Shown here one piece after another: positions 1 to 47,442 of a stretch of DNA of 47,442 bases. Under the pieces are notes generated by a model. The model ran no database searches, was not told the origin of the DNA, and worked only from the letters and a program-made list of their open reading frames with translations. A program made the position numbers and the translations under genes. The DNA lies in NCBI GenBank assembly GCA_903925005.1, contig CAIYDX010000130.1, forward strand, positions 1 through 47,442, read 5' to 3'. This stretch comes from an uncultured Geobacteraceae bacterium. Its GTDB lineage: Bacteria; Desulfobacterota; Desulfuromonadia; Geobacterales; Pseudopelobacteraceae. The stretch's first letter is position 1; each line of letters begins with the position of its first letter.

Positions 1-1
1 A

Positions 2-121
2 TATCCGAAAGGGATCAAGGTGACTGACGAAGAATTTGCGGCAATACGGATATCACGAGACGAGTTCCACGGTGAATGGAACTACTCCATTACGCCCTCT
101 AACAACAAAATGATTATGTAA
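2..121 (+). CDS. ISAzo13-type transposase, C-terminal end (partial)
   Basis: An open frame enters from the left edge and stops at 119-121 after 39 residues. Its end reads like the C-terminus of ISAzo13/Rhodopirellula-type transposases: a GIKVTDEE stretch, then EFHGEWNYSI near the end. That family usually finishes with a similar FHGxWNYTI motif, so the frame probably ends naturally here. It faces the truncated integrase immediately downstream, which suggests the element landed in or beside that gene. I did not identify the terminal inverted repeat of the element. Identification is from remembered family motifs on a short piece. Confidence 0.6.
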   Translation, partial: YPKGIKVTDEEFAAIRISRDEFHGEWNYSITPSNNKMIM

Positions 122-126
122 TTATT

Positions 127-900
127 TTACGAGTCCTTAGTGGTCTGCGCTGCAATTTCGCGGATAGATTTATCTTTAAACTCTTTGATCCGGTTATTCG
201 TCGCGCCTATCGGCAAGACGCTGAGTACGTCAATAAATTCTGCGGCTTGGTTCCGAGTTATAGCACGCATCGGCACATCTCCGAAGTAATCGATGAGCAT
301 GGCATACAGACTACGTAACGAGGCTAAGCGATTTGCCGCAACTCGTTTTTTCTTCTCTTTGAGATGTTGAGCGGTTCTAACACTGAATATTTCGTCGGAT
401 ACCCCAAAAGTTGCGGTTTGGGGCGTAGGCGGCGTGGGCACAGGTTGCGCCGGTATCACTGGAGTTTGGGGTGCATGCGGTGCGACTACCGTCGGAGCAG
501 CGAGGATTGGCGCTTGTCCGACTGGTGCAGGTGAACTTATCGGTATCGGAGCGAAGCAACTACTCTGCTGGTAGTTTGGAAACAGCTCCTGATACTCCTG
601 AACCGACATTTCGAGCTCCTCTTGAACTCGACCATTCGAATCGAAGCCGCGACGAATCATTTCCGTTATCGGCAGATTAATTTTATGACGCTTACCCACG
701 CCTACACCTCGCATAACCGAAAATACATGTTTTATTTCAAGCATTAAATACCCGGCTACCTTTATAGCATGAGACATATCAAAAGTAGAAAGCGATTTCT
801 TGATCTCCCGTTTGCCAATTTGCTCGCGCAGATCGCGCGGTACTTTGACTCGTAGAGTGTATCCGTGCGGCGTTAACAGCAGATGTTTAGCACCAGTCAT
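127..900 (-). pseudogene. Truncated tyrosine recombinase (phage-type integrase), N-terminal part
   Basis: 257 residues. The N-terminus (LTPHGYTLRVKVPRDLREQI, then KSLSTFDMSHA) resembles the arm-binding region (DUF6538-type) of tyrosine integrases. Residues about 175-235 (RTAQHLKEKKKRVAANRLAS, ALTRNQAAEFID-like) resemble the SAM-like core-binding domain. A Pro/Ala-rich linker lies at about 120-165. The catalytic domain with the R-H-R-Y residues is missing: the frame stops at 127, six bases beyond the transposase stop, so the gene appears cut by the neighbouring insertion element. It should have no recombinase activity, although DNA binding might remain. It marks the left edge as a former mobile-element insertion point. 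Confidence 0.6.
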
Positions 901-1284
901 AAGAGATGCCCTCCTTTAAATAGTGGCGTTTTTTATTGTCAGGCTGATTAATTTTTGTGCAGTGGATGGAGCGAATAATAATGAGGTTGATGATGGTTAA
1001 AGCGGCGAGATGCTATAAGTAGCTGACTTTGTTACGTAACAAAATATGGCACGATTTATGTATAATCAAACATCAATCTACAGAACCTGGGTAACTGCGA
1101 CGCAATACTTCAAGCCGTGATTAAAAATTGAGTACTGATTTGGTGTACCGGAAGTGTACTTCAGTACAAGCAGCTTGAAAGCTACAACGACGTGGTTTTC
1201 TAAAATGGTAGTAAAAACGGTATGTTATGAAGTTGGTGGCTTAGCTTTTAAGGGTTCAAAATCAACGATGAAAAGGAGAAGAAG
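901..1284. other. Intergenic stretch with dyads and a weak sigma-54-like site before the porin-like gene
   Basis: No gene seen. A perfect 10-bp palindrome GTTACGTAAC lies at 1031-1040. Ten bases downstream, TGGCACGATTTATGTA at 1047-1062 matches the -24 half of a sigma-54 promoter, but the -12 half has TG instead of GC, so it is weak. At 1131-1170 nested dyads are visible (GTACTGA paired with TCAGTAC, and GTAC repeats inside), which could fold in the about 220-nt leader. A good ribosome site (AAAAGGAGAAGAAG) precedes the ATG at 1285. No known riboswitch was recognised. Confidence 0.4.
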
Positions 1285-2016
1285 ATGAAACTTGGAAGAA
1301 TGTTAGCAGTAACAGCGGCAATCGTAGCATTGGCATGTGGTTCGGCAATGGCTTTACCATCAGGGCAAATCAACATACCTTCCGTTGATGCAAAAGGCCT
1401 TAAAGAGGTGACAATCGGCATATACAACAATGCTCGATTCTCCACAGCAGCCGATGCCGGCGCCAATCTCTATGATGTTGGTGTTGTTACCGGCTTGCTG
1501 CCGTATGAAAAATTAAAAATCGAAGTAGGCGCTGACTACGGTACTGTCGGCTCCCCCGCTACCAAGCAGCCCATGACCTACAACGCAAAGCTGGCGACAT
1601 CTGAAGATGCTCTTTTTAAAGGACTGCCGGCATTCGCCATCGGCGCATACAACCTTGGCGCTGTCAATGCCACTTCAAACGCTCAAAACATTGCCTACGC
1701 ACTGACGGCAAGGACGTTCCCGGTCGTTGGCCGCCTGTCGGTCGGTGGCTACAATGGCGCCCAAACAGCCTTAGGGAAGAATAATAATACCGGAGTGCTC
1801 GCTTCTTGGGACCGTACCATTTCCGAAGTTTCCGACAAGCTCTGGCTCGGCATCGACTACATGAGCGGCAGCAATGCCGATGGCGAAGTAAGCGTCGGCG
1901 GCTCCTGGGCTTTTTCCAAACAAATCACCCTGCTGACCGGCGTTACGTTCTACAATAAAGCGGCATTAGCCGGCAAAACGGCGTTCACTACGCAGTTGAG
2001 CATCAATCTTCCCTAG
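1285..2016 (+). CDS. Small outer-membrane beta-barrel-like protein, copy 1
   Basis: 243 residues with a clear signal peptide (MKLGRMLAVTAAIVALACGSAMA, cleavage near 23). The mature part is rich in Gly, Ala, Ser, Thr and aromatics, with alternating patterns such as GVVTGLLPYEKLKIEVGADYG and a strand-like C-terminus ending QLSINLP. This suggests a small outer-membrane barrel or porin-like protein; the exact family is not recognised. A close paralog of 252 residues lies in opposite orientation at 45471-46229, so the two copies bracket the nif region. The start is supported by AAGGAGAAGAAG immediately upstream. A strong terminator follows at 2036-2070, so it is probably monocistronic. Function is unknown. 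Confidence 0.6.
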   Translation: MKLGRMLAVTAAIVALACGSAMALPSGQINIPSVDAKGLKEVTIGIYNNARFSTAADAGANLYDVGVVTGLLPYEKLKIEVGADYGTVGSPATKQPMTYNAKLATSEDALFKGLPAFAIGAYNLGAVNATSNAQNIAYALTARTFPVVGRLSVGGYNGAQTALGKNNNTGVLASWDRTISEVSDKLWLGIDYMSGSNADGEVSVGGSWAFSKQITLLTGVTFYNKAALAGKTAFTTQLSINLP

Positions 2017-2035
2017 TAGTACCTCCCTTGCAATC

Positions 2036-2070
2036 GGGGGTGGCTGGGGTGCCTCCCACCCCCACTTTTT
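2036..2070 (+). terminator. Intrinsic terminator after porin-like copy 1
   Basis: Stem GGGGGTGG (2036-2043) pairs with CCACCCCC (2056-2063), followed by AC and five T. It closes the single-gene unit at 1285-2016. Confidence 0.8.
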
Positions 2071-2125
2071 AGGGAGTTAATCAGATACCATATAAATAGT
2101 ACCAGCTTTCCCGATCCTTCTCTTC

Positions 2126-2149
2126 TTTGAGGGCAACGTTGCCCTCAAA
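2126..2149 (+). promoter_or_regulatory. Perfect 24-bp dyad with an AACGTT hexaloop, upstream of the permease
   Basis: Two 12-base arms form a perfect palindrome (left arm TTTGAGGGCAAC). As RNA it folds into a 9-bp stem with hexaloop AACGUU, A at position 1 and G at 4. Its core GGCAACGTTGCC fits the GGC-AAYGNN-GCC motif in the nif leaders, but there is no overlapping T-run terminator. It lies 88 bases before the permease start. It could be a protein operator on DNA or an ANTAR-type RNA hairpin; the sequence alone does not decide. Confidence 0.55.
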
Positions 2150-2236
2150 GCCTACCCAGGGATAAAAAACAATCCATTCACATCAATTAAGGGTCAAAGG
2201 TGCCCCCTTTCAAGTTACATAGAAAGGAGTATCACA

Positions 2237-4132
2237 ATGGCAAACGAACAAACTCCCACCAGAGGGACGCTTGGTCTCACCGGTCTTACCATGAACGCAA
2301 TGGCCCTGATCGCTCCCGGAGCCTTTCTCTGGCTGACTTTCCAAATGCAATCCCTGTATGGTGCCCCCATGGCCGGCAGTGCCATGTGGTTCGGTATTCT
2401 CTTCGCACTTCTACTCTGTCTGGCAACTGCGTACAGTTATGCCGAATTGTCCAAGCTCTATCCCGGCCCCGGTTCATCGTACCTGTACGCTGAGCAGGCC
2501 TTTCTCTCAAAAACCCACGCTTTCAAGTTCGCCCGTATCGCCAAATTCATCACCGGCTGGGCCAGCCATCTCTATTACTGGGTCTATCCCGGCGTAATGG
2601 TCGGCGTGACCGCGATTCTGGCCGGCTTTCTGCTGAACCAGTTCTGGCCTGACACCTTCAGCGGCACCTATAACAGCCCGATTTTCATGTGGCTCTTCTG
2701 CATCATCTTCGCCCTCTGCGTCGCTTACATTGCTTTCCGCGGCGTGACCGGCACCACTGCCGTCAACGTGGTGATCAACGTCGTCCAGATCTCGGCACTG
2801 CTGGTCTTCTCCGTGATGGCGATCGGCTACCGCTCTCAGCACCCGCAGGGTTCGACCGGCTACCACCTCTCCAACGGCACCGCGGTGAACTATCAGGTCG
2901 CCCAGGAGGTAGTTAAAGATGATAAAGGGGTTCCACAACCGGTGATGGTTGACGGCAAACCGAGCATGGACAAGGAGGGCAAACCGGTCTACCAGATGCA
3001 GGATATGAAGGACGAGAAAACCAGTGATCCGATCGGCGCCGACAAAGACGGTAAACCGGTAAAAGATTTAAAACTCGCTGCACCCTTCACGGTTGACTAT
3101 GTCGATGGCGCCATCACCAAGGACGACAAGGGTGTTGAGACATTCAACTATCACAAAGACGCCAAATCGGTCGTAGCCCCGCACGGTTTCAACTTCATCT
3201 TCATACAGGCTGCAATTGCGATCCTGATTCTGGTAGGCTTCGAATCTGTTACCGCAATGTCGGATGAAGCAAAGAACCCGAAGAAGGACGTACCACGGGC
3301 AGTACTGCTCTCCTTGGTAATCCAGGGTGCGGTCTGCTATCTGATCGAGTATTTTGCCGCGAGCTATATGCTGCACAACGGGTACACCATGCCGAATGCC
3401 GGCGCTTCCGGCGCGCCAATCGGAGACATGATGGTCATAGTCGGCACCTGGCTGTTCGGCAGCGCCGCAGCCGGCAAGGCCTTCATGCTGGTCCAGGCAT
3501 TTACCGTGTTCCTGGCGCTGATCGGTACCACGCTCTCCTGCCTCAGCACCGGCGCCCGCGTTACCTATGCGATGGGGCGCGATGAGGAAGTTCCGTCGCA
3601 CTTCGGCCTGCTGCACGGCAAGACCATGTCACCCTACCGCGCTATCTGGGCGCTGGCCATCATCTCGGCCATCATCGGTATCGTCACGGTAACGGTATAC
3701 ATGGGTGGGCAGGCAACCGCGCCCGCAGCTCTGGACAAGCACAACTTCTGGTACAGCGTCGGTATTTTTGCACCGGAAATGTACACCAAGCTGCCGAACA
3801 CACTGCTGATCGTCACGCTGATCAGCAACTTCGGCACATTCCTGCTCTACATGATCACCTGCTGGATAGCCATGGTAGCCTTCAAGGAGCACCACACCTT
3901 CAACGGCTTCAAACACGTGGTCATTCCGGTGTTCGGTCTGCTGGCCAACCTGATAATCATGCTCTTTTACCTGATCGGACCGTTCATGGTAAGCGGCATG
4001 AGCTGGAAGGAACCATACATCGCGCTGGCTGTCGTCGCGGTGTGGGGGATCTATGGTGCACTTTACTTCGCCAAGACCAGCAAGGCCCAAAATAAGGAAG
4101 TTTTACTCAGCAGCAAGCCGGTTTCGGCCTAG
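2237..4132 (+). CDS. APC-superfamily amino-acid permease with a large hydrophilic insert
   Basis: 631 residues, about 12 membrane helices. The N-terminus (GTLGLTGLTMNAMALIAPGAFL) and the region GFESVTAMSDEAKNPKKDVP are typical of amino acid-polyamine-organocation permeases, so it should be an inner-membrane secondary carrier for amino acids or amines; the substrate cannot be read. The family is usually near 450-550 residues. The extra length is a Lys/Asp-rich hydrophilic loop at about residues 220-320 with repeated DKxGKPV-like units. The start is supported by AGAAAGGAGTATCACA. A perfect dyad lies upstream (2126-2149) and a strong terminator follows (4163-4198), so it is transcribed alone. 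Confidence 0.85.
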   Translation: MANEQTPTRGTLGLTGLTMNAMALIAPGAFLWLTFQMQSLYGAPMAGSAMWFGILFALLLCLATAYSYAELSKLYPGPGSSYLYAEQAFLSKTHAFKFARIAKFITGWASHLYYWVYPGVMVGVTAILAGFLLNQFWPDTFSGTYNSPIFMWLFCIIFALCVAYIAFRGVTGTTAVNVVINVVQISALLVFSVMAIGYRSQHPQGSTGYHLSNGTAVNYQVAQEVVKDDKGVPQPVMVDGKPSMDKEGKPVYQMQDMKDEKTSDPIGADKDGKPVKDLKLAAPFTVDYVDGAITKDDKGVETFNYHKDAKSVVAPHGFNFIFIQAAIAILILVGFESVTAMSDEAKNPKKDVPRAVLLSLVIQGAVCYLIEYFAASYMLHNGYTMPNAGASGAPIGDMMVIVGTWLFGSAAAGKAFMLVQAFTVFLALIGTTLSCLSTGARVTYAMGRDEEVPSHFGLLHGKTMSPYRAIWALAIISAIIGIVTVTVYMGGQATAPAALDKHNFWYSVGIFAPEMYTKLPNTLLIVTLISNFGTFLLYMITCWIAMVAFKEHHTFNGFKHVVIPVFGLLANLIIMLFYLIGPFMVSGMSWKEPYIALAVVAVWGIYGALYFAKTSKAQNKEVLLSSKPVSA

Positions 4133-4162
4133 AAAAAAAGTAGTATAATATCTGAAGCAAGC

Positions 4163-4198
4163 CGGGGCGGTTCCCTTGCGGGTAACCGCCCCGTTTTT
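4163..4198 (+). terminator. Intrinsic terminator after the permease
   Basis: Ten-bp stem CGGGGCGGTT (4163-4172) with AACCGCCCCG (4184-4193), then five T. Confidence 0.9.
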
Positions 4199-4245
4199 CA
4201 CACGCCGCTTTCAATTCAATAACAATGATGTTAGAGAGTTAATCT

Positions 4246-6048
4246 ATGGAACTGACCTACGCTGAACTATCATCCCCTGGCCCGGTCCGCGATCATAACG
4301 AGGATTTCGTCGGCTTCTGGCAGCCCCAATCCGTGGAGGAGAAGCGGAGTCTCGGTGCGGTCGCTGCCCTGGCGGACGGTGTTGGAGGCATGGACTATGG
4401 CGAAGTTGCCAGCCGCCTCGCGGTGGAAACCGCGCTGACGGCTTTTCGCGAAGCGCCGGAAGGGCAGACCCCACAGCAGCTGCTCACACAGATGTTCAAC
4501 GCGGCAAACATCGCGGTCTACGACAAGGGGATGGAGGAGCATGGCAAGCACCGCTGCGCAACAACCCTCTCTATCGCCGTGCTGCGCAACAACGAGGTCG
4601 TGGTCGGCAATGTCGGCGATTCCCGCGTCTACCTGGTGCATAAGGGGGAGGCCAAGCAGCTCTCCACTGACCACTCCTATGTCGGCATGCAGCAGAAGTT
4701 CGGTCTGATCTCCGAACAGGACGCCAAGACCAGTGAGCACCGTTCCATCCTGACCCGCAGCGTCGGCCAGGATCCGGTGATCCGGGTGGACGTCGAATCA
4801 ACAACGGTTTTCAAAGGGGACAAGATTGTGCTCTGCTCCGACGGCCTCTATGCGCATGTTGCCGACAGCGAAATTGCCGATATCGTCTCCCGCCTCTCCC
4901 CGGCCCAGGCCTGCCGTCAGCTTGTGGCCCTGGCCGAGCAGCGCGGCACCGACGACAACCTTTCAATTCAAGTCCTGCATATGAATGATGTGGAGGAGAT
5001 ATCCTATTACCGTGGCGTTCCGACTTACCACAAACCGGCGGAACCTCCGACAGGCTACGATATTCAGCCGGGGCAGACCCTCGACAAGCGCTTCTTTATC
5101 GTCGAAACCATCAGTCGCAGCGGCATGGCCACCATTTTCAAGGCCACCGACCTGAAAACCAAGGAAACCGTAGCGGTAAAAGTGCCGTTCATGGAGTTCG
5201 AGAGCGATCCCGGCTTTTACTCCCGCTTCCAGCGCGAGGAAGAGATCGGTCTCCGGCTGGACCATCCCTACATCCTCAGATTCATTCCCGAAGAAGAGGG
5301 GGAACAGCGAAGCCGCCCCTACATCGTGACCGAGTATCTGCGCGGTTATACGCTCGCCCACCTTCTTAACAGCATGCGGCCGATGCCGGAAAAGGATGCA
5401 CTCAAGCTGGCCAGCCGCCTCTGCGATGCGCTGGCGCACATGCACGACCACGGAGTTATCCATAGAGACCTGAAACCGCAAAACATCATGATCTGCTACG
5501 ACGGCTCACTGCGAGTAATGGATTTCGGCATCGCCAAATCCGAGGAGGGGCGACGGATCACGTTCGCCGGTTTTTCTCCTTCAGTCGGTACGCCCGACTA
5601 TATGGCCCCCGAACAGATCAAGGGCAAACGCGGCGATGAGCGGACCGACATCTACAGCCTTGGCGCCATGCTCTATGAGATGATAGTCGGCGAAACCCCC
5701 TTTGAGGGGGAAAACCTTTTCGTGGTCATGAACGCCCGTGTCACCGGTGACCCGGTTGCCCCCAGGAAACGTAACCCGAACGTCACGCCGCAGGTCGAGG
5801 AGATCATCCTGCACGCCATGGAGCGTGATCCCGGCAAGCGCTATCCGAAAGCGACCGCGATGAAAACGGAACTGGACAATCCCCTGGCAACGGTACAGTT
5901 GACCGGTCGCTGCGATCGGCTTCAGGCACCGTCATCATTGACGGCAGGAGGAAAAAAAGTCCGGTGGATCGTGCTGGGGGTGGTAAGTGCGCTCCTAATC
6001 CTTGGCCTGCTGGTATGGCTGATAATTATGCGCGGTACGGCGCACTAA
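4246..6048 (+). CDS. PP2C phosphatase - Ser/Thr protein kinase fusion, membrane anchored
   Basis: 600 residues. Residues 1-245 form a PP2C-type phosphatase (GPVRDHNEDF, LADGVGG, VGDSRVYLV, SDGLY and DDNLS motifs carrying the metal-binding aspartates). Residues about 280-545 form a Hanks-type kinase with VAVKVP (catalytic Lys), HRDLKPQN, DFGIAK and GTPDYMAPEQ. The Gly-rich loop is unusual (ISRSGMAT), with fewer glycines than normal. A single helix near 575-595 (WIVLGVVSALLILGLLVWLI) anchors the cytoplasmic domains to the inner membrane. Phosphatase and kinase in one chain suggest a self-balancing Ser/Thr phosphorylation switch. Eighteen bases separate it from the SMR-like gene, and an ammonium transporter follows, so the three may share a transcript. 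The targets are not visible. Confidence 0.9.
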   Translation: MELTYAELSSPGPVRDHNEDFVGFWQPQSVEEKRSLGAVAALADGVGGMDYGEVASRLAVETALTAFREAPEGQTPQQLLTQMFNAANIAVYDKGMEEHGKHRCATTLSIAVLRNNEVVVGNVGDSRVYLVHKGEAKQLSTDHSYVGMQQKFGLISEQDAKTSEHRSILTRSVGQDPVIRVDVESTTVFKGDKIVLCSDGLYAHVADSEIADIVSRLSPAQACRQLVALAEQRGTDDNLSIQVLHMNDVEEISYYRGVPTYHKPAEPPTGYDIQPGQTLDKRFFIVETISRSGMATIFKATDLKTKETVAVKVPFMEFESDPGFYSRFQREEEIGLRLDHPYILRFIPEEEGEQRSRPYIVTEYLRGYTLAHLLNSMRPMPEKDALKLASRLCDALAHMHDHGVIHRDLKPQNIMICYDGSLRVMDFGIAKSEEGRRITFAGFSPSVGTPDYMAPEQIKGKRGDERTDIYSLGAMLYEMIVGETPFEGENLFVVMNARVTGDPVAPRKRNPNVTPQVEEIILHAMERDPGKRYPKATAMKTELDNPLATVQLTGRCDRLQAPSSLTAGGKKVRWIVLGVVSALLILGLLVWLIIMRGTAH

Positions 6049-6066
6049 AAAACTGAGGAGAACATA

Positions 6067-6387
6067 ATGACACTGTTAGCGTGGATTGTCTTTATCGCCG
6101 CGGCCATTCTGGAAGTTGGAGGCGATGCCGTCATCAGAAAAGGGCTACGCGGCGGCACGATCTGGGTCATAGTTGCCGGTTTTGTTATTCTCGGCTGTTA
6201 TGGCGTGGTAGTCAACACGGTCAAATGGGATTTTTCCCGGCTGCTCGGGGTCTACGTGGCTGTTTTTGCCGTCGTCAGCGTCATGGCCGGCCGGTTTGTT
6301 TTCAAGGAAACAATCCCGGTATCAACATGGTTGGGTCTTGCCATTATCGTCATTGGCGGCACAGTGATCCAGATTGGTCAAAATTAG
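6067..6387 (+). CDS. Small multidrug resistance (SMR)-like four-helix membrane protein
   Basis: 106 residues, almost entirely hydrophobic with four predicted helices: LLAWIVFIAAAILEVGGDAV, TIWVIVAGFVILGCYGVVV, LLGVYVAVFAVVSVMAG and TWLGLAIIVIGGTVIQIG. A conserved-type Glu in helix 1 (residue about 16) is the expected proton/substrate site of SMR and short DMT transporters. These work as dimers in the inner membrane. Substrate unknown. The start follows CTGAGGAGAACATA, 18 bases after the kinase stop, which suggests co-transcription with it. The alternative reading is a general EamA/DMT half-protein. Confidence 0.75.
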   Translation: MTLLAWIVFIAAAILEVGGDAVIRKGLRGGTIWVIVAGFVILGCYGVVVNTVKWDFSRLLGVYVAVFAVVSVMAGRFVFKETIPVSTWLGLAIIVIGGTVIQIGQN

Positions 6388-6445
6388 TCCTACACTGTTT
6401 CAAAGAGGCATGGCCTGGTACACGGCCATAAGAGAGGAGTACTCC

Positions 6446-8071
6446 ATGAAAACCATCTTCCCGAAATTCGCCGGCACACTAAGTGCTCTGATCCTTGCCT
6501 TAGTCATGGTCACAGCCGCATTTTCCGCCGAAGAACCGCTTCCGAAACCGTCACACGCCGCAGCAACTGCCACACCCCAGACCAAACCGGACCCCTCTGG
6601 CACGAACACCGGCGGAACGGCCGATGTCATTGGGGCAACCGCACATGCTCCAACAGCCGAGGATCTGCAGAAAGCGGCCGCCAGCGAACCGTTGGCCCTA
6701 AAATTATCGGACGTGGTCGGGCACAATAGAGTCGCGATCAATTTTATCTGGACCATGATCTGCGGCTTCCTCGTCTTTTTCATGCAGGCGGGTTTTGCGA
6801 TGGTTGAGACCGGCTTCACACGGGCCAAAAATGCCGCCCATACCATGGCGATGAACCTGATGGTCTTTGTCATCGGAGTACTCGGTTACTGGATCTGCGG
6901 GTATGCTCTCCAGATGGGAGGGGTTGGCGCCCTGCCGCTCTCCGGAGGGACCGGTCTCCTGAACGGCGAGTTCGCCCTGCACCTCTTCGGCCATGATTTC
7001 GGCCTGTTCGGCACCAAGGGATTCTTCCTTTCCGGTGTCGGTTACGACGCCTCGATAATCACCCTCTTTCTGTTTCAGGTCGTCTTCATGGACACGGCAG
7101 CCACCATACCAACCGGCGCGATGGCGGAGCGCTGGTCGTTCAAGTCATTTGTCTTCTTTGCATTCTTCATCTCCATGTTTACCTACCCGCTCTATGCAAA
7201 CTGGGTCTGGGGGGGAGGTTGGCTGTCACAGCTCGGCAGGAATTTTGGTCTCGGCCATGGCGTCCTTGATTTTGCCGGTTCATCGGTTGTGCACATGGTG
7301 GGGGGTGTTTCGGCACTGGCAGGCGCCAAAGTGCTGGGACCGCGGATCGGGAAATACAAAAAGGACGGGACACCCAACGCCTTGCCGGGACACCATATCC
7401 CGATGGCCATTGTCGGCTGCCTGGTGCTCTGCTTCGGCTGGTTCGGTTTCAATGCCGGTTCGACACTTGCCGGCACCGATCTGCGCATCGGAGTGATCGC
7501 CGTCAATACCATGCTGGCGTCCGCGTCCGCCTCATTCTCGGCTATGCTCTTCATGTGGATCATGTACGGCAAACCTGACCTCTCGATGTGCGCCAACGGG
7601 CTGCTGGCTGGACTAGTTGCCATCACGGCCCCCTGTGCCTTCGTGAACCCGATCGGAGCGGTCATTATCGGTGTTGTCGCCGGGATACTCTGCTGTCTCA
7701 GCGTCTTCTTCGTCGAACGCACACTGAAGATAGACGATCCGGTGGGTGCGATATCCGTTCATGGCAGTTGCGGCGCCTGGGGAATGGTCGCGCTTGGGCT
7801 TTTTGCCGACGGCACCTACGGCGATGGCCTGAACAACGTTCCCGGAACGGTGCGAGGGCTGTTTTATGGGGGAACATCGCAATTCGTGGCGGAGCTCATC
7901 GGGGTTGTCGTCAATTTTACCTTCGTGTTTGTGGTGATGTACGCTTTCTTCACAATATTGAACCGGATTATTCCACTTCGAGTCCCGACCGAGGTCGAAC
8001 TGGAAGGGCTTGACCGTTACGAAGTCGGCGTCGAAGCTTATCCCGACTTCAACCAGAGAAGAATTTCCTGA
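6446..8071 (+). CDS. amt: Ammonium transporter (Amt/MEP family), copy 1
   Basis: 541 residues. A signal-like first segment and a Pro/Thr/Ala-rich linker (to about residue 85) precede an 11-helix Amt core. Core motifs seen: FMQAGFAMVETGFTRAKN, DTAATIPTGAMAER, and the twin pore histidines in VVHMVGG and SVHGSCGAWG. It moves ammonium across the inner membrane. I chose the ATG at 6446 because AGAGAGGAGTACTCC sits in front of it and a signal-like segment begins there; the frame is open further upstream. It overlaps no neighbour and lies 58 bases after the SMR-like gene. Unlike the second copy it is not directly linked to glnK, so its role may differ (sensor-type Amt or constitutive uptake); that part is inference. 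Confidence 0.93.
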   Translation: MKTIFPKFAGTLSALILALVMVTAAFSAEEPLPKPSHAAATATPQTKPDPSGTNTGGTADVIGATAHAPTAEDLQKAAASEPLALKLSDVVGHNRVAINFIWTMICGFLVFFMQAGFAMVETGFTRAKNAAHTMAMNLMVFVIGVLGYWICGYALQMGGVGALPLSGGTGLLNGEFALHLFGHDFGLFGTKGFFLSGVGYDASIITLFLFQVVFMDTAATIPTGAMAERWSFKSFVFFAFFISMFTYPLYANWVWGGGWLSQLGRNFGLGHGVLDFAGSSVVHMVGGVSALAGAKVLGPRIGKYKKDGTPNALPGHHIPMAIVGCLVLCFGWFGFNAGSTLAGTDLRIGVIAVNTMLASASASFSAMLFMWIMYGKPDLSMCANGLLAGLVAITAPCAFVNPIGAVIIGVVAGILCCLSVFFVERTLKIDDPVGAISVHGSCGAWGMVALGLFADGTYGDGLNNVPGTVRGLFYGGTSQFVAELIGVVVNFTFVFVVMYAFFTILNRIIPLRVPTEVELEGLDRYEVGVEAYPDFNQRRIS

Positions 8072-8169
8072 AGATAAAGTGCTCTTTTTTTCATCTCCCT
8101 GCTGGAAACATAAGCATGGGAAAAACGTTTGAGACACTCAACTAGATGATATTTAAAGATAATTATAAA

Positions 8170-8185
8170 TGGCACGGCCTGTGCA
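8170..8185 (+). promoter_or_regulatory. Sigma-54 promoter of glnK-amtB
   Basis: TGGCACGGCCTGTGCA has an exact -24 TGGCAC and a -12 GTGCA with the invariant GC at the right spacing. It lies 66 bases before glnK. Sigma-54 control of glnK-amtB by nitrogen status is the usual arrangement. Confidence 0.85.
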
Positions 8186-8188
8186 CAT

Positions 8189-8229
8189 CGTTGGATTGAT
8201 AGCGGTACAAACAACCCATCAATCCAACG
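8189..8229 (+). promoter_or_regulatory. 12-bp stem-loop in the glnK leader
   Basis: Arms CGTTGGATTGAT (8189-8200) and ATCAATCCAACG (8218-8229) pair perfectly around a 17-nt loop. It starts at about the expected transcription start and ends 21 bases before the ATG, just ahead of AAAGGAGG. There is no T-run, so it is not an intrinsic terminator. It could stabilise the mRNA or act in translation control. Confidence 0.7.
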
Positions 8230-8247
8230 AAGGAACAAAGGAGGTAA

Positions 8248-8589
<342 letters not shown>

Positions 8590-8626
8590 TAACTACGTAT
8601 AAAACAACCTACTACGGAGGAACACC

Positions 8627-10114
8627 ATGAAATTAAAACTTTATCTTGCTTCAATACTGTTTGTTGTCCTGGCCGGGCTGATTCCGATTGCCGCAATGGC
8701 CGAAGAGAAAAAAGATGCCACACCGGCTGCTGCGGCATCTGCTGCCCCCGCTGCCGCACCGGCAGCAGATGCCGCAAAACCGGCCGACGCAGCAGCCCCC
8801 GCTGCCGCTGCTGCAACACCGCCGGATGTCAAACCGGTACTGAATACCGGTGACACCGCCTGGATGCTTGTCTCCTCGGCGCTGGTACTGTTGATGATCC
8901 CCGGCCTGGCGCTGTTCTACGGCGGCATGGTCCGTCAGAAGAACGTCCTCTCTACCTTCATGCACTCTTTTGTCGCGATGGGTATCGTCGGCGTACAGTG
9001 GGCGGTCGTCGGCTACTCACTCTCCTTCGGGCCCGATGCAGGGCATATGGGGCTGATCGGCGATTTCAGCAAGGTAATGCTGAACGGGTTGGTCATCATG
9101 AAAGATGCCGCCAGCGGCACCGTCGAATGGGCACTGTTCCAGAACTACAGCAAAGAGCCGGGCGCAATTCCAGAGCTTGTTTTCGCAATGTACCAGGCGA
9201 TGTTCGCCATAATCACCGTTGCTCTTATCTCGGGAGCCATGGCCGAACGCGTCAAGTTTTCCGCCTACTGCGTATTTGTCCTTCTCTGGACTACGCTGGT
9301 CTATGATCCGCTGGCTCACTGGGTCTGGATGTCGGACGGCTGGCTGATGAAGAAGGGCGCCCTCGACTTTGCCGGTGGTACCGTTGTTCACCTCTCTTCC
9401 GGTATCTCAGCCCTCGCGTTCCTGAAATTCCTCGGCAAACGTCACGGCTACCCCACTGAGCGGATGGCTCCCCACAATCTGCCGCTGACCCTGCTCGGCG
9501 TTGGTCTGCTCTGGTTCGGCTGGTTCGGTTTTAATGCCGGTTCGGCTATCGTCGGCCCTAACTGCTCGGATGCCGCCGGCGGGTTGGCCGGTCTGGCCTT
9601 TGCCACTACAACAATTGCTCCGGCCGCCGCCGGTCTCTCCTGGATGATCGCTGAATGGTTCCACTCCGGTAAACCGAGTGCCCTCGGCTTCGGTTCCGGT
9701 GTCGTCGCCGGTCTGGTAGTCATCACTCCCGCCGCCGGTTTTGTACAGCCGGGCGCCGCACTGCTGATGGGTTTGATGGCCGGTCTCGTCTGCTACGGCG
9801 GCATCCTGCTGAAAGCTAAGCTGAAATATGACGATTCTCTTGATGCCTTCGGCGTTCACGGAATCGGCGGAACCTTCGGTGCCATCATGACCGGTGTCTT
9901 TGCCACGGTCGGTGCCACCGGCCTTCTGACAGGAAATTTCAAACAGCTGATGATCCAGCTGATTGCAGTAGTGGCCGCAGGCGCCTATGCCTTCACCGTA
10001 ACCTTTATCATCGCCTTCGTTCTTGACAAGACCATGGGTCTGCGTGTTGACAAAGAAGACGAAATCATGGGTCTCGACCAGACACAGCATTCGGAGTCAG
10101 GCTACAACATGTAG
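8627..10114 (+). CDS. amtB: Ammonium transporter AmtB (glnK-linked)
   Basis: 495 residues. The signal peptide (to about 25) is followed by an Ala/Pro-rich low-complexity linker (about 26-68) and the Amt core: TAWMLVSSALVLLMIPGLAL, FYGGMVRQKNVLSTFM, and pore histidines in VVHLSSGISALAF and FGVHGIGGTFGA. It conducts ammonium through the inner membrane and is gated by GlnK from the same transcript. Membrane-bound GlnK-AmtB complexes are also known to sequester DraG in other diazotrophs, which is relevant because draG is in this window. The start is supported by TACGGAGGAACACC. A hairpin terminator follows at 10154-10188. About the first 70 residues are poorly conserved-looking. Confidence 0.96.
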   Translation: MKLKLYLASILFVVLAGLIPIAAMAEEKKDATPAAAASAAPAAAPAADAAKPADAAAPAAAAATPPDVKPVLNTGDTAWMLVSSALVLLMIPGLALFYGGMVRQKNVLSTFMHSFVAMGIVGVQWAVVGYSLSFGPDAGHMGLIGDFSKVMLNGLVIMKDAASGTVEWALFQNYSKEPGAIPELVFAMYQAMFAIITVALISGAMAERVKFSAYCVFVLLWTTLVYDPLAHWVWMSDGWLMKKGALDFAGGTVVHLSSGISALAFLKFLGKRHGYPTERMAPHNLPLTLLGVGLLWFGWFGFNAGSAIVGPNCSDAAGGLAGLAFATTTIAPAAAGLSWMIAEWFHSGKPSALGFGSGVVAGLVVITPAAGFVQPGAALLMGLMAGLVCYGGILLKAKLKYDDSLDAFGVHGIGGTFGAIMTGVFATVGATGLLTGNFKQLMIQLIAVVAAGAYAFTVTFIIAFVLDKTMGLRVDKEDEIMGLDQTQHSESGYNM

Positions 10115-10153
10115 CAAGCAGAATATAACATTACGCTTAGTGTTATTCATACA

Positions 10154-10188
10154 AAAGCCGCCAACTCCTGAAAAGGATTGGCGGCTTT
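10154..10188 (+). terminator. Likely terminator of glnK-amtB
   Basis: Perfect 11-bp stem AAAGCCGCCAA (10154-10164) with TTGGCGGCTTT (10178-10188). The T-run is only the three T of the stem, so it is moderate in strength. Confidence 0.65.
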
Positions 10189-10233
10189 CGACGTTCTTAA
10201 GGACTCGGAATTTACTGATGTACCGTTTTTGAT

Positions 10234-10325
10234 TGTAGGGGCTAAGCAAGTTTCATCTGCTTCGCCCGCATTTGATCTCCGTAGCAAAAGGGCGAAGCAG
10301 GTTAGGCTTTTGCTTCGCCCCTACA
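10234..10325. repeat. Intergenic inverted repeat (TGTAGGGGC ... GCCCCTACA)
   Basis: End arms TGTAGGGGC (10234-10242) and GCCCCTACA (10317-10325) enclose further mirrored pieces (CTTCGCCC / GGGCGAAGC). This is the look of small non-coding dispersed repeats found between genes in many bacteria. Other copies cannot be checked from this window. Confidence 0.55.
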
Positions 10326-10373
10326 TGGATAAACGTAAATCAGCAATTTCCACATCCCTTAATATCAAATCTT

Positions 10374-12542
10374 TTATATTCTCCTGTCAGCATCCTTAAT
10401 ACTGTAGATGCATTGTACGCATGGACACTCATCCTTGCTGATTGCCGGTCCGGACATCGGCCTGGGCCGGTGGGCGCAATCTTCACAAAGGGTTATGTTC
10501 CAGATCCCTTGCATAAGGAGTTTCCTGAATTCATCGGCAGGCACCGGCCTGCTGAAATAATAGCCCTGAATCTCGACACAGCCATTGCTGTTCAGGAAAT
10601 CCAGATGGCCCTTGTTTTCGACACCTTCCGCTATGACGCGCATCTTCAGACTCTTTGCCATGGCGATGATGGCGGCAACTATTGCAGCATCATCCTGGTC
10701 TGTAGTGATGTCCCTGACGAACGACTGATCAATTTTCAATTTGTCGAGGGGGAACTTTTTCAGATGACTCAGGCTGGAGTAACCGGTGCCAAAGTCGTCA
10801 ATGGAAAGCTTGAGACCCATCTGTTTCAGTAAATGGAGAGTGTTGACGGCCGCTTCGGCATTCTGCATGATGCCGCTTTCAGTAATCTCCAGCTCCAGCC
10901 AACGAGAATCGAGGTCGGTCTCTTTCAAAGCATCGGCTACCATTTCCGTCAGGTTCTTCTGACGGAATTGCACGGCTGAGAGGTTGACCGCCACCGGGAT
11001 TGGAGAAAGTCCCTCACGCTGCCATGCGCTGTTCTGCCGGCACGCCTCCATCAGTACCCATTCTCCTATGGTTACAATCAGGCCGCTCTCTTCTGCTATC
11101 GGGATGAACATGCCCGGAGGAACAAGCCCTACCCCAGGACGCCGCCAGCGAACCAGCGCCTCGGCTCCGATGATTCGTCCTGTTGCGGAATTTACCTGCG
11201 GCTGGTAATAGAGTACGAACTCTTCTCTCTCCAACGCTCTTCGCAGGTTGTTTTCCATGGTCAGACGCTCGTAGGCGCTGTCGTTCATTTCCGGTGCAAA
11301 AAACTGGTAATTGTTCCGGCCGATCTCTTTTGATCGATACATGGCGACATCGGCGTTGGCAATGAGCTCTTCATTGGCGATTCCGTCGTCAGGAGAGATG
11401 GTGATGCCGATGCTGGCGGTTGTGGTTAATTCGGTGTCTCTGATCACAAAGCGGACGGCCATCGCATCAAGAATCTTCTGGGCAACTATTGCGGCATGTG
11501 CTCCTTCCGGAAGATCGGGGAGAATGACGATGAATTCATCTCCTCCGAGGCGGGCCACGGTGTCGCTGCTCCGGATGCACCCTTTCAGCCGTTCGGCAAC
11601 TGCTTGGAGCAAAAGATCGCCGATACTGTGCCCCAAGGTGTCGTTGATGGCCTTGAACCTGTCCAGATCAAGAAATAAAATCGCCACTTTTTTTCTGAGA
11701 CGTTTGGCGGCTATGGTAGCCTGAAGGATCCGGTCATGCAGCAGCTCCCTATTGGGAAGCCCTGTTAACGCATCATAGTTAGACATGAAATGGATACGCT
11801 CATCGGCGGCCTTGCGGTCGGAAAGGTCGGCAAAAACCGCAATGTAATTTTGCAGCCTTTCCCCGGAATCCTTAACGGCTACGATGCTGAGCCACTTCGG
11901 ATATTCCTCACCATTCTTGCGACGATCCCATATTTCTCCCTGCCACTGTCCGTCCTTGTTGATCGACTCCCACATCATCTGGTAAAACTCGGAGGTGTGG
12001 CGCCCTGAAGCCATGAGAGCAGGGGCTTTACCGATGATTTCTTCTGGCAAGTAGCCGGTTATTCTGGTGAAGGCGGGGTTGATTGAGATGTATTTGTTGT
12101 CAGCATCCGTGACTCCGATCGCCTCCCCCATGTTCTCCAACACCTTCGCGGCCAGATTCAATTCCTTTTCCGACCTTTTGCGTTCCGATGTGTCACGCAT
12201 TATTCCCACATACAGGGCAATTCCTTCCAACTCCAACTCGCGGACCGATATATCAATATGGCAAATACCACCATCCCTGCGGCGGCCGATCAGATCCCGG
12301 ACTACGTGGCTGTTTTTGCCGACATCGAACGTGATCAGGCTGGAAACGGAGAAACTTGCTTCCGTTGTATCGTGTTTTGAAAGCAGGGCCATGATGTCCC
12401 TTTTTTTCAGTTCAGAAGCCGAATAGCCGAAGAATTCCTCGGCAGCCCGGTTTAACAACTCGATTTTTCCTTGTCTGTCAAAACAGACTACCGCTTCCGC
12501 CAGATGCTGAAGGATGGCTTTAGCTCGTTCGTCCTGGATCAT
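10374..12542 (-). CDS. PAS-PAS-GGDEF-EAL c-di-GMP turnover protein
   Basis: 722 residues from the ATG at 12542; an in-frame TTG at 12584 would add 14. Order: PAS (about 10-115, AEAVVCFDRQGKIELLNRAA), second PAS with PAC (about 130-250, EAIGVTDADNKYISINPAFT), GGDEF with an intact GGDEF signature preceded by an RSSD inhibitory site five residues upstream, then EAL with intact EALVRW, ELEITES and DDFGTGYSS motifs. Both catalytic halves look competent, so it may make or break c-di-GMP depending on PAS input. No transmembrane segment is seen. A short tail with several cysteines (CEDCAHRP, CPCVQC) ends the protein and could bind metal. It points toward the HD-GYP gene's opposite strand and appears monocistronic. 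Confidence 0.9.
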   Translation of the reverse strand: MIQDERAKAILQHLAEAVVCFDRQGKIELLNRAAEEFFGYSASELKKRDIMALLSKHDTTEASFSVSSLITFDVGKNSHVVRDLIGRRRDGGICHIDISVRELELEGIALYVGIMRDTSERKRSEKELNLAAKVLENMGEAIGVTDADNKYISINPAFTRITGYLPEEIIGKAPALMASGRHTSEFYQMMWESINKDGQWQGEIWDRRKNGEEYPKWLSIVAVKDSGERLQNYIAVFADLSDRKAADERIHFMSNYDALTGLPNRELLHDRILQATIAAKRLRKKVAILFLDLDRFKAINDTLGHSIGDLLLQAVAERLKGCIRSSDTVARLGGDEFIVILPDLPEGAHAAIVAQKILDAMAVRFVIRDTELTTTASIGITISPDDGIANEELIANADVAMYRSKEIGRNNYQFFAPEMNDSAYERLTMENNLRRALEREEFVLYYQPQVNSATGRIIGAEALVRWRRPGVGLVPPGMFIPIAEESGLIVTIGEWVLMEACRQNSAWQREGLSPIPVAVNLSAVQFRQKNLTEMVADALKETDLDSRWLELEITESGIMQNAEAAVNTLHLLKQMGLKLSIDDFGTGYSSLSHLKKFPLDKLKIDQSFVRDITTDQDDAAIVAAIIAMAKSLKMRVIAEGVENKGHLDFLNSNGCVEIQGYYFSRPVPADEFRKLLMQGIWNITLCEDCAHRPRPMSGPAISKDECPCVQCIYSIKDADRRI

Positions 12543-12785
12543 GGCAAGCCTGCGAAGTGGTCGTATGAGATGTGGCAGAAGCAAAATGAAAAGTTCCGCG
12601 TTGACGGAAATACGTCGGGAAGGGATTTACGCGAGATGTGGGTATCTGATATTTTCATAAAATGTGTTCCACCCGGAAAGTGACAGATAGTACCATGTGA
12701 CAGATACATTTTCCATTCGTATTTATACAGGCATGATTATTATCTGATTGCCACTTAATCCGGCAGAGGGTATAAAAAGTTTATT

Positions 12786-14042
12786 ATGATCGACAACCTT
12801 CACAAATGGCTTATCCTCAGATTAATGCTGGTCTGGTTCGTTCTGTCTCTTGTAATTGGCGGAGTGGTTCATTATCTCGGCAATGTCCATTTGGACAACC
12901 ACGTTGTGAACATGGCCAAGACCGAAACAGTGAACTACAAAGACATGGTGGTCTCCTATCTGAAATCCCCTTCGGAGCAGAAGCTTCTGGAACTCAACAG
13001 CAGGATTAAGAATCAGATAGAAAAGGACAATCTCATTGCCGTAGAATTCTACGATGCCAAATCCAGCAAGATCACCGAAGCGGTCAAGCCGTCCTCCCGT
13101 GAGGTTGAAGAGGAACTCCCCAAGCATGGCAGCGAATTTTCCGACAAAGATGGCATAATCTGTACAAAACTGTTACTTGGAAGCGATACCTACATGAGGT
13201 TGTTTGTGCCGCTCTTCAACAGTACCGGAATCAAGATTGGATATCTGGAGGGGATCTATCACGCACCGAGCGAGATCATCGCCCAGATCAAGCAGCAAAC
13301 CTTCTGGTCGCTGCTCCTGGTTGTGCTGATCATCCTCGTCACCAGTCTTGCGCTGTACCCAATCATTATTCGCCTCAACAGAACGCTCATAGACTACTCC
13401 AATAACCTTGCGCTGACCAATATCGGCATGCTGAAGGTGCTTGGAAGCGCTATTGCCAAACGTGACAGCGACACCAATATCCATAACTATCGAGTTACAC
13501 TCTACTCCGTCCGGATTGGAGAGGAACTGGGGCTTTCCCGCACCGCCATGCAGGGGTTAATTAAAGGTTCATTTCTGCATGATCTCGGCAAGATTGCCAT
13601 TGGCGATGCAATTTTGCACAAACCGGGAAAACTTACTGACGAAGAGTTCACTATTATGAAGAGCCATGTCCGGCATGGCGAAGACATCATCAGCGGCTAT
13701 GACTGGTTGAAGGATGCGCAGGACGTGGTCCTCTGTCATCATGAAAAATTTGACGGCAGTGGTTATCCGGCCGGCATGACACAAGAGGATATTCCGTTGA
13801 ACGCCCGCATCTTCGCTGTGGCGGACGTGTTCGACGCCTTGACCTCGAAACGCCCCTATAAGGAGGCATTCAGCTTTGAAGTCGCAGTGAAAATCCTGCA
13901 AGACTCGCTTGGGAGCCATTTCGATCCGGAGGTCGCACAGTTCTTTCTCGGCCATGCCGCAGCCATGCACGGCGAGATCTGCAACGAAGATGAAGCGTTG
14001 CTGCATGTGAAGCTGGAATCGTACATCAGGAAGTATTTTTGA
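12786..14042 (+). CDS. Membrane HD-GYP domain c-di-GMP phosphodiesterase
   Basis: 418 residues. Helix 1 (about 10-30, LRLMLVWFVLSLVIGGVVHY) and helix 2 (about 170-190, FWSLLLVVLIILVTSLALYP) bound a periplasmic sensor region. The cytoplasmic C-terminal half carries the HD-GYP signature: HDLGKIAIGDAIL, HVRHGEDI and HHEKFDGSGYPAGM. HD-GYP proteins hydrolyse c-di-GMP to GMP through a di- or tri-metal site, and the residues are all present. The signal sensed is unknown. It is convergent with the TauE-like gene at 14055 and divergent from the GGDEF-EAL gene, pairing two c-di-GMP proteins side by side. Confidence 0.9.
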   Translation: MIDNLHKWLILRLMLVWFVLSLVIGGVVHYLGNVHLDNHVVNMAKTETVNYKDMVVSYLKSPSEQKLLELNSRIKNQIEKDNLIAVEFYDAKSSKITEAVKPSSREVEEELPKHGSEFSDKDGIICTKLLLGSDTYMRLFVPLFNSTGIKIGYLEGIYHAPSEIIAQIKQQTFWSLLLVVLIILVTSLALYPIIIRLNRTLIDYSNNLALTNIGMLKVLGSAIAKRDSDTNIHNYRVTLYSVRIGEELGLSRTAMQGLIKGSFLHDLGKIAIGDAILHKPGKLTDEEFTIMKSHVRHGEDIISGYDWLKDAQDVVLCHHEKFDGSGYPAGMTQEDIPLNARIFAVADVFDALTSKRPYKEAFSFEVAVKILQDSLGSHFDPEVAQFFLGHAAAMHGEICNEDEALLHVKLESYIRKYF

Positions 14043-14054
14043 TTCTACTGCCGC

Positions 14055-14732
14055 CTACATATGATGATGCCCCATCTTCGCCAGCACCCGCCAGAGTCCG
14101 GCCACACCCATAAGAGCAACGATAACCCCGACCAGTCGAAACATGATATCCCGGATCATCCCGGAAATTGCACTTGAGGCGGTGCCGAACAGCAACAGCA
14201 GCGGCATGGTACCCAAACCGAGAGCGGCCATGATTGCCCCGCCGCGAAGCGGACTGCCGCTCCCCATCGCAACCATGAGAGGGGCATAGACCAGCCCGCA
14301 CGGAAGGAAGCCGAGGATGATCCCAAGGGGGAGGGCGGAAAGCGGCGACGTGCCGGATATGACCCGTTTAAGCGGCCCGGCAAGAAACTGTCCGGCACTC
14401 CCCCCCATCGAAGAGAGGTTGAACCAGCTGAGTCTCAACGCCGAGGCCAGGCCAACGACGATAACGAACAGGTTTGCTCCGCAAAAGAACCATATCCCGA
14501 ATGATTTCAAAACAGGCAGATCAAGCGATGAGCCGATAAAGCCTGCCGCACAGCCGAGCAGCGCGTAGGTGGATATGCGCCCGAGATTGTAAAACAGCTG
14601 GGACGCTATTCTGGAGTTCAGTGTGCCGCAGCGGCCGGTCATCGAAAGAGCGGCAACGATTCCTCCGCACATCCCGAGGCAATGAACGCTGCCGGCCAAG
14701 CCGGCAAGGAAGGCAAGCCAAATTTCAATCAT
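14055..14732 (-). CDS. TauE/SafE-like membrane protein at the end of the cbb3 operon
   Basis: 225 residues with about six helices. The N-terminus AFLAGLAGSVHCLGMCGGIV is the hallmark of the sulfite-exporter TauE/SafE (UreH-like, DsbD_2-related) proteins often found at the end of cco gene clusters. The paired cysteine and histidine in helix 1 suggest metal or thiol handling; a role in copper supply to the oxidase is inferred from context. The start ATGA overlaps the ccoS stop by four bases, so it is translationally coupled and last in the operon. Confidence 0.8.
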   Translation of the reverse strand: MIEIWLAFLAGLAGSVHCLGMCGGIVAALSMTGRCGTLNSRIASQLFYNLGRISTYALLGCAAGFIGSSLDLPVLKSFGIWFFCGANLFVIVVGLASALRLSWFNLSSMGGSAGQFLAGPLKRVISGTSPLSALPLGIILGFLPCGLVYAPLMVAMGSGSPLRGGAIMAALGLGTMPLLLLFGTASSAISGMIRDIMFRLVGVIVALMGVAGLWRVLAKMGHHHM

Positions 14733-14884
14733 GTATGATCCTCCTCATCATCATCCAGCATTCTGTGTTTGGGCCTCTCAATATCTTCGAATTCTCCTTT
14801 TTTTACCGCCCAGATAAAAAACAGCCAGCAGCCGCAGCCGAGAAAGAGAGACAATATTATGAGTGTCACCAATGAGTTATCCAT
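14729..14884 (-). CDS. ccoS: cbb3-type oxidase assembly protein CcoS
   Basis: 51 residues: a single helix (SLVTLIILSLFLGCGCWLFF) followed by an acidic tail (KKGEFEDIERPKHRMLDDDE), the typical CcoS layout. It is needed for cofactor insertion into the oxidase. I chose the ATG at 14884, which lies inside the last codons of ccoI (8-base overlap), as usual for the ccoI-ccoS pair; an upstream in-frame ATG would sit well inside ccoI. Confidence 0.88.
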   Translation of the reverse strand: MDNSLVTLIILSLFLGCGCWLFFIWAVKKGEFEDIERPKHRMLDDDEEDHT

Positions 14885-17297
14885 GTTTGTATCTCGTAAT
14901 TCGCAATGAATTGCCGACAACGCAGATGGAACTGAGCGCCATCGCAGCAGCCGCGTAGATTGGCGTAAGCCTGCCGGTCATTGCCAGAGGAATTCCGACA
15001 ATATTATATATAAACGCCCAGGCGAGATTCTGCCTGACAACATTCATGGTTCTCCGGGCAATTAGGTGTGCGAATGCGAGTCGTTCCAGATCCGGTTTTA
15101 CCAGCACCAGATCGGAGGTTTCAAGAGCTATGTCGGTGCCGCCCGCCACGACACATCCCACATCGGCGGCGGAAATAGCCGGGGCATCATTGATGCCGTC
15201 GCCAACCATCAAGACGGTCTCACCCTTTGACCGCAACTCTTCCAGGTACCCGGCCTTTCCGGCCGGGGAGATTTCGCCGATCCCCTCATCAATGCCGAGA
15301 AAAGCTGCTATCCGTTGAACTGTCTGGCGGCGATCACCGCTTAACAGCAGGCTGCGGATATCGCTTTTCCTGAAATATTCAATCAGCGCCGGCGCGTCTT
15401 CCAGCATCCGATCCTGCATTACCACGGAGGCTATATAGCGGCCATCGCAAGCAACAAAAACCACGGTTTCGCCAGGGGCCGAGTCAATGCTGTCCGGAAT
15501 CCCAAGCACACCGAGCATGCCGAGAAAATTCGCATTGCCGACCGCAACATGCTCATCACCTGCCATGCCGGCTACTCCGCCGCCGGCAACTGTTCTCAGC
15601 TGTTCTCCGGTCGTTGTCCGGATCTCTTCCTTCTCCGCATAGGCGCAGATTGCCCGGCCAACCGGATGACGGGAACCGTTTTCAACGGCGGCAGCCAGCC
15701 TGATGGCCTCTTTCGGGTCAACACCCGGTTCGGGATGCACCGCGACAACCACCGGCATGCCATAAGTTACCGTGCCGGTTTTATCGAACACCGCCACACT
15801 GATTTTACCCAGGCGCTCCAGGATGTCCCCCCCCTTGAAGATAACCCCGGATGCCGCAGCCGCGCCGGTTCCGGCAAGTATGGCCGTAGGAGTAGCCAGC
15901 CCGAGCGCACAGGGGCAGGCGATGACGAGTACAGCCAGAGCGGTCATCAAAGATGAGCCGATCCGGCCCGTCGCACCGTATTGCCAGAAAAAAGTCGCCG
16001 TCGCCAGAATCAGAACTACCGGGACAAAATAGGCTGCCGCCCGGTCCGCAATGCCTTGAATCGGCGCTCGGCGGTTCTGCGCCTCTTCCACAAGCCTCGC
16101 AACCCTGGCAATAAAACTCTCCGCAGCCGGTTTTTCGCACAGCACCCTGACGGTGCCGGTAAGGTTGATGCTGCCGGCTATCAGCAGGTCTCCGGAACTT
16201 TTAACCACCGGCGCCGCTTCACCCGTTGCCGGTGACTCATCAACATCGGTAATCCCCTCAACAATCCGGCCATCGACAAGGAAACGCTCTCCTGGGGCCA
16301 CCAGGAGAAGATCCCCTTTTTTCAATTCAGACGCTTCAACCGTTTCAAGCTCGCCGTCAGTAAACCTCCTGGCATCTCCGGCAGTAAGATTGAGAAGCCG
16401 TTCCACACCGACCGCGGCGTGGCGTTTGGCGATATTTTCCAACAGACGCCCCGCCAGGATCAGTGTGATGATCATCGCGGCGGTCTCGTAATAGACTTCT
16501 CCACCGGTAAAAGTTGCATAGATGCTGAATATGTAGGAAGAGAGAGCGCCAATGGCAATGAGGAGTTCCATGTTGGGCGCCCTGTTGACAATGCCGCGCC
16601 AGGCGCCGCTCAGAAAGGGCCATCCGGCGTAAAAAATCACCGGAGTCGTCACCAGAAAGGAAAAACATTGCAGGTTGAATTTGATACCGGCACTGATCCC
16701 CTGAAAATAGCCGGCATAGAGGGCAAACGAATAAGCCATCAACTGCATGGTCAGAAAAAAAGCCGTACCGAAACGGATCAGCAGGTCCTTTTTTTCCCGG
16801 TTGGCGCTCTCCTCGGCAGCTGTCCTGGTATAGGGACGGGGGAGATAGCCGAGCTGGCCTATACGGGTGAAGATCGAGGTCGGCGTAATTTTCGCTGGAT
16901 CGAACTGAACGCGGGCTCGGCTGGTAGCGTAATTCACCCGCACTTCCAGCACTCCAGTCAGCTGGCCGATGATTTTTTCGTTGAGCCAGACGCAGGTGGC
17001 GCAGCGGATGCCGTCGATGATGATGTCTATCGCGCTAACATTTTCATATTGATATACGAACCGGGAGAGATAGTGGTCATTGAAGGCCGCCTGGAACGCA
17101 TGTTCACCAACCCCGGACTCCGGGCATTCACGGCGGCGGTAGAAATCGCCAAGACCGGTTCCGGTGATGAGGAGGTAGGCGCCCCGGCAGCCCCGACAGC
17201 AGAAAACCAGGATTTCATCAACACACTGCTCTTCAACGAGCATCCCTTTCGGAATAGCGATGCCGCAGTGAAAGCATATCTTCGCGGGGTCCGTCAA
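14877..17297 (-). CDS. ccoI: Copper-transporting P1B-type ATPase CcoI/FixI
   Basis: 806 residues. A Cys-rich N-terminus (CFHCGIAI ... FCCRGC) is followed by a heavy-metal-associated domain with CATC (about residues 95-115), eight membrane helices, the CPC copper-translocation motif (ACPCALG), the phosphorylation site DKTGTVT and the hinge VGDGINDAPA. It exports Cu+ across the inner membrane for assembly of the cbb3 oxidase CuB site. The start overlaps the ccoH stop (ATGA) and the end overlaps ccoS. The extra N-terminal Cys domain is normal for CcoI, so nothing appears missing. Confidence 0.95.
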   Translation of the reverse strand: MTDPAKICFHCGIAIPKGMLVEEQCVDEILVFCCRGCRGAYLLITGTGLGDFYRRRECPESGVGEHAFQAAFNDHYLSRFVYQYENVSAIDIIIDGIRCATCVWLNEKIIGQLTGVLEVRVNYATSRARVQFDPAKITPTSIFTRIGQLGYLPRPYTRTAAEESANREKKDLLIRFGTAFFLTMQLMAYSFALYAGYFQGISAGIKFNLQCFSFLVTTPVIFYAGWPFLSGAWRGIVNRAPNMELLIAIGALSSYIFSIYATFTGGEVYYETAAMIITLILAGRLLENIAKRHAAVGVERLLNLTAGDARRFTDGELETVEASELKKGDLLLVAPGERFLVDGRIVEGITDVDESPATGEAAPVVKSSGDLLIAGSINLTGTVRVLCEKPAAESFIARVARLVEEAQNRRAPIQGIADRAAAYFVPVVLILATATFFWQYGATGRIGSSLMTALAVLVIACPCALGLATPTAILAGTGAAAASGVIFKGGDILERLGKISVAVFDKTGTVTYGMPVVVAVHPEPGVDPKEAIRLAAAVENGSRHPVGRAICAYAEKEEIRTTTGEQLRTVAGGGVAGMAGDEHVAVGNANFLGMLGVLGIPDSIDSAPGETVVFVACDGRYIASVVMQDRMLEDAPALIEYFRKSDIRSLLLSGDRRQTVQRIAAFLGIDEGIGEISPAGKAGYLEELRSKGETVLMVGDGINDAPAISAADVGCVVAGGTDIALETSDLVLVKPDLERLAFAHLIARRTMNVVRQNLAWAFIYNIVGIPLAMTGRLTPIYAAAAMALSSICVVGNSLRITRYKHG

Positions 17298-17758
17298 TTG
17301 ATGACAACCACCGTGCCGATGATGGTCGCCTCTCCCTTGGTAAAGCGCATGGTGCCGTGAAGCTCCCCCTGGGCATTTTCGGGCCGCGGAACACGGTACA
17401 TTCCATGGCCCGCTTCACTTAAGTCGAGAACAGCGGAATCCCGATTTCCGGCCGCGCGATCAAGGTTGTACACAACGTGACCTCCCGACACCGGCAAGCC
17501 CGCCTCATCGCGCACCATAACCTGTACGTAACTCCCGGCAATGGAAGCGATCATTGTCCAGCCGTTACCGGCATTCCCTGTTTTGGAATGAGCTTCGGCG
17601 TAATGGAGGCCGTGGCTGTAGTAATCGGCATCGACCACCTTGCTGACTTTCTGCTTCGCGACAACAAGGCTTGCAGCCGTGGCAACGATAAATAAACCGA
17701 TCATCGCAAATATTGTTATTTTCCAGTATTTCCCGGCATCGGTATTATTTCGCTTCAT
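17294..17758 (-). CDS. ccoH: FixH/CcoH cbb3 oxidase assembly protein
   Basis: 154 residues: short cytoplasmic N-terminus, one helix (ITIFAMIGLFIVATAASLVV), then a periplasmic beta-rich domain with the DADYYSHGLHYAEA motif typical of FixH. CcoH binds the immature CcoN/CcoP and is required for a stable oxidase. It lies between ccoG and ccoI, overlapping the latter by four bases. The start is supported by TGAGGGGTAATT nine bases after the ccoG stop. Confidence 0.9.
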   Translation of the reverse strand: MKRNNTDAGKYWKITIFAMIGLFIVATAASLVVAKQKVSKVVDADYYSHGLHYAEAHSKTGNAGNGWTMIASIAGSYVQVMVRDEAGLPVSGGHVVYNLDRAAGNRDSAVLDLSEAGHGMYRVPRPENAQGELHGTMRFTKGEATIIGTVVVIN

Positions 17759-17767
17759 AATTACCCC

Positions 17768-18982
17768 TCAGTCAATTAGTAACGGCATTAGCGTCACTGC
17801 AATCGTTTTACCATCTCTGATCAGGTGAAGTTCCAGATCCTGGCGCGATTGTGGCACCGGAGAAACCTTAACCACCAAATCAACCCTGCGATTGGCGTTG
17901 GCAGCCAGGCTGATATTGGTAACCGGTCCGATCAGCTCAGTACGGAAACCGTTGACAGGGGCCACAGAGAGCGTGAAGGTTCCCGGCGTAACCGAGCGGT
18001 TCTCTACGAACGCCGTAAAAAAATTGATGACGGCCCCTTCCGGCAGCCTTCTCACCTCACCATTCGCCCCCCGCTGAATCTTAATTGTAGCCCCTTTGCG
18101 ATCCGCAATCCCGAGTATCAGAAGAGCAGAAAGGAGAACAATGATCCCGCCAAGGAACAAAGTTTTACGATTGAGCGGCCGTCCACCACCTTCGGCTTTG
18201 ATCCCGAACGTATAATGAATCAGCCCCCCCCTGCCGAGCTTTGCCATCACCTCACGACAGGCATCCAGGCACCTGCCGCAGTTAATGCATTCGATCTGAA
18301 GGCCGTCTTTTATATCGATTCCCATCGGACAGTTTCTCTCACAGGAACCGCACTTGATGCAGGCGCTCTTAAGCGAGGGGTCAAACTCAAGAGTAAGGGT
18401 ATTCCGGTCCATCGTCAGAAGCTGGATTCGTCCATAGGGGCAGACCGTCTTGCAGAAGACGCGACGAACCAGCACGAGGTCAAGATATACCAGAACAAAA
18501 ACCACGGTCAGGGTCATGCCGGCCACCATACCGATCTCACCACCCGCAAGACGTCGGAAAAATTCGGCCGGCGGGATGAAATACCAGATAAGATTCGCGG
18601 CGACAACAAAGGAAAGCAGAATATAGCTTAACTGTTTTAAGAGGTTGGCGGCGAATGTACCTGGGAGGAAATGCTCCACCTTCCGGTTAAAAAAGTCTGT
18701 CAGATCGGTTATCGTTGTTTGCGGACAGAACCAACCACACCAGACCCTGCCAAAGATCATGGTGACGAAAAGAAAGGCGAAGACCATGATCAGGACGGCA
18801 ATGAGAAACAGATAAAACTCTTCGATGCGAATCCTGGCGCCGAAAAAAAGCAGCGTACGGGACGCAGCATCCAGCCGAAGCAGAGAATCGCCGTCATGGC
18901 GCATAAAGGGGAGCACCAGAAGGAGTATGGTGGCAAGCCATTGAACAAGCGCACGCTTCGGTGCTATCCGATTATGCGGCAT
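17768..18982 (-). CDS. ccoG: CcoG/FixG membrane ferredoxin-like oxidase accessory protein
   Basis: 404 residues. N-terminal membrane helices with WCGWFCPQT and FCKTVCPYGR motifs are followed by two [4Fe-4S] sites, CIKCGSCERNCPMG and CINCGRCLDACREV, one more helix and a periplasmic Ig-like C-terminal domain. CcoG is reported in other bacteria to act as a cupric reductase helping copper delivery to cbb3 oxidases. It lies 11 bases downstream of ccoP and 9 upstream of ccoH. Its length and domain order are normal for the family. Confidence 0.94.
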   Translation of the reverse strand: MPHNRIAPKRALVQWLATILLLVLPFMRHDGDSLLRLDAASRTLLFFGARIRIEEFYLFLIAVLIMVFAFLFVTMIFGRVWCGWFCPQTTITDLTDFFNRKVEHFLPGTFAANLLKQLSYILLSFVVAANLIWYFIPPAEFFRRLAGGEIGMVAGMTLTVVFVLVYLDLVLVRRVFCKTVCPYGRIQLLTMDRNTLTLEFDPSLKSACIKCGSCERNCPMGIDIKDGLQIECINCGRCLDACREVMAKLGRGGLIHYTFGIKAEGGGRPLNRKTLFLGGIIVLLSALLILGIADRKGATIKIQRGANGEVRRLPEGAVINFFTAFVENRSVTPGTFTLSVAPVNGFRTELIGPVTNISLAANANRRVDLVVKVSPVPQSRQDLELHLIRDGKTIAVTLMPLLID

Positions 18983-18993
18983 ATCTGTTCATG

Positions 18994-19485
18994 CTAAAGG
19001 GAAATAATATACTTCACCAGCCCCTCGACCTTTTCATGCGACAGATCGTTCTTGAACGAAGGCATGCCGCCGGTACGGCCATCCGTGATCGTAGTAGCTA
19101 TTGCCGCCACAGTTTTGCCGTATTTGTACTCCTTACGGGTCAGGTCAGGTCCGATGCCACCCTTTGCATCTGTGCCATGGCAGGCAGCGCAGCGTTCGGC
19201 GAATTCCTTCTTACCCACGGCAATTGAATCCTCCTTCTTGCCTGCCGTATCGGCTGCGGCGGCCGAACTCTTTCCTTCAGTGGGGCGGCCTGCCGCAAGC
19301 GTATCCTGTTTGGCCTGTTTTTTTTGGGCGAACTCAGCTTCGGAACTCCAGCCGCTGAAAAGATAATAGCCCATGTAACAGATGCCCCAAAGAACCAGTA
19401 CCGTGAGCAATATCCTGAAAACCGCCGGGGACTTTGTCTCAACCCGGTATTTGATTCCATCAAAATCTTTATTTTCATCAGCCAT
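18994..19485 (-). CDS. ccoP: cbb3 oxidase CcoP-type subunit with a single haem-c domain
   Basis: 163 residues. The cytoplasmic N-terminus (KYRVETKSPAVFRILL) and a helix (ILLTVLVLWGICYMGYYL) resemble CcoP. After a low-complexity Lys/Ala linker there is one class-I cytochrome c domain with CAACH haem attachment and GGMPSF as the likely Met ligand region. Canonical CcoP has two haem-c domains; here the second appears to be fused to CcoO instead. It passes electrons to the CcoN core. It follows ccoQ by 47 bases, with a clear AGGAGGTCTTCTC site. Confidence 0.9.
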   Translation of the reverse strand: MADENKDFDGIKYRVETKSPAVFRILLTVLVLWGICYMGYYLFSGWSSEAEFAQKKQAKQDTLAAGRPTEGKSSAAAADTAGKKEDSIAVGKKEFAERCAACHGTDAKGGIGPDLTRKEYKYGKTVAAIATTITDGRTGGMPSFKNDLSHEKVEGLVKYIISL

Positions 19486-19532
19486 GAGAAGACCTCCTAG
19501 ACCTGATAAACAGGATTAGTGCATTTACGAAA

Positions 19533-19673
19533 TTAATCTTCGTCCATCATCTTGTACTTGGGAGCTTCTCCCTGAATGCGCTGCTTTTTGCTTAGCGTTC
19601 GTGCCACGATGGCGGCAAAGATCACGAACATCAGAAAGGTTACGCCGAGAAAATATACGCTGGCCAGTTCCAT
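19533..19673 (-). CDS. ccoQ: CcoQ small membrane subunit
   Basis: 46 residues: MELASVYFLGVTFLMFVIFA helix, basic segment (RTLSKKQRIQ) and short acidic end. This is the CcoQ layout (stabilises the cbb3 complex). I took the ATG at 19673 because it starts two bases after the ccoO stop and gives the normal CcoQ length; an upstream in-frame start would lie inside ccoO. Confidence 0.82.
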   Translation of the reverse strand: MELASVYFLGVTFLMFVIFAAIVARTLSKKQRIQGEAPKYKMMDED

Positions 19674-19674
19674 A

Positions 19675-20538
19675 TCAGTGACTCTGCCGTGATTTGATAA
19701 AGGAGGTAACTTTCCAGATCCGCTCTTTGCCGAGGCTGCCGCCAAATGCCGGCATTCCGCCATCGGGGATGCCGCTATACAGAGTTTTGAATATCTGGGC
19801 ATCTGTTCGATCGAGATCCGCAAGGGACGGCCCCATATCGCCTTTCAAATTCGCGCCGTGGCATTGGGCGCACTCCTTGTCGTAAATGGCTTTGCCTTCC
19901 GGCAAGACCGTCTTGTTGTCCGTAAAAGGGTTCTTCAAGTCACCCACAACGGCAGCCTGAGCAGATTTGCGCCATGGGATATCGTTGCCCAGTTTCTGCA
20001 GATAGGCGACCATCGCGTCCAGTTCGCTCTTCCCCTTGACCGCTGCGAGATCCGCTTGGGTATACGGGAAGCCCAGCGTCTTCATCTTCCGTTCCGTCAG
20101 ACTCGTATCGAGCGGCTGCTGAAGGAAAGCATACTTCGGCATGTTGGACCGAGGCACCATCGACTGGGGATCCGCCATATGCTTGATATGCCAGGCATCC
20201 GGGTATTTCCCACCAATACGAGCCAGATCCGGCCCAGTGCGGCGGGAGCCCCACAGATGCGGCTGGTCATAGGCGAATTCACCCACTTTTGAATAATCAC
20301 CATACCGCTCCACATCGGCCAAGAGCGGCCTGACTGTCTGAGTGTGGCAGTTGTTGCACCCTTCACGGATATAGATATCCCGGCCTTCAAGCTGTAGCGG
20401 GGTGTATGGCTTGACCTCGGCTATCTTCAACTTCGGATCGTTTATCCATTTGAAGGGAGCTATCATGGTCACCGCGGTACCGATCATGATGACTACGGTA
20501 GCAAGGAGCAGGAAAACAACAGGTTTCTTTTCGAGCAT
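19675..20538 (-). CDS. ccoO: CcoO cytochrome c subunit fused to an extra cytochrome c domain
   Basis: 287 residues from the ATG at 20538 (AAAGGAGATATC upstream). A signal/anchor helix is followed by the CcoO domain with CNNCH haem site and conserved LWGSRRTGPDLARIGGKYPD. From about residue 205 a second class-I cytochrome c domain follows with CAQCH and GGMPAFGG. Ordinary CcoO has one haem. The additional domain resembles the CcoP domains, so the three haem-c of a normal CcoO+CcoP pair are kept but redistributed 2+1. It transfers electrons from the bc complex to CcoN at the periplasmic face. Confidence 0.92.
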   Translation of the reverse strand: MLEKKPVVFLLLATVVIMIGTAVTMIAPFKWINDPKLKIAEVKPYTPLQLEGRDIYIREGCNNCHTQTVRPLLADVERYGDYSKVGEFAYDQPHLWGSRRTGPDLARIGGKYPDAWHIKHMADPQSMVPRSNMPKYAFLQQPLDTSLTERKMKTLGFPYTQADLAAVKGKSELDAMVAYLQKLGNDIPWRKSAQAAVVGDLKNPFTDNKTVLPEGKAIYDKECAQCHGANLKGDMGPSLADLDRTDAQIFKTLYSGIPDGGMPAFGGSLGKERIWKVTSFIKSRQSH

Positions 20539-20551
20539 GATATCTCCTTTC

Positions 20552-21955
20552 CTAGGCTTTTTGAGTAACGGCTTGAGAAGCATTGCCGTTTATCGTCTTT
20601 ACGATATTGTAAACAAAGATCAGCATGCTGACAAAATAGATGACGCCTCCAAATGCCCGTCCGTACCAGTAGGGATACAACTCGACCAGAGTCTCCATGA
20701 AGCTGTAATGGAGGCTTCCATCAGGATTTGTCGCATTCAGCATGGTAGCCTGCTGGATACCGGCAATCCACATCGTGATGGAGAAAATCAGCTGTCCGGT
20801 CACCGCCAGCCAGAAATGGAGATTGACCAGGGGAATACTATAAATTTCTTTGTCGTAAATCTTCGGAATTACGTAGTAAATAGCGGCAAATATCACGAGA
20901 GAAACCCAGCCAAGGGTGCCCATGTGAACGTGACCGGGAACCCAGTCGGTATAATGAATAAAGGCCGAGAAGGTTCTGATCGCCTGCGACGGTCCCTGGA
21001 TGGTCTGCAACCCGTAGAAGGTAATGCCGAAGATGAGGAACTTTACCAGGTAATTTTCCCGCATCTGCTGCCACTGGCCGTTCATCGAGAAATAGCCGTT
21101 AAAAACCGCCGCCCACGAAGGAGCGATCAACATAATCGAAAAAGCCATCGCCAGCGTCTGCACCCAATCCGGGACCGGCGTCCAGAGGAGGTGATGGGCG
21201 CCGGTCCAGAGATACATGAAGATCAGGCTCCAGAAGGCGATCACACCCATGCGGTGGCTGTAAATCGGCACTCCGGTTGACTTGGGAAGAAAATAGTAGA
21301 AGAGGGCCAGCGGCGGGGTGGTAAGTACCATTGCCACGGCATTGTGCCCGTACCACCACTGGACGTTGGCGTCGTTCGCCCCTGCATATGCGGAATACGA
21401 CTTGGTTAGGGAAACCGGAATTCCGGCGTTGTTCACCAGATAAAGGACCGCAACACCGACCAGAGTCGCCAGAATGTACCAGAGGGAGATGTACATCTGC
21501 TCCTCTTTGCGCTTAATGATGGTCATGATGATGTTAATGCTGAAAATAACCCAGAGGATTACCACCAACAGCGCCACCGGCCATTCAAGCTCGGCGTACT
21601 CCTTGGAGCGAGTCATGCCGAGCATCAGCGTCACAGCCGCCGAGGCGATGACTATGTTGAAAAGCCAAAGCTGAAACTTTGCCAGACCGGGACTCCAGAG
21701 CCTGGTCTTGGTCAGCCGCTGCGTAATGTAGATGAAAAAGGCCATGAAACTGCCGATTCCCCAGCCGAAGATGCCGGCGTTGGTATGAATAGGGCGCAGC
21801 CGGCCATAGGATAAATAGGGGGGAAGATTGAGTTGCGGGAAAGAGAGCTGAAGTGAAATCACCACTCCGAGCAGCACCGCAACGACACCCCATACGAGGC
21901 TCCAGGTGATGAAGCCCTTAACGACGTCATCTGCATAGCCTTCCTTTTGATTCAT
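20552..21955 (-). CDS. ccoN: cbb3-type cytochrome oxidase catalytic subunit CcoN
   Basis: 467 residues, about 12 helices. Metal-binding histidines are visible: low-spin haem (RPIHTNAGIFGWG), CuB region (WWYGHNAVAMV and TGAHHLLWTP) and the haem pair (PGHVHMGTLGW), with the cross-linked-type Tyr in VPIYSHRMG. It reduces oxygen to water with high affinity and pumps protons in the inner membrane. First gene of the ccoNOQPGHIS operon; a sigma-70-type promoter is seen at 22116-22145. Beside the nif genes it would supply energy and remove oxygen under microaerobic conditions. Confidence 0.97.
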   Translation of the reverse strand: MNQKEGYADDVVKGFITWSLVWGVVAVLLGVVISLQLSFPQLNLPPYLSYGRLRPIHTNAGIFGWGIGSFMAFFIYITQRLTKTRLWSPGLAKFQLWLFNIVIASAAVTLMLGMTRSKEYAELEWPVALLVVILWVIFSINIIMTIIKRKEEQMYISLWYILATLVGVAVLYLVNNAGIPVSLTKSYSAYAGANDANVQWWYGHNAVAMVLTTPPLALFYYFLPKSTGVPIYSHRMGVIAFWSLIFMYLWTGAHHLLWTPVPDWVQTLAMAFSIMLIAPSWAAVFNGYFSMNGQWQQMRENYLVKFLIFGITFYGLQTIQGPSQAIRTFSAFIHYTDWVPGHVHMGTLGWVSLVIFAAIYYVIPKIYDKEIYSIPLVNLHFWLAVTGQLIFSITMWIAGIQQATMLNATNPDGSLHYSFMETLVELYPYWYGRAFGGVIYFVSMLIFVYNIVKTINGNASQAVTQKA

Positions 21956-22411
21956 GTTGACCTCCTGGTAATAAGATGGAACCGAACTGATTTCAGCAGA
22001 AATTCTTGAGCAGCACGCAACTCATAAAACTGTACCGCAATTAAATAGACATGCAAGCCGTCTAATGCGTGAAATATATTTTGCCTAATAAGATCTAAAA
22101 GATATAATAGGTCGTTTTATAATTTAATGTGTATACGCATGTCAACAAATATTTGAAATATTTTCTTGCCAGCGAAACATGCATCCTGCACAAAAAACCG
22201 GCAGTACGAGTGATTAATGATGGTTATTAAAGTAATCCGAACAAAAACAATTTTGAATATTTCTTGAGGTGACGCCCTATTGGCGGCCATTTACTGCCGA
22301 TATTTCTATTTGTCGGAACCGGTTATCTGCTCGGTATGATTCTTGCGAAATCAGCGGGTACCACAAGAAGCCGCTCGTTTGCGGGTGACTTCTTTCTCAT
22401 CCGGAGCAACT
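21956..22411. other. Divergent intergenic region between ccoN and the histidine kinase, with a possible small frame
   Basis: It carries the ccoN promoter (separate entry). No FNR box was found. A 46-codon frame at 22279-22419 reads like a short membrane segment (GHLLPIFLFVGTGYLLGMIL) and its TGA overlaps the kinase ATG region. It lacks a normal start: a perfect GAGGTGA ribosome site at 22266-22272 is followed only by ATT (22279) or an out-of-frame TTG. It may be a decayed or rare-start small gene. Confidence 0.35.
22116..22145 (-). promoter_or_regulatory. Likely sigma-70 promoter of the cco operon
   Basis: On the minus strand an exact -35 TTGACA (22140-22145) and TATAAA (22116-22121) are separated by 18 bases. 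The predicted start lies about 150 bases before ccoN. Confidence 0.55.
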
Positions 22412-23152
22412 ATGAATGATTCGGCTGCCAGAAATAGCAATGAAGCTATCACTGCAGATCTGCTGCGCCAGTTGGCCTATAACGAGAAAATGGCCGAGCT
22501 TGGCAAGATTTCTGCGGGTGTCGTGCATGAATTGAATGCTCCGCTCTCTGTTATAATTTCGGCAGCTCAGATGATCATGCGCGAAGCCGGAGTCCCGGAA
22601 GTCGTGCAGGAAATGATCTCCCGCATCAGTTCCGAAGCGCAGCGCCTGTCGCAATTGACCAAAGGGCTGCTGAACTTCAGCAGCCATGACGACACCATCG
22701 GAGAGGTGGATCTCAACCTCACGGTCGATTTCATTCTCAATTTTCTTAACTTTGAAGCCGCTCGGCGAGGCGTTATTGTCCTCAAATATTTTGACCACAC
22801 TCTGCCGGTTATCCGCCTGGACGCCAATATGTTGAAGCAGATCCTGCTCAATATCATCATGAATGCCTTACAGGCCATGGAAGATACCGGCGGCAAGCTC
22901 CTGGTCGAAACAATACCCGTGGGATGCGACGAAGTATGCTTCATCATTACCGACAATGGTCCAGGTATCCCGACCGAATCTATCGAACGGATCTTCGACC
23001 GCTATTTCACCACTAAAAAACCTGGTGAAGGCACAGGACTAGGGCTGTTTGTGACAAAACGCCTGGTTGAAAGCATGGGAGGAGAAATCAAGGTAAGAAG
23101 CAGAAACGGGGGAGGCACAACGTTTTCAGTCACCTTGCCGGTGCGGCAGTAA
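22412..23152 (+). CDS. Soluble sensor histidine kinase without an obvious sensor domain
   Basis: 246 residues from the ATG at 22412 (CCGGAGCAACT in front). After about 30 N-terminal residues there is a HisKA domain (MAELGKISAGVVHELNAPLS, phospho-His in HELN) and a HATPase with N-box NIIMNALQAME, DNGPGIP and GEGTGLGLFV. No membrane helix or PAS is present, so its input must be a partner protein or redox/metabolite contact. No response regulator is adjacent; the ANTAR response regulator at 39997 is one possible partner in the window. In Geobacter sulfurreducens the nif ANTAR regulator is partnered with a histidine kinase, but whether this is its ortholog cannot be judged here. Confidence 0.88.
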   Translation: MNDSAARNSNEAITADLLRQLAYNEKMAELGKISAGVVHELNAPLSVIISAAQMIMREAGVPEVVQEMISRISSEAQRLSQLTKGLLNFSSHDDTIGEVDLNLTVDFILNFLNFEAARRGVIVLKYFDHTLPVIRLDANMLKQILLNIIMNALQAMEDTGGKLLVETIPVGCDEVCFIITDNGPGIPTESIERIFDRYFTTKKPGEGTGLGLFVTKRLVESMGGEIKVRSRNGGGTTFSVTLPVRQ

Positions 23153-23172
23153 TAGGCATTCAAACTGTTGAG

Positions 23173-23186
23173 AGATGAGGGATGAG
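23173..23186 (+). repeat. Left 14-bp inverted repeat flanking draT
   Basis: AGATGAGGGATGAG, exact inverted match to 24089-24102 on the other side of draT. More ATGAG-type units lie beside it. Confidence 0.6.
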
Positions 23187-23221
23187 AGATGAGAAAATCC
23201 TTCAACCCTCAACCTTCTTTA

Positions 23222-24019
23222 TCACCCAATCGTACACATTACCTGCCGGACCTGATACTCGCCGCCGATAACGAGATACTCTCCCTCACCCTTCATGATG
23301 CTGCCGGGAAGCAGGTCGTTAAAAAAGAATATCTTGCAGAGCGGCACCATAACCTCCCAGACAGTCGAGCCGAATTCCCAAGCCCTCTCCTCATCCGAGG
23401 TAAACGATACCAGATTATTCAAACGGACGATCTGACTCCGCTTGTTGATCTGTTCGATAATGTCATGCTCGCTGGCGTCGTAGGTACCACGATAGAGGGG
23501 AATTATGGGTGACTGGGGATATTTACGGACCAGTTCGTACTGGCAGTATTCGTAAAGAATATCGAGCTGCGATTGAATTGCGTTGGTACGGGCGCTCCCT
23601 TTCATGACCTCCACCGAGTACTCAAAATACTCCTCGCTATGAATGCCTTTGATACGGGTACGGTGGAAACTGGGAACAATCCCCATACGGCTTTCAACCC
23701 AGCGTTTGAGGACCGCGCCTTCGATAGAGTTGGAATCCATCATCCAACCGCGCAGATAACGCAGATAGCTGTTCTTTAAACTTTTTCTGGCGGCGTCGGT
23801 CTGATCCTGCCACTGGTGCAGCTGGAACTTGACCGACATATAATCATTAAAAACCACTGCCCGATCTTCCTGGTTATCGATCGTTGCCAGCTTGTCGAAA
23901 AGGAACCGGTTCCCATCTTTGACCCCTTGTATTTCGAGCTGTTGCGGGTTGCCGTTGAAATGACGCGAGGCGATGACCCAGGGAGGCAGGTTGCAGTTGT
24001 TAAAGGAGCCATTGTGCAT
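23222..24019 (-). CDS. draT: DraT, NAD-dinitrogenase-reductase ADP-ribosyltransferase
   Basis: 265 residues. The NSYLRYLRGWMMDSNSIEGA block is characteristic of DraT. Elements of the R-S-E NAD-binding fold are visible: Arg177 in PLYRGTYD, the SFTS motif at 205-208 and GEGEY near 244-248. It transfers ADP-ribose from NAD to an arginine of NifH, switching off nitrogenase when ammonium or darkness/energy signals appear; the NifH here has the target Arg99. I prefer the ATG at 24019 since an exact GAGGTGAT ribosome site lies seven bases upstream; GTG 24031 and ATG 24028 sit on or in that site. It appears to be the last gene of the nifX-fdxB-nifX2-draT unit and is bracketed by 14-bp inverted repeats. 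Confidence 0.93.
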   Translation of the reverse strand: MHNGSFNNCNLPPWVIASRHFNGNPQQLEIQGVKDGNRFLFDKLATIDNQEDRAVVFNDYMSVKFQLHQWQDQTDAARKSLKNSYLRYLRGWMMDSNSIEGAVLKRWVESRMGIVPSFHRTRIKGIHSEEYFEYSVEVMKGSARTNAIQSQLDILYEYCQYELVRKYPQSPIIPLYRGTYDASEHDIIEQINKRSQIVRLNNLVSFTSDEERAWEFGSTVWEVMVPLCKIFFFNDLLPGSIMKGEGEYLVIGGEYQVRQVMCTIG

Positions 24020-24088
24020 GCGGGTCATCACCTCGTTGTGAAGAAGCTTTTAACAGGATGAGAGCTGAGAAAAGCAGGGCATTCGTCC

Positions 24089-24102
24089 CTCATCCCTCAT
24101 CT
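24089..24102 (-). repeat. Right 14-bp inverted repeat flanking draT
   Basis: CTCATCCCTCATCT is the exact reverse complement of 23173-23186. It lies between draT and the second nifX-like gene. Confidence 0.6.
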
Positions 24103-24109
24103 GACGTTC

Positions 24110-24439
24110 TTAAAGTATTTTTGCCAACTCAACCAATGTGAGCTTGATCGGGCCGCTGGTCACGAACGGCTCGACGCCAAGCTTTTCCAGTTCTCCCTTC
24201 GGGTGCTCTCCGATCTGGGCGGTGACAACCGCCCGGCACCCGGCGAGCGCCTCGGCAATCCCCTTGAGCAGGTGCCCCCGCAATGGGTGTTCCGGGTCAA
24301 AACTGCAATAACGCTCCACCATTCGCTCATCAACCAGTTTTGCAGCGCCGTTTTCAACCTCGTAAATAAGAAAACGCTCGGCATGACCAAAGTGCTGATT
24401 GATTTCATTTCCATCTTTAGATGCAACTGCGATCAGCAT
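24110..24439 (-). CDS. NifX/NafY-family FeMo-cofactor carrier-like protein, second copy
   Basis: 109 residues: MLIAVASKDGNEINQHFGHA start, with HFGHAERFLIYEV and C-terminal GVEPFVTSGPI, typical of the dinitrogenase iron-molybdenum cofactor biosynthesis (NifX/NifB-C) fold, which binds NifB-co or FeMo-co precursors. NifB in this window lacks the C-terminal NifX domain, so free-standing proteins like this one probably do that job. It follows fdxB by 36 bases and precedes draT. GGAGGTGTCGC is a strong ribosome site. Confidence 0.85.
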   Translation of the reverse strand: MLIAVASKDGNEINQHFGHAERFLIYEVENGAAKLVDERMVERYCSFDPEHPLRGHLLKGIAEALAGCRAVVTAQIGEHPKGELEKLGVEPFVTSGPIKLTLVELAKIL

Positions 24440-24475
24440 GCGACACCTCCCGAGGAGCTGTTAACAAATTTCACT

Positions 24476-24739
24476 CTACATCGTGACCGGTTCAAAGCTG
24501 AAGCACTTCTTCGAGCAGGTACGTTCACACGCCTGACAGCCAATACAGTTGCCCGGATTGCCCACCCGCATGAACATCTTGGCGGAGTCCTCACCGTCCA
24601 GTTCTTCAAACACAAGTACATCATGGGCACAAACCTTGAAACAGCGGCCGCAACCGATACAGGTTTCATCGTCTATTGATTTTACAAACTGAGGTGTCCA
24701 TTCGTGTTTGTCTCTTGTTAATCCGGTAATGTAAGCCAT
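24476..24739 (-). CDS. fdxB: Nif-specific ferredoxin III (2[4Fe-4S])
   Basis: 87 residues. Two cysteine clusters, CIGCGRCFKVCAHDV and CIGCQACERTCSKKC, are separated by a longer loop, as in the nif-specific FdxB-type ferredoxins; the N-terminus MAYITGLTRDKHEWTPQFV also fits that family. It probably supplies electrons for cofactor assembly or to NifH. I chose the ATG at 24739 because AAAAGGAGACAAGACC precedes it. The 100-base gap to nifX upstream is filled by a palindromic element (24756-24813) that also occurs in the nifH leader. Confidence 0.92.
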   Translation of the reverse strand: MAYITGLTRDKHEWTPQFVKSIDDETCIGCGRCFKVCAHDVLVFEELDGEDSAKMFMRVGNPGNCIGCQACERTCSKKCFSFEPVTM

Positions 24740-24755
24740 GGTCTTGTCTCCTTTT

Positions 24756-24813
24756 AGTGCGTTAGAAATAATTTTCTGCGGTATCTTGCAGAAAAGAATT
24801 TCGTACACGCACT
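24756..24813 (-). repeat. Palindromic leader element, copy 1 (between nifX and fdxB)
   Basis: Outer arms AGTGCGT and ACGCACT enclose inner arms TTTTCTGC and GCAGAAAA and a further GAAAT/ATTTC pair, giving a long interrupted hairpin 58 nt in length. On the transcript it reads AAGTGCGTGTACGAA ... GCAGAAAA ... ACTAAAAG and ends just before the fdxB ribosome site. Related copies lie at 33945-33994 and 46694-46747. It is not a terminator (no T-run in the transcribed strand). Confidence 0.7.
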
Positions 24814-24838
24814 TATCCCGCTTGTCGGGGAAGTGTAG

Positions 24839-25231
24839 TTAGGACTCGTCGTCCAGAAATGATGGTGAAACTCCCTTGTTCATCGCTTTTCGCAGCCAGG
24901 GGGGGGGATTGCCGCGCAATACCTCCTGAAAGCGGGCCAATGTTTCTTTCAGGTTAACCTCGCTATTGGTCTTCATCGGGTGGATCTTCTGCGCTATCAG
25001 CTTAGCCGCCGCCGGCCCGCCGATCTGCATGGTATAGACAATGGCGCAGTCTGAAAGCAGCTGTGCCCGGGCAGCTATACGATCTTCCTCATCGCCGCCA
25101 TGTTCGCCGACGCTGACAGCTTCAAGGAACGCGGCTTCATCCGGCCCGACCTCCCAGATATGGAAACTCTGACACTGCCCAAAATGTTGATCGATGGTTT
25201 CGCCGGTTGATGTGGTAAATGCGATTTTCAT
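24839..25231 (-). CDS. nifX: NifX
   Basis: 130 residues: MKIAFTTSTGETIDQHFGQC start with the conserved HFGQCQSFHIWEV block, then MQIGGPAAAKLIAQKIHPMK, and a tail (EVLRGNPPPWLRKAM) typical of true NifX. It carries NifB-co/FeMo-co precursors between NifB and NifEN. The start at 25231 follows GGGGGAATGT; an apparently longer frame upstream runs through the leader terminator and is not coding. First gene of the unit nifX-fdxB-nifX2-draT, with a sigma-54 promoter at 25375-25390 and an attenuator at 25271-25316. Confidence 0.92.
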   Translation of the reverse strand: MKIAFTTSTGETIDQHFGQCQSFHIWEVGPDEAAFLEAVSVGEHGGDEEDRIAARAQLLSDCAIVYTMQIGGPAAAKLIAQKIHPMKTNSEVNLKETLARFQEVLRGNPPPWLRKAMNKGVSPSFLDDES

Positions 25232-25270
25232 ACATTCCCCCTGTTTTGACTTTATGACTGATTCGGGCCG

Positions 25271-25316
25271 AAAAAAAACGGCGCCACTCCCCAGCTGGGG
25301 AATGGCGCCGTTGCCA
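25271..25316 (-). terminator. Leader attenuator of the nifX unit: terminator overlapped by an ANTAR-type hairpin
   Basis: A 16-bp stem (25297-25312 with 25277-25292, one G-T pair, loop of 4) followed by eight T on the minus strand is a very strong intrinsic terminator, placed between the sigma-54 promoter and nifX. Its 5' arm overlaps a small hairpin at 25303-25316: stem UGGC/GCCA with hexaloop AACGGC (A1, G4). The two folds exclude one another, which is the ANTAR antitermination design. Confidence 0.85.
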
Positions 25317-25374
25317 AAATTCGTGAGAACCCATCTCACCATGTTTGTAGATTCGCAGCCTTACCATGCTGATT

Positions 25375-25390
25375 AGCACAGGGTGTGCCA
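25375..25390 (-). promoter_or_regulatory. Sigma-54 promoter of the nifX-fdxB-nifX2-draT unit
   Basis: Minus strand TGGCACACCCTGTGCT: exact -24 element and GC of the -12 element at correct spacing, about 145 bases before the nifX start. Confidence 0.88.
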
Positions 25391-25546
25391 ATATCTATAA
25401 CTCTGATATTATTGAATATTTGCTATCACTTATCTGATAAATCGGTGGCCTGCAGGGAACAGAGCCCAATTATTAACCACCTGAACGATGTACTGCCTAT
25501 TGAACGCCCATCTGTACGTGCCGTGAAGAATGATGAAATCTGCCGT

Positions 25547-28306
25547 TTAATTATGCGCCAGCTTCTGCTCCTCTTTCGCATTGGCCTGAAACAGGTTGGC
25601 GGTCTCGAACACCAGATTCAGTGTCCCGCGATAACCGGCCCACATCTTCTGATGGGCGCCCAGACGGTCGAACACCGGCAGCCCTGCACGCAAATGAGCA
25701 CCGATCTTTAGTTTCGCCGCTGCCTGTCTGCCGTTTGAATTAGCTACGATCAGGTCGGCCCCTTTTGCCGCCTCTTCCAGATCCTCCAAATCCCCGACAA
25801 ACACATTGCCGCACGGCAGAGCGTCCAGCCCGCGGGTGCGGGTGGCGGAGAGCGCGGCCTGAATATCGCACCCCATCCCTGCTAGGAAACGGGTCAATGT
25901 TTTCAGATTATCCGACTCCAAAGCGATGGCAACCTTTTTGGTGCCAAACTGGTAATGGCTGTCCACCATGGCATCCATCAGGCGGCTCCGCCAGCGACGG
26001 TGCTTCTCCGGAATCGGGCGGCCACTGATGGCGGAGAGGGCTTCCATAAAACGGTCGGTCTCAGCCAGACCGGTCAGCGAGGTGAAACCATACGCCGGGA
26101 TTCCGAACTTGTCCTTCAGCTTGAGCGCCGCCTTGGCCAGACTGTCTCCGACATACAGCGTTGCAACACTGCGCCCTCCCTTTCTGATTTCACTTACCGG
26201 AATACCGCCGGTTGAGAGCGGCGACACCACATCGTCGATATGACCGTCCATCGCGTTGGAAATGTCCGGAATCGTCAGCACCGTCAGGCCGAATGACTCG
26301 ATCAGCTCTTTCAGCTCCTCCACATCAGCCGGGGTAAGGTGCGCGCCGGGGAGGAAGTTGACCTGATCGGCAACGGTATCGCCCCCTTCCGGCAGCGTGA
26401 AGACAATCGCCTCCACCGCTGCGGCGTACCCTTCCTGCAGCGACCCGCAGTAATCGGGCGTTGCGGCATGGATGATCGGGATGTGCGCGACTTCCGGATG
26501 CTCCTGACGGAAATGCACGATGGCGCTCTGTACGTCATCCCCCATTGTTTCGGTCAGGCCCGAGGTCATGACGCCAACCACTTCCGGATGAAACTTCTCG
26601 ATCACCCGCCCGATACCCTTTTTCAGATTGTCCCAGCCGCCGAAGATGGCGGTATCTTCGCTCATTGCGGTGGCGTTGAGGGCTATCGACTCCTTGTAGT
26701 GCCTTGAGAGCTGCAGCCGGATAAATGTCGAGCATCCCTGGGCTCCGTGCAGCAGGCCGAGCATATTGTCGATCCCCAGGTAGGCCATGGTGGCTCCGAG
26801 CGCGGGCGAATTCTTCTGCGGATTGACCGTGGCGGCCTTGGTGGAAACCTTGACCCGCGAAGCCGAAATATCCTCTGCCAGAAAAGCCTCGGCATGACCG
26901 GCTGTTGCCGCCAAATCCGCCGCCAGCTGTTCGTCGCTTTTATCCCACGGCGCGGGAGCGTTCAAGGTCGGCCAGATCGGGTTGTTGACCGTCATGTCCA
27001 ACTGTTTGGCAAAGGTCACCATCCCCTCATATCCGGCATACGGATGGGAGCGGCCATGATTGATATCCAGAAAGGGGGTCTTGGTCTTCAGTGCCAGGAA
27101 TTTGGTCTTGCCCCCCGCCACGATCAAATCCGGCATCTTTTCGCGCATGACCGCCAACAGTCCGGCTGTCGAGGTGTCCTCAATGATTTTGGCATCGGCA
27201 TGCATCAGCCCCTTCATGCGGTAGAAATCTTCCAGAGTCGAATTCTGCGTGCCGGCAGCAAGGATTTCCACACCCAGTTCACGCAGTGAGTTAACCATCG
27301 ACCAGGTTTTGACTCCACCGGTGAAGAGCACCGCCCGTTTCCCTTCGAGACGCTCGCGGTAGGGGGCGATAGCCGCCCGGCATTTTGCCTCTTCCTCTGC
27401 GATCAGCCGTTCCACCCGATCCTGCATGACCCGCTTTTCCAGGCCGTTGACGATATCGTCCAGTTCGCGGGCTATATCACGAAGCGCTTTGGCCGTATCG
27501 GTCATGCCGTAAAAAGACTCCTCCAGATACGGCATGCCGTAGGTTTTCTGCATCTTCTTGGCAAGGTTGGTCAGCGACTTGGAGCAGATGATTATGTTCA
27601 GCTTGGCCCGGTGGGCGTAGCGCAGCTCCTCGAATTTGGCATCACCGCTGAAGCAGGAGAGGATCTGGATTCCCAGGCGGTCAAAGAGCGGCAGCATCCC
27701 CCAAAGGTCGCCGGCGATGTTGTATTCACCGATCAGGTTGATCGGATATTCCCCCAGGACCGGCGGCTCGGTAGTGCCGATCACGTACTTGAAGAGGATT
27801 TCGCCGGCCAGGCGATTGCCGATATTCTTGTCGCCGATGAAGCCGGGAGTATTCACCGGAATGATCGGGATTGCGACTTTTTTTGACGCAGCCGAGCAGA
27901 CCGACTCCACATCGTCGCCGGTCATGGCGGTTACGCAGGTGGCATAGACAAAGATGGCTTTGGCCTGGTCCTTATACCGCTCCGCCAGATCGATGATCGC
28001 CTTGTAGAGCTTCTTCTCGCCGCCGAAAATGACGTCATTCTCCAGCATCTCGGTGGTAAAGCCGCGCCGGTAAAGCTGCGCATCCGACGAGCGGGCGCCG
28101 CGGTTGTCCCAAGAGTTGCCGGCACAGGCTATCGGTCCATGCACCAGATGGATGACGTCAGTGATCGGCATCAATACGACCCGGGCGCCGTCATAGGCGC
28201 AGGAGCGTTCAGTCCCTTCGCCCGGCTCGGATTTCTTGCAGAACTTGGGGGCACCCTTGTCATGAGTGTCGCAGTTATCGGTATCGTACCAGTCGGGCTT
28301 TGCCAT
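25547..28306 (-). CDS. nifEN: NifE-NifN fusion, FeMo-cofactor scaffold
   Basis: 919 residues. The NifE half (to about 480) has the cluster cysteines in ERSCAYDG, GPIACAGNSWDNR and YATCVTAMTGDD. The NifN half (from about 488) begins near NPQKNSPALGATMAYLGID with GAQGCSTFIRLQL. The normal NifEN heterotetramer matures NifB-co to FeMo-co before transfer to NifDK; here both subunits are one chain, as known in Geobacter. The start ATG at 28306 follows CCGAGGATACGATC; the longer open frame upstream is the attenuator leader. It has its own sigma-54 promoter (28438-28453). No clear terminator was found between it and the nifX promoter. Confidence 0.96.
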   Translation of the reverse strand: MAKPDWYDTDNCDTHDKGAPKFCKKSEPGEGTERSCAYDGARVVLMPITDVIHLVHGPIACAGNSWDNRGARSSDAQLYRRGFTTEMLENDVIFGGEKKLYKAIIDLAERYKDQAKAIFVYATCVTAMTGDDVESVCSAASKKVAIPIIPVNTPGFIGDKNIGNRLAGEILFKYVIGTTEPPVLGEYPINLIGEYNIAGDLWGMLPLFDRLGIQILSCFSGDAKFEELRYAHRAKLNIIICSKSLTNLAKKMQKTYGMPYLEESFYGMTDTAKALRDIARELDDIVNGLEKRVMQDRVERLIAEEEAKCRAAIAPYRERLEGKRAVLFTGGVKTWSMVNSLRELGVEILAAGTQNSTLEDFYRMKGLMHADAKIIEDTSTAGLLAVMREKMPDLIVAGGKTKFLALKTKTPFLDINHGRSHPYAGYEGMVTFAKQLDMTVNNPIWPTLNAPAPWDKSDEQLAADLAATAGHAEAFLAEDISASRVKVSTKAATVNPQKNSPALGATMAYLGIDNMLGLLHGAQGCSTFIRLQLSRHYKESIALNATAMSEDTAIFGGWDNLKKGIGRVIEKFHPEVVGVMTSGLTETMGDDVQSAIVHFRQEHPEVAHIPIIHAATPDYCGSLQEGYAAAVEAIVFTLPEGGDTVADQVNFLPGAHLTPADVEELKELIESFGLTVLTIPDISNAMDGHIDDVVSPLSTGGIPVSEIRKGGRSVATLYVGDSLAKAALKLKDKFGIPAYGFTSLTGLAETDRFMEALSAISGRPIPEKHRRWRSRLMDAMVDSHYQFGTKKVAIALESDNLKTLTRFLAGMGCDIQAALSATRTRGLDALPCGNVFVGDLEDLEEAAKGADLIVANSNGRQAAAKLKIGAHLRAGLPVFDRLGAHQKMWAGYRGTLNLVFETANLFQANAKEEQKLAHN

Positions 28307-28353
28307 GATCGTATCCTCGGATTGCTCTTCGTCTATTTGTGAAGCCGGTAACG

Positions 28354-28404
28354 AAAAACGGCGTTCCATATCATGCAAGATGAATTTGGATGGCGCCGTT
28401 GCCA
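28354..28404 (-). terminator. Leader attenuator of nifEN with ANTAR-type hairpin
   Basis: Stem AACGGCG (28394-28400) with CGCCGTT (28357-28363) and an inner TCAT/ATGA pairing, then five T on the minus strand. Its 5' arm overlaps GGC-AACGGC-GCC (28392-28403), extendable to a five-pair stem around a hexaloop with A1 and G4. Same arrangement as in the nifX leader, but a weaker terminator. Confidence 0.75.
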
Positions 28405-28437
28405 CAGTAACAAAATCTGCTGTTGTGTAGTTGTATT

Positions 28438-28453
28438 AGCATGGGGTGTGCCA
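28438..28453 (-). promoter_or_regulatory. Sigma-54 promoter of nifEN
   Basis: Minus strand TGGCACACCCCATGCT, 132 bases before the nifEN start. Confidence 0.88.
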
Positions 28454-28579
28454 ATACTACGTAATGCTATAATATACCGATAATATTCAGTATTACATCT
28501 TTTTACGTACGTCCATCATACTGAACTGCCTAATTTATGAGCATTAAATTGTTCACAAATATATTTGATTCGATACCGA

Positions 28580-29854
28580 TTATCCGAAACGATAGATCTG
28601 AGTGCCATTCTCGTAGAGTTCGATAGGGCCGTCCTGGGAAACCTTGATAACCTTGCCGAAATGTGAAGCAGCGCAAGAGGCCGTGGTCCTTCCGCCACCG
28701 GCCACCATTTCCCGTGCGTGGGACGTATCGATGATGAAACCGGTATCAACCAATTTTCCCTTCGAGTTGAACACGGTAATGCCGTCAGATGACAAAATCC
28801 TGAGGAGCGTTCCTGACTGCTTCAGTTCGCCGACACCCTTCTTTTTCACCCGCTCAATCAGCAGGCGGCCTATCGGATCGGCACCACCGACAGCCCCTTT
28901 TTTCAGCTCGGCAAGTTTCCGCCCACTGCCGCCGTAGATCATGACAACGGTGCCATAGCGCATCTTGGAGAGCGCATAGAGCGTCCAGATAAGATCTTCC
29001 GCCGCCTCCGCCTCGATACAGTCCGACAAAAACGCCCGGAAGATATCCGGATCGAAGATGCTCCACACCCCTTTTCTCCGAACCATGATCCGGGCGGGGC
29101 TGGTGAGTACTTCTATATCCGAAGCCTCGTTCACCGTTACGGCAAATGCGCCCGCCCCGCTTCTCCTGATAAGAGAAAATATCTCCCGCTGAGTCTGTCG
29201 CTCCACCTCGTTCTGGAGAGCAGCGCCGGACAGCGTGACGATGCCGTTTACCTGCATCTGGATGCCGGCCAGAAAAAACAGGTTCGTGCCGTCGATAAAA
29301 CGATAAGTCAGGGGGTTGTCAAAAAAACCGGGGCCGATACTTTGTGAACTTTTCAGCGGCACCAGGGTATGTTTCCGCTGTTTCATCAGGTTACGGAGCT
29401 CTGTCGGGGTCGTGCGATGGATGATCACGCCGGTGGTGGCCGGCTTGCCTTCGTATTTCTGATAGGAAAGACTCTTTAGCAGTTGAATTAGCTGCTGAAT
29501 CGGCCAGAAGCCCTTGCGGTGATCCCCGCGCAGGGAACGGGCAACGGTGATGTCCATAATGGAGGCAACAAGAGCCGTCCTGAATTGTGCCGCATATCCC
29601 TCTTGCTTGAAGCCGCTGTATAGCATGGCAAATGCGGTCAGCAGTTCATCGCAGAACGACTCTTCAAGACGTGTGAACGGAATGCCTTTACGAGTTGCAC
29701 TGAACATGAACTCTCGTCCGTCCGTCACGACCGGAAGGGAAATAGTGAATACCTCATGGAGTGGACGTTCGGAAACCGGGGAAAGTACCACCTCGGCACC
29801 TCCAAGTAAGGAGCTGATGTTACCGCTCATCGCCTCAAAAATTGTCATCGGCAT
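28580..29854 (-). CDS. DisA-like (DAC/DACNV-type) nucleotide-sensor domain protein
   Basis: 424 residues, no membrane segment. The C-terminal part (about 295-424) resembles the diadenylate cyclase fold: SSDGITVFNSKGKLVDTGF (DGI at 357-359 in place of DGA) and GGGRTTASCAASHFGKVI (RTTAS at 389-393 where the cyclase has RHRAA). The altered RHR motif suggests nucleotide binding or sensing without cyclase activity; this matches the predicted DACNV sensor class. The N-terminal 290 residues are not recognised. It lies between nifEN and nifK but is separated from nifK by a strong terminator and has a sigma-70-like promoter (29890-29919), so it is probably expressed independently of nif induction. GTGGAGG precedes the ATG. 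Confidence 0.7.
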   Translation of the reverse strand: MPMTIFEAMSGNISSLLGGAEVVLSPVSERPLHEVFTISLPVVTDGREFMFSATRKGIPFTRLEESFCDELLTAFAMLYSGFKQEGYAAQFRTALVASIMDITVARSLRGDHRKGFWPIQQLIQLLKSLSYQKYEGKPATTGVIIHRTTPTELRNLMKQRKHTLVPLKSSQSIGPGFFDNPLTYRFIDGTNLFFLAGIQMQVNGIVTLSGAALQNEVERQTQREIFSLIRRSGAGAFAVTVNEASDIEVLTSPARIMVRRKGVWSIFDPDIFRAFLSDCIEAEAAEDLIWTLYALSKMRYGTVVMIYGGSGRKLAELKKGAVGGADPIGRLLIERVKKKGVGELKQSGTLLRILSSDGITVFNSKGKLVDTGFIIDTSHAREMVAGGGRTTASCAASHFGKVIKVSQDGPIELYENGTQIYRFG

Positions 29855-29889
29855 CGGGTTGGAACCTCCACGGGATAATATCCGTCAGC

Positions 29890-29919
29890 ACTATACTCTC
29901 CTGCCCTCGATGAATGCAA
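29890..29919 (-). promoter_or_regulatory. Possible sigma-70 promoter of the DAC-like gene
   Basis: Minus strand TTGCAT and TATAGT separated by 18 bases, about 35 bases before the start codon. Confidence 0.45.
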
Positions 29920-29934
29920 TCGGAGACAAGACGC

Positions 29935-29964
29935 AAAAAGGCGCACCACGTGAAACGGTGCGCC
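29935..29964 (-). terminator. Intrinsic terminator of nifHDK
   Basis: Minus strand GGCGCACC (29957-29964) pairs with GGTGCGCC (29940-29947), followed by five T. It lies 30 bases after the nifK stop. Confidence 0.9.
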
Positions 29965-29993
29965 CTTTAGACAGCAAAACATGTAAGTGAATA

Positions 29994-31463
29994 TTACCGC
30001 ATCAACTCAAAATACTGATCCTCACACGTCTCATCCTTGATATCGATAAACTTGTTGCAGATCTCGGTTACCATGTTGATCATACCCTGGTAGCCGATCA
30101 ATGGGTAGCGGTGCTTGTTGACCCGGTCGAATACCGGGAAACCGAAGCGGAACAGCGGTATTTTGGCGTCGCGGGTGGCGAATTTGCCGTGGCTGTCGCC
30201 GATAACGGCATCGACCGGATCGGTCATCAGCAGGCTGCGCAGATGCCAAAGATCCTTGTTCATGTAGATTTTGCCCTCCTTGCCGTACATAGAGGTATCA
30301 AGCAGCGCCTGTATTTCCTTCTCAACCTTCTTGCTGCCTCTGCTGCAAAGGATGTGATACGGAATGGCGCCCATTTCCAGGAGGAAGGAAACATAGCCCA
30401 TCAGATAATCCGGGTCGCCGTAGACGGCAAATTTCTTGCCGTGCATGTACTGGTGCGAATCGGTAATGGCATCAACAGCGCGGCCGCGCTCGTTTTTCAG
30501 TGAAGCAGGAACTTCCTTGCCGAACAGTTCAGCGACCTTCATGACGAAGGCATCGGTCTTTTCGATACCGATCGGCATCGGCATGGTGACATGCTTACCG
30601 GAGTAGTTGTCCTTGATCCAGCCGAAGGTCTTCGGTGTGGCATACGGACCGATGGCGATGGTGGCCTTGCCGTTGATTGAATCGGCGGCGTCTTCCAGTT
30701 TGGTGCCGCCGGCGTAGACATGATACGTGCCGTCTGCGGGTGAATCAAAAGTGTCGGAGATGTCAGCCAGCATCGTGTACGGAACGCCGAATTCCTTCAG
30801 AATTCGCTTGTACTCACGGTAGTCACCAGTATTGAAGTCGCAGCCGGCGATCAGGTTCAGCTTGCCGGTACAGCGTCCTTCAATCTGTTTTCCCTCGGTG
30901 AGGGTCTGCAGGATCGAAACCAGCATCGAGTCGTAGCCATGAATATGGGTGCCGTTGAAGCTGGGGGTGTTGGCGTAAGGAACCGGCATATCTTTGGGCA
31001 CGCAGTTCTTCTGTTTGGCGTTCTTGATAAAGGCGGTCAGGTCGTCACCGATAACTTCCGGCATGCAGGAGGTGAACACCGCAATCATCTTTGGTTTGTA
31101 GATGGCGTTGGCGTTTTCCAGACCTTCGTGGAGGTTGTTCTGCCCGCCGAACACCGCGCCGTCTTCCGTCATCGAATCGGATACCGCCGGGGCAGGCTCG
31201 CGGAAATGACGGTTCAACGTCGAGCGGTAGTAGGAAGCGCACCCCTGAGAACCATGAACGAAAGGAAGTGTCCCTTCAAAACCGTGGGCAGCCAACTGGG
31301 CTCCCAACGGCTGACAGGCGTGAACCGGGTTTATCACCAGCGCCTGACGGGCAAAGTTTTTCTCTTTATATTCTTCTGTGTTGATCCAGTTCTGAACCTT
31401 TTCAATCTCTTCAGGTGTGGTTTCAACAATCTTTTTGACTTCAAGTTCTAGTAAGTTTGACAT
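29994..31463 (-). CDS. nifK: Nitrogenase molybdenum-iron protein beta chain
   Basis: 489 residues. P-cluster cysteines: Cys50 in NPVHACQPLG, Cys75 in GSQGCASYY and Cys133 in FTSCMPEVIGDD, with the Ser just after the beta Cys95-equivalent region conserved in context. With NifD it forms the alpha2-beta2 dinitrogenase that reduces N2. It is shorter at the N-terminus than the Azotobacter protein, as in many anaerobes. GAGAGGAGATATACC precedes the ATG. Last gene of nifHDK, ended by the hairpin at 29935-29964. Confidence 0.98.
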   Translation of the reverse strand: MSNLLELEVKKIVETTPEEIEKVQNWINTEEYKEKNFARQALVINPVHACQPLGAQLAAHGFEGTLPFVHGSQGCASYYRSTLNRHFREPAPAVSDSMTEDGAVFGGQNNLHEGLENANAIYKPKMIAVFTSCMPEVIGDDLTAFIKNAKQKNCVPKDMPVPYANTPSFNGTHIHGYDSMLVSILQTLTEGKQIEGRCTGKLNLIAGCDFNTGDYREYKRILKEFGVPYTMLADISDTFDSPADGTYHVYAGGTKLEDAADSINGKATIAIGPYATPKTFGWIKDNYSGKHVTMPMPIGIEKTDAFVMKVAELFGKEVPASLKNERGRAVDAITDSHQYMHGKKFAVYGDPDYLMGYVSFLLEMGAIPYHILCSRGSKKVEKEIQALLDTSMYGKEGKIYMNKDLWHLRSLLMTDPVDAVIGDSHGKFATRDAKIPLFRFGFPVFDRVNKHRYPLIGYQGMINMVTEICNKFIDIKDETCEDQYFELMR

Positions 31464-31524
31464 GGTATATCTCCTCTCCGGATAGCAATCTCTATCACGG
31501 CAGATTTTGTAGTTTCCTTCCGAC

Positions 31525-32970
31525 TCAGAATGGTGCTTTTACGAGTTTCCAGGTCGGGCTATTAATTGCCATATCCACATCGCGGGCAAATACCTCGAAG
31601 CCCTTGTAACCGTGGTAGGGACCGGAGTAGTCCCAGCTGTGCATCTGGCGGAACGGGATCCCCATCTTCTGGAATACATATTTTTCCTTGATTCCCGAAC
31701 CGATCAGGTCAGGCTTCAAGGCATCGGCAAACTTCTCAAACTCGTACTCTGACGGGTCATCGTAGACAACCGTAGCATCCGGCATTTCCGGAGCGGTGCG
31801 GTCGTAGTCGTCGTTGTGGGCGAATTCGTACCCGGAGCCGACGCAATCCATGCCGAGGTCTTCATAGGCGCCGATGGTGTGGCGCGGACGGAGGCCGCCC
31901 ACCAGCAGCATGACCTTTTTGCCGTCCAGGCGCGGCTTGTATTCTTCGATGATCGCCTGCATGATCGGGTCGTATTTGGCGATCACGGCTTCCACCTTGG
32001 CCTTGATGTTGTCATCGAACAGCTCGGCGAGTTTGCGCAAGCTCTCCTTGATCTTGGTCGGCCCGAAGAAGTTGAGCTCGGTCCAGGGAATGCCGTACTT
32101 CTCTTCCATCACCTTGCACATGTAGTTCATGGAACGGTAGCAGTGGATGACGTTGAGCTTCACCTTATGGGTAGCGGCGATTTTGTCCAGTTCGCCGTCG
32201 CCGGTCCAGACAGCCTTGACGTTGAGACCGCACTCTTCGAGCAGTGGTTTGGTTGACCAGGCGTCGCCGCCGATGTTGTATTCGCCGATCAGGGCGATGT
32301 CATAGGGGCTTTCCGGTTCGGCAAACTCGCGGGTACCGATGATGTAGTCGCGAATGGTGTCGTTGGAGATGTGGTGGCCAAGCGACTGCGACACACCGCG
32401 GAAACCCTCGCAGTTGCAGGGGATGATCGGGATGTCCAACTCTTTGGAGGATGTCTTGGCAACCTGGGTGATATCGTCGCCGATCAGACCGACCGGGCAT
32501 TCGGAGAGGACCGAGATCCCCTTGGCCAGCGGGAACAGGTCGTGAGCTTCTGCCAGCAAAGTCTTCAACTTCTTGTCGCCGCCGTAGACGATGTCCTTTT
32601 CCTGGAAATCGGAGGTGAACTGCATTGGAAAGCTGGTAACGCCGGTGATGCCGCTCATCATATTACGGCGTGTGCCCCAGGAGTACCAACCGCAGCCGAC
32701 CGGACCGTGCGATACATGCACCATGTCGCGGATCGGCCCCCAGACGACACCCTTAGCTCCTGCGTAGGCGCAGCCTCGGGCACTCATCACGCCGGGAACG
32801 GTTTTCTTGTTGGACTTGACGCAGGCGGAGCCGGATCCCTGGTCATTGGCGCCAAGGTGCGGAGCGCGCTTCTTTCTGGCTTTTTCGGGATATACCGATA
32901 GGGTTTCAGCGATCAAGGCCTCTGTCGATTCCTTGGTTATACCTTCAATTTTACGTATTTTATCTGACAT
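31525..32970 (-). CDS. nifD: Nitrogenase molybdenum-iron protein alpha chain
   Basis: 481 residues. P-cluster cysteines Cys67 (SARGCAYAG), Cys93 ([11 protein letters not shown]) and Cys158 ([11 protein letters not shown]). FeMo-cofactor ligands Cys277 ([12 protein letters not shown]) and His444 ([13 protein letters not shown]). All residues needed for the molybdenum enzyme are present and nothing suggests a vanadium or iron-only type. It lies 60 bases after nifH and 61 before nifK, and is translated from a good AGGAGACATATT site. Confidence 0.98.
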
Positions 32971-33030
32971 AATATGTCTCCTGTTTTGGTGAGAGGCTCA
33001 ATCCAGCCTCTGCTTGAACCTGTTTGGATA

Positions 33031-33942
<912 letters not shown>

Positions 33943-33944
33943 TT

Positions 33945-33994
33945 AGTAAGTTAGAAATTTCTGCGTTCGTTGCAGAAAGTTTCGTGAACGAACT
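33945..33994 (-). repeat. Palindromic leader element, copy 2 (nifH leader)
   Basis: Transcript strand AGTTCGTTCACGAAAC ... TTTCTGC ... GCAGAAA ... ACTTACTAAAA; the TTTCTGC/GCAGAAA stem and GAAA/TTTC pair match copy 1. It lies after the attenuator and 45 bases before the nifH ATG. A separate 6-bp hairpin (GCTCAC/GTGAGC, 33917-33934) sits between it and the ribosome site. Confidence 0.65.
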
Positions 33995-34017
33995 ATTTTC
34001 TTTTGGTTAGGGGCAAC

Positions 34018-34055
34018 AAAAAAGACGCCCCGGTATTTCGGAGGCGCCATTGCCT
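34018..34055 (-). terminator. Leader attenuator of nifHDK with ANTAR-type hairpin
   Basis: Stem GCGCCTCCG with CGGGGCGT (one bulge) followed by six T on the minus strand. The 5' arm overlaps AGGC-AATGGC-GCCT (34042-34055), a four-pair stem with hexaloop AAUGGC (A1, G4). Same layout as in the nifX, nifEN and nifB leaders. Confidence 0.85.
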
Positions 34056-34106
34056 GAACAAACTTTTATGTAACAAATCGTACTGCATGCTGCTTGAATT
34101 CGATAA

Positions 34107-34122
34107 AGCATAGGACGTGCCA
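34107..34122 (-). promoter_or_regulatory. Sigma-54 promoter of nifHDK
   Basis: Minus strand TGGCACGTCCTATGCT, about 205 bases before nifH. I found no clear TGT-N10-ACA NifA site upstream. Confidence 0.9.
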
Positions 34123-34431
34123 AGTTAAATTTACTTTTAAATAACAGTATATTATAAATTTATGCCCAATAAATAAGCTGATTTTGAGGGGCACTTGGTG
34201 ACAGGGATGCGCCAGCAACTGAGGCAGATGCTGATAATTTAATCAGCCGGGCAGCAAACGGTACACAACCAGTTCAGGATAAATTATGGAATGGCTGTTT
34301 TTTTGATTCAGAACCGGCCACGAAGTTGCATATAGACGATATTCAGAACCGTGGAGCGTCTGCAAATGGAACCACTTGATCGAGACACTGCAAAGAAGCT
34401 GTTCAATCAGTAGCGAAAAGGAGACCTGACT
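34123..34431. other. Intergenic region between the nifH promoter and the FKBP gene
   Basis: About 310 bases without a convincing gene. The first 40 bases are AT-rich. Short frames are present but none has a ribosome site and a protein-like sequence. This is where the enhancer-binding site for nifH would be expected, but no known activator motif is recognisable by eye. AAAAGGAGACCTGACT before 34432 is the FKBP ribosome site. Confidence 0.4.
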
Positions 34432-34860
34432 ATGACTCAAGCAGCGATAGGCCGTACCGTCACTATCAGTTACATCGGCACACTTGACAACGGCAGAATA
34501 TTTCACAGCACCGAAGAGCAGGGTCCGTTGACGGTTACCATTGGAACCGACCAGCTTTTTCCGGCTTTGGAGCGGGCGATCGTCGGCATGCGCGCCGGGG
34601 AGGTGAAAAATATTGTGCTCTCCGCCGAAGAGGCATACGGTCCGCGCCGTCAGGAGAACATCATCCAGGTTCCACGACATACCTTTCCTGCCGGAAAAGA
34701 GATCATCGTTGGTCAGAAATTAAGCATCGAGTTCAAGGGTGGAGAATCACGGATAATGGTTGTAACCGCCGTTGGAGATGTGGAGGTGACACTGGATGGC
34801 AACCACCCGTTGGCAGGGTTGGAGTTGACTTTTGCTCTAAAGGTTGAACAGATGGAGTAA
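34432..34860 (+). CDS. FKBP-type (SlyD-like) peptidyl-prolyl isomerase
   Basis: 142 residues. GRTVTISYIGTLDNGRIFHS, the GMRAGEVKNIVLSAEEAYG block and the later insert-in-flap part (HTFPAGKEIIVGQ) fit the SlyD-like FKBP class. No signal peptide, so cytoplasmic. It probably helps fold proteins, perhaps nitrogenase; FKBP genes occur in other nif clusters, but the link here rests on position only. Unlike Escherichia coli SlyD it lacks the His-rich metal-binding tail. It is divergent from nifHDK and convergent with the macro-domain gene, 27 bases away. Confidence 0.88.
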   Translation: MTQAAIGRTVTISYIGTLDNGRIFHSTEEQGPLTVTIGTDQLFPALERAIVGMRAGEVKNIVLSAEEAYGPRRQENIIQVPRHTFPAGKEIIVGQKLSIEFKGGESRIMVVTAVGDVEVTLDGNHPLAGLELTFALKVEQME

Positions 34861-34887
34861 CCCTGAAAGGATTCTTCCTTAGCACAT

Positions 34888-35325
34888 CTAACTGTCTTCT
34901 TGACTGATTACAAGAAAGCGATGATCAAAATGTGTTTCAAGGATTGGCCGCACATCGTGCCACGCAAGACCACCGCCACCGCAGCCGGGGCGGGGCACGA
35001 CAATCCGCTGCCATCCTGAATGGTCCACCAGAAGCCGCAGTTCGTGCGCCGAACGGGAGATGATCCGCAAATCAGGCTGTGACCATGCAGTCTCTTCCAC
35101 CGGAAACGTGACGATACCGCACCCGAGGTCGAATACGACACTCCCCAGTTCTGCCAGCAACGCGCCTAATTTTTTATCAAGACCTGGAAAACGGAGCAGC
35201 GCCTGTTTCGCGACACCGCGCCCGAAGACCGCACGCCCATCCCTGGTCAGCGACCCGTTGGTGGTAATGACGGTGATCTCTCCCCGGCCTGCATACTCCC
35301 AGATGTCGCCTACCGTCTCAAACAT
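34888..35325 (-). CDS. Macro-domain (ADP-ribose-binding) protein, last in the nifB unit
   Basis: 145 residues, one domain. Macro-fold signatures: VITTNGSLTRDGRAVFGRG (about 19-37) with GVAKQALLRFP, the central FPVEETAW, and VPRPGCGGGGLAWHDVRPIL (110-129), which resembles the ligand loop of TARG1/ALC1-like macro domains. These bind ADP-ribose or hydrolyse ADP-ribosyl adducts. It overlaps the preceding 96-residue gene by 16 bases and is the end of the nifB-GNAT-nifV-HTH-unknown-macro unit, so it should be induced with nitrogen fixation. Together with draT and draG this suggests a role in NifH ADP-ribosylation or in clearing ADP-ribose; that role is inference. Catalysis cannot be confirmed from the motif alone. 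Confidence 0.75.
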   Translation of the reverse strand: MFETVGDIWEYAGRGEITVITTNGSLTRDGRAVFGRGVAKQALLRFPGLDKKLGALLAELGSVVFDLGCGIVTFPVEETAWSQPDLRIISRSAHELRLLVDHSGWQRIVVPRPGCGGGGLAWHDVRPILETHFDHRFLVISQEDS

Positions 35326-35600
35326 TCGACGGCCGATCCCCGCAGATAATCGAAGACCTCCCCCCTGGTGGTAATAAAACTCGGCATCACGTTGAGAATA
35401 TCCTCGATCAGATGCAGCACCTCGCCGTCAACGCTTTCCAACTCATTCATGACCGCTGACAGTATCGGCAGGATCTCGTAGAGGTCGTGACGGTTGAAGG
35501 GCGCGGGGTCGGGCAGGCCGGAAAACTTGGGTTCATCCCGATTGGCAACGTCACGCGGGTATCTGAATTTCAGGTCTGATGCTTTGACTATAAGTGCCAT
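35310..35600 (-). CDS. Uncharacterised 96-residue nif-linked protein
   Basis: Start at 35600 (GGGAGGTGTATC in front); MALIVKASDLKFRYPRDVAN. No family recognised, no signal peptide or membrane helix. The middle (HDLYEILPILSAVMNELESV and LHLIEDILNVM) is likely helical, and the N-terminus carries several charged/aromatic residues. It lies 14 bases after the HTH/Cys gene and overlaps the macro-domain gene by 16 bases, so the pair is translationally coupled and may act together. Confidence 0.8.
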   Translation of the reverse strand: MALIVKASDLKFRYPRDVANRDEPKFSGLPDPAPFNRHDLYEILPILSAVMNELESVDGEVLHLIEDILNVMPSFITTRGEVFDYLRGSAVECLRR

Positions 35601-35614
35601 GATACACCTCCCTG

Positions 35615-35848
35615 CTAATGTCCGCCGCAACCACTGCCACAGCCACCGCCGCAGCCCGGTTTGACAATGTCAGCCGCTTTCGGTTTGTCGCAGAGCTGCA
35701 GTGAAGAACGGTCCACATACCATGCATCATCTTCAACTTTTCCCTGCAATTCACTCTTCTTGAGCATCATCAGCACTCGCATTTCGGTTGTTTCCAGAAG
35801 TCGTGCCGCTTCAGCAATCGGTACAAATGAAGTTCCTGTATTGCACAT
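35615..35848 (-). CDS. Small HTH-like protein with a Cys/Gly-rich metal-binding-type tail
   Basis: 77 residues. Residues about 8-50 (FVPIAEAARLLETTEMRVLM, then WYVDRSSLQ) look like an excisionase/MerR-type winged helix. The tail GCGGGCGSGCGGH offers three cysteines and a terminal histidine, a plausible Fe-S or metal site. A metal- or redox-sensing regulator is possible but not shown. It lies 11 bases downstream of nifV in the nifB unit and uses a strong AAGGAGAGAACTT site. Genes of this kind are unfamiliar to me as part of nif operons. Confidence 0.75.
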   Translation of the reverse strand: MCNTGTSFVPIAEAARLLETTEMRVLMMLKKSELQGKVEDDAWYVDRSSLQLCDKPKAADIVKPGCGGGCGSGCGGH

Positions 35849-35859
35849 AAGTTCTCTCC

Positions 35860-37005
35860 TTAAGCTGCCTTTGGCAGCGTTTTATTCTCAAGATAAATTC
35901 CCATCAGTTCACAGTTTGTCAGATCCCTCTTGCGACGGCACGACATGGCTCGCGTCATTTCAAGTAACGGCACGGCCCGGATGCGGTCAACTGCGATACC
36001 CATGCTGCGATAACGCTCAATCAATCCGCCGGTGCCTGAATGCTTGCCGACCACTATACTGCGGGTCAAACCGACCTCGGCCGGGTCGAACCCTTCGTAA
36101 TTATGTGGATCCTTGATGACGCCGTCGGCATGCAGCCCCGATTCATGGGCAAAAACCCGTGAACCAACTACCGGTTTCGAAACTGACAGCGGTCGATGGG
36201 AAGCTTTGGCGACAAAGAGCGACATCTCCCTGAAACGGTGGGTGTCGATACCGGTTTCTATATTGCAGGCATGCTTGAGCCCCATCACCACCTCTTCAAG
36301 GGCGGCATTTCCAGCCCTTTCGCCAAGGCCGTTAATCGTGGTGTTGACAAACTTCGCGCCGGCGCGGATGCCGGCGATGGCGTTAGCGGTAGCCATTCCC
36401 AAATCATTGTGGGTATGCACCTCGATATCAACGTCGGGTACCGCCTGTCTTAGAAACGCCACTTTGTCGAACATCGTAAAAGGGTCCATGATACCGAGCG
36501 TATCGCAGAAACGGAAGCGGTCGCCACCCATGGCGCGAGTGATCTCCATCAGCTCCACCAGAAAAGTCATGTCCGCACGGCTGGCATCCTCGCCCCCGAC
36601 CGATACGTAGAGGTCATGCTGTTTGGCAAAACCGAGCGCGACTTTCAGCTGTTCCTTGACCGCTTCACGGTTTTTTCGCAGTTTATGGGCGATCATCTGA
36701 TCGGATACCGATAGCGAAATATCTACCGCCTGCACGCCACAGGCAATACTTGCCTTGATTTCAGGCAGCAGTGCCCGGTTCCAGGTAATCAGACGGGCGT
36801 TCAAACCCAGGTCGACCAAGGCGCGGATGGAATCCTGCTCTTCTTTTCCCATGGCCGGGATGCCGCACTCGATCTCCCCGACACCGATGGAGTCAAGCAT
36901 GCGGGCGATGGCAATCTTTTCCCGGCGGGAAAAAACCACGCCGGCGGTCTGTTCGCCGTCCCGCAGGGTGGTGTCGTCAATGATGATTGTCTGATTTGTA
37001 TTCAT
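35860..37005 (-). CDS. nifV: Homocitrate synthase NifV
   Basis: 381 residues from the ATG at 37005 (GGGAGGCGATC in front). DDTTLRDGEQTAGVVF, the metal-binding HTHNDLGMATAN and the GLGERAGNAALEEVVMGL block identify a DRE-TIM/HMGL-family homocitrate synthase, making the organic acid of FeMo-cofactor from acetyl-CoA and 2-oxoglutarate. It ends with the expected short C-terminus, with no LeuA regulatory domain, as in NifV. Twenty-seven bases after the GNAT gene. Confidence 0.96.
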   Translation of the reverse strand: MNTNQTIIIDDTTLRDGEQTAGVVFSRREKIAIARMLDSIGVGEIECGIPAMGKEEQDSIRALVDLGLNARLITWNRALLPEIKASIACGVQAVDISLSVSDQMIAHKLRKNREAVKEQLKVALGFAKQHDLYVSVGGEDASRADMTFLVELMEITRAMGGDRFRFCDTLGIMDPFTMFDKVAFLRQAVPDVDIEVHTHNDLGMATANAIAGIRAGAKFVNTTINGLGERAGNAALEEVVMGLKHACNIETGIDTHRFREMSLFVAKASHRPLSVSKPVVGSRVFAHESGLHADGVIKDPHNYEGFDPAEVGLTRSIVVGKHSGTGGLIERYRSMGIAVDRIRAVPLLEMTRAMSCRRKRDLTNCELMGIYLENKTLPKAA

Positions 37006-37032
37006 GATCGCCTCCCGATGACCCACGTATTT

Positions 37033-37857
37033 CTACCCGCTACTCCCCATCGTCGCCAGCCCATAGATCAACTCCGACCGATAATCAGGTTTCATGCCCG
37101 CATACATCAGCAGATTACTGCCGGCAATCTTCATGTTTCTGCGGTTAAAGAGTCGAAGTGCCGTGCGATTCGAAGTTGGAGCGTCAACTAATACTTTTGT
37201 TCCCATAGGTATGGTTCTGAATGCATCTTCAAACAGACGTTCTGCAGTCGTGTCATCCAACGCTGAAAATGGCCCTATCTGTACGGAATTGCCGCATGGC
37301 TGCATAACTATGAATCCTGATCCATTTTGAAGGAGAGTGCCGCGACGCGAGGTTGCATCGAGCAGCGCAGTACGGCGGTCACTCCAGGCATGAGTGTCGA
37401 TATCATATGACACGCTTGCCAAACCGGCGCATTTCTCCGGCGCTGAATCGGGAGCGTGCTGTTGCCGTCCCGTTCCGACCCAGCGGATAATCGTGTCAAT
37501 GCCGGTAAAACCGTGCTTTTCATAAAGCGGGGCACCTGATTTCGAGGCGGTCAGCCAGACTGTCTCTGCTCCTGACGACTGCAACGCCTCGACTGCGTTT
37601 CTGAACAACCCTGCCCCGATCCCCCTGCCACGAAATTGCTCGGCAACAATCAGATTGCCGATCCAGCCGCTCCGTTCATGGAGCAATGCGGTCACAAAAC
37701 CGACGGTTTCTCCGTTATCCGCTCGTGCTGCAAAACATCCCTGTGGGAAATCGGATAGTAGAAACTCGAACTCCCAAGGTTCCGCCACCCAGTTTTCCTC
37801 TGTCGCAAGCTTCAGGAATGGCGCCATGTCCTCCATGCGGAAAGACTCGATTATCAT
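37033..37857 (-). CDS. Two-domain GNAT acetyltransferase linked to nifB
   Basis: 274 residues. The N-terminal GNAT domain (about 1-130) has the acetyl-CoA loop QFRGRGIGAGLF and LYEKHGFTGIDT. The second half (about 150-274) is the GNAT-related C-terminal region seen in YitH/HolE-type proteins. The start ATG (37857) overlaps the nifB stop as ATGA, so the two are translationally coupled. The substrate is unknown; acetylation of a Nif protein or of a small molecule such as homocitrate-related metabolites is speculation. Confidence 0.85.
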   Translation of the reverse strand: MIIESFRMEDMAPFLKLATEENWVAEPWEFEFLLSDFPQGCFAARADNGETVGFVTALLHERSGWIGNLIVAEQFRGRGIGAGLFRNAVEALQSSGAETVWLTASKSGAPLYEKHGFTGIDTIIRWVGTGRQQHAPDSAPEKCAGLASVSYDIDTHAWSDRRTALLDATSRRGTLLQNGSGFIVMQPCGNSVQIGPFSALDDTTAERLFEDAFRTIPMGTKVLVDAPTSNRTALRLFNRRNMKIAGSNLLMYAGMKPDYRSELIYGLATMGSSG

Positions 37858-38723
37858 GGTGTGGGACAGGCCGATTCGGCTATGGTCATGTTCAGATCCT
37901 TGCCGATCAGACCTATGGCGTCGGCCCGGCACTGCTTGCAGTGAGCAAACTGGCCGATGATCCCCTCGTTGGCCTTCCTTATTCCTGTTATATACTCTTC
38001 GCTGGGGGGCGAAATGTGAGCCAGCTCGGCCTGGGGAATTATCGGCATCACGTTCATGACAAACGCTCCTAATTCCTTGACCCGTGCTGCAATCAGGGGA
38101 ATTTGCGCATCGTTGATCCCTGGTGTCAGAACGGAATTAATTTTGATCGTCATCCCCAACTCTCCGGCGCGCTTTACCCCTTCAAGCTGGTTGGCAATCA
38201 GGATTGTTGCCGCCTCTACTCCGGTGTAATGCCTGCCATGATAGATGATGTGACGATAAATCTGCGCACCGACTTCCGGATCGATTGCGTTAATCGTCAC
38301 TGTCAGGCTGTGGAGACCTAACTCGTAGAGCCGGTCGATTGATTCGGGAAGCAGCAGGCCGTTGGTGCTCATGCAGAGCATCAGGTGAGGGAATTCCTGC
38401 TTGACCAGCCGGAACGTCTCGAAAGTCTCTTCATTGGCCAGCGGATCTCCGGGGCCGGCGATGCCGACAACCTTGATAATCGGCCCGACTACCGGGCTGG
38501 CCATGACCTCGCGTACTTTGATGATCGCCTCTTCGGGAGTCAGCAGTCTGCTGGTCACTCCGGGGCGGGACTCGTTGGCGCAGTCGTGCTTTCGAGAGCA
38601 GTAGCCGCACTTGATATTGCATTTGGGCGCGACAGCCAGATGCATCCGCCCGTTCTTATGGTGGTTGCCGCCGAAGCAGGGATGCCCCTGAATCTTGTTC
38701 TTCATTTCACATGCAGTTGCCAT
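37854..38723 (-). CDS. nifB: NifB, radical SAM FeMo-cofactor core synthase (short form)
   Basis: 289 residues. Radical SAM CX3CX2C at Cys35, Cys39 and Cys42 (APKCNIKCGYCSRK), plus HPCFGGNHHKNGRMH upstream, and the C-terminal cysteines CKQCRADAIG for the additional clusters. It builds NifB-co, the 8Fe-9S-C core, from two 4Fe-4S units and SAM. Typical proteobacterial NifB (near 500 residues) has a C-terminal NifX domain that is missing here; separate NifX proteins at 24110 and 24839 fill in. The ATG at 38723 follows TTGGGAGGTAGATAATC. First gene of the unit, under sigma-54 and the attenuator leader. Confidence 0.97.
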   Translation of the reverse strand: MATACEMKNKIQGHPCFGGNHHKNGRMHLAVAPKCNIKCGYCSRKHDCANESRPGVTSRLLTPEEAIIKVREVMASPVVGPIIKVVGIAGPGDPLANEETFETFRLVKQEFPHLMLCMSTNGLLLPESIDRLYELGLHSLTVTINAIDPEVGAQIYRHIIYHGRHYTGVEAATILIANQLEGVKRAGELGMTIKINSVLTPGINDAQIPLIAARVKELGAFVMNVMPIIPQAELAHISPPSEEYITGIRKANEGIIGQFAHCKQCRADAIGLIGKDLNMTIAESACPTP

Positions 38724-38744
38724 GATTATCTACCTCCCAAAATG

Positions 38745-38784
38745 AAAAATGCCCGCGGGAGGGAATCCCACGGGCATCGTTGCC
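38745..38784 (-). terminator. Leader attenuator of the nifB unit with ANTAR-type hairpin
   Basis: Stem ATGCCCGTGGG (38767-38777) with CCCGCGGGCAT (38749-38759), then T-run of five on the minus strand. The 5' arm overlaps GGC-AACGAT-GCC (38773-38784), hexaloop AACGAU with A1 and G4. Only 21 bases separate the T-run end from the nifB ATG, so read-through must be controlled here. Confidence 0.87.
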
Positions 38785-38801
38785 GGTACTGACACTGTTA
38801 C

Positions 38802-38817
38802 AGCATAGAATGTGCCA
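38802..38817 (-). promoter_or_regulatory. Sigma-54 promoter of the nifB unit
   Basis: Minus strand TGGCACATTCTATGCT, 79 bases before nifB. Confidence 0.88.
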
Positions 38818-38828
38818 TTATTAAAAAA

Positions 38829-39008
38829 TTTGCCACGGAGGCACGGAGACACTGAGTGAAACAGGATAAAAACGCCTGACTTTAATTAACTAAAGGATGA
38901 TGAAATCAACATTTGACATAATTGTTTGTATCAATTTGCATTATATTTGTGCAGTCAGAGTGGTTTATGTATTGCATGTACTCCGTGACGCTGCGTCTCT
39001 GTGGCAAA
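38829..39008. repeat. Inverted repeat element upstream of draG
   Basis: Left arm TTTGCCACGGAGGCACGGAG (from 38829) mirrors CTCCGTGACGCTGCGTCTCT (38981-39000) followed by GTGGCAAA. This type of GCCACGGAGxCACGGAG/CTCTGTGGCAAA repeat is common between genes in many bacterial genomes. It spans the space between the nifB promoter and draG and ends 12 bases before the draG start, so it could carry the draG promoter. Confidence 0.6.
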
Positions 39009-39019
39009 AGGAATTTCAT

Positions 39020-39925
39020 ATGTTCAGCAAGTACAACCTCGAAGAAATCCGCAATCATGCCCGTGCCGCCTTCATCGGCATGGCGATCGGTGATGCTCTG
39101 GGTGCCACGGTCGAGTTCATGACCGCATCCGAAATTGCCGCAAAATACGGCACCTTCCGGGAGATTATCGGCGGCGGCTGGTTGCGGCTGAAGCCGGGAC
39201 AGGTGACTGACGATACCGAGATGGCGCTCTGTATTGCCCGCGCTATTGTAAAAAACCAGACCTGGTCGCTGGAGGCGGTTGCCGACAACTTTGCCGCATG
39301 GCTCAAATCGCGTCCGGTCGATTGCGGCGACACCTGTCGTAAGGGGATCCGCGCCTACCTTCTGCATGGACGTCTGGAATCGCCGCCAAACGAATGGGAT
39401 GCCGGTAACGGTGCTGCCATGCGCCTCCTGCCGGCGGCTCTTTTTTCGCTCCCCGATGAAGTGCTGCTGGCAAAGTATATACTTGAGCAAGCCCACATTA
39501 CTCATAACAATCCGGTTTCGGATGCCGCCTGCCTTTGCCTTGGTCAGCTTCTGCACATGGCGCTCTGCGGGGCCGAAAAAAGCCGCCTGCGCCGCCATGT
39601 GGATGGGCTGACGGCCAGGTTCCCAACCTTTGTCTTTGAGCCGTATCGCGGTCTGGCGACAGGATATGTCGTAGATACCATGCAGACCGTGTTTCATTGG
39701 TTTTTTCGCGGAAGAAGCTTTGAAGAATGTCTGGTGGGGACAGTCAATCAAGGTGGCGATGCCGATACAACCGGTGCCATCTGCGGAATGCTGGCAGGTG
39801 CCTATTATGGCATGGATTCAATTCCGAAACGATGGCTGAAGAAGATGGACGGCAGGGTAATTGCCGAGATAGAGGTTATGGTTGATCACTTGATTGCGGC
39901 AAGTCCGGTTGGAAGGGCTTTTTAG
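39020..39925 (+). CDS. draG: DraG, ADP-ribosyl-dinitrogenase-reductase glycohydrolase
   Basis: 301 residues from the ATG at 39020 (CAAAAGGAATTTCAT upstream); the longer open frame lies in the repeat. AAFIGMAIGDALGATVEFM, VTDDTEMALCIARA and the C-terminal GGDADTTGAICGMLAGAYYG supply the Asp/Thr ligands of the di-manganese site of the ADP-ribosylglycohydrolase family. It removes ADP-ribose from NifH Arg99, reactivating nitrogenase. It is not in an operon with draT; it is encoded 15 kb away, on the opposite strand, without a recognisable sigma-54 promoter, so it may be constitutive. In related organisms PII proteins and AmtB control its location. Confidence 0.93.
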   Translation: MFSKYNLEEIRNHARAAFIGMAIGDALGATVEFMTASEIAAKYGTFREIIGGGWLRLKPGQVTDDTEMALCIARAIVKNQTWSLEAVADNFAAWLKSRPVDCGDTCRKGIRAYLLHGRLESPPNEWDAGNGAAMRLLPAALFSLPDEVLLAKYILEQAHITHNNPVSDAACLCLGQLLHMALCGAEKSRLRRHVDGLTARFPTFVFEPYRGLATGYVVDTMQTVFHWFFRGRSFEECLVGTVNQGGDADTTGAICGMLAGAYYGMDSIPKRWLKKMDGRVIAEIEVMVDHLIAASPVGRAF

Positions 39926-39930
39926 GGGCA

Positions 39931-39983
39931 AGGGGCAAGGGCGGAGGATAGCAAGACCAAGCTTTTGGCCTTTCCTTGCCCCT
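39931..39983. terminator. Convergent hairpin between draG and the ANTAR regulator
   Basis: AGGGGCAAGG (39931-39940) pairs with CCTTGCCCCT (39974-39983); an overlapping second copy of the left arm starts at 39924. No T-run, so its terminator role is uncertain. The GGGGCAAGG unit looks like a repeat. Confidence 0.5.
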
Positions 39984-39996
39984 TGACCCTGCAGTT

Positions 39997-40563
39997 TTAC
40001 CCTTCTTTCAAAATCCTGTCCGCAACCTGCCGCAATGTTTTGCGTTTGTCCATCGCATCCTTCTGCATGATTCGATAAGCCTCGGCTTCCGGCACGCGGT
40101 TCTTTTCCATCACGAGACCCTTGGCTTTTTCAATGATTTTGCGATTCTCGATAAGTTCGCGCAGATCATCGATTTTTTCTTTCAGGTTTTCAACCTCTTC
40201 AACATGATGCAGAGCAATTTCTATGGCCGGCAAAAGATCCTGCTGACGGAGGGGTTTGGTTAAATAAGCGGCAATTCCGTTTGCCGATGCCCGTTTTACA
40301 GTCGCACCGTCACAGGCGCTTGTCAGCAGCATGATCGGGATTTTCAGTTTTTTCCTGATCTCTACCGCCGCGGTTATCCCGTCCATGCCGGGCATGGCAA
40401 CATCCAGAATCGCCATGTCCGGGAAACATCCCAAAGCCATTTCCACGGCCTTTGCGCCGTCTCCACACTCCAGAATTTCATCGAAGCCGAGATCGACCAG
40501 CATGCTTTTCAGGCTCGCTCTTATTAACGGTTCGTCGTCACAAATCAGTATGGATTTACTCAT
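39997..40563 (-). CDS. gnfR: Response regulator with ANTAR RNA-binding domain (GnfR-like nif antiterminator)
   Basis: 188 residues. Receiver domain 1-120 with phospho-acceptor Asp54 (AILDVAMPGMDG) and Asp9/Asp10. A short helical coiled region (VEEVENLKEKIDDLREL) leads to an ANTAR domain (about 128-185: IIEKAKGLVMEKNRVPEAEA, then RIMQKDAMDKRKTLRQVADR). Phosphorylated ANTAR proteins bind paired RNA hairpins with A1-G4 hexaloops and prevent terminator formation. In Geobacter sulfurreducens GnfR is such a regulator of nif genes. All four nif leaders in this window have terminator/hairpin pairs fitting its target. It has a sigma-54 promoter of its own without attenuator. Cognate kinase not certain. 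Confidence 0.92.
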   Translation of the reverse strand: MSKSILICDDEPLIRASLKSMLVDLGFDEILECGDGAKAVEMALGCFPDMAILDVAMPGMDGITAAVEIRKKLKIPIMLLTSACDGATVKRASANGIAAYLTKPLRQQDLLPAIEIALHHVEEVENLKEKIDDLRELIENRKIIEKAKGLVMEKNRVPEAEAYRIMQKDAMDKRKTLRQVADRILKEG

Positions 40564-40590
40564 GGTCGCTTTCCTCCGTACAAAAGGACT

Positions 40591-40606
40591 AGCATGAGGT
40601 GTGCCA
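40591..40606 (-). promoter_or_regulatory. Sigma-54 promoter of the ANTAR regulator
   Basis: Minus strand TGGCACACCTCATGCT, 27 bases before the ATG. The leader is too short for an attenuator: TACGGAGGAAAGCGACC lies directly in front of the start. Confidence 0.88.
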
Positions 40607-40660
40607 CTTGGAATAAAAATCCAGTTTGGAAAGCAATAATCCTAAAAACGGCAGTCAGTT

Positions 40661-40811
40661 ACCGCAAAGGCGCAAAGAGCGCAAAGAAATTCAAATACTA
40701 ATGAGTATGAAGCTCCGAACCAATCAGGTGTAGGCTTATAGTCAGATAAACACCTGATTTTACTTTGCGATCTCGCTTAGAAGCGCCTACTTCTGGTTGC
40801 GTCTTTGCGGT
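40661..40811. repeat. Inverted repeat of the GCAAAGxCGCAAAG type
   Basis: Left arm ACCGCAAAGGCGCAAAGAGC (from 40661) mirrors TTGCGTCTTTGCGGT (40797-40811). These small palindromic elements are widespread in intergenic DNA of many bacteria. It fills part of the space between the ANTAR gene and the EAL-HDOD gene (40564-40894), which otherwise holds only the sigma-54 promoter. Confidence 0.55.
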
Positions 40812-40894
40812 TCAAATGTTTTTTCTGGGATAATGGAGAAATAAGACATGGAAGGGGCGTAAGTTTTATTTTACGGCAGGGTAACGGGTAGGTG

Positions 40895-42136
40895 CTAAAG
40901 GTCCAGCTTGTTCCGCCAATTGTAAGCTTTTTTCTGACAGGACATAACAGCATCAATTGAGATATGAAGTTTTTCAAGACTCTCCGCCATCTCGTCAAGT
41001 TGAAGCAGTTCCAGCATTTCAGCCAGACAGAGAAGGGTCCCGAGATCCCCTCCCCGGTTGATCAGGGCATCCTGAATCTCATCGGTCAAATTAAGATTTG
41101 TCACAATTTCCTTCATATCAACATCGTAGATGTCTTTCAGCATCGAGAGCGTGCCGACCATGAAAGCCTGATCGGGCTGCGCATAGCGTAACAGGCGCGG
41201 GCTCTGAGGCTCGAATCTGGCCATCTCCTCCATGAATGCCGCACGTACCGCCGCCATTTCAAGGAGAGCATCATTTAATCCTGAACCGACATCGGAAGCA
41301 AATACCGAAAGCTGCACCCAACGAGTCAGATGATCAAATCCTACTTGAGTGATCGCGTGACGGACAGTGCGGATCTTCTCCCGCGTGGAACAGGCGACCG
41401 AATTTACCAGCAGCAACAGTTTATAGGTGAGCGCCGGACTCTGTTTGAAGGTTTCCTCAATTTCATCAATTTCGGCATCATTTGCTAATTGCTGCATCAA
41501 CTTGAAAAATGTTGCGGACGAATTTTCCATCCGGGACTTCTGCATCAGTGACGGACGGGCAAAAAAGTATCCCTGAAAAAGTTCGAATCCCATCCTGCGA
41601 CACCGGAGATACACATGTCTGCTATCAACCTTTTCTGCAAGAAGCTTGACCGGATAGCGGCGCAACTGATCGACATCCTTGTATAATTCTTCCAGCGGTG
41701 TTGCAATCAGGTCGATTTTAACAATATCTATTATCCCGGCATAGAGTTCCCCGTACGCCGGGGAATAGCGATGATCGTCAAGGGCCAAAACAAACCCTTT
41801 GGCTTTTAGTTTGCGGCATCGATCAATAATGTCCGGAGAAATCGCAACATCTTCCAGCAGTTCCAGGCCGATCATGTCTGTCGGCAACAGATCCAACGCC
41901 TCATTCATAAGCATATCGGCATCCACATTAATGAATCCCCGATGAATGCCGAGGATTTCACGGACTCCGAAGTGGGAAAGCAGATCAAGGATGACACTGG
42001 ATGTGGCCTGGGAAGAGTTCTGTATGGCCGCCGAAGAAGTAGATTGCGGCGAGCGGAAGAGCAGCTCATAGCCTACGACCTCTTCAAGCCCGTTTAGAAT
42101 CGGCTGCCTGCCCATGAGATGGTTTGAATTATTCAA
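40895..42136 (-). CDS. EAL-HDOD signalling protein (YuxH-like)
   Basis: 413 residues. N-terminal EAL-related domain (about 5-195; MGRQPILNGLEEVVGYELLF, DMIGLELLED). The catalytic EAL triad is replaced, so it probably binds c-di-GMP or nothing. HDOD domain (about 200-400; LMQQLANDAEIDEIEETFKQ, SVACSTREKIRTVRHAITQV). HDOD proteins act as regulatory scaffolds in c-di-GMP, chemotaxis and stress pathways. Cytoplasmic, no membrane helices. It is alone, far from related genes except for the other c-di-GMP proteins in the window. Confidence 0.88.
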   Translation of the reverse strand: MNNSNHLMGRQPILNGLEEVVGYELLFRSPQSTSSAAIQNSSQATSSVILDLLSHFGVREILGIHRGFINVDADMLMNEALDLLPTDMIGLELLEDVAISPDIIDRCRKLKAKGFVLALDDHRYSPAYGELYAGIIDIVKIDLIATPLEELYKDVDQLRRYPVKLLAEKVDSRHVYLRCRRMGFELFQGYFFARPSLMQKSRMENSSATFFKLMQQLANDAEIDEIEETFKQSPALTYKLLLLVNSVACSTREKIRTVRHAITQVGFDHLTRWVQLSVFASDVGSGLNDALLEMAAVRAAFMEEMARFEPQSPRLLRYAQPDQAFMVGTLSMLKDIYDVDMKEIVTNLNLTDEIQDALINRGGDLGTLLCLAEMLELLQLDEMAESLEKLHISIDAVMSCQKKAYNWRNKLDL

Positions 42137-42346
42137 CTACTACTCCGTAAAACCCAATAGACTGGACTGATAAAAAAGCCCGTGAGGCATTGGCCGCCGG
42201 AGCTTTTCTACAGCCCTTATACTGGTGTGGAGCGTCCTCCACAAATGGATATCCCAGGTTAAAGCTTCTATATATCTATACTGTAACCGGCTTGATTGTC
42301 AATTGCATACTGGAAATGAAGAACTTCGGAGGGTCTTTTGATCTAC

Positions 42347-45037
42347 TCACTTATCCTGTTCATCAGGGCTCTGTAACGGCAAACGCATTATTATTTTCAG
42401 TCCTCCGCCGGTACGGTTTTCGGCGTTGATCCTCCCGCCATGGGCTTCGACGATCCCCTTGCAGATCGACAGCCCCAATCCGGTACCGCCGGCGCCTTCG
42501 GGAATCGGAATGCGATAAAACTTATCAAAGACCCGCTTCAGGTCATGCTCAGGGACACCGGGACCCCGATCGGTCACTTCCAGTACCAGCCAGGCCCCCT
42601 CGGTAGATGCAGCTACCTCGATCTCCCTTCCGGACGGCGTATACTTCAGGCTGTTATCGAGCAGGTTTACCAACACTTGGGTCATCAGTACCAGATCCAT
42701 CGGCACCAACGGCATAACCGGCAGCATCTTGAACGCCACCTCTCTGCTGCCCATGCGTGCCTCCAAGGCAGCCAGGGCGCATCCGACCAGATCCTGAACG
42801 TCGCACAATTCCGAGTTCAGCCTGACCGCACCGGCCTCGATGCGGGTCATGTCCAACAGGTTGCCGACAAAACGATTGAGACGTTCCGCTTCACTGCAGG
42901 CCGTCTCAAGCAGCTCGTGACGAGCTTTGTCACTTAAATGAGCGCCACCTTCCTTCAGACTGGAGAGGACCCCGGTCACCGAGACCAGAGGTGTGCGCAG
43001 GTCGTGAGAAATAGAGTTCAACAGGGCACGCTCCAGATTTTCCCGGGCCTCTATTATCTGGGCCTGTTCCGCCTGGCGGGAGAAGCGGATCCGCTCCATG
43101 GCCATAGCAGCCTGAGTTGCGAAGGCATCCAACAAACGACGATTATCCTGGGCGTGATAGGCAAACTCGTTCTCAAGTCGGACCCCCATGACCCCCAGAA
43201 CCGTTGCCGGGGTCTGCAGGGGAAGATAGATCAAGTCGGCGGATACGAGCGTATCCGTTGCTCTCCCGGCCGGGTGATTGTTGCGGAAAGCCCAATCGGC
43301 AACGGCCTGCTCCTTGATATCCAGCTCCAGTCCCTCGCTGGCCGCCATGATATTGAGCCGTTCCCCCTCCGGCAAAAACATTACCACCTGAGCGGTCAAA
43401 GCCTCTTCCACATTACTGATCACCGCCTTCAGAACAGCATCGGTATCAACGGATGCGGCCAAGTCGCGGCTCAGATAGTAGAGGCTGGCGGTATGCACCT
43501 CGCGGGCCCGCATCACCTCGGCTCGTTCTTTTGAGCGGGCTACCAGGGTACTGATGACGACCCCTACAACAAACAGCCCCAGAAAGGTGAGCAGATACTG
43601 GGTATCGGCCACGGCAAACGTCATGCGAGGAGGGATAAAGAAAAAATCGAAGGCCAGTACGCCAAGGAAGGCGGTGGCGATGGCTTGTTTACGGCTGAGC
43701 CGCACCGAGGCGACAACAACGGCCAGCAGATAGAACATGACCATGTTGGTCGGCGCCAGGAAGGGGCGCAGCAGTTCGCACAACACCGTGGCGGCTGCAA
43801 CAAGAGCAAGGCTTGCCGCATACCCGCGCAATTCAAACGGAGTGCGGCGCCTATGCACGGAAGGAGCAGACCCGGCGGATTTCTCCGGTTCGAAGCTGAC
43901 GATAACGACATCTATGGCACCGCTTCTGCGGATAACGCGATCCACGATCGGCGTATGCAGAATTTTGCGCCAGTTGGGCTTGGTCGGTTTACCCATCACG
44001 ATCTTGGTAATGTTGTGCCGGGTGGCGTATTCCATAACCGCATCGGTTATGTCGGTGGCGGTGACGGTCGCAACCTGGGCCCCCAGCCCCTCGGCCAGAC
44101 GCAGGTCACGCCATATATGTTCACGGTTCTCCCGAACGTGACGACTGACTGCCGGTGTTTCGATATAGACCGTAAACCACTGACCCTTCAATTCCTCGGC
44201 CAGGCGGCAGGTGGCGCGGATCAGTTTTTCGCTGTAAGGGCTGCCGCTGACGCAGACCAGCAGCCGCTCTGCCGTCGCCCACGGTCCGGCAATGGACTGG
44301 GTCTCCATGTAGGCCCGCATCTGATCGTCCACCCTTGAGGCGGTCCTCCGTAAGGAAAGCTCTCTCAGGGCCATCAGGTTGCCGGGGCGGAAGAACTTTT
44401 CGATCGCCTTGGCGGCCTGATCGGGGATATAGATTTTCCCCTCGTGCAGACGCTGCAGCAGATCTTCAGGAGGGATATCGATCAGCTTGATCTCGAAGGC
44501 CAAATCAAGCAGGCGGTCCGGTACGGTCTCACGCACGATGATGCCGGTGATTTGTGCTACCACGTCGTTCAGGCTCTCGAAATGCTGGATGTTGACCGTA
44601 GTGTAGACATCGATCCCGGCCTCTAGGATCTCTTCCACATCCTGCCAGCGTTTTTCATGCCTTGAACCGGGGGCGTTGCTGTGAGCCAGTTCGTCCACCA
44701 GTACGACCTGCGGTTTGCGGTCCAGGATCGCGTCGATGTCCATCTCCTGGAGAGCAACCTCCATGTAGCGGACTTCCTTGCGCGGTAAGAGTTCCAGCCC
44801 TTCCAGCAAGACGTCGGTCTCGGCACGACCGTGGGATTCGACGTAGCCGATCACCACGTTACGACCGTCCTTCTTGCGCTGGCGGGCCGCCTCCAGCATG
44901 GCATAGGTCTTGCCGACCCCGGCGGCGTAGCCGAGAAAAATCTTCAACTTGCCCAGCTCCGCGGTAACTTCTTCGGCTTGGGCCAGCCTGAGCATCGCCT
45001 CGGGGGACGGGCGTTCGTCACCGTTACTGGTCATCAT
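42347..45037 (-). CDS. kdpD: KdpD-like sensor histidine kinase
   Basis: 896 residues, full length for KdpD. KdpD N-terminal domain with Walker A GYAAGVGKTYAMLE and DELAHSNAPGSRHEKRWQDV; universal-stress (Usp) domain about 240-370; four helices (about 400-500, DUF4118 type); GAF-like region about 520-650; HisKA with NSISHDLRTPLVS, then HATPase with NLLDNSLKYTP and GTGLGLSI. It senses K+ limitation or turgor in Escherichia coli. Here no kdpE, kdpF or kdpABC gene is adjacent, so it is an orphan sensor, perhaps sensing something else. The gene starts at ATG 45037 or the next ATG 45034 (CAGGAGCG in front). Fifteen bases separate it from the small exported protein upstream. Confidence 0.9.
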   Translation of the reverse strand: MMTSNGDERPSPEAMLRLAQAEEVTAELGKLKIFLGYAAGVGKTYAMLEAARQRKKDGRNVVIGYVESHGRAETDVLLEGLELLPRKEVRYMEVALQEMDIDAILDRKPQVVLVDELAHSNAPGSRHEKRWQDVEEILEAGIDVYTTVNIQHFESLNDVVAQITGIIVRETVPDRLLDLAFEIKLIDIPPEDLLQRLHEGKIYIPDQAAKAIEKFFRPGNLMALRELSLRRTASRVDDQMRAYMETQSIAGPWATAERLLVCVSGSPYSEKLIRATCRLAEELKGQWFTVYIETPAVSRHVRENREHIWRDLRLAEGLGAQVATVTATDITDAVMEYATRHNITKIVMGKPTKPNWRKILHTPIVDRVIRRSGAIDVVIVSFEPEKSAGSAPSVHRRRTPFELRGYAASLALVAAATVLCELLRPFLAPTNMVMFYLLAVVVASVRLSRKQAIATAFLGVLAFDFFFIPPRMTFAVADTQYLLTFLGLFVVGVVISTLVARSKERAEVMRAREVHTASLYYLSRDLAASVDTDAVLKAVISNVEEALTAQVVMFLPEGERLNIMAASEGLELDIKEQAVADWAFRNNHPAGRATDTLVSADLIYLPLQTPATVLGVMGVRLENEFAYHAQDNRRLLDAFATQAAMAMERIRFSRQAEQAQIIEARENLERALLNSISHDLRTPLVSVTGVLSSLKEGGAHLSDKARHELLETACSEAERLNRFVGNLLDMTRIEAGAVRLNSELCDVQDLVGCALAALEARMGSREVAFKMLPVMPLVPMDLVLMTQVLVNLLDNSLKYTPSGREIEVAASTEGAWLVLEVTDRGPGVPEHDLKRVFDKFYRIPIPEGAGGTGLGLSICKGIVEAHGGRINAENRTGGGLKIIMRLPLQSPDEQDK

Positions 45038-45052
45038 CGCTCCTGAGCAAGA

Positions 45053-45376
45053 TCATTTTGCCGGAATTTTAAACATGTTTTCGTGAATAAAAAATTTATT
45101 CTGTGCTGTAAACCCTTGCAGCAGGTAAATAGAACCATCAGAATCCTGGAACCACAACTTGCTGGAATTAGTCTTTTCACCTTCGGAAACACTGATGAGC
45201 TTCCAAGACTTCGGAATGGATGCTGGATTGTTTGTGCCTTGAGACTCGCGCAACTTGACAGGCTCCACGGAGATAAATTCTTCAAGCGCTGCCTGAGGAA
45301 CATGTGGTGGCACAGATACCGCCCAAACAACAGGGGTGGTGAACAGGAATATTATAATAATCAGGAATAGTCGCAT
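45053..45376 (-). CDS. Small exported protein upstream of kdpD
   Basis: 107 residues with a signal peptide (MRLFLIIIIFLFTTPVVWAV, cut near 19-20). The mature part is hydrophilic with no recognised domain. AGGAGAAAATGCC precedes the ATG. It lies 15 bases before kdpD and is probably co-transcribed; it may serve as a periplasmic partner of the sensor. Function unknown. Confidence 0.75.
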   Translation of the reverse strand: MRLFLIIIIFLFTTPVVWAVSVPPHVPQAALEEFISVEPVKLRESQGTNNPASIPKSWKLISVSEGEKTNSSKLWFQDSDGSIYLLQGFTAQNKFFIHENMFKIPAK

Positions 45377-45434
45377 GGCATTTTCTCCTATCTGTCTGAT
45401 ACCGGCTCGTTTCCAACCAAACTACAAAGGATAG

Positions 45435-45452
45435 GGGGCGGTAAACCGCCCC
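45435..45452 (-). terminator. Short GC hairpin after porin-like copy 2
   Basis: GGGGCGGT pairs with ACCGCCCC around a small loop. No T-run follows on the minus strand, so read-through to the genes downstream is possible. Confidence 0.5.
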
Positions 45453-45470
45453 AGGATTCAGGATGAACAA

Positions 45471-46229
45471 CTAGGGAAGATTGATGCTCAGCTGCGTGGT
45501 AAACGCCGGTTTACCACCAGTTACGGACTCGTTATAGAAAGTTACTCCGGTCAGCAGGGTAATTTGCTTGGAAAAAGCCCATGAGCCGCCAACGCTTATT
45601 TCGCCATCGCCGTTTTTACCGCTCATGAAGTCGACGCCGAGCCACAGCTTGTCCGATACTTCAGAGATGGTACGGTCCCAGGAAGCAAGAACACCGGTAT
45701 TGTCCTTATTGCCTGCGGCATTAACCAGTGCGGTCTTGTCTCCTGAATATCCGCCTACTGAGAACCGGCCAACTTTGGGAAAGGTTCTGGCGGTAAGAGC
45801 GTAGAGTATGTTTTGAGCATTTGATATAGTAGGGGCTGTGGCAGGAGCAACCTTGCCAAGGTTATATCCACCGATGGCAAAAGCCGGCATCCAGGTAAAC
45901 AGGGCATCTTCGGCTGTCGCCAGTTTCGCGTTATATGTCATAGGCTGCTTGGTGGCGGGGAAGCCAAGAGTTCCGTAGTCAGCGCCTACTTCTATTTTCA
46001 CCTTTTCATACGGCAGCAAACCGGTAACAACACCGACATCAAACAAATTGGAGCCGGCATCGGCTGCCGTGGAAAATCTGGCATTGTTGTTAACGCTGAT
46101 AGTAACTTCTTTCAACCCTTTTGCATCGGTGGAAGGGATGTTGATCTGTCCTGAGGGACCGGCCATTGCTGATCCGCAAGCCAATGCTGCGATCATCGCT
46201 GCCACCGCCACGATTTTTACATTTTTCAT
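45471..46229 (-). CDS. Small outer-membrane beta-barrel-like protein, copy 2
   Basis: 252 residues with a signal peptide (MKNVKIVAVAAMIAALACGSAMA) and the same body as copy 1, including SGQINIPSxDAKGLKEVTI, ADAGxNLxDVGVVTGLLPYE, SEVSDKLWLGxDxMSG and FTTQLSINLP. At DNA level the conserved part is about 80% identical by eye, so it is an old rather than fresh duplication. AAAAAGGAGAAGAGT precedes the ATG. It follows the 130-residue gene by 33 bases, and both are behind the third palindromic leader element. Function is unknown, probably an outer-membrane channel or surface protein. Confidence 0.62.
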   Translation of the reverse strand: MKNVKIVAVAAMIAALACGSAMAGPSGQINIPSTDAKGLKEVTISVNNNARFSTAADAGSNLFDVGVVTGLLPYEKVKIEVGADYGTLGFPATKQPMTYNAKLATAEDALFTWMPAFAIGGYNLGKVAPATAPTISNAQNILYALTARTFPKVGRFSVGGYSGDKTALVNAAGNKDNTGVLASWDRTISEVSDKLWLGVDFMSGKNGDGEISVGGSWAFSKQITLLTGVTFYNESVTGGKPAFTTQLSINLP

Positions 46230-46262
46230 ACTCTTCTCCTTTTTAAACTTTTCTTAAAGCTA

Positions 46263-46655
46263 CTACTTCAATATATCCAACTTCACGTTCAATTCAAGCA
46301 CATTCACCCTTGGCTCTCCCAAAAAGCCCAACTGTCGCCCCTCGGCAGCTTGAGTAACGGCTTTTTTCAGATACGCCGCGCGCCTTGGCAACACGTGGCA
46401 CCTGCAGTAGGGCGGACTCGGGTGTGACGTGCGGATCGATCCCGCTTGATCATTAAGATGAAGCAATTGCTTGGCGATGGTAACCGGTATTACGGCCCAT
46501 CCATTCTTCCGGCGATCGAACACCGGTACCTGACCATGTTCATAGTCAGGTGGAGGAATTGAGGTGATACCTTCCTCATTATGAAGCATATCAGCTTCTT
46601 CAAATGTTTCACCCTGGTAGAGACCGGTTTCGACGTTGAACAGATAGGCTTTCAT
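46263..46655 (-). CDS. Uncharacterised 130-residue protein upstream of porin-like copy 2
   Basis: No signal peptide. The N-terminal half ([20 protein letters not shown], then [20 protein letters not shown]) resembles short proteins that begin like phage tail-fibre assembly proteins; the second half (from about 65, with [15 protein letters not shown]) is unlike it and could be a shifted or fused region. GGGAGAGCACAACC precedes the ATG. It is co-directional with porin-like copy 2 and has a leader palindromic element. Function unknown. Confidence 0.6.
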
Positions 46656-46693
46656 GGTTGTGCTCTCCCTGCTCGTTGTTCTTCCATGAATTT

Positions 46694-46747
46694 TAGTAAA
46701 TAGAAGTTATTTTGCGTCTTTTGGCAGAAATAACTTCGTAAACGCAC
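46694..46747 (-). repeat. Palindromic leader element, copy 3
   Basis: Transcript strand GATAAGTGCGTTTACGAAG ... then a GAAGTTATT / AATAACTTC stem around TTCTGCC...GCAAAA and ACTAAAATTC. The AAGTGCGT-n-TACGAA block matches copy 1 almost exactly. Both copies are also preceded by a small hairpin (copy 3: CCTGT/ACAGG, copy 1: CCCG/CGGG). It lies 38 bases before the 130-residue gene. Confidence 0.65.
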
Positions 46748-46942
46748 TTATCCTGTTTACAGGGCTAGGTTAGCAGGGAGGAGATAAATTAGGTGTCAAT
46801 ATGTGGGCAAAAGATATCAAGAAAATGTCAAAATATACTCTGGGAAACCACCTTTCAAACTTTTGGACTGGAAGTAACCCCCACGGTTCACCTATCGTTC
46901 CCGGATGCTTTTTGTCTCGGCACGCTTGACAAATATATGTAA

Positions 46943-47284
46943 ATGACTTCTACTTCAATAAGAATGAAGACACCAATCAACATAACCAGCCACCAGGTTC
47001 CATCCGGAAAACGCTTTTGGCAGTTCATTGCTCTCGCGTTGACGATGCTGATGTTATACTCTGTGCTGGCGGTAGCCTTCCATCACCATGACGACGATCA
47101 GGACCACGACGATGATTGTGCTATCTGCGCCGTTGCCCACCATCGCACAGCTGATATCTCGACAACTTTTCCTGCCGTCAATTGCCTGCAGTTTGTGTAT
47201 CCCACCTGTTTTGCCGTTATAGTCCTCACTTTTGCACTCCGCCGTTTTTGCCATTCCCCCAGAGACCGCGCTCCACCCATATAA
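46943..47284 (+). CDS. Small membrane protein with a His/Asp-rich metal-binding-type segment
   Basis: 113 residues. Helix 1 (FWQFIALALTMLMLYSVLAVAF) is followed by HHHDDDQDHDDDCAICAVAHH, an obvious metal-chelating stretch with two cysteines, and a second hydrophobic segment. Such proteins are found beside nickel, cobalt or copper transport genes; the metal is not known. The ATG used lacks a clear ribosome site and an internal ATG at 46964 is a good alternative. It runs opposite to the porin/130-residue unit. Confidence 0.6.
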   Translation: MTSTSIRMKTPINITSHQVPSGKRFWQFIALALTMLMLYSVLAVAFHHHDDDQDHDDDCAICAVAHHRTADISTTFPAVNCLQFVYPTCFAVIVLTFALRRFCHSPRDRAPPI

Positions 47285-47385
47285 AACACTCCCATTCCCT
47301 TTTTGTATCCCTATTTATGTGTCTTATTCCATTTCTAAATCAAGTATGATATAAATGTCTCATTCTCTTTATCCGGAGGTGAGTC

Positions 47386-47442
47386 ATGGCACGTAGAGCA
47401 GGTGGTCACCAGTTCCTTGAAAAGGCAAAAGAGCTTTTGGTC
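47386..47442 (+). CDS. Start of a gene, possibly an IS630-type transposase (partial)
   Basis: Nineteen codons (MARRAGGHQFLEKAKELLV) with a strong TCCGGAGGTGAGTC site. The opening resembles the helix-turn-helix start of some IS630-family transposases, from memory. It runs off the right edge. If correct, both ends of this window carry transposase genes. Confidence 0.45.
   Translation, partial: MARRAGGHQFLEKAKELLV

Follow-up and report, generated by a model that had tools for sequence, protein, structure and literature searches.

The four nif leaders in the stretch of DNA analysed here (the window, 47,442 nt) are probably ANTAR-controlled attenuators that work from a single hexaloop stem, P2, with the upstream hairpin P1 absent. 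Judged from their sequences, leaders of this kind make the window's family look like a natural single-hexaloop antiterminator. On balance we favour the view that the whole family runs ANTAR antitermination from one hexaloop (at nifB, from the very 5' end of the transcript), and that P1, which the nif leaders of this lineage have either lost or never had, is dispensable in nature.

The leaders lie in a minus-strand block between 24.8 and 40.6 kb that contains nifX, a fused nifEN, nifK, nifD, nifH, nifV, nifB and a receiver-ANTAR regulator (Table 1); nifK and nifD were named from their place in the nifHDK row, and the others by profile family matches. The listed ORF starts of nifX, nifEN and nifH fall within the leaders, and the likely starts of these genes were inferred from family matches and sequence. 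Each of the nifX, nifEN, nifH and nifB leaders comprises a sigma54-type promoter, a hexaloop stem and an overlapping terminator. The initial annotation had placed a promoter and a terminator before each of the four start codons, and both were recovered, as exact matches to TGGCAC-N6-TGCT and as terminators found by scan or by folding. Exact matches to this pattern number five in the window, all on the minus strand (the four nif leaders and the region upstream of the ANTAR gene), and allowing up to one mismatch gives nine, versus 3.1 expected. The TGGCAC-N6-TGC spacing is that of a -24/-12 sigma54 promoter, as a sequence match from which starts are predicted. At such promoters the first transcribed nucleotide lies about 12 nt beyond the C of TGC, and the +1 positions in Table 1 are predictions made at that distance.

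The sequence GGCAAYGRYGCC has four exact copies in the 47 kb, one in each of the nifX, nifEN, nifH and nifB leaders, and 12 copies with up to one mismatch (2.8 expected). The form GGC-AAYGRY-GCC is common to the four leaders, all of which have A at loop position 1 and G at position 4 (A1/G4), and the overlap of this hexaloop with the terminator 5' arm, as originally described, is found in every one. In the nifH and nifB leaders the terminator 5' arm includes the GCC arm and loop positions 4–6, and in the nifX and nifEN leaders the GCC arm and the whole loop, so that the P2 fold and the terminator fold are mutually exclusive; in none of the four leaders does the terminator extend into the 5' GGC arm. 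Folded alone with ViennaRNA, the nifB P2 forms a tetraloop with an extra pair, and energies alone therefore do not favour its hexaloop.

Table 1. Genes and predicted leader elements of the nif block (positions in the window)
Feature	Position	Strand	Basis and remarks
nifX	24839..25231	-	TIGR02663, 140.6 bits; likely start ATG 25231 inferred; listed ORF start 25342
nifX terminator, 16 bp, then U run	25277..25312	-	intrinsic; terminator scan; 5' arm overlaps P2
nifX single hexaloop P2, GGC-AACGGC-GCC	25304..25315	-	motif scan and fold
nifX promoter, sigma54-type, TGGCACACCCTGTGCT	25375..25390	-	exact pattern match; predicted +1 at 25364
fused nifEN	25547..28306	-	NF011047, 1711 bits, residues 34-952 of listed ORF; ATG 28306 inferred
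nifEN terminator, stem AACGGCG/CGCCGTT	about 28357..28400	-	fold; outside the terminator scan's list; overlaps P2
nifEN single hexaloop P2, GGC-AACGGC-GCC	28392..28403	-	motif scan and fold
nifEN promoter, sigma54-type	28438..28453	-	pattern match; predicted +1 at 28427
nifH	33031..33900	-	TIGR01287, 468.7 bits; likely start ATG 33900 inferred
nifH terminator	about 34024..34048	-	fold; only a 5-bp core by scan; overlaps P2
nifH single hexaloop P2, GGC-AATGGC-GCC	34043..34054	-	motif scan and fold
nifH promoter, sigma54-type	34107..34122	-	pattern match; predicted +1 at 34096
nifB	37854..38723	-	TIGR01290, 336.6 bits, just below cut-off 343.65; followed by a GNAT ORF and nifV, same strand
nifB terminator, 13 bp	38748..38778	-	terminator scan; 5' arm overlaps P2
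nifB single hexaloop P2, GGC-AACGAT-GCC	38773..38784	-	at 5' end of predicted transcript
nifB promoter, sigma54-type	38802..38817	-	pattern match; predicted +1 at 38791, about 7 nt before P2
GnfR-like regulator, receiver and ANTAR domains	39997..40563	-	PF00072 and PF03861; EutV RNA contacts kept
ANTAR gene promoter, sigma54-type	40591..40606	-	exact match; no hexaloop and no terminator

The regulator was correctly recognized at the outset as a GnfR-like ANTAR protein: it matches PF00072 (82.1 bits) and PF03861 (66 bits) and aligns with the EutV chain (6wsh) over residues 4–185. The residues described as contacting RNA in EutV (Arg142, Lys143, Lys147, Lys149, Tyr164 and Met172; PMC8934654) correspond to R141, K142, K146, K148, Y163 and M171, so that all six are kept, and the five phosphorylation residues (D9, D10, D54, T81 and K103) are present as well. 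Among 58 regulators of the window's family K142, K148 and M171 are invariant, R141 is found in 56, position 163 is Tyr in 51 and Phe in seven, and position 146 is Lys in 51 and Arg in six; each of 12 divergent relatives has lost at least one of D9, D10 and D54. Across the order an ANTAR gene was found in 129 of 141 genomes, with exactly one in 122 of those, which makes the pairing of regulator and leader mostly unambiguous; the source genome itself carries two further ANTAR genes on other contigs of an assembly with 6% contamination. The leader pattern has a match in 123 of the 129 genomes with an ANTAR gene and in seven of the 12 without a detected one, these being counts made by hand from matches not vetted singly (the only match in genome G063 looks like coding sequence). 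Six of those seven are incomplete MAGs (52–90%); the other, G087, is 99% complete and represents either a true exception or an assembly gap. No sensor kinase adjoins the regulator among the scanned ORFs, a 269-aa kinase is encoded at 22343-23152, and none turned up at nine relative loci in a crude motif search that had no positive control.

Conservation of the hexaloop in related genomes had been set beforehand as a result on which the proposal of one ANTAR switch was to stand or fall, and it was assessed at 95 loci chosen by their ANTAR protein only, not by RNA. An A1/G4 hexaloop with a U run lies upstream of nifB in 30 of 31 distinct regions (39 of the 95 loci yielded a nifB start) and upstream of nifH in 18 of 18; together with the intact regulator residues, these counts support the single-switch reading well. 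The nifB exception, L360, keeps the loop and has GTT instead of GCC. The same test gave five of 17 for nifV and none for the single nifEN and nifX regions (both from L369); among the misses, L344, L372 and the L369 nifEN region were truncated by the estimated position of the start codon, and coding sequence immediately precedes many of the remaining nifV genes.

Genome searches that fix the GGC/GCC stem gave a promoter followed by an A1/G4 hexaloop in 54 of 76 family genomes when the two are 10–40 nt apart and in 61 of these 76 when they are 41–71 nt apart, with four and two matches, respectively, for a reversed control pattern. When the loop was left free at 10–40 nt there were 138 matches versus 58 in the control, and 95 of the 138 were A1/G4. 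The resulting 165 family leaders precede nifB (53), nifH (53), nifEN (27), nifX (17), nifV (nine) and other genes (six). Before P1 was counted, a U-run test dropped seven of 172 family and 14 of 116 sister-family matches; the test is crude, in that two real-looking nifB leaders (L139 and L140) failed an earlier version, and at least two of the 165 kept (L055 and L134) look like chance. Seven chance-looking promoter-hexaloop matches of the family were left out, and the sister-family sample is partial (53 automatic loci and 60 regions).

An alignment of nifB leaders, which holds 33 of 51 distinct family sequences (long-leader and genus g7 sequences left out), shows GGCAA without variation and not as part of the 13-bp terminator helix; of these letters the search had imposed GGC and A1 but not A2. 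The terminator helix covaries: both partners change at five of its 13 pairs, a number that none of 500 shuffles reached. Within P2 the GGC/GCC stem is nearly invariant, in part by construction of the search, and P2 itself has no covariation support. Loop position 2 is A in 162 of the 165 leaders. In nifX and nifEN-type leaders A1 and A2 are also able to pair with the U run, so that their conservation cannot be credited to the hexaloop alone; the value of A2 as a witness independent of the terminator is weakened for that reason.

P1 was sought as an A1/G4 hexaloop with at least 4 bp in the RNA from the predicted start minus 3 nt to P2. It occurs in none of the window's four leaders and in three of the family's 165, versus 1.57 expected by shuffling. 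The initial annotation had found the second hairpin unclear in some leaders, a doubt that was justified, since P1 is missing in the window's family and not merely indistinct. Its strong candidate, the GTGAGA/TCTCAC stem of nifX, did not hold up: the stem is stable, but its loop has 5 nt and is not an A1/G4 hexaloop, and none of the 16 further nifX leaders shows it (in L154 this region folds into another stem). A nifEN stem before P2, AACAG-CAGATT-TTGTT, was rejected as P1 as well, being a hexaloop without A1/G4.

Unlike the window's family, sister families f2-f4 of the same order keep P1 at many nifB and nifH leaders: it is present in 47 of 102 examined leaders versus 1.39 expected by shuffling. 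By class these are 13 of 24 for nifB, five of 11 for nifH and 29 of 38 for leaders with no nif match (whose read ORFs are mostly porin-like), and none among 20 nifV, six nifEN and three nifX leaders. The linkers between P1 and P2 measure 6–12 nt at nifB, 7–23 nt at nifH and 12–21 nt in the porin-like class. Covariation of P1 counted on A1 is inflated, the sequence windows having been chosen for pairing, and the shuffle test is the fair one. When only distinct leaders with 20 nt or more ahead of P2 are counted, P1 occurs in three of 111 from the family (1.5 expected) versus 46 of 84 from the sister families (1.4 expected); leader length is thus not the reason for its absence. Fewer than 15 nt precede P2 in 47 of the 165 family leaders, 41 of them at nifB, leaving no room for P1 if the transcript begins where the promoter match places its start; initiation at a more distant upstream site could lengthen the leader. 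Long nifB leaders occur in the family too, as in Oryzomonas japonica (L165). Single-hexaloop leaders, as predicted from sequence, are found throughout the order, and the window's family has essentially no other type.

The family could instead have standard dual-hexaloop leaders in which P1 is degenerate, is not a hexaloop, or is supplied by a longer transcript that begins ahead of the sigma54 site. The studied ANTAR antiterminators, as far as described in PMC3369931, PMC3369936 and PMC8934654, use P1 together with P2, the sister families have it, and some long family leaders (nifX of the window, L091 and L154) do fold a stem. Pentaloop stems before P2, found in 29 of 111 distinct family leaders, somewhat exceed the shuffled mean of 22.8 (maximum 31); yet A1/G4, R1/G4, N1/G4 and other hexaloops all lie within the shuffle range in these 111 leaders, and loops without G4, pentaloops and heptaloops lie within the range of 100 shuffles in family (n = 111) and sister leaders alike. 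In leaders with at least 25 nt before P2 this region is unstructured in the family (median z -0.02 to 0.55 over nifB, nifEN, nifX and nifH) and structured in the sister families (median z -2.34 for nifB, -1.49 for nifH). No replacement motif emerged, the top 6-mers before P2 in nifH, nifEN and nifX leaders being within the shuffle range; some nifB 6-mers exceed shuffles, and the nifB leaders concerned are closely related. In the 100 nt that precede the promoter, 16 of the 165 leaders have A1/G4 stems, at the top of the shuffle range (mean 10.4, largest of 60 shuffles also 16), and a small excess is possible; these stems, however, are scattered in position and mostly unrelated, with three in the 53 nifB leaders and one related pair among nifEN, and nothing conserved was seen. 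With 41 of 53 nifB leaders lacking the room, we consider a hidden P1 unlikely.

We give a still lower probability, and think it very unlikely, that the terminators are real and answer to something else (translation-sensed attenuation, another RNA-binding protein or a small molecule), the hexaloop being a by-product of a GGCGCC-rich arm. Loop positions 4–6 and the GCC arm do belong to the terminator arm, the possible pairing of A1-A2 with the U run points the same way, and G087 has a leader match with no detected ANTAR gene. The 5' GGC arm, however, lies outside the terminator and is nevertheless present in the RNA-blind nifB and nifH sets, and the second A1/G4 hexaloop of the sister families (P1) has quite different stem sequences. 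The presence of an ANTAR gene in 129 of the 141 genomes, and of a nifB start at 39 of the 95 ANTAR-centred loci, also argues against an unrelated factor, as does Rfam, in which no family reaches its gathering score across the whole window (weak chance matches only, around the nifB leader). That the GnfR site is real and acts after initiation in some other way, on translation or mRNA stability, with a constitutive terminator, seems to us highly improbable. Mycobacterium tuberculosis ANTAR stem-loops that overlap ribosome-binding sites are not always dual-motif, according to work cited in PMC8934654; here, in contrast, P2 overlaps the terminator arm before the U run and not a ribosome-binding site, both in each of the window's leaders and among the other leaders listed, and nifH and nifB would be nearly silent behind a terminator that is always active.

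One difference between the regulators runs partly parallel to the absence of P1. Position 163 is Tyr in 45 of 46 ortholog-like regulators of the window's family and Phe in 30 of 31 sister-family proteins. The lone sister-family protein with Tyr163 (L228, genome G094) is 85% identical to the window regulator and is encoded about 1 kb from a short-type, P1-less nifB leader, which suggests that regulator and leader moved together by joint transfer. In EutV the hydroxyl of Tyr164 is reported to bond the phosphate of loop base 3 (PMC8934654). Loss of P1 may accompany a regulator with better P2 binding, with Tyr163 as a lead only. As the cause of P1 loss it was rejected, the correlation not being strict: of the 12 divergent regulators of the window's family, 11 of which belong to genus g7 and one to g9, six have Phe163, and P1 is likewise absent from those g7 nifB leaders that were counted; the f4 genomes G100 and G102 (genus g20) have short nifB leaders without P1 even though nearly all sister-family regulators examined have Phe. 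EutV itself has Tyr at the loop-stacking position and yet uses P1.

For control from a single hexaloop we propose the following mechanism, which builds on features read directly from the DNA: the promoter, the hexaloop, the overlapping terminator, their conservation, the absence of P1 and the intact ANTAR contacts. Each leader transcript would start at the sigma54 promoter and by default fold the intrinsic terminator, ending transcription ahead of the nif gene. The GnfR-like protein, whose receiver residues are intact, would be phosphorylated and dimeric when active, and its ANTAR domain would grip the GGC-AAnGnn-GCC hexaloop as the RNA leaves RNA polymerase; the held P2 stem would then occupy the terminator 5' arm and permit read-through. 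At nifB the hexaloop would be almost the first thing transcribed. Because the regulator gene has the same promoter type and no terminator, the whole would form a feed-forward circuit.

Antitermination of nif genes by GnfL/GnfR in Geobacter sulfurreducens was reportedly described by Ueki and Lovley in 2010 (NAR); a REC-ANTAR regulator is said to act there on promoters followed by terminators and to be itself activated by the master system. On that description the window resembles G. sulfurreducens in REC-ANTAR architecture, in the kind of target gene and in the order of promoter and terminator. An ANTAR nif switch as such is already known; the variation here concerns P1, a defining part, which was tested for and is absent. 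For Pelobacter carbinolicus an ANTAR nitrogenase regulon of three transcriptional units was predicted (Ramesh et al. 2012, PMC3369931), alike in having ANTAR targets at units important for nitrogenase; the model described there demands two hairpins, unlike the window's leaders, which it would be expected to miss. NasR/nasF and AmiR/amiE likewise attenuate leaders through an ANTAR protein and A1/G4 hexaloops, and in the account of PMC3369936 P1 was the first essential element found, whereas it is missing in the window's family.

The closest mechanistic comparison is EutV/eutP of Enterococcus faecalis, which shares the A1/G4 hexaloop, the stem over the terminator 5' arm, the REC-ANTAR architecture and the contact residues (PMC3369931, PMC8934654). 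As those papers describe it, EutV control requires P1 and a short linker (5–12 nt in E. faecalis), whereas the window's family lacks P1. For eutP, a construct with a broken P1 stem could not be induced, removal of P1 made induction weaker, and changing the linker to 3 or 14 nt cut induction drastically (PMC3369931); in vitro, extending the linker by 20 nt eliminated antitermination (PMC8934654). Since changes to P1 and the linker impair control in this way (PMC3369931, PMC8934654), a single working hexaloop goes against the published model. It fits the published structure, because the EutV dimer binds one hexaloop and a single hexaloop is the minimal binding motif (PMC8934654). In the account of Walshe et al. 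(PMC8934654), both loops must be met in turn against termination, single sites are placed where polymerase imposes no time constraint, and the function of single hexaloops is left for further work.

As a family rule, the single-hexaloop form was not found in the literature searched, which lacked most subscription papers and the 2010 GnfR paper. Models that search for two hairpins probably miss such regulons, which suggests that ANTAR control may be undercounted. Current models require the ANTAR dimer to encounter P1 first, and only then P2, on the emerging transcript. Conserved leaders without P1, mostly in genomes with one ANTAR gene, provide a direct test of the role of P1, and the sister families offer a matched comparison, in which the same genes and the same regulator family occur with and without it. 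If the reading proposed here is true, natural leaders can do without P1, a hairpin regarded as an obligatory loading site.

The gene for the ANTAR regulator has a promoter of the same type as those of its targets. At this promoter, both in the window and at 29 relative loci, we looked for a GGC-N6-GCC hexaloop and found none. From the promoter to the start of the gene is no more than about 60 nt, so that there is little space for a terminator ahead of it. Judged from sequence, regulator and targets under one promoter type, with the regulator itself lacking the hexaloop, would constitute a feed-forward arrangement.

Two other features of the window were noted (see table): an ORF preceded by a further TGGCAC-N6-TGC site, whose product we take to resemble a P-II protein, and a histidine kinase that is a possible partner kinase of the ANTAR regulator.

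Further features of the window
Feature	Position	Strand	Remarks
ANTAR regulator promoter, of the target type	40591-40606	(-)	sequence pattern
Further TGGCAC-N6-TGC site	8170-8185	(+)	sequence pattern; without hexaloop
ORF downstream of that site	8251-8589		followed by ammonium transporter
Histidine kinase, 269 aa (HisKA + HATPase)	22343-23152	(+)	adjoins draT

The ANTAR proteins of genus g7 (n=11) and of one g9 genome (loci L131-L134, L136, L138-L142, L191 and L192) display only 29-42% identity. In all 12 of these divergent proteins, one or more of the receiver residues D9, D10 and D54 is no longer conserved, D54 being replaced by E in five; such pseudo-receivers are probably not phosphorylated. 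Both a hexaloop and a U run are present in the nifEN leader L204 of genome G087 (99% complete), in which a search for an ANTAR gene found none.

The sister families possess a sixth class of leader (promoter, P1, P2 and terminator; L198, L200, L202, L205, L214, L217 and L264, among others) upstream of genes for secreted proteins that resemble porins and measure about 243-289 aa; one of these proteins was searched against Pfam and returned no match. Its P1-P2 linkers (12-21 nt) extend past the E. faecalis range.

The window's own assembly encodes two more ANTAR regulators (contigs C412 and C132; 84% and 50% identity with the window regulator), one of which may be foreign, given a contamination of 6.16%. 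A sister-family genome (G094) contains a second ANTAR gene (L228), 85% identical to the window regulator and near a P1-less nifB leader of window-family type; gene and leader were probably transferred jointly.
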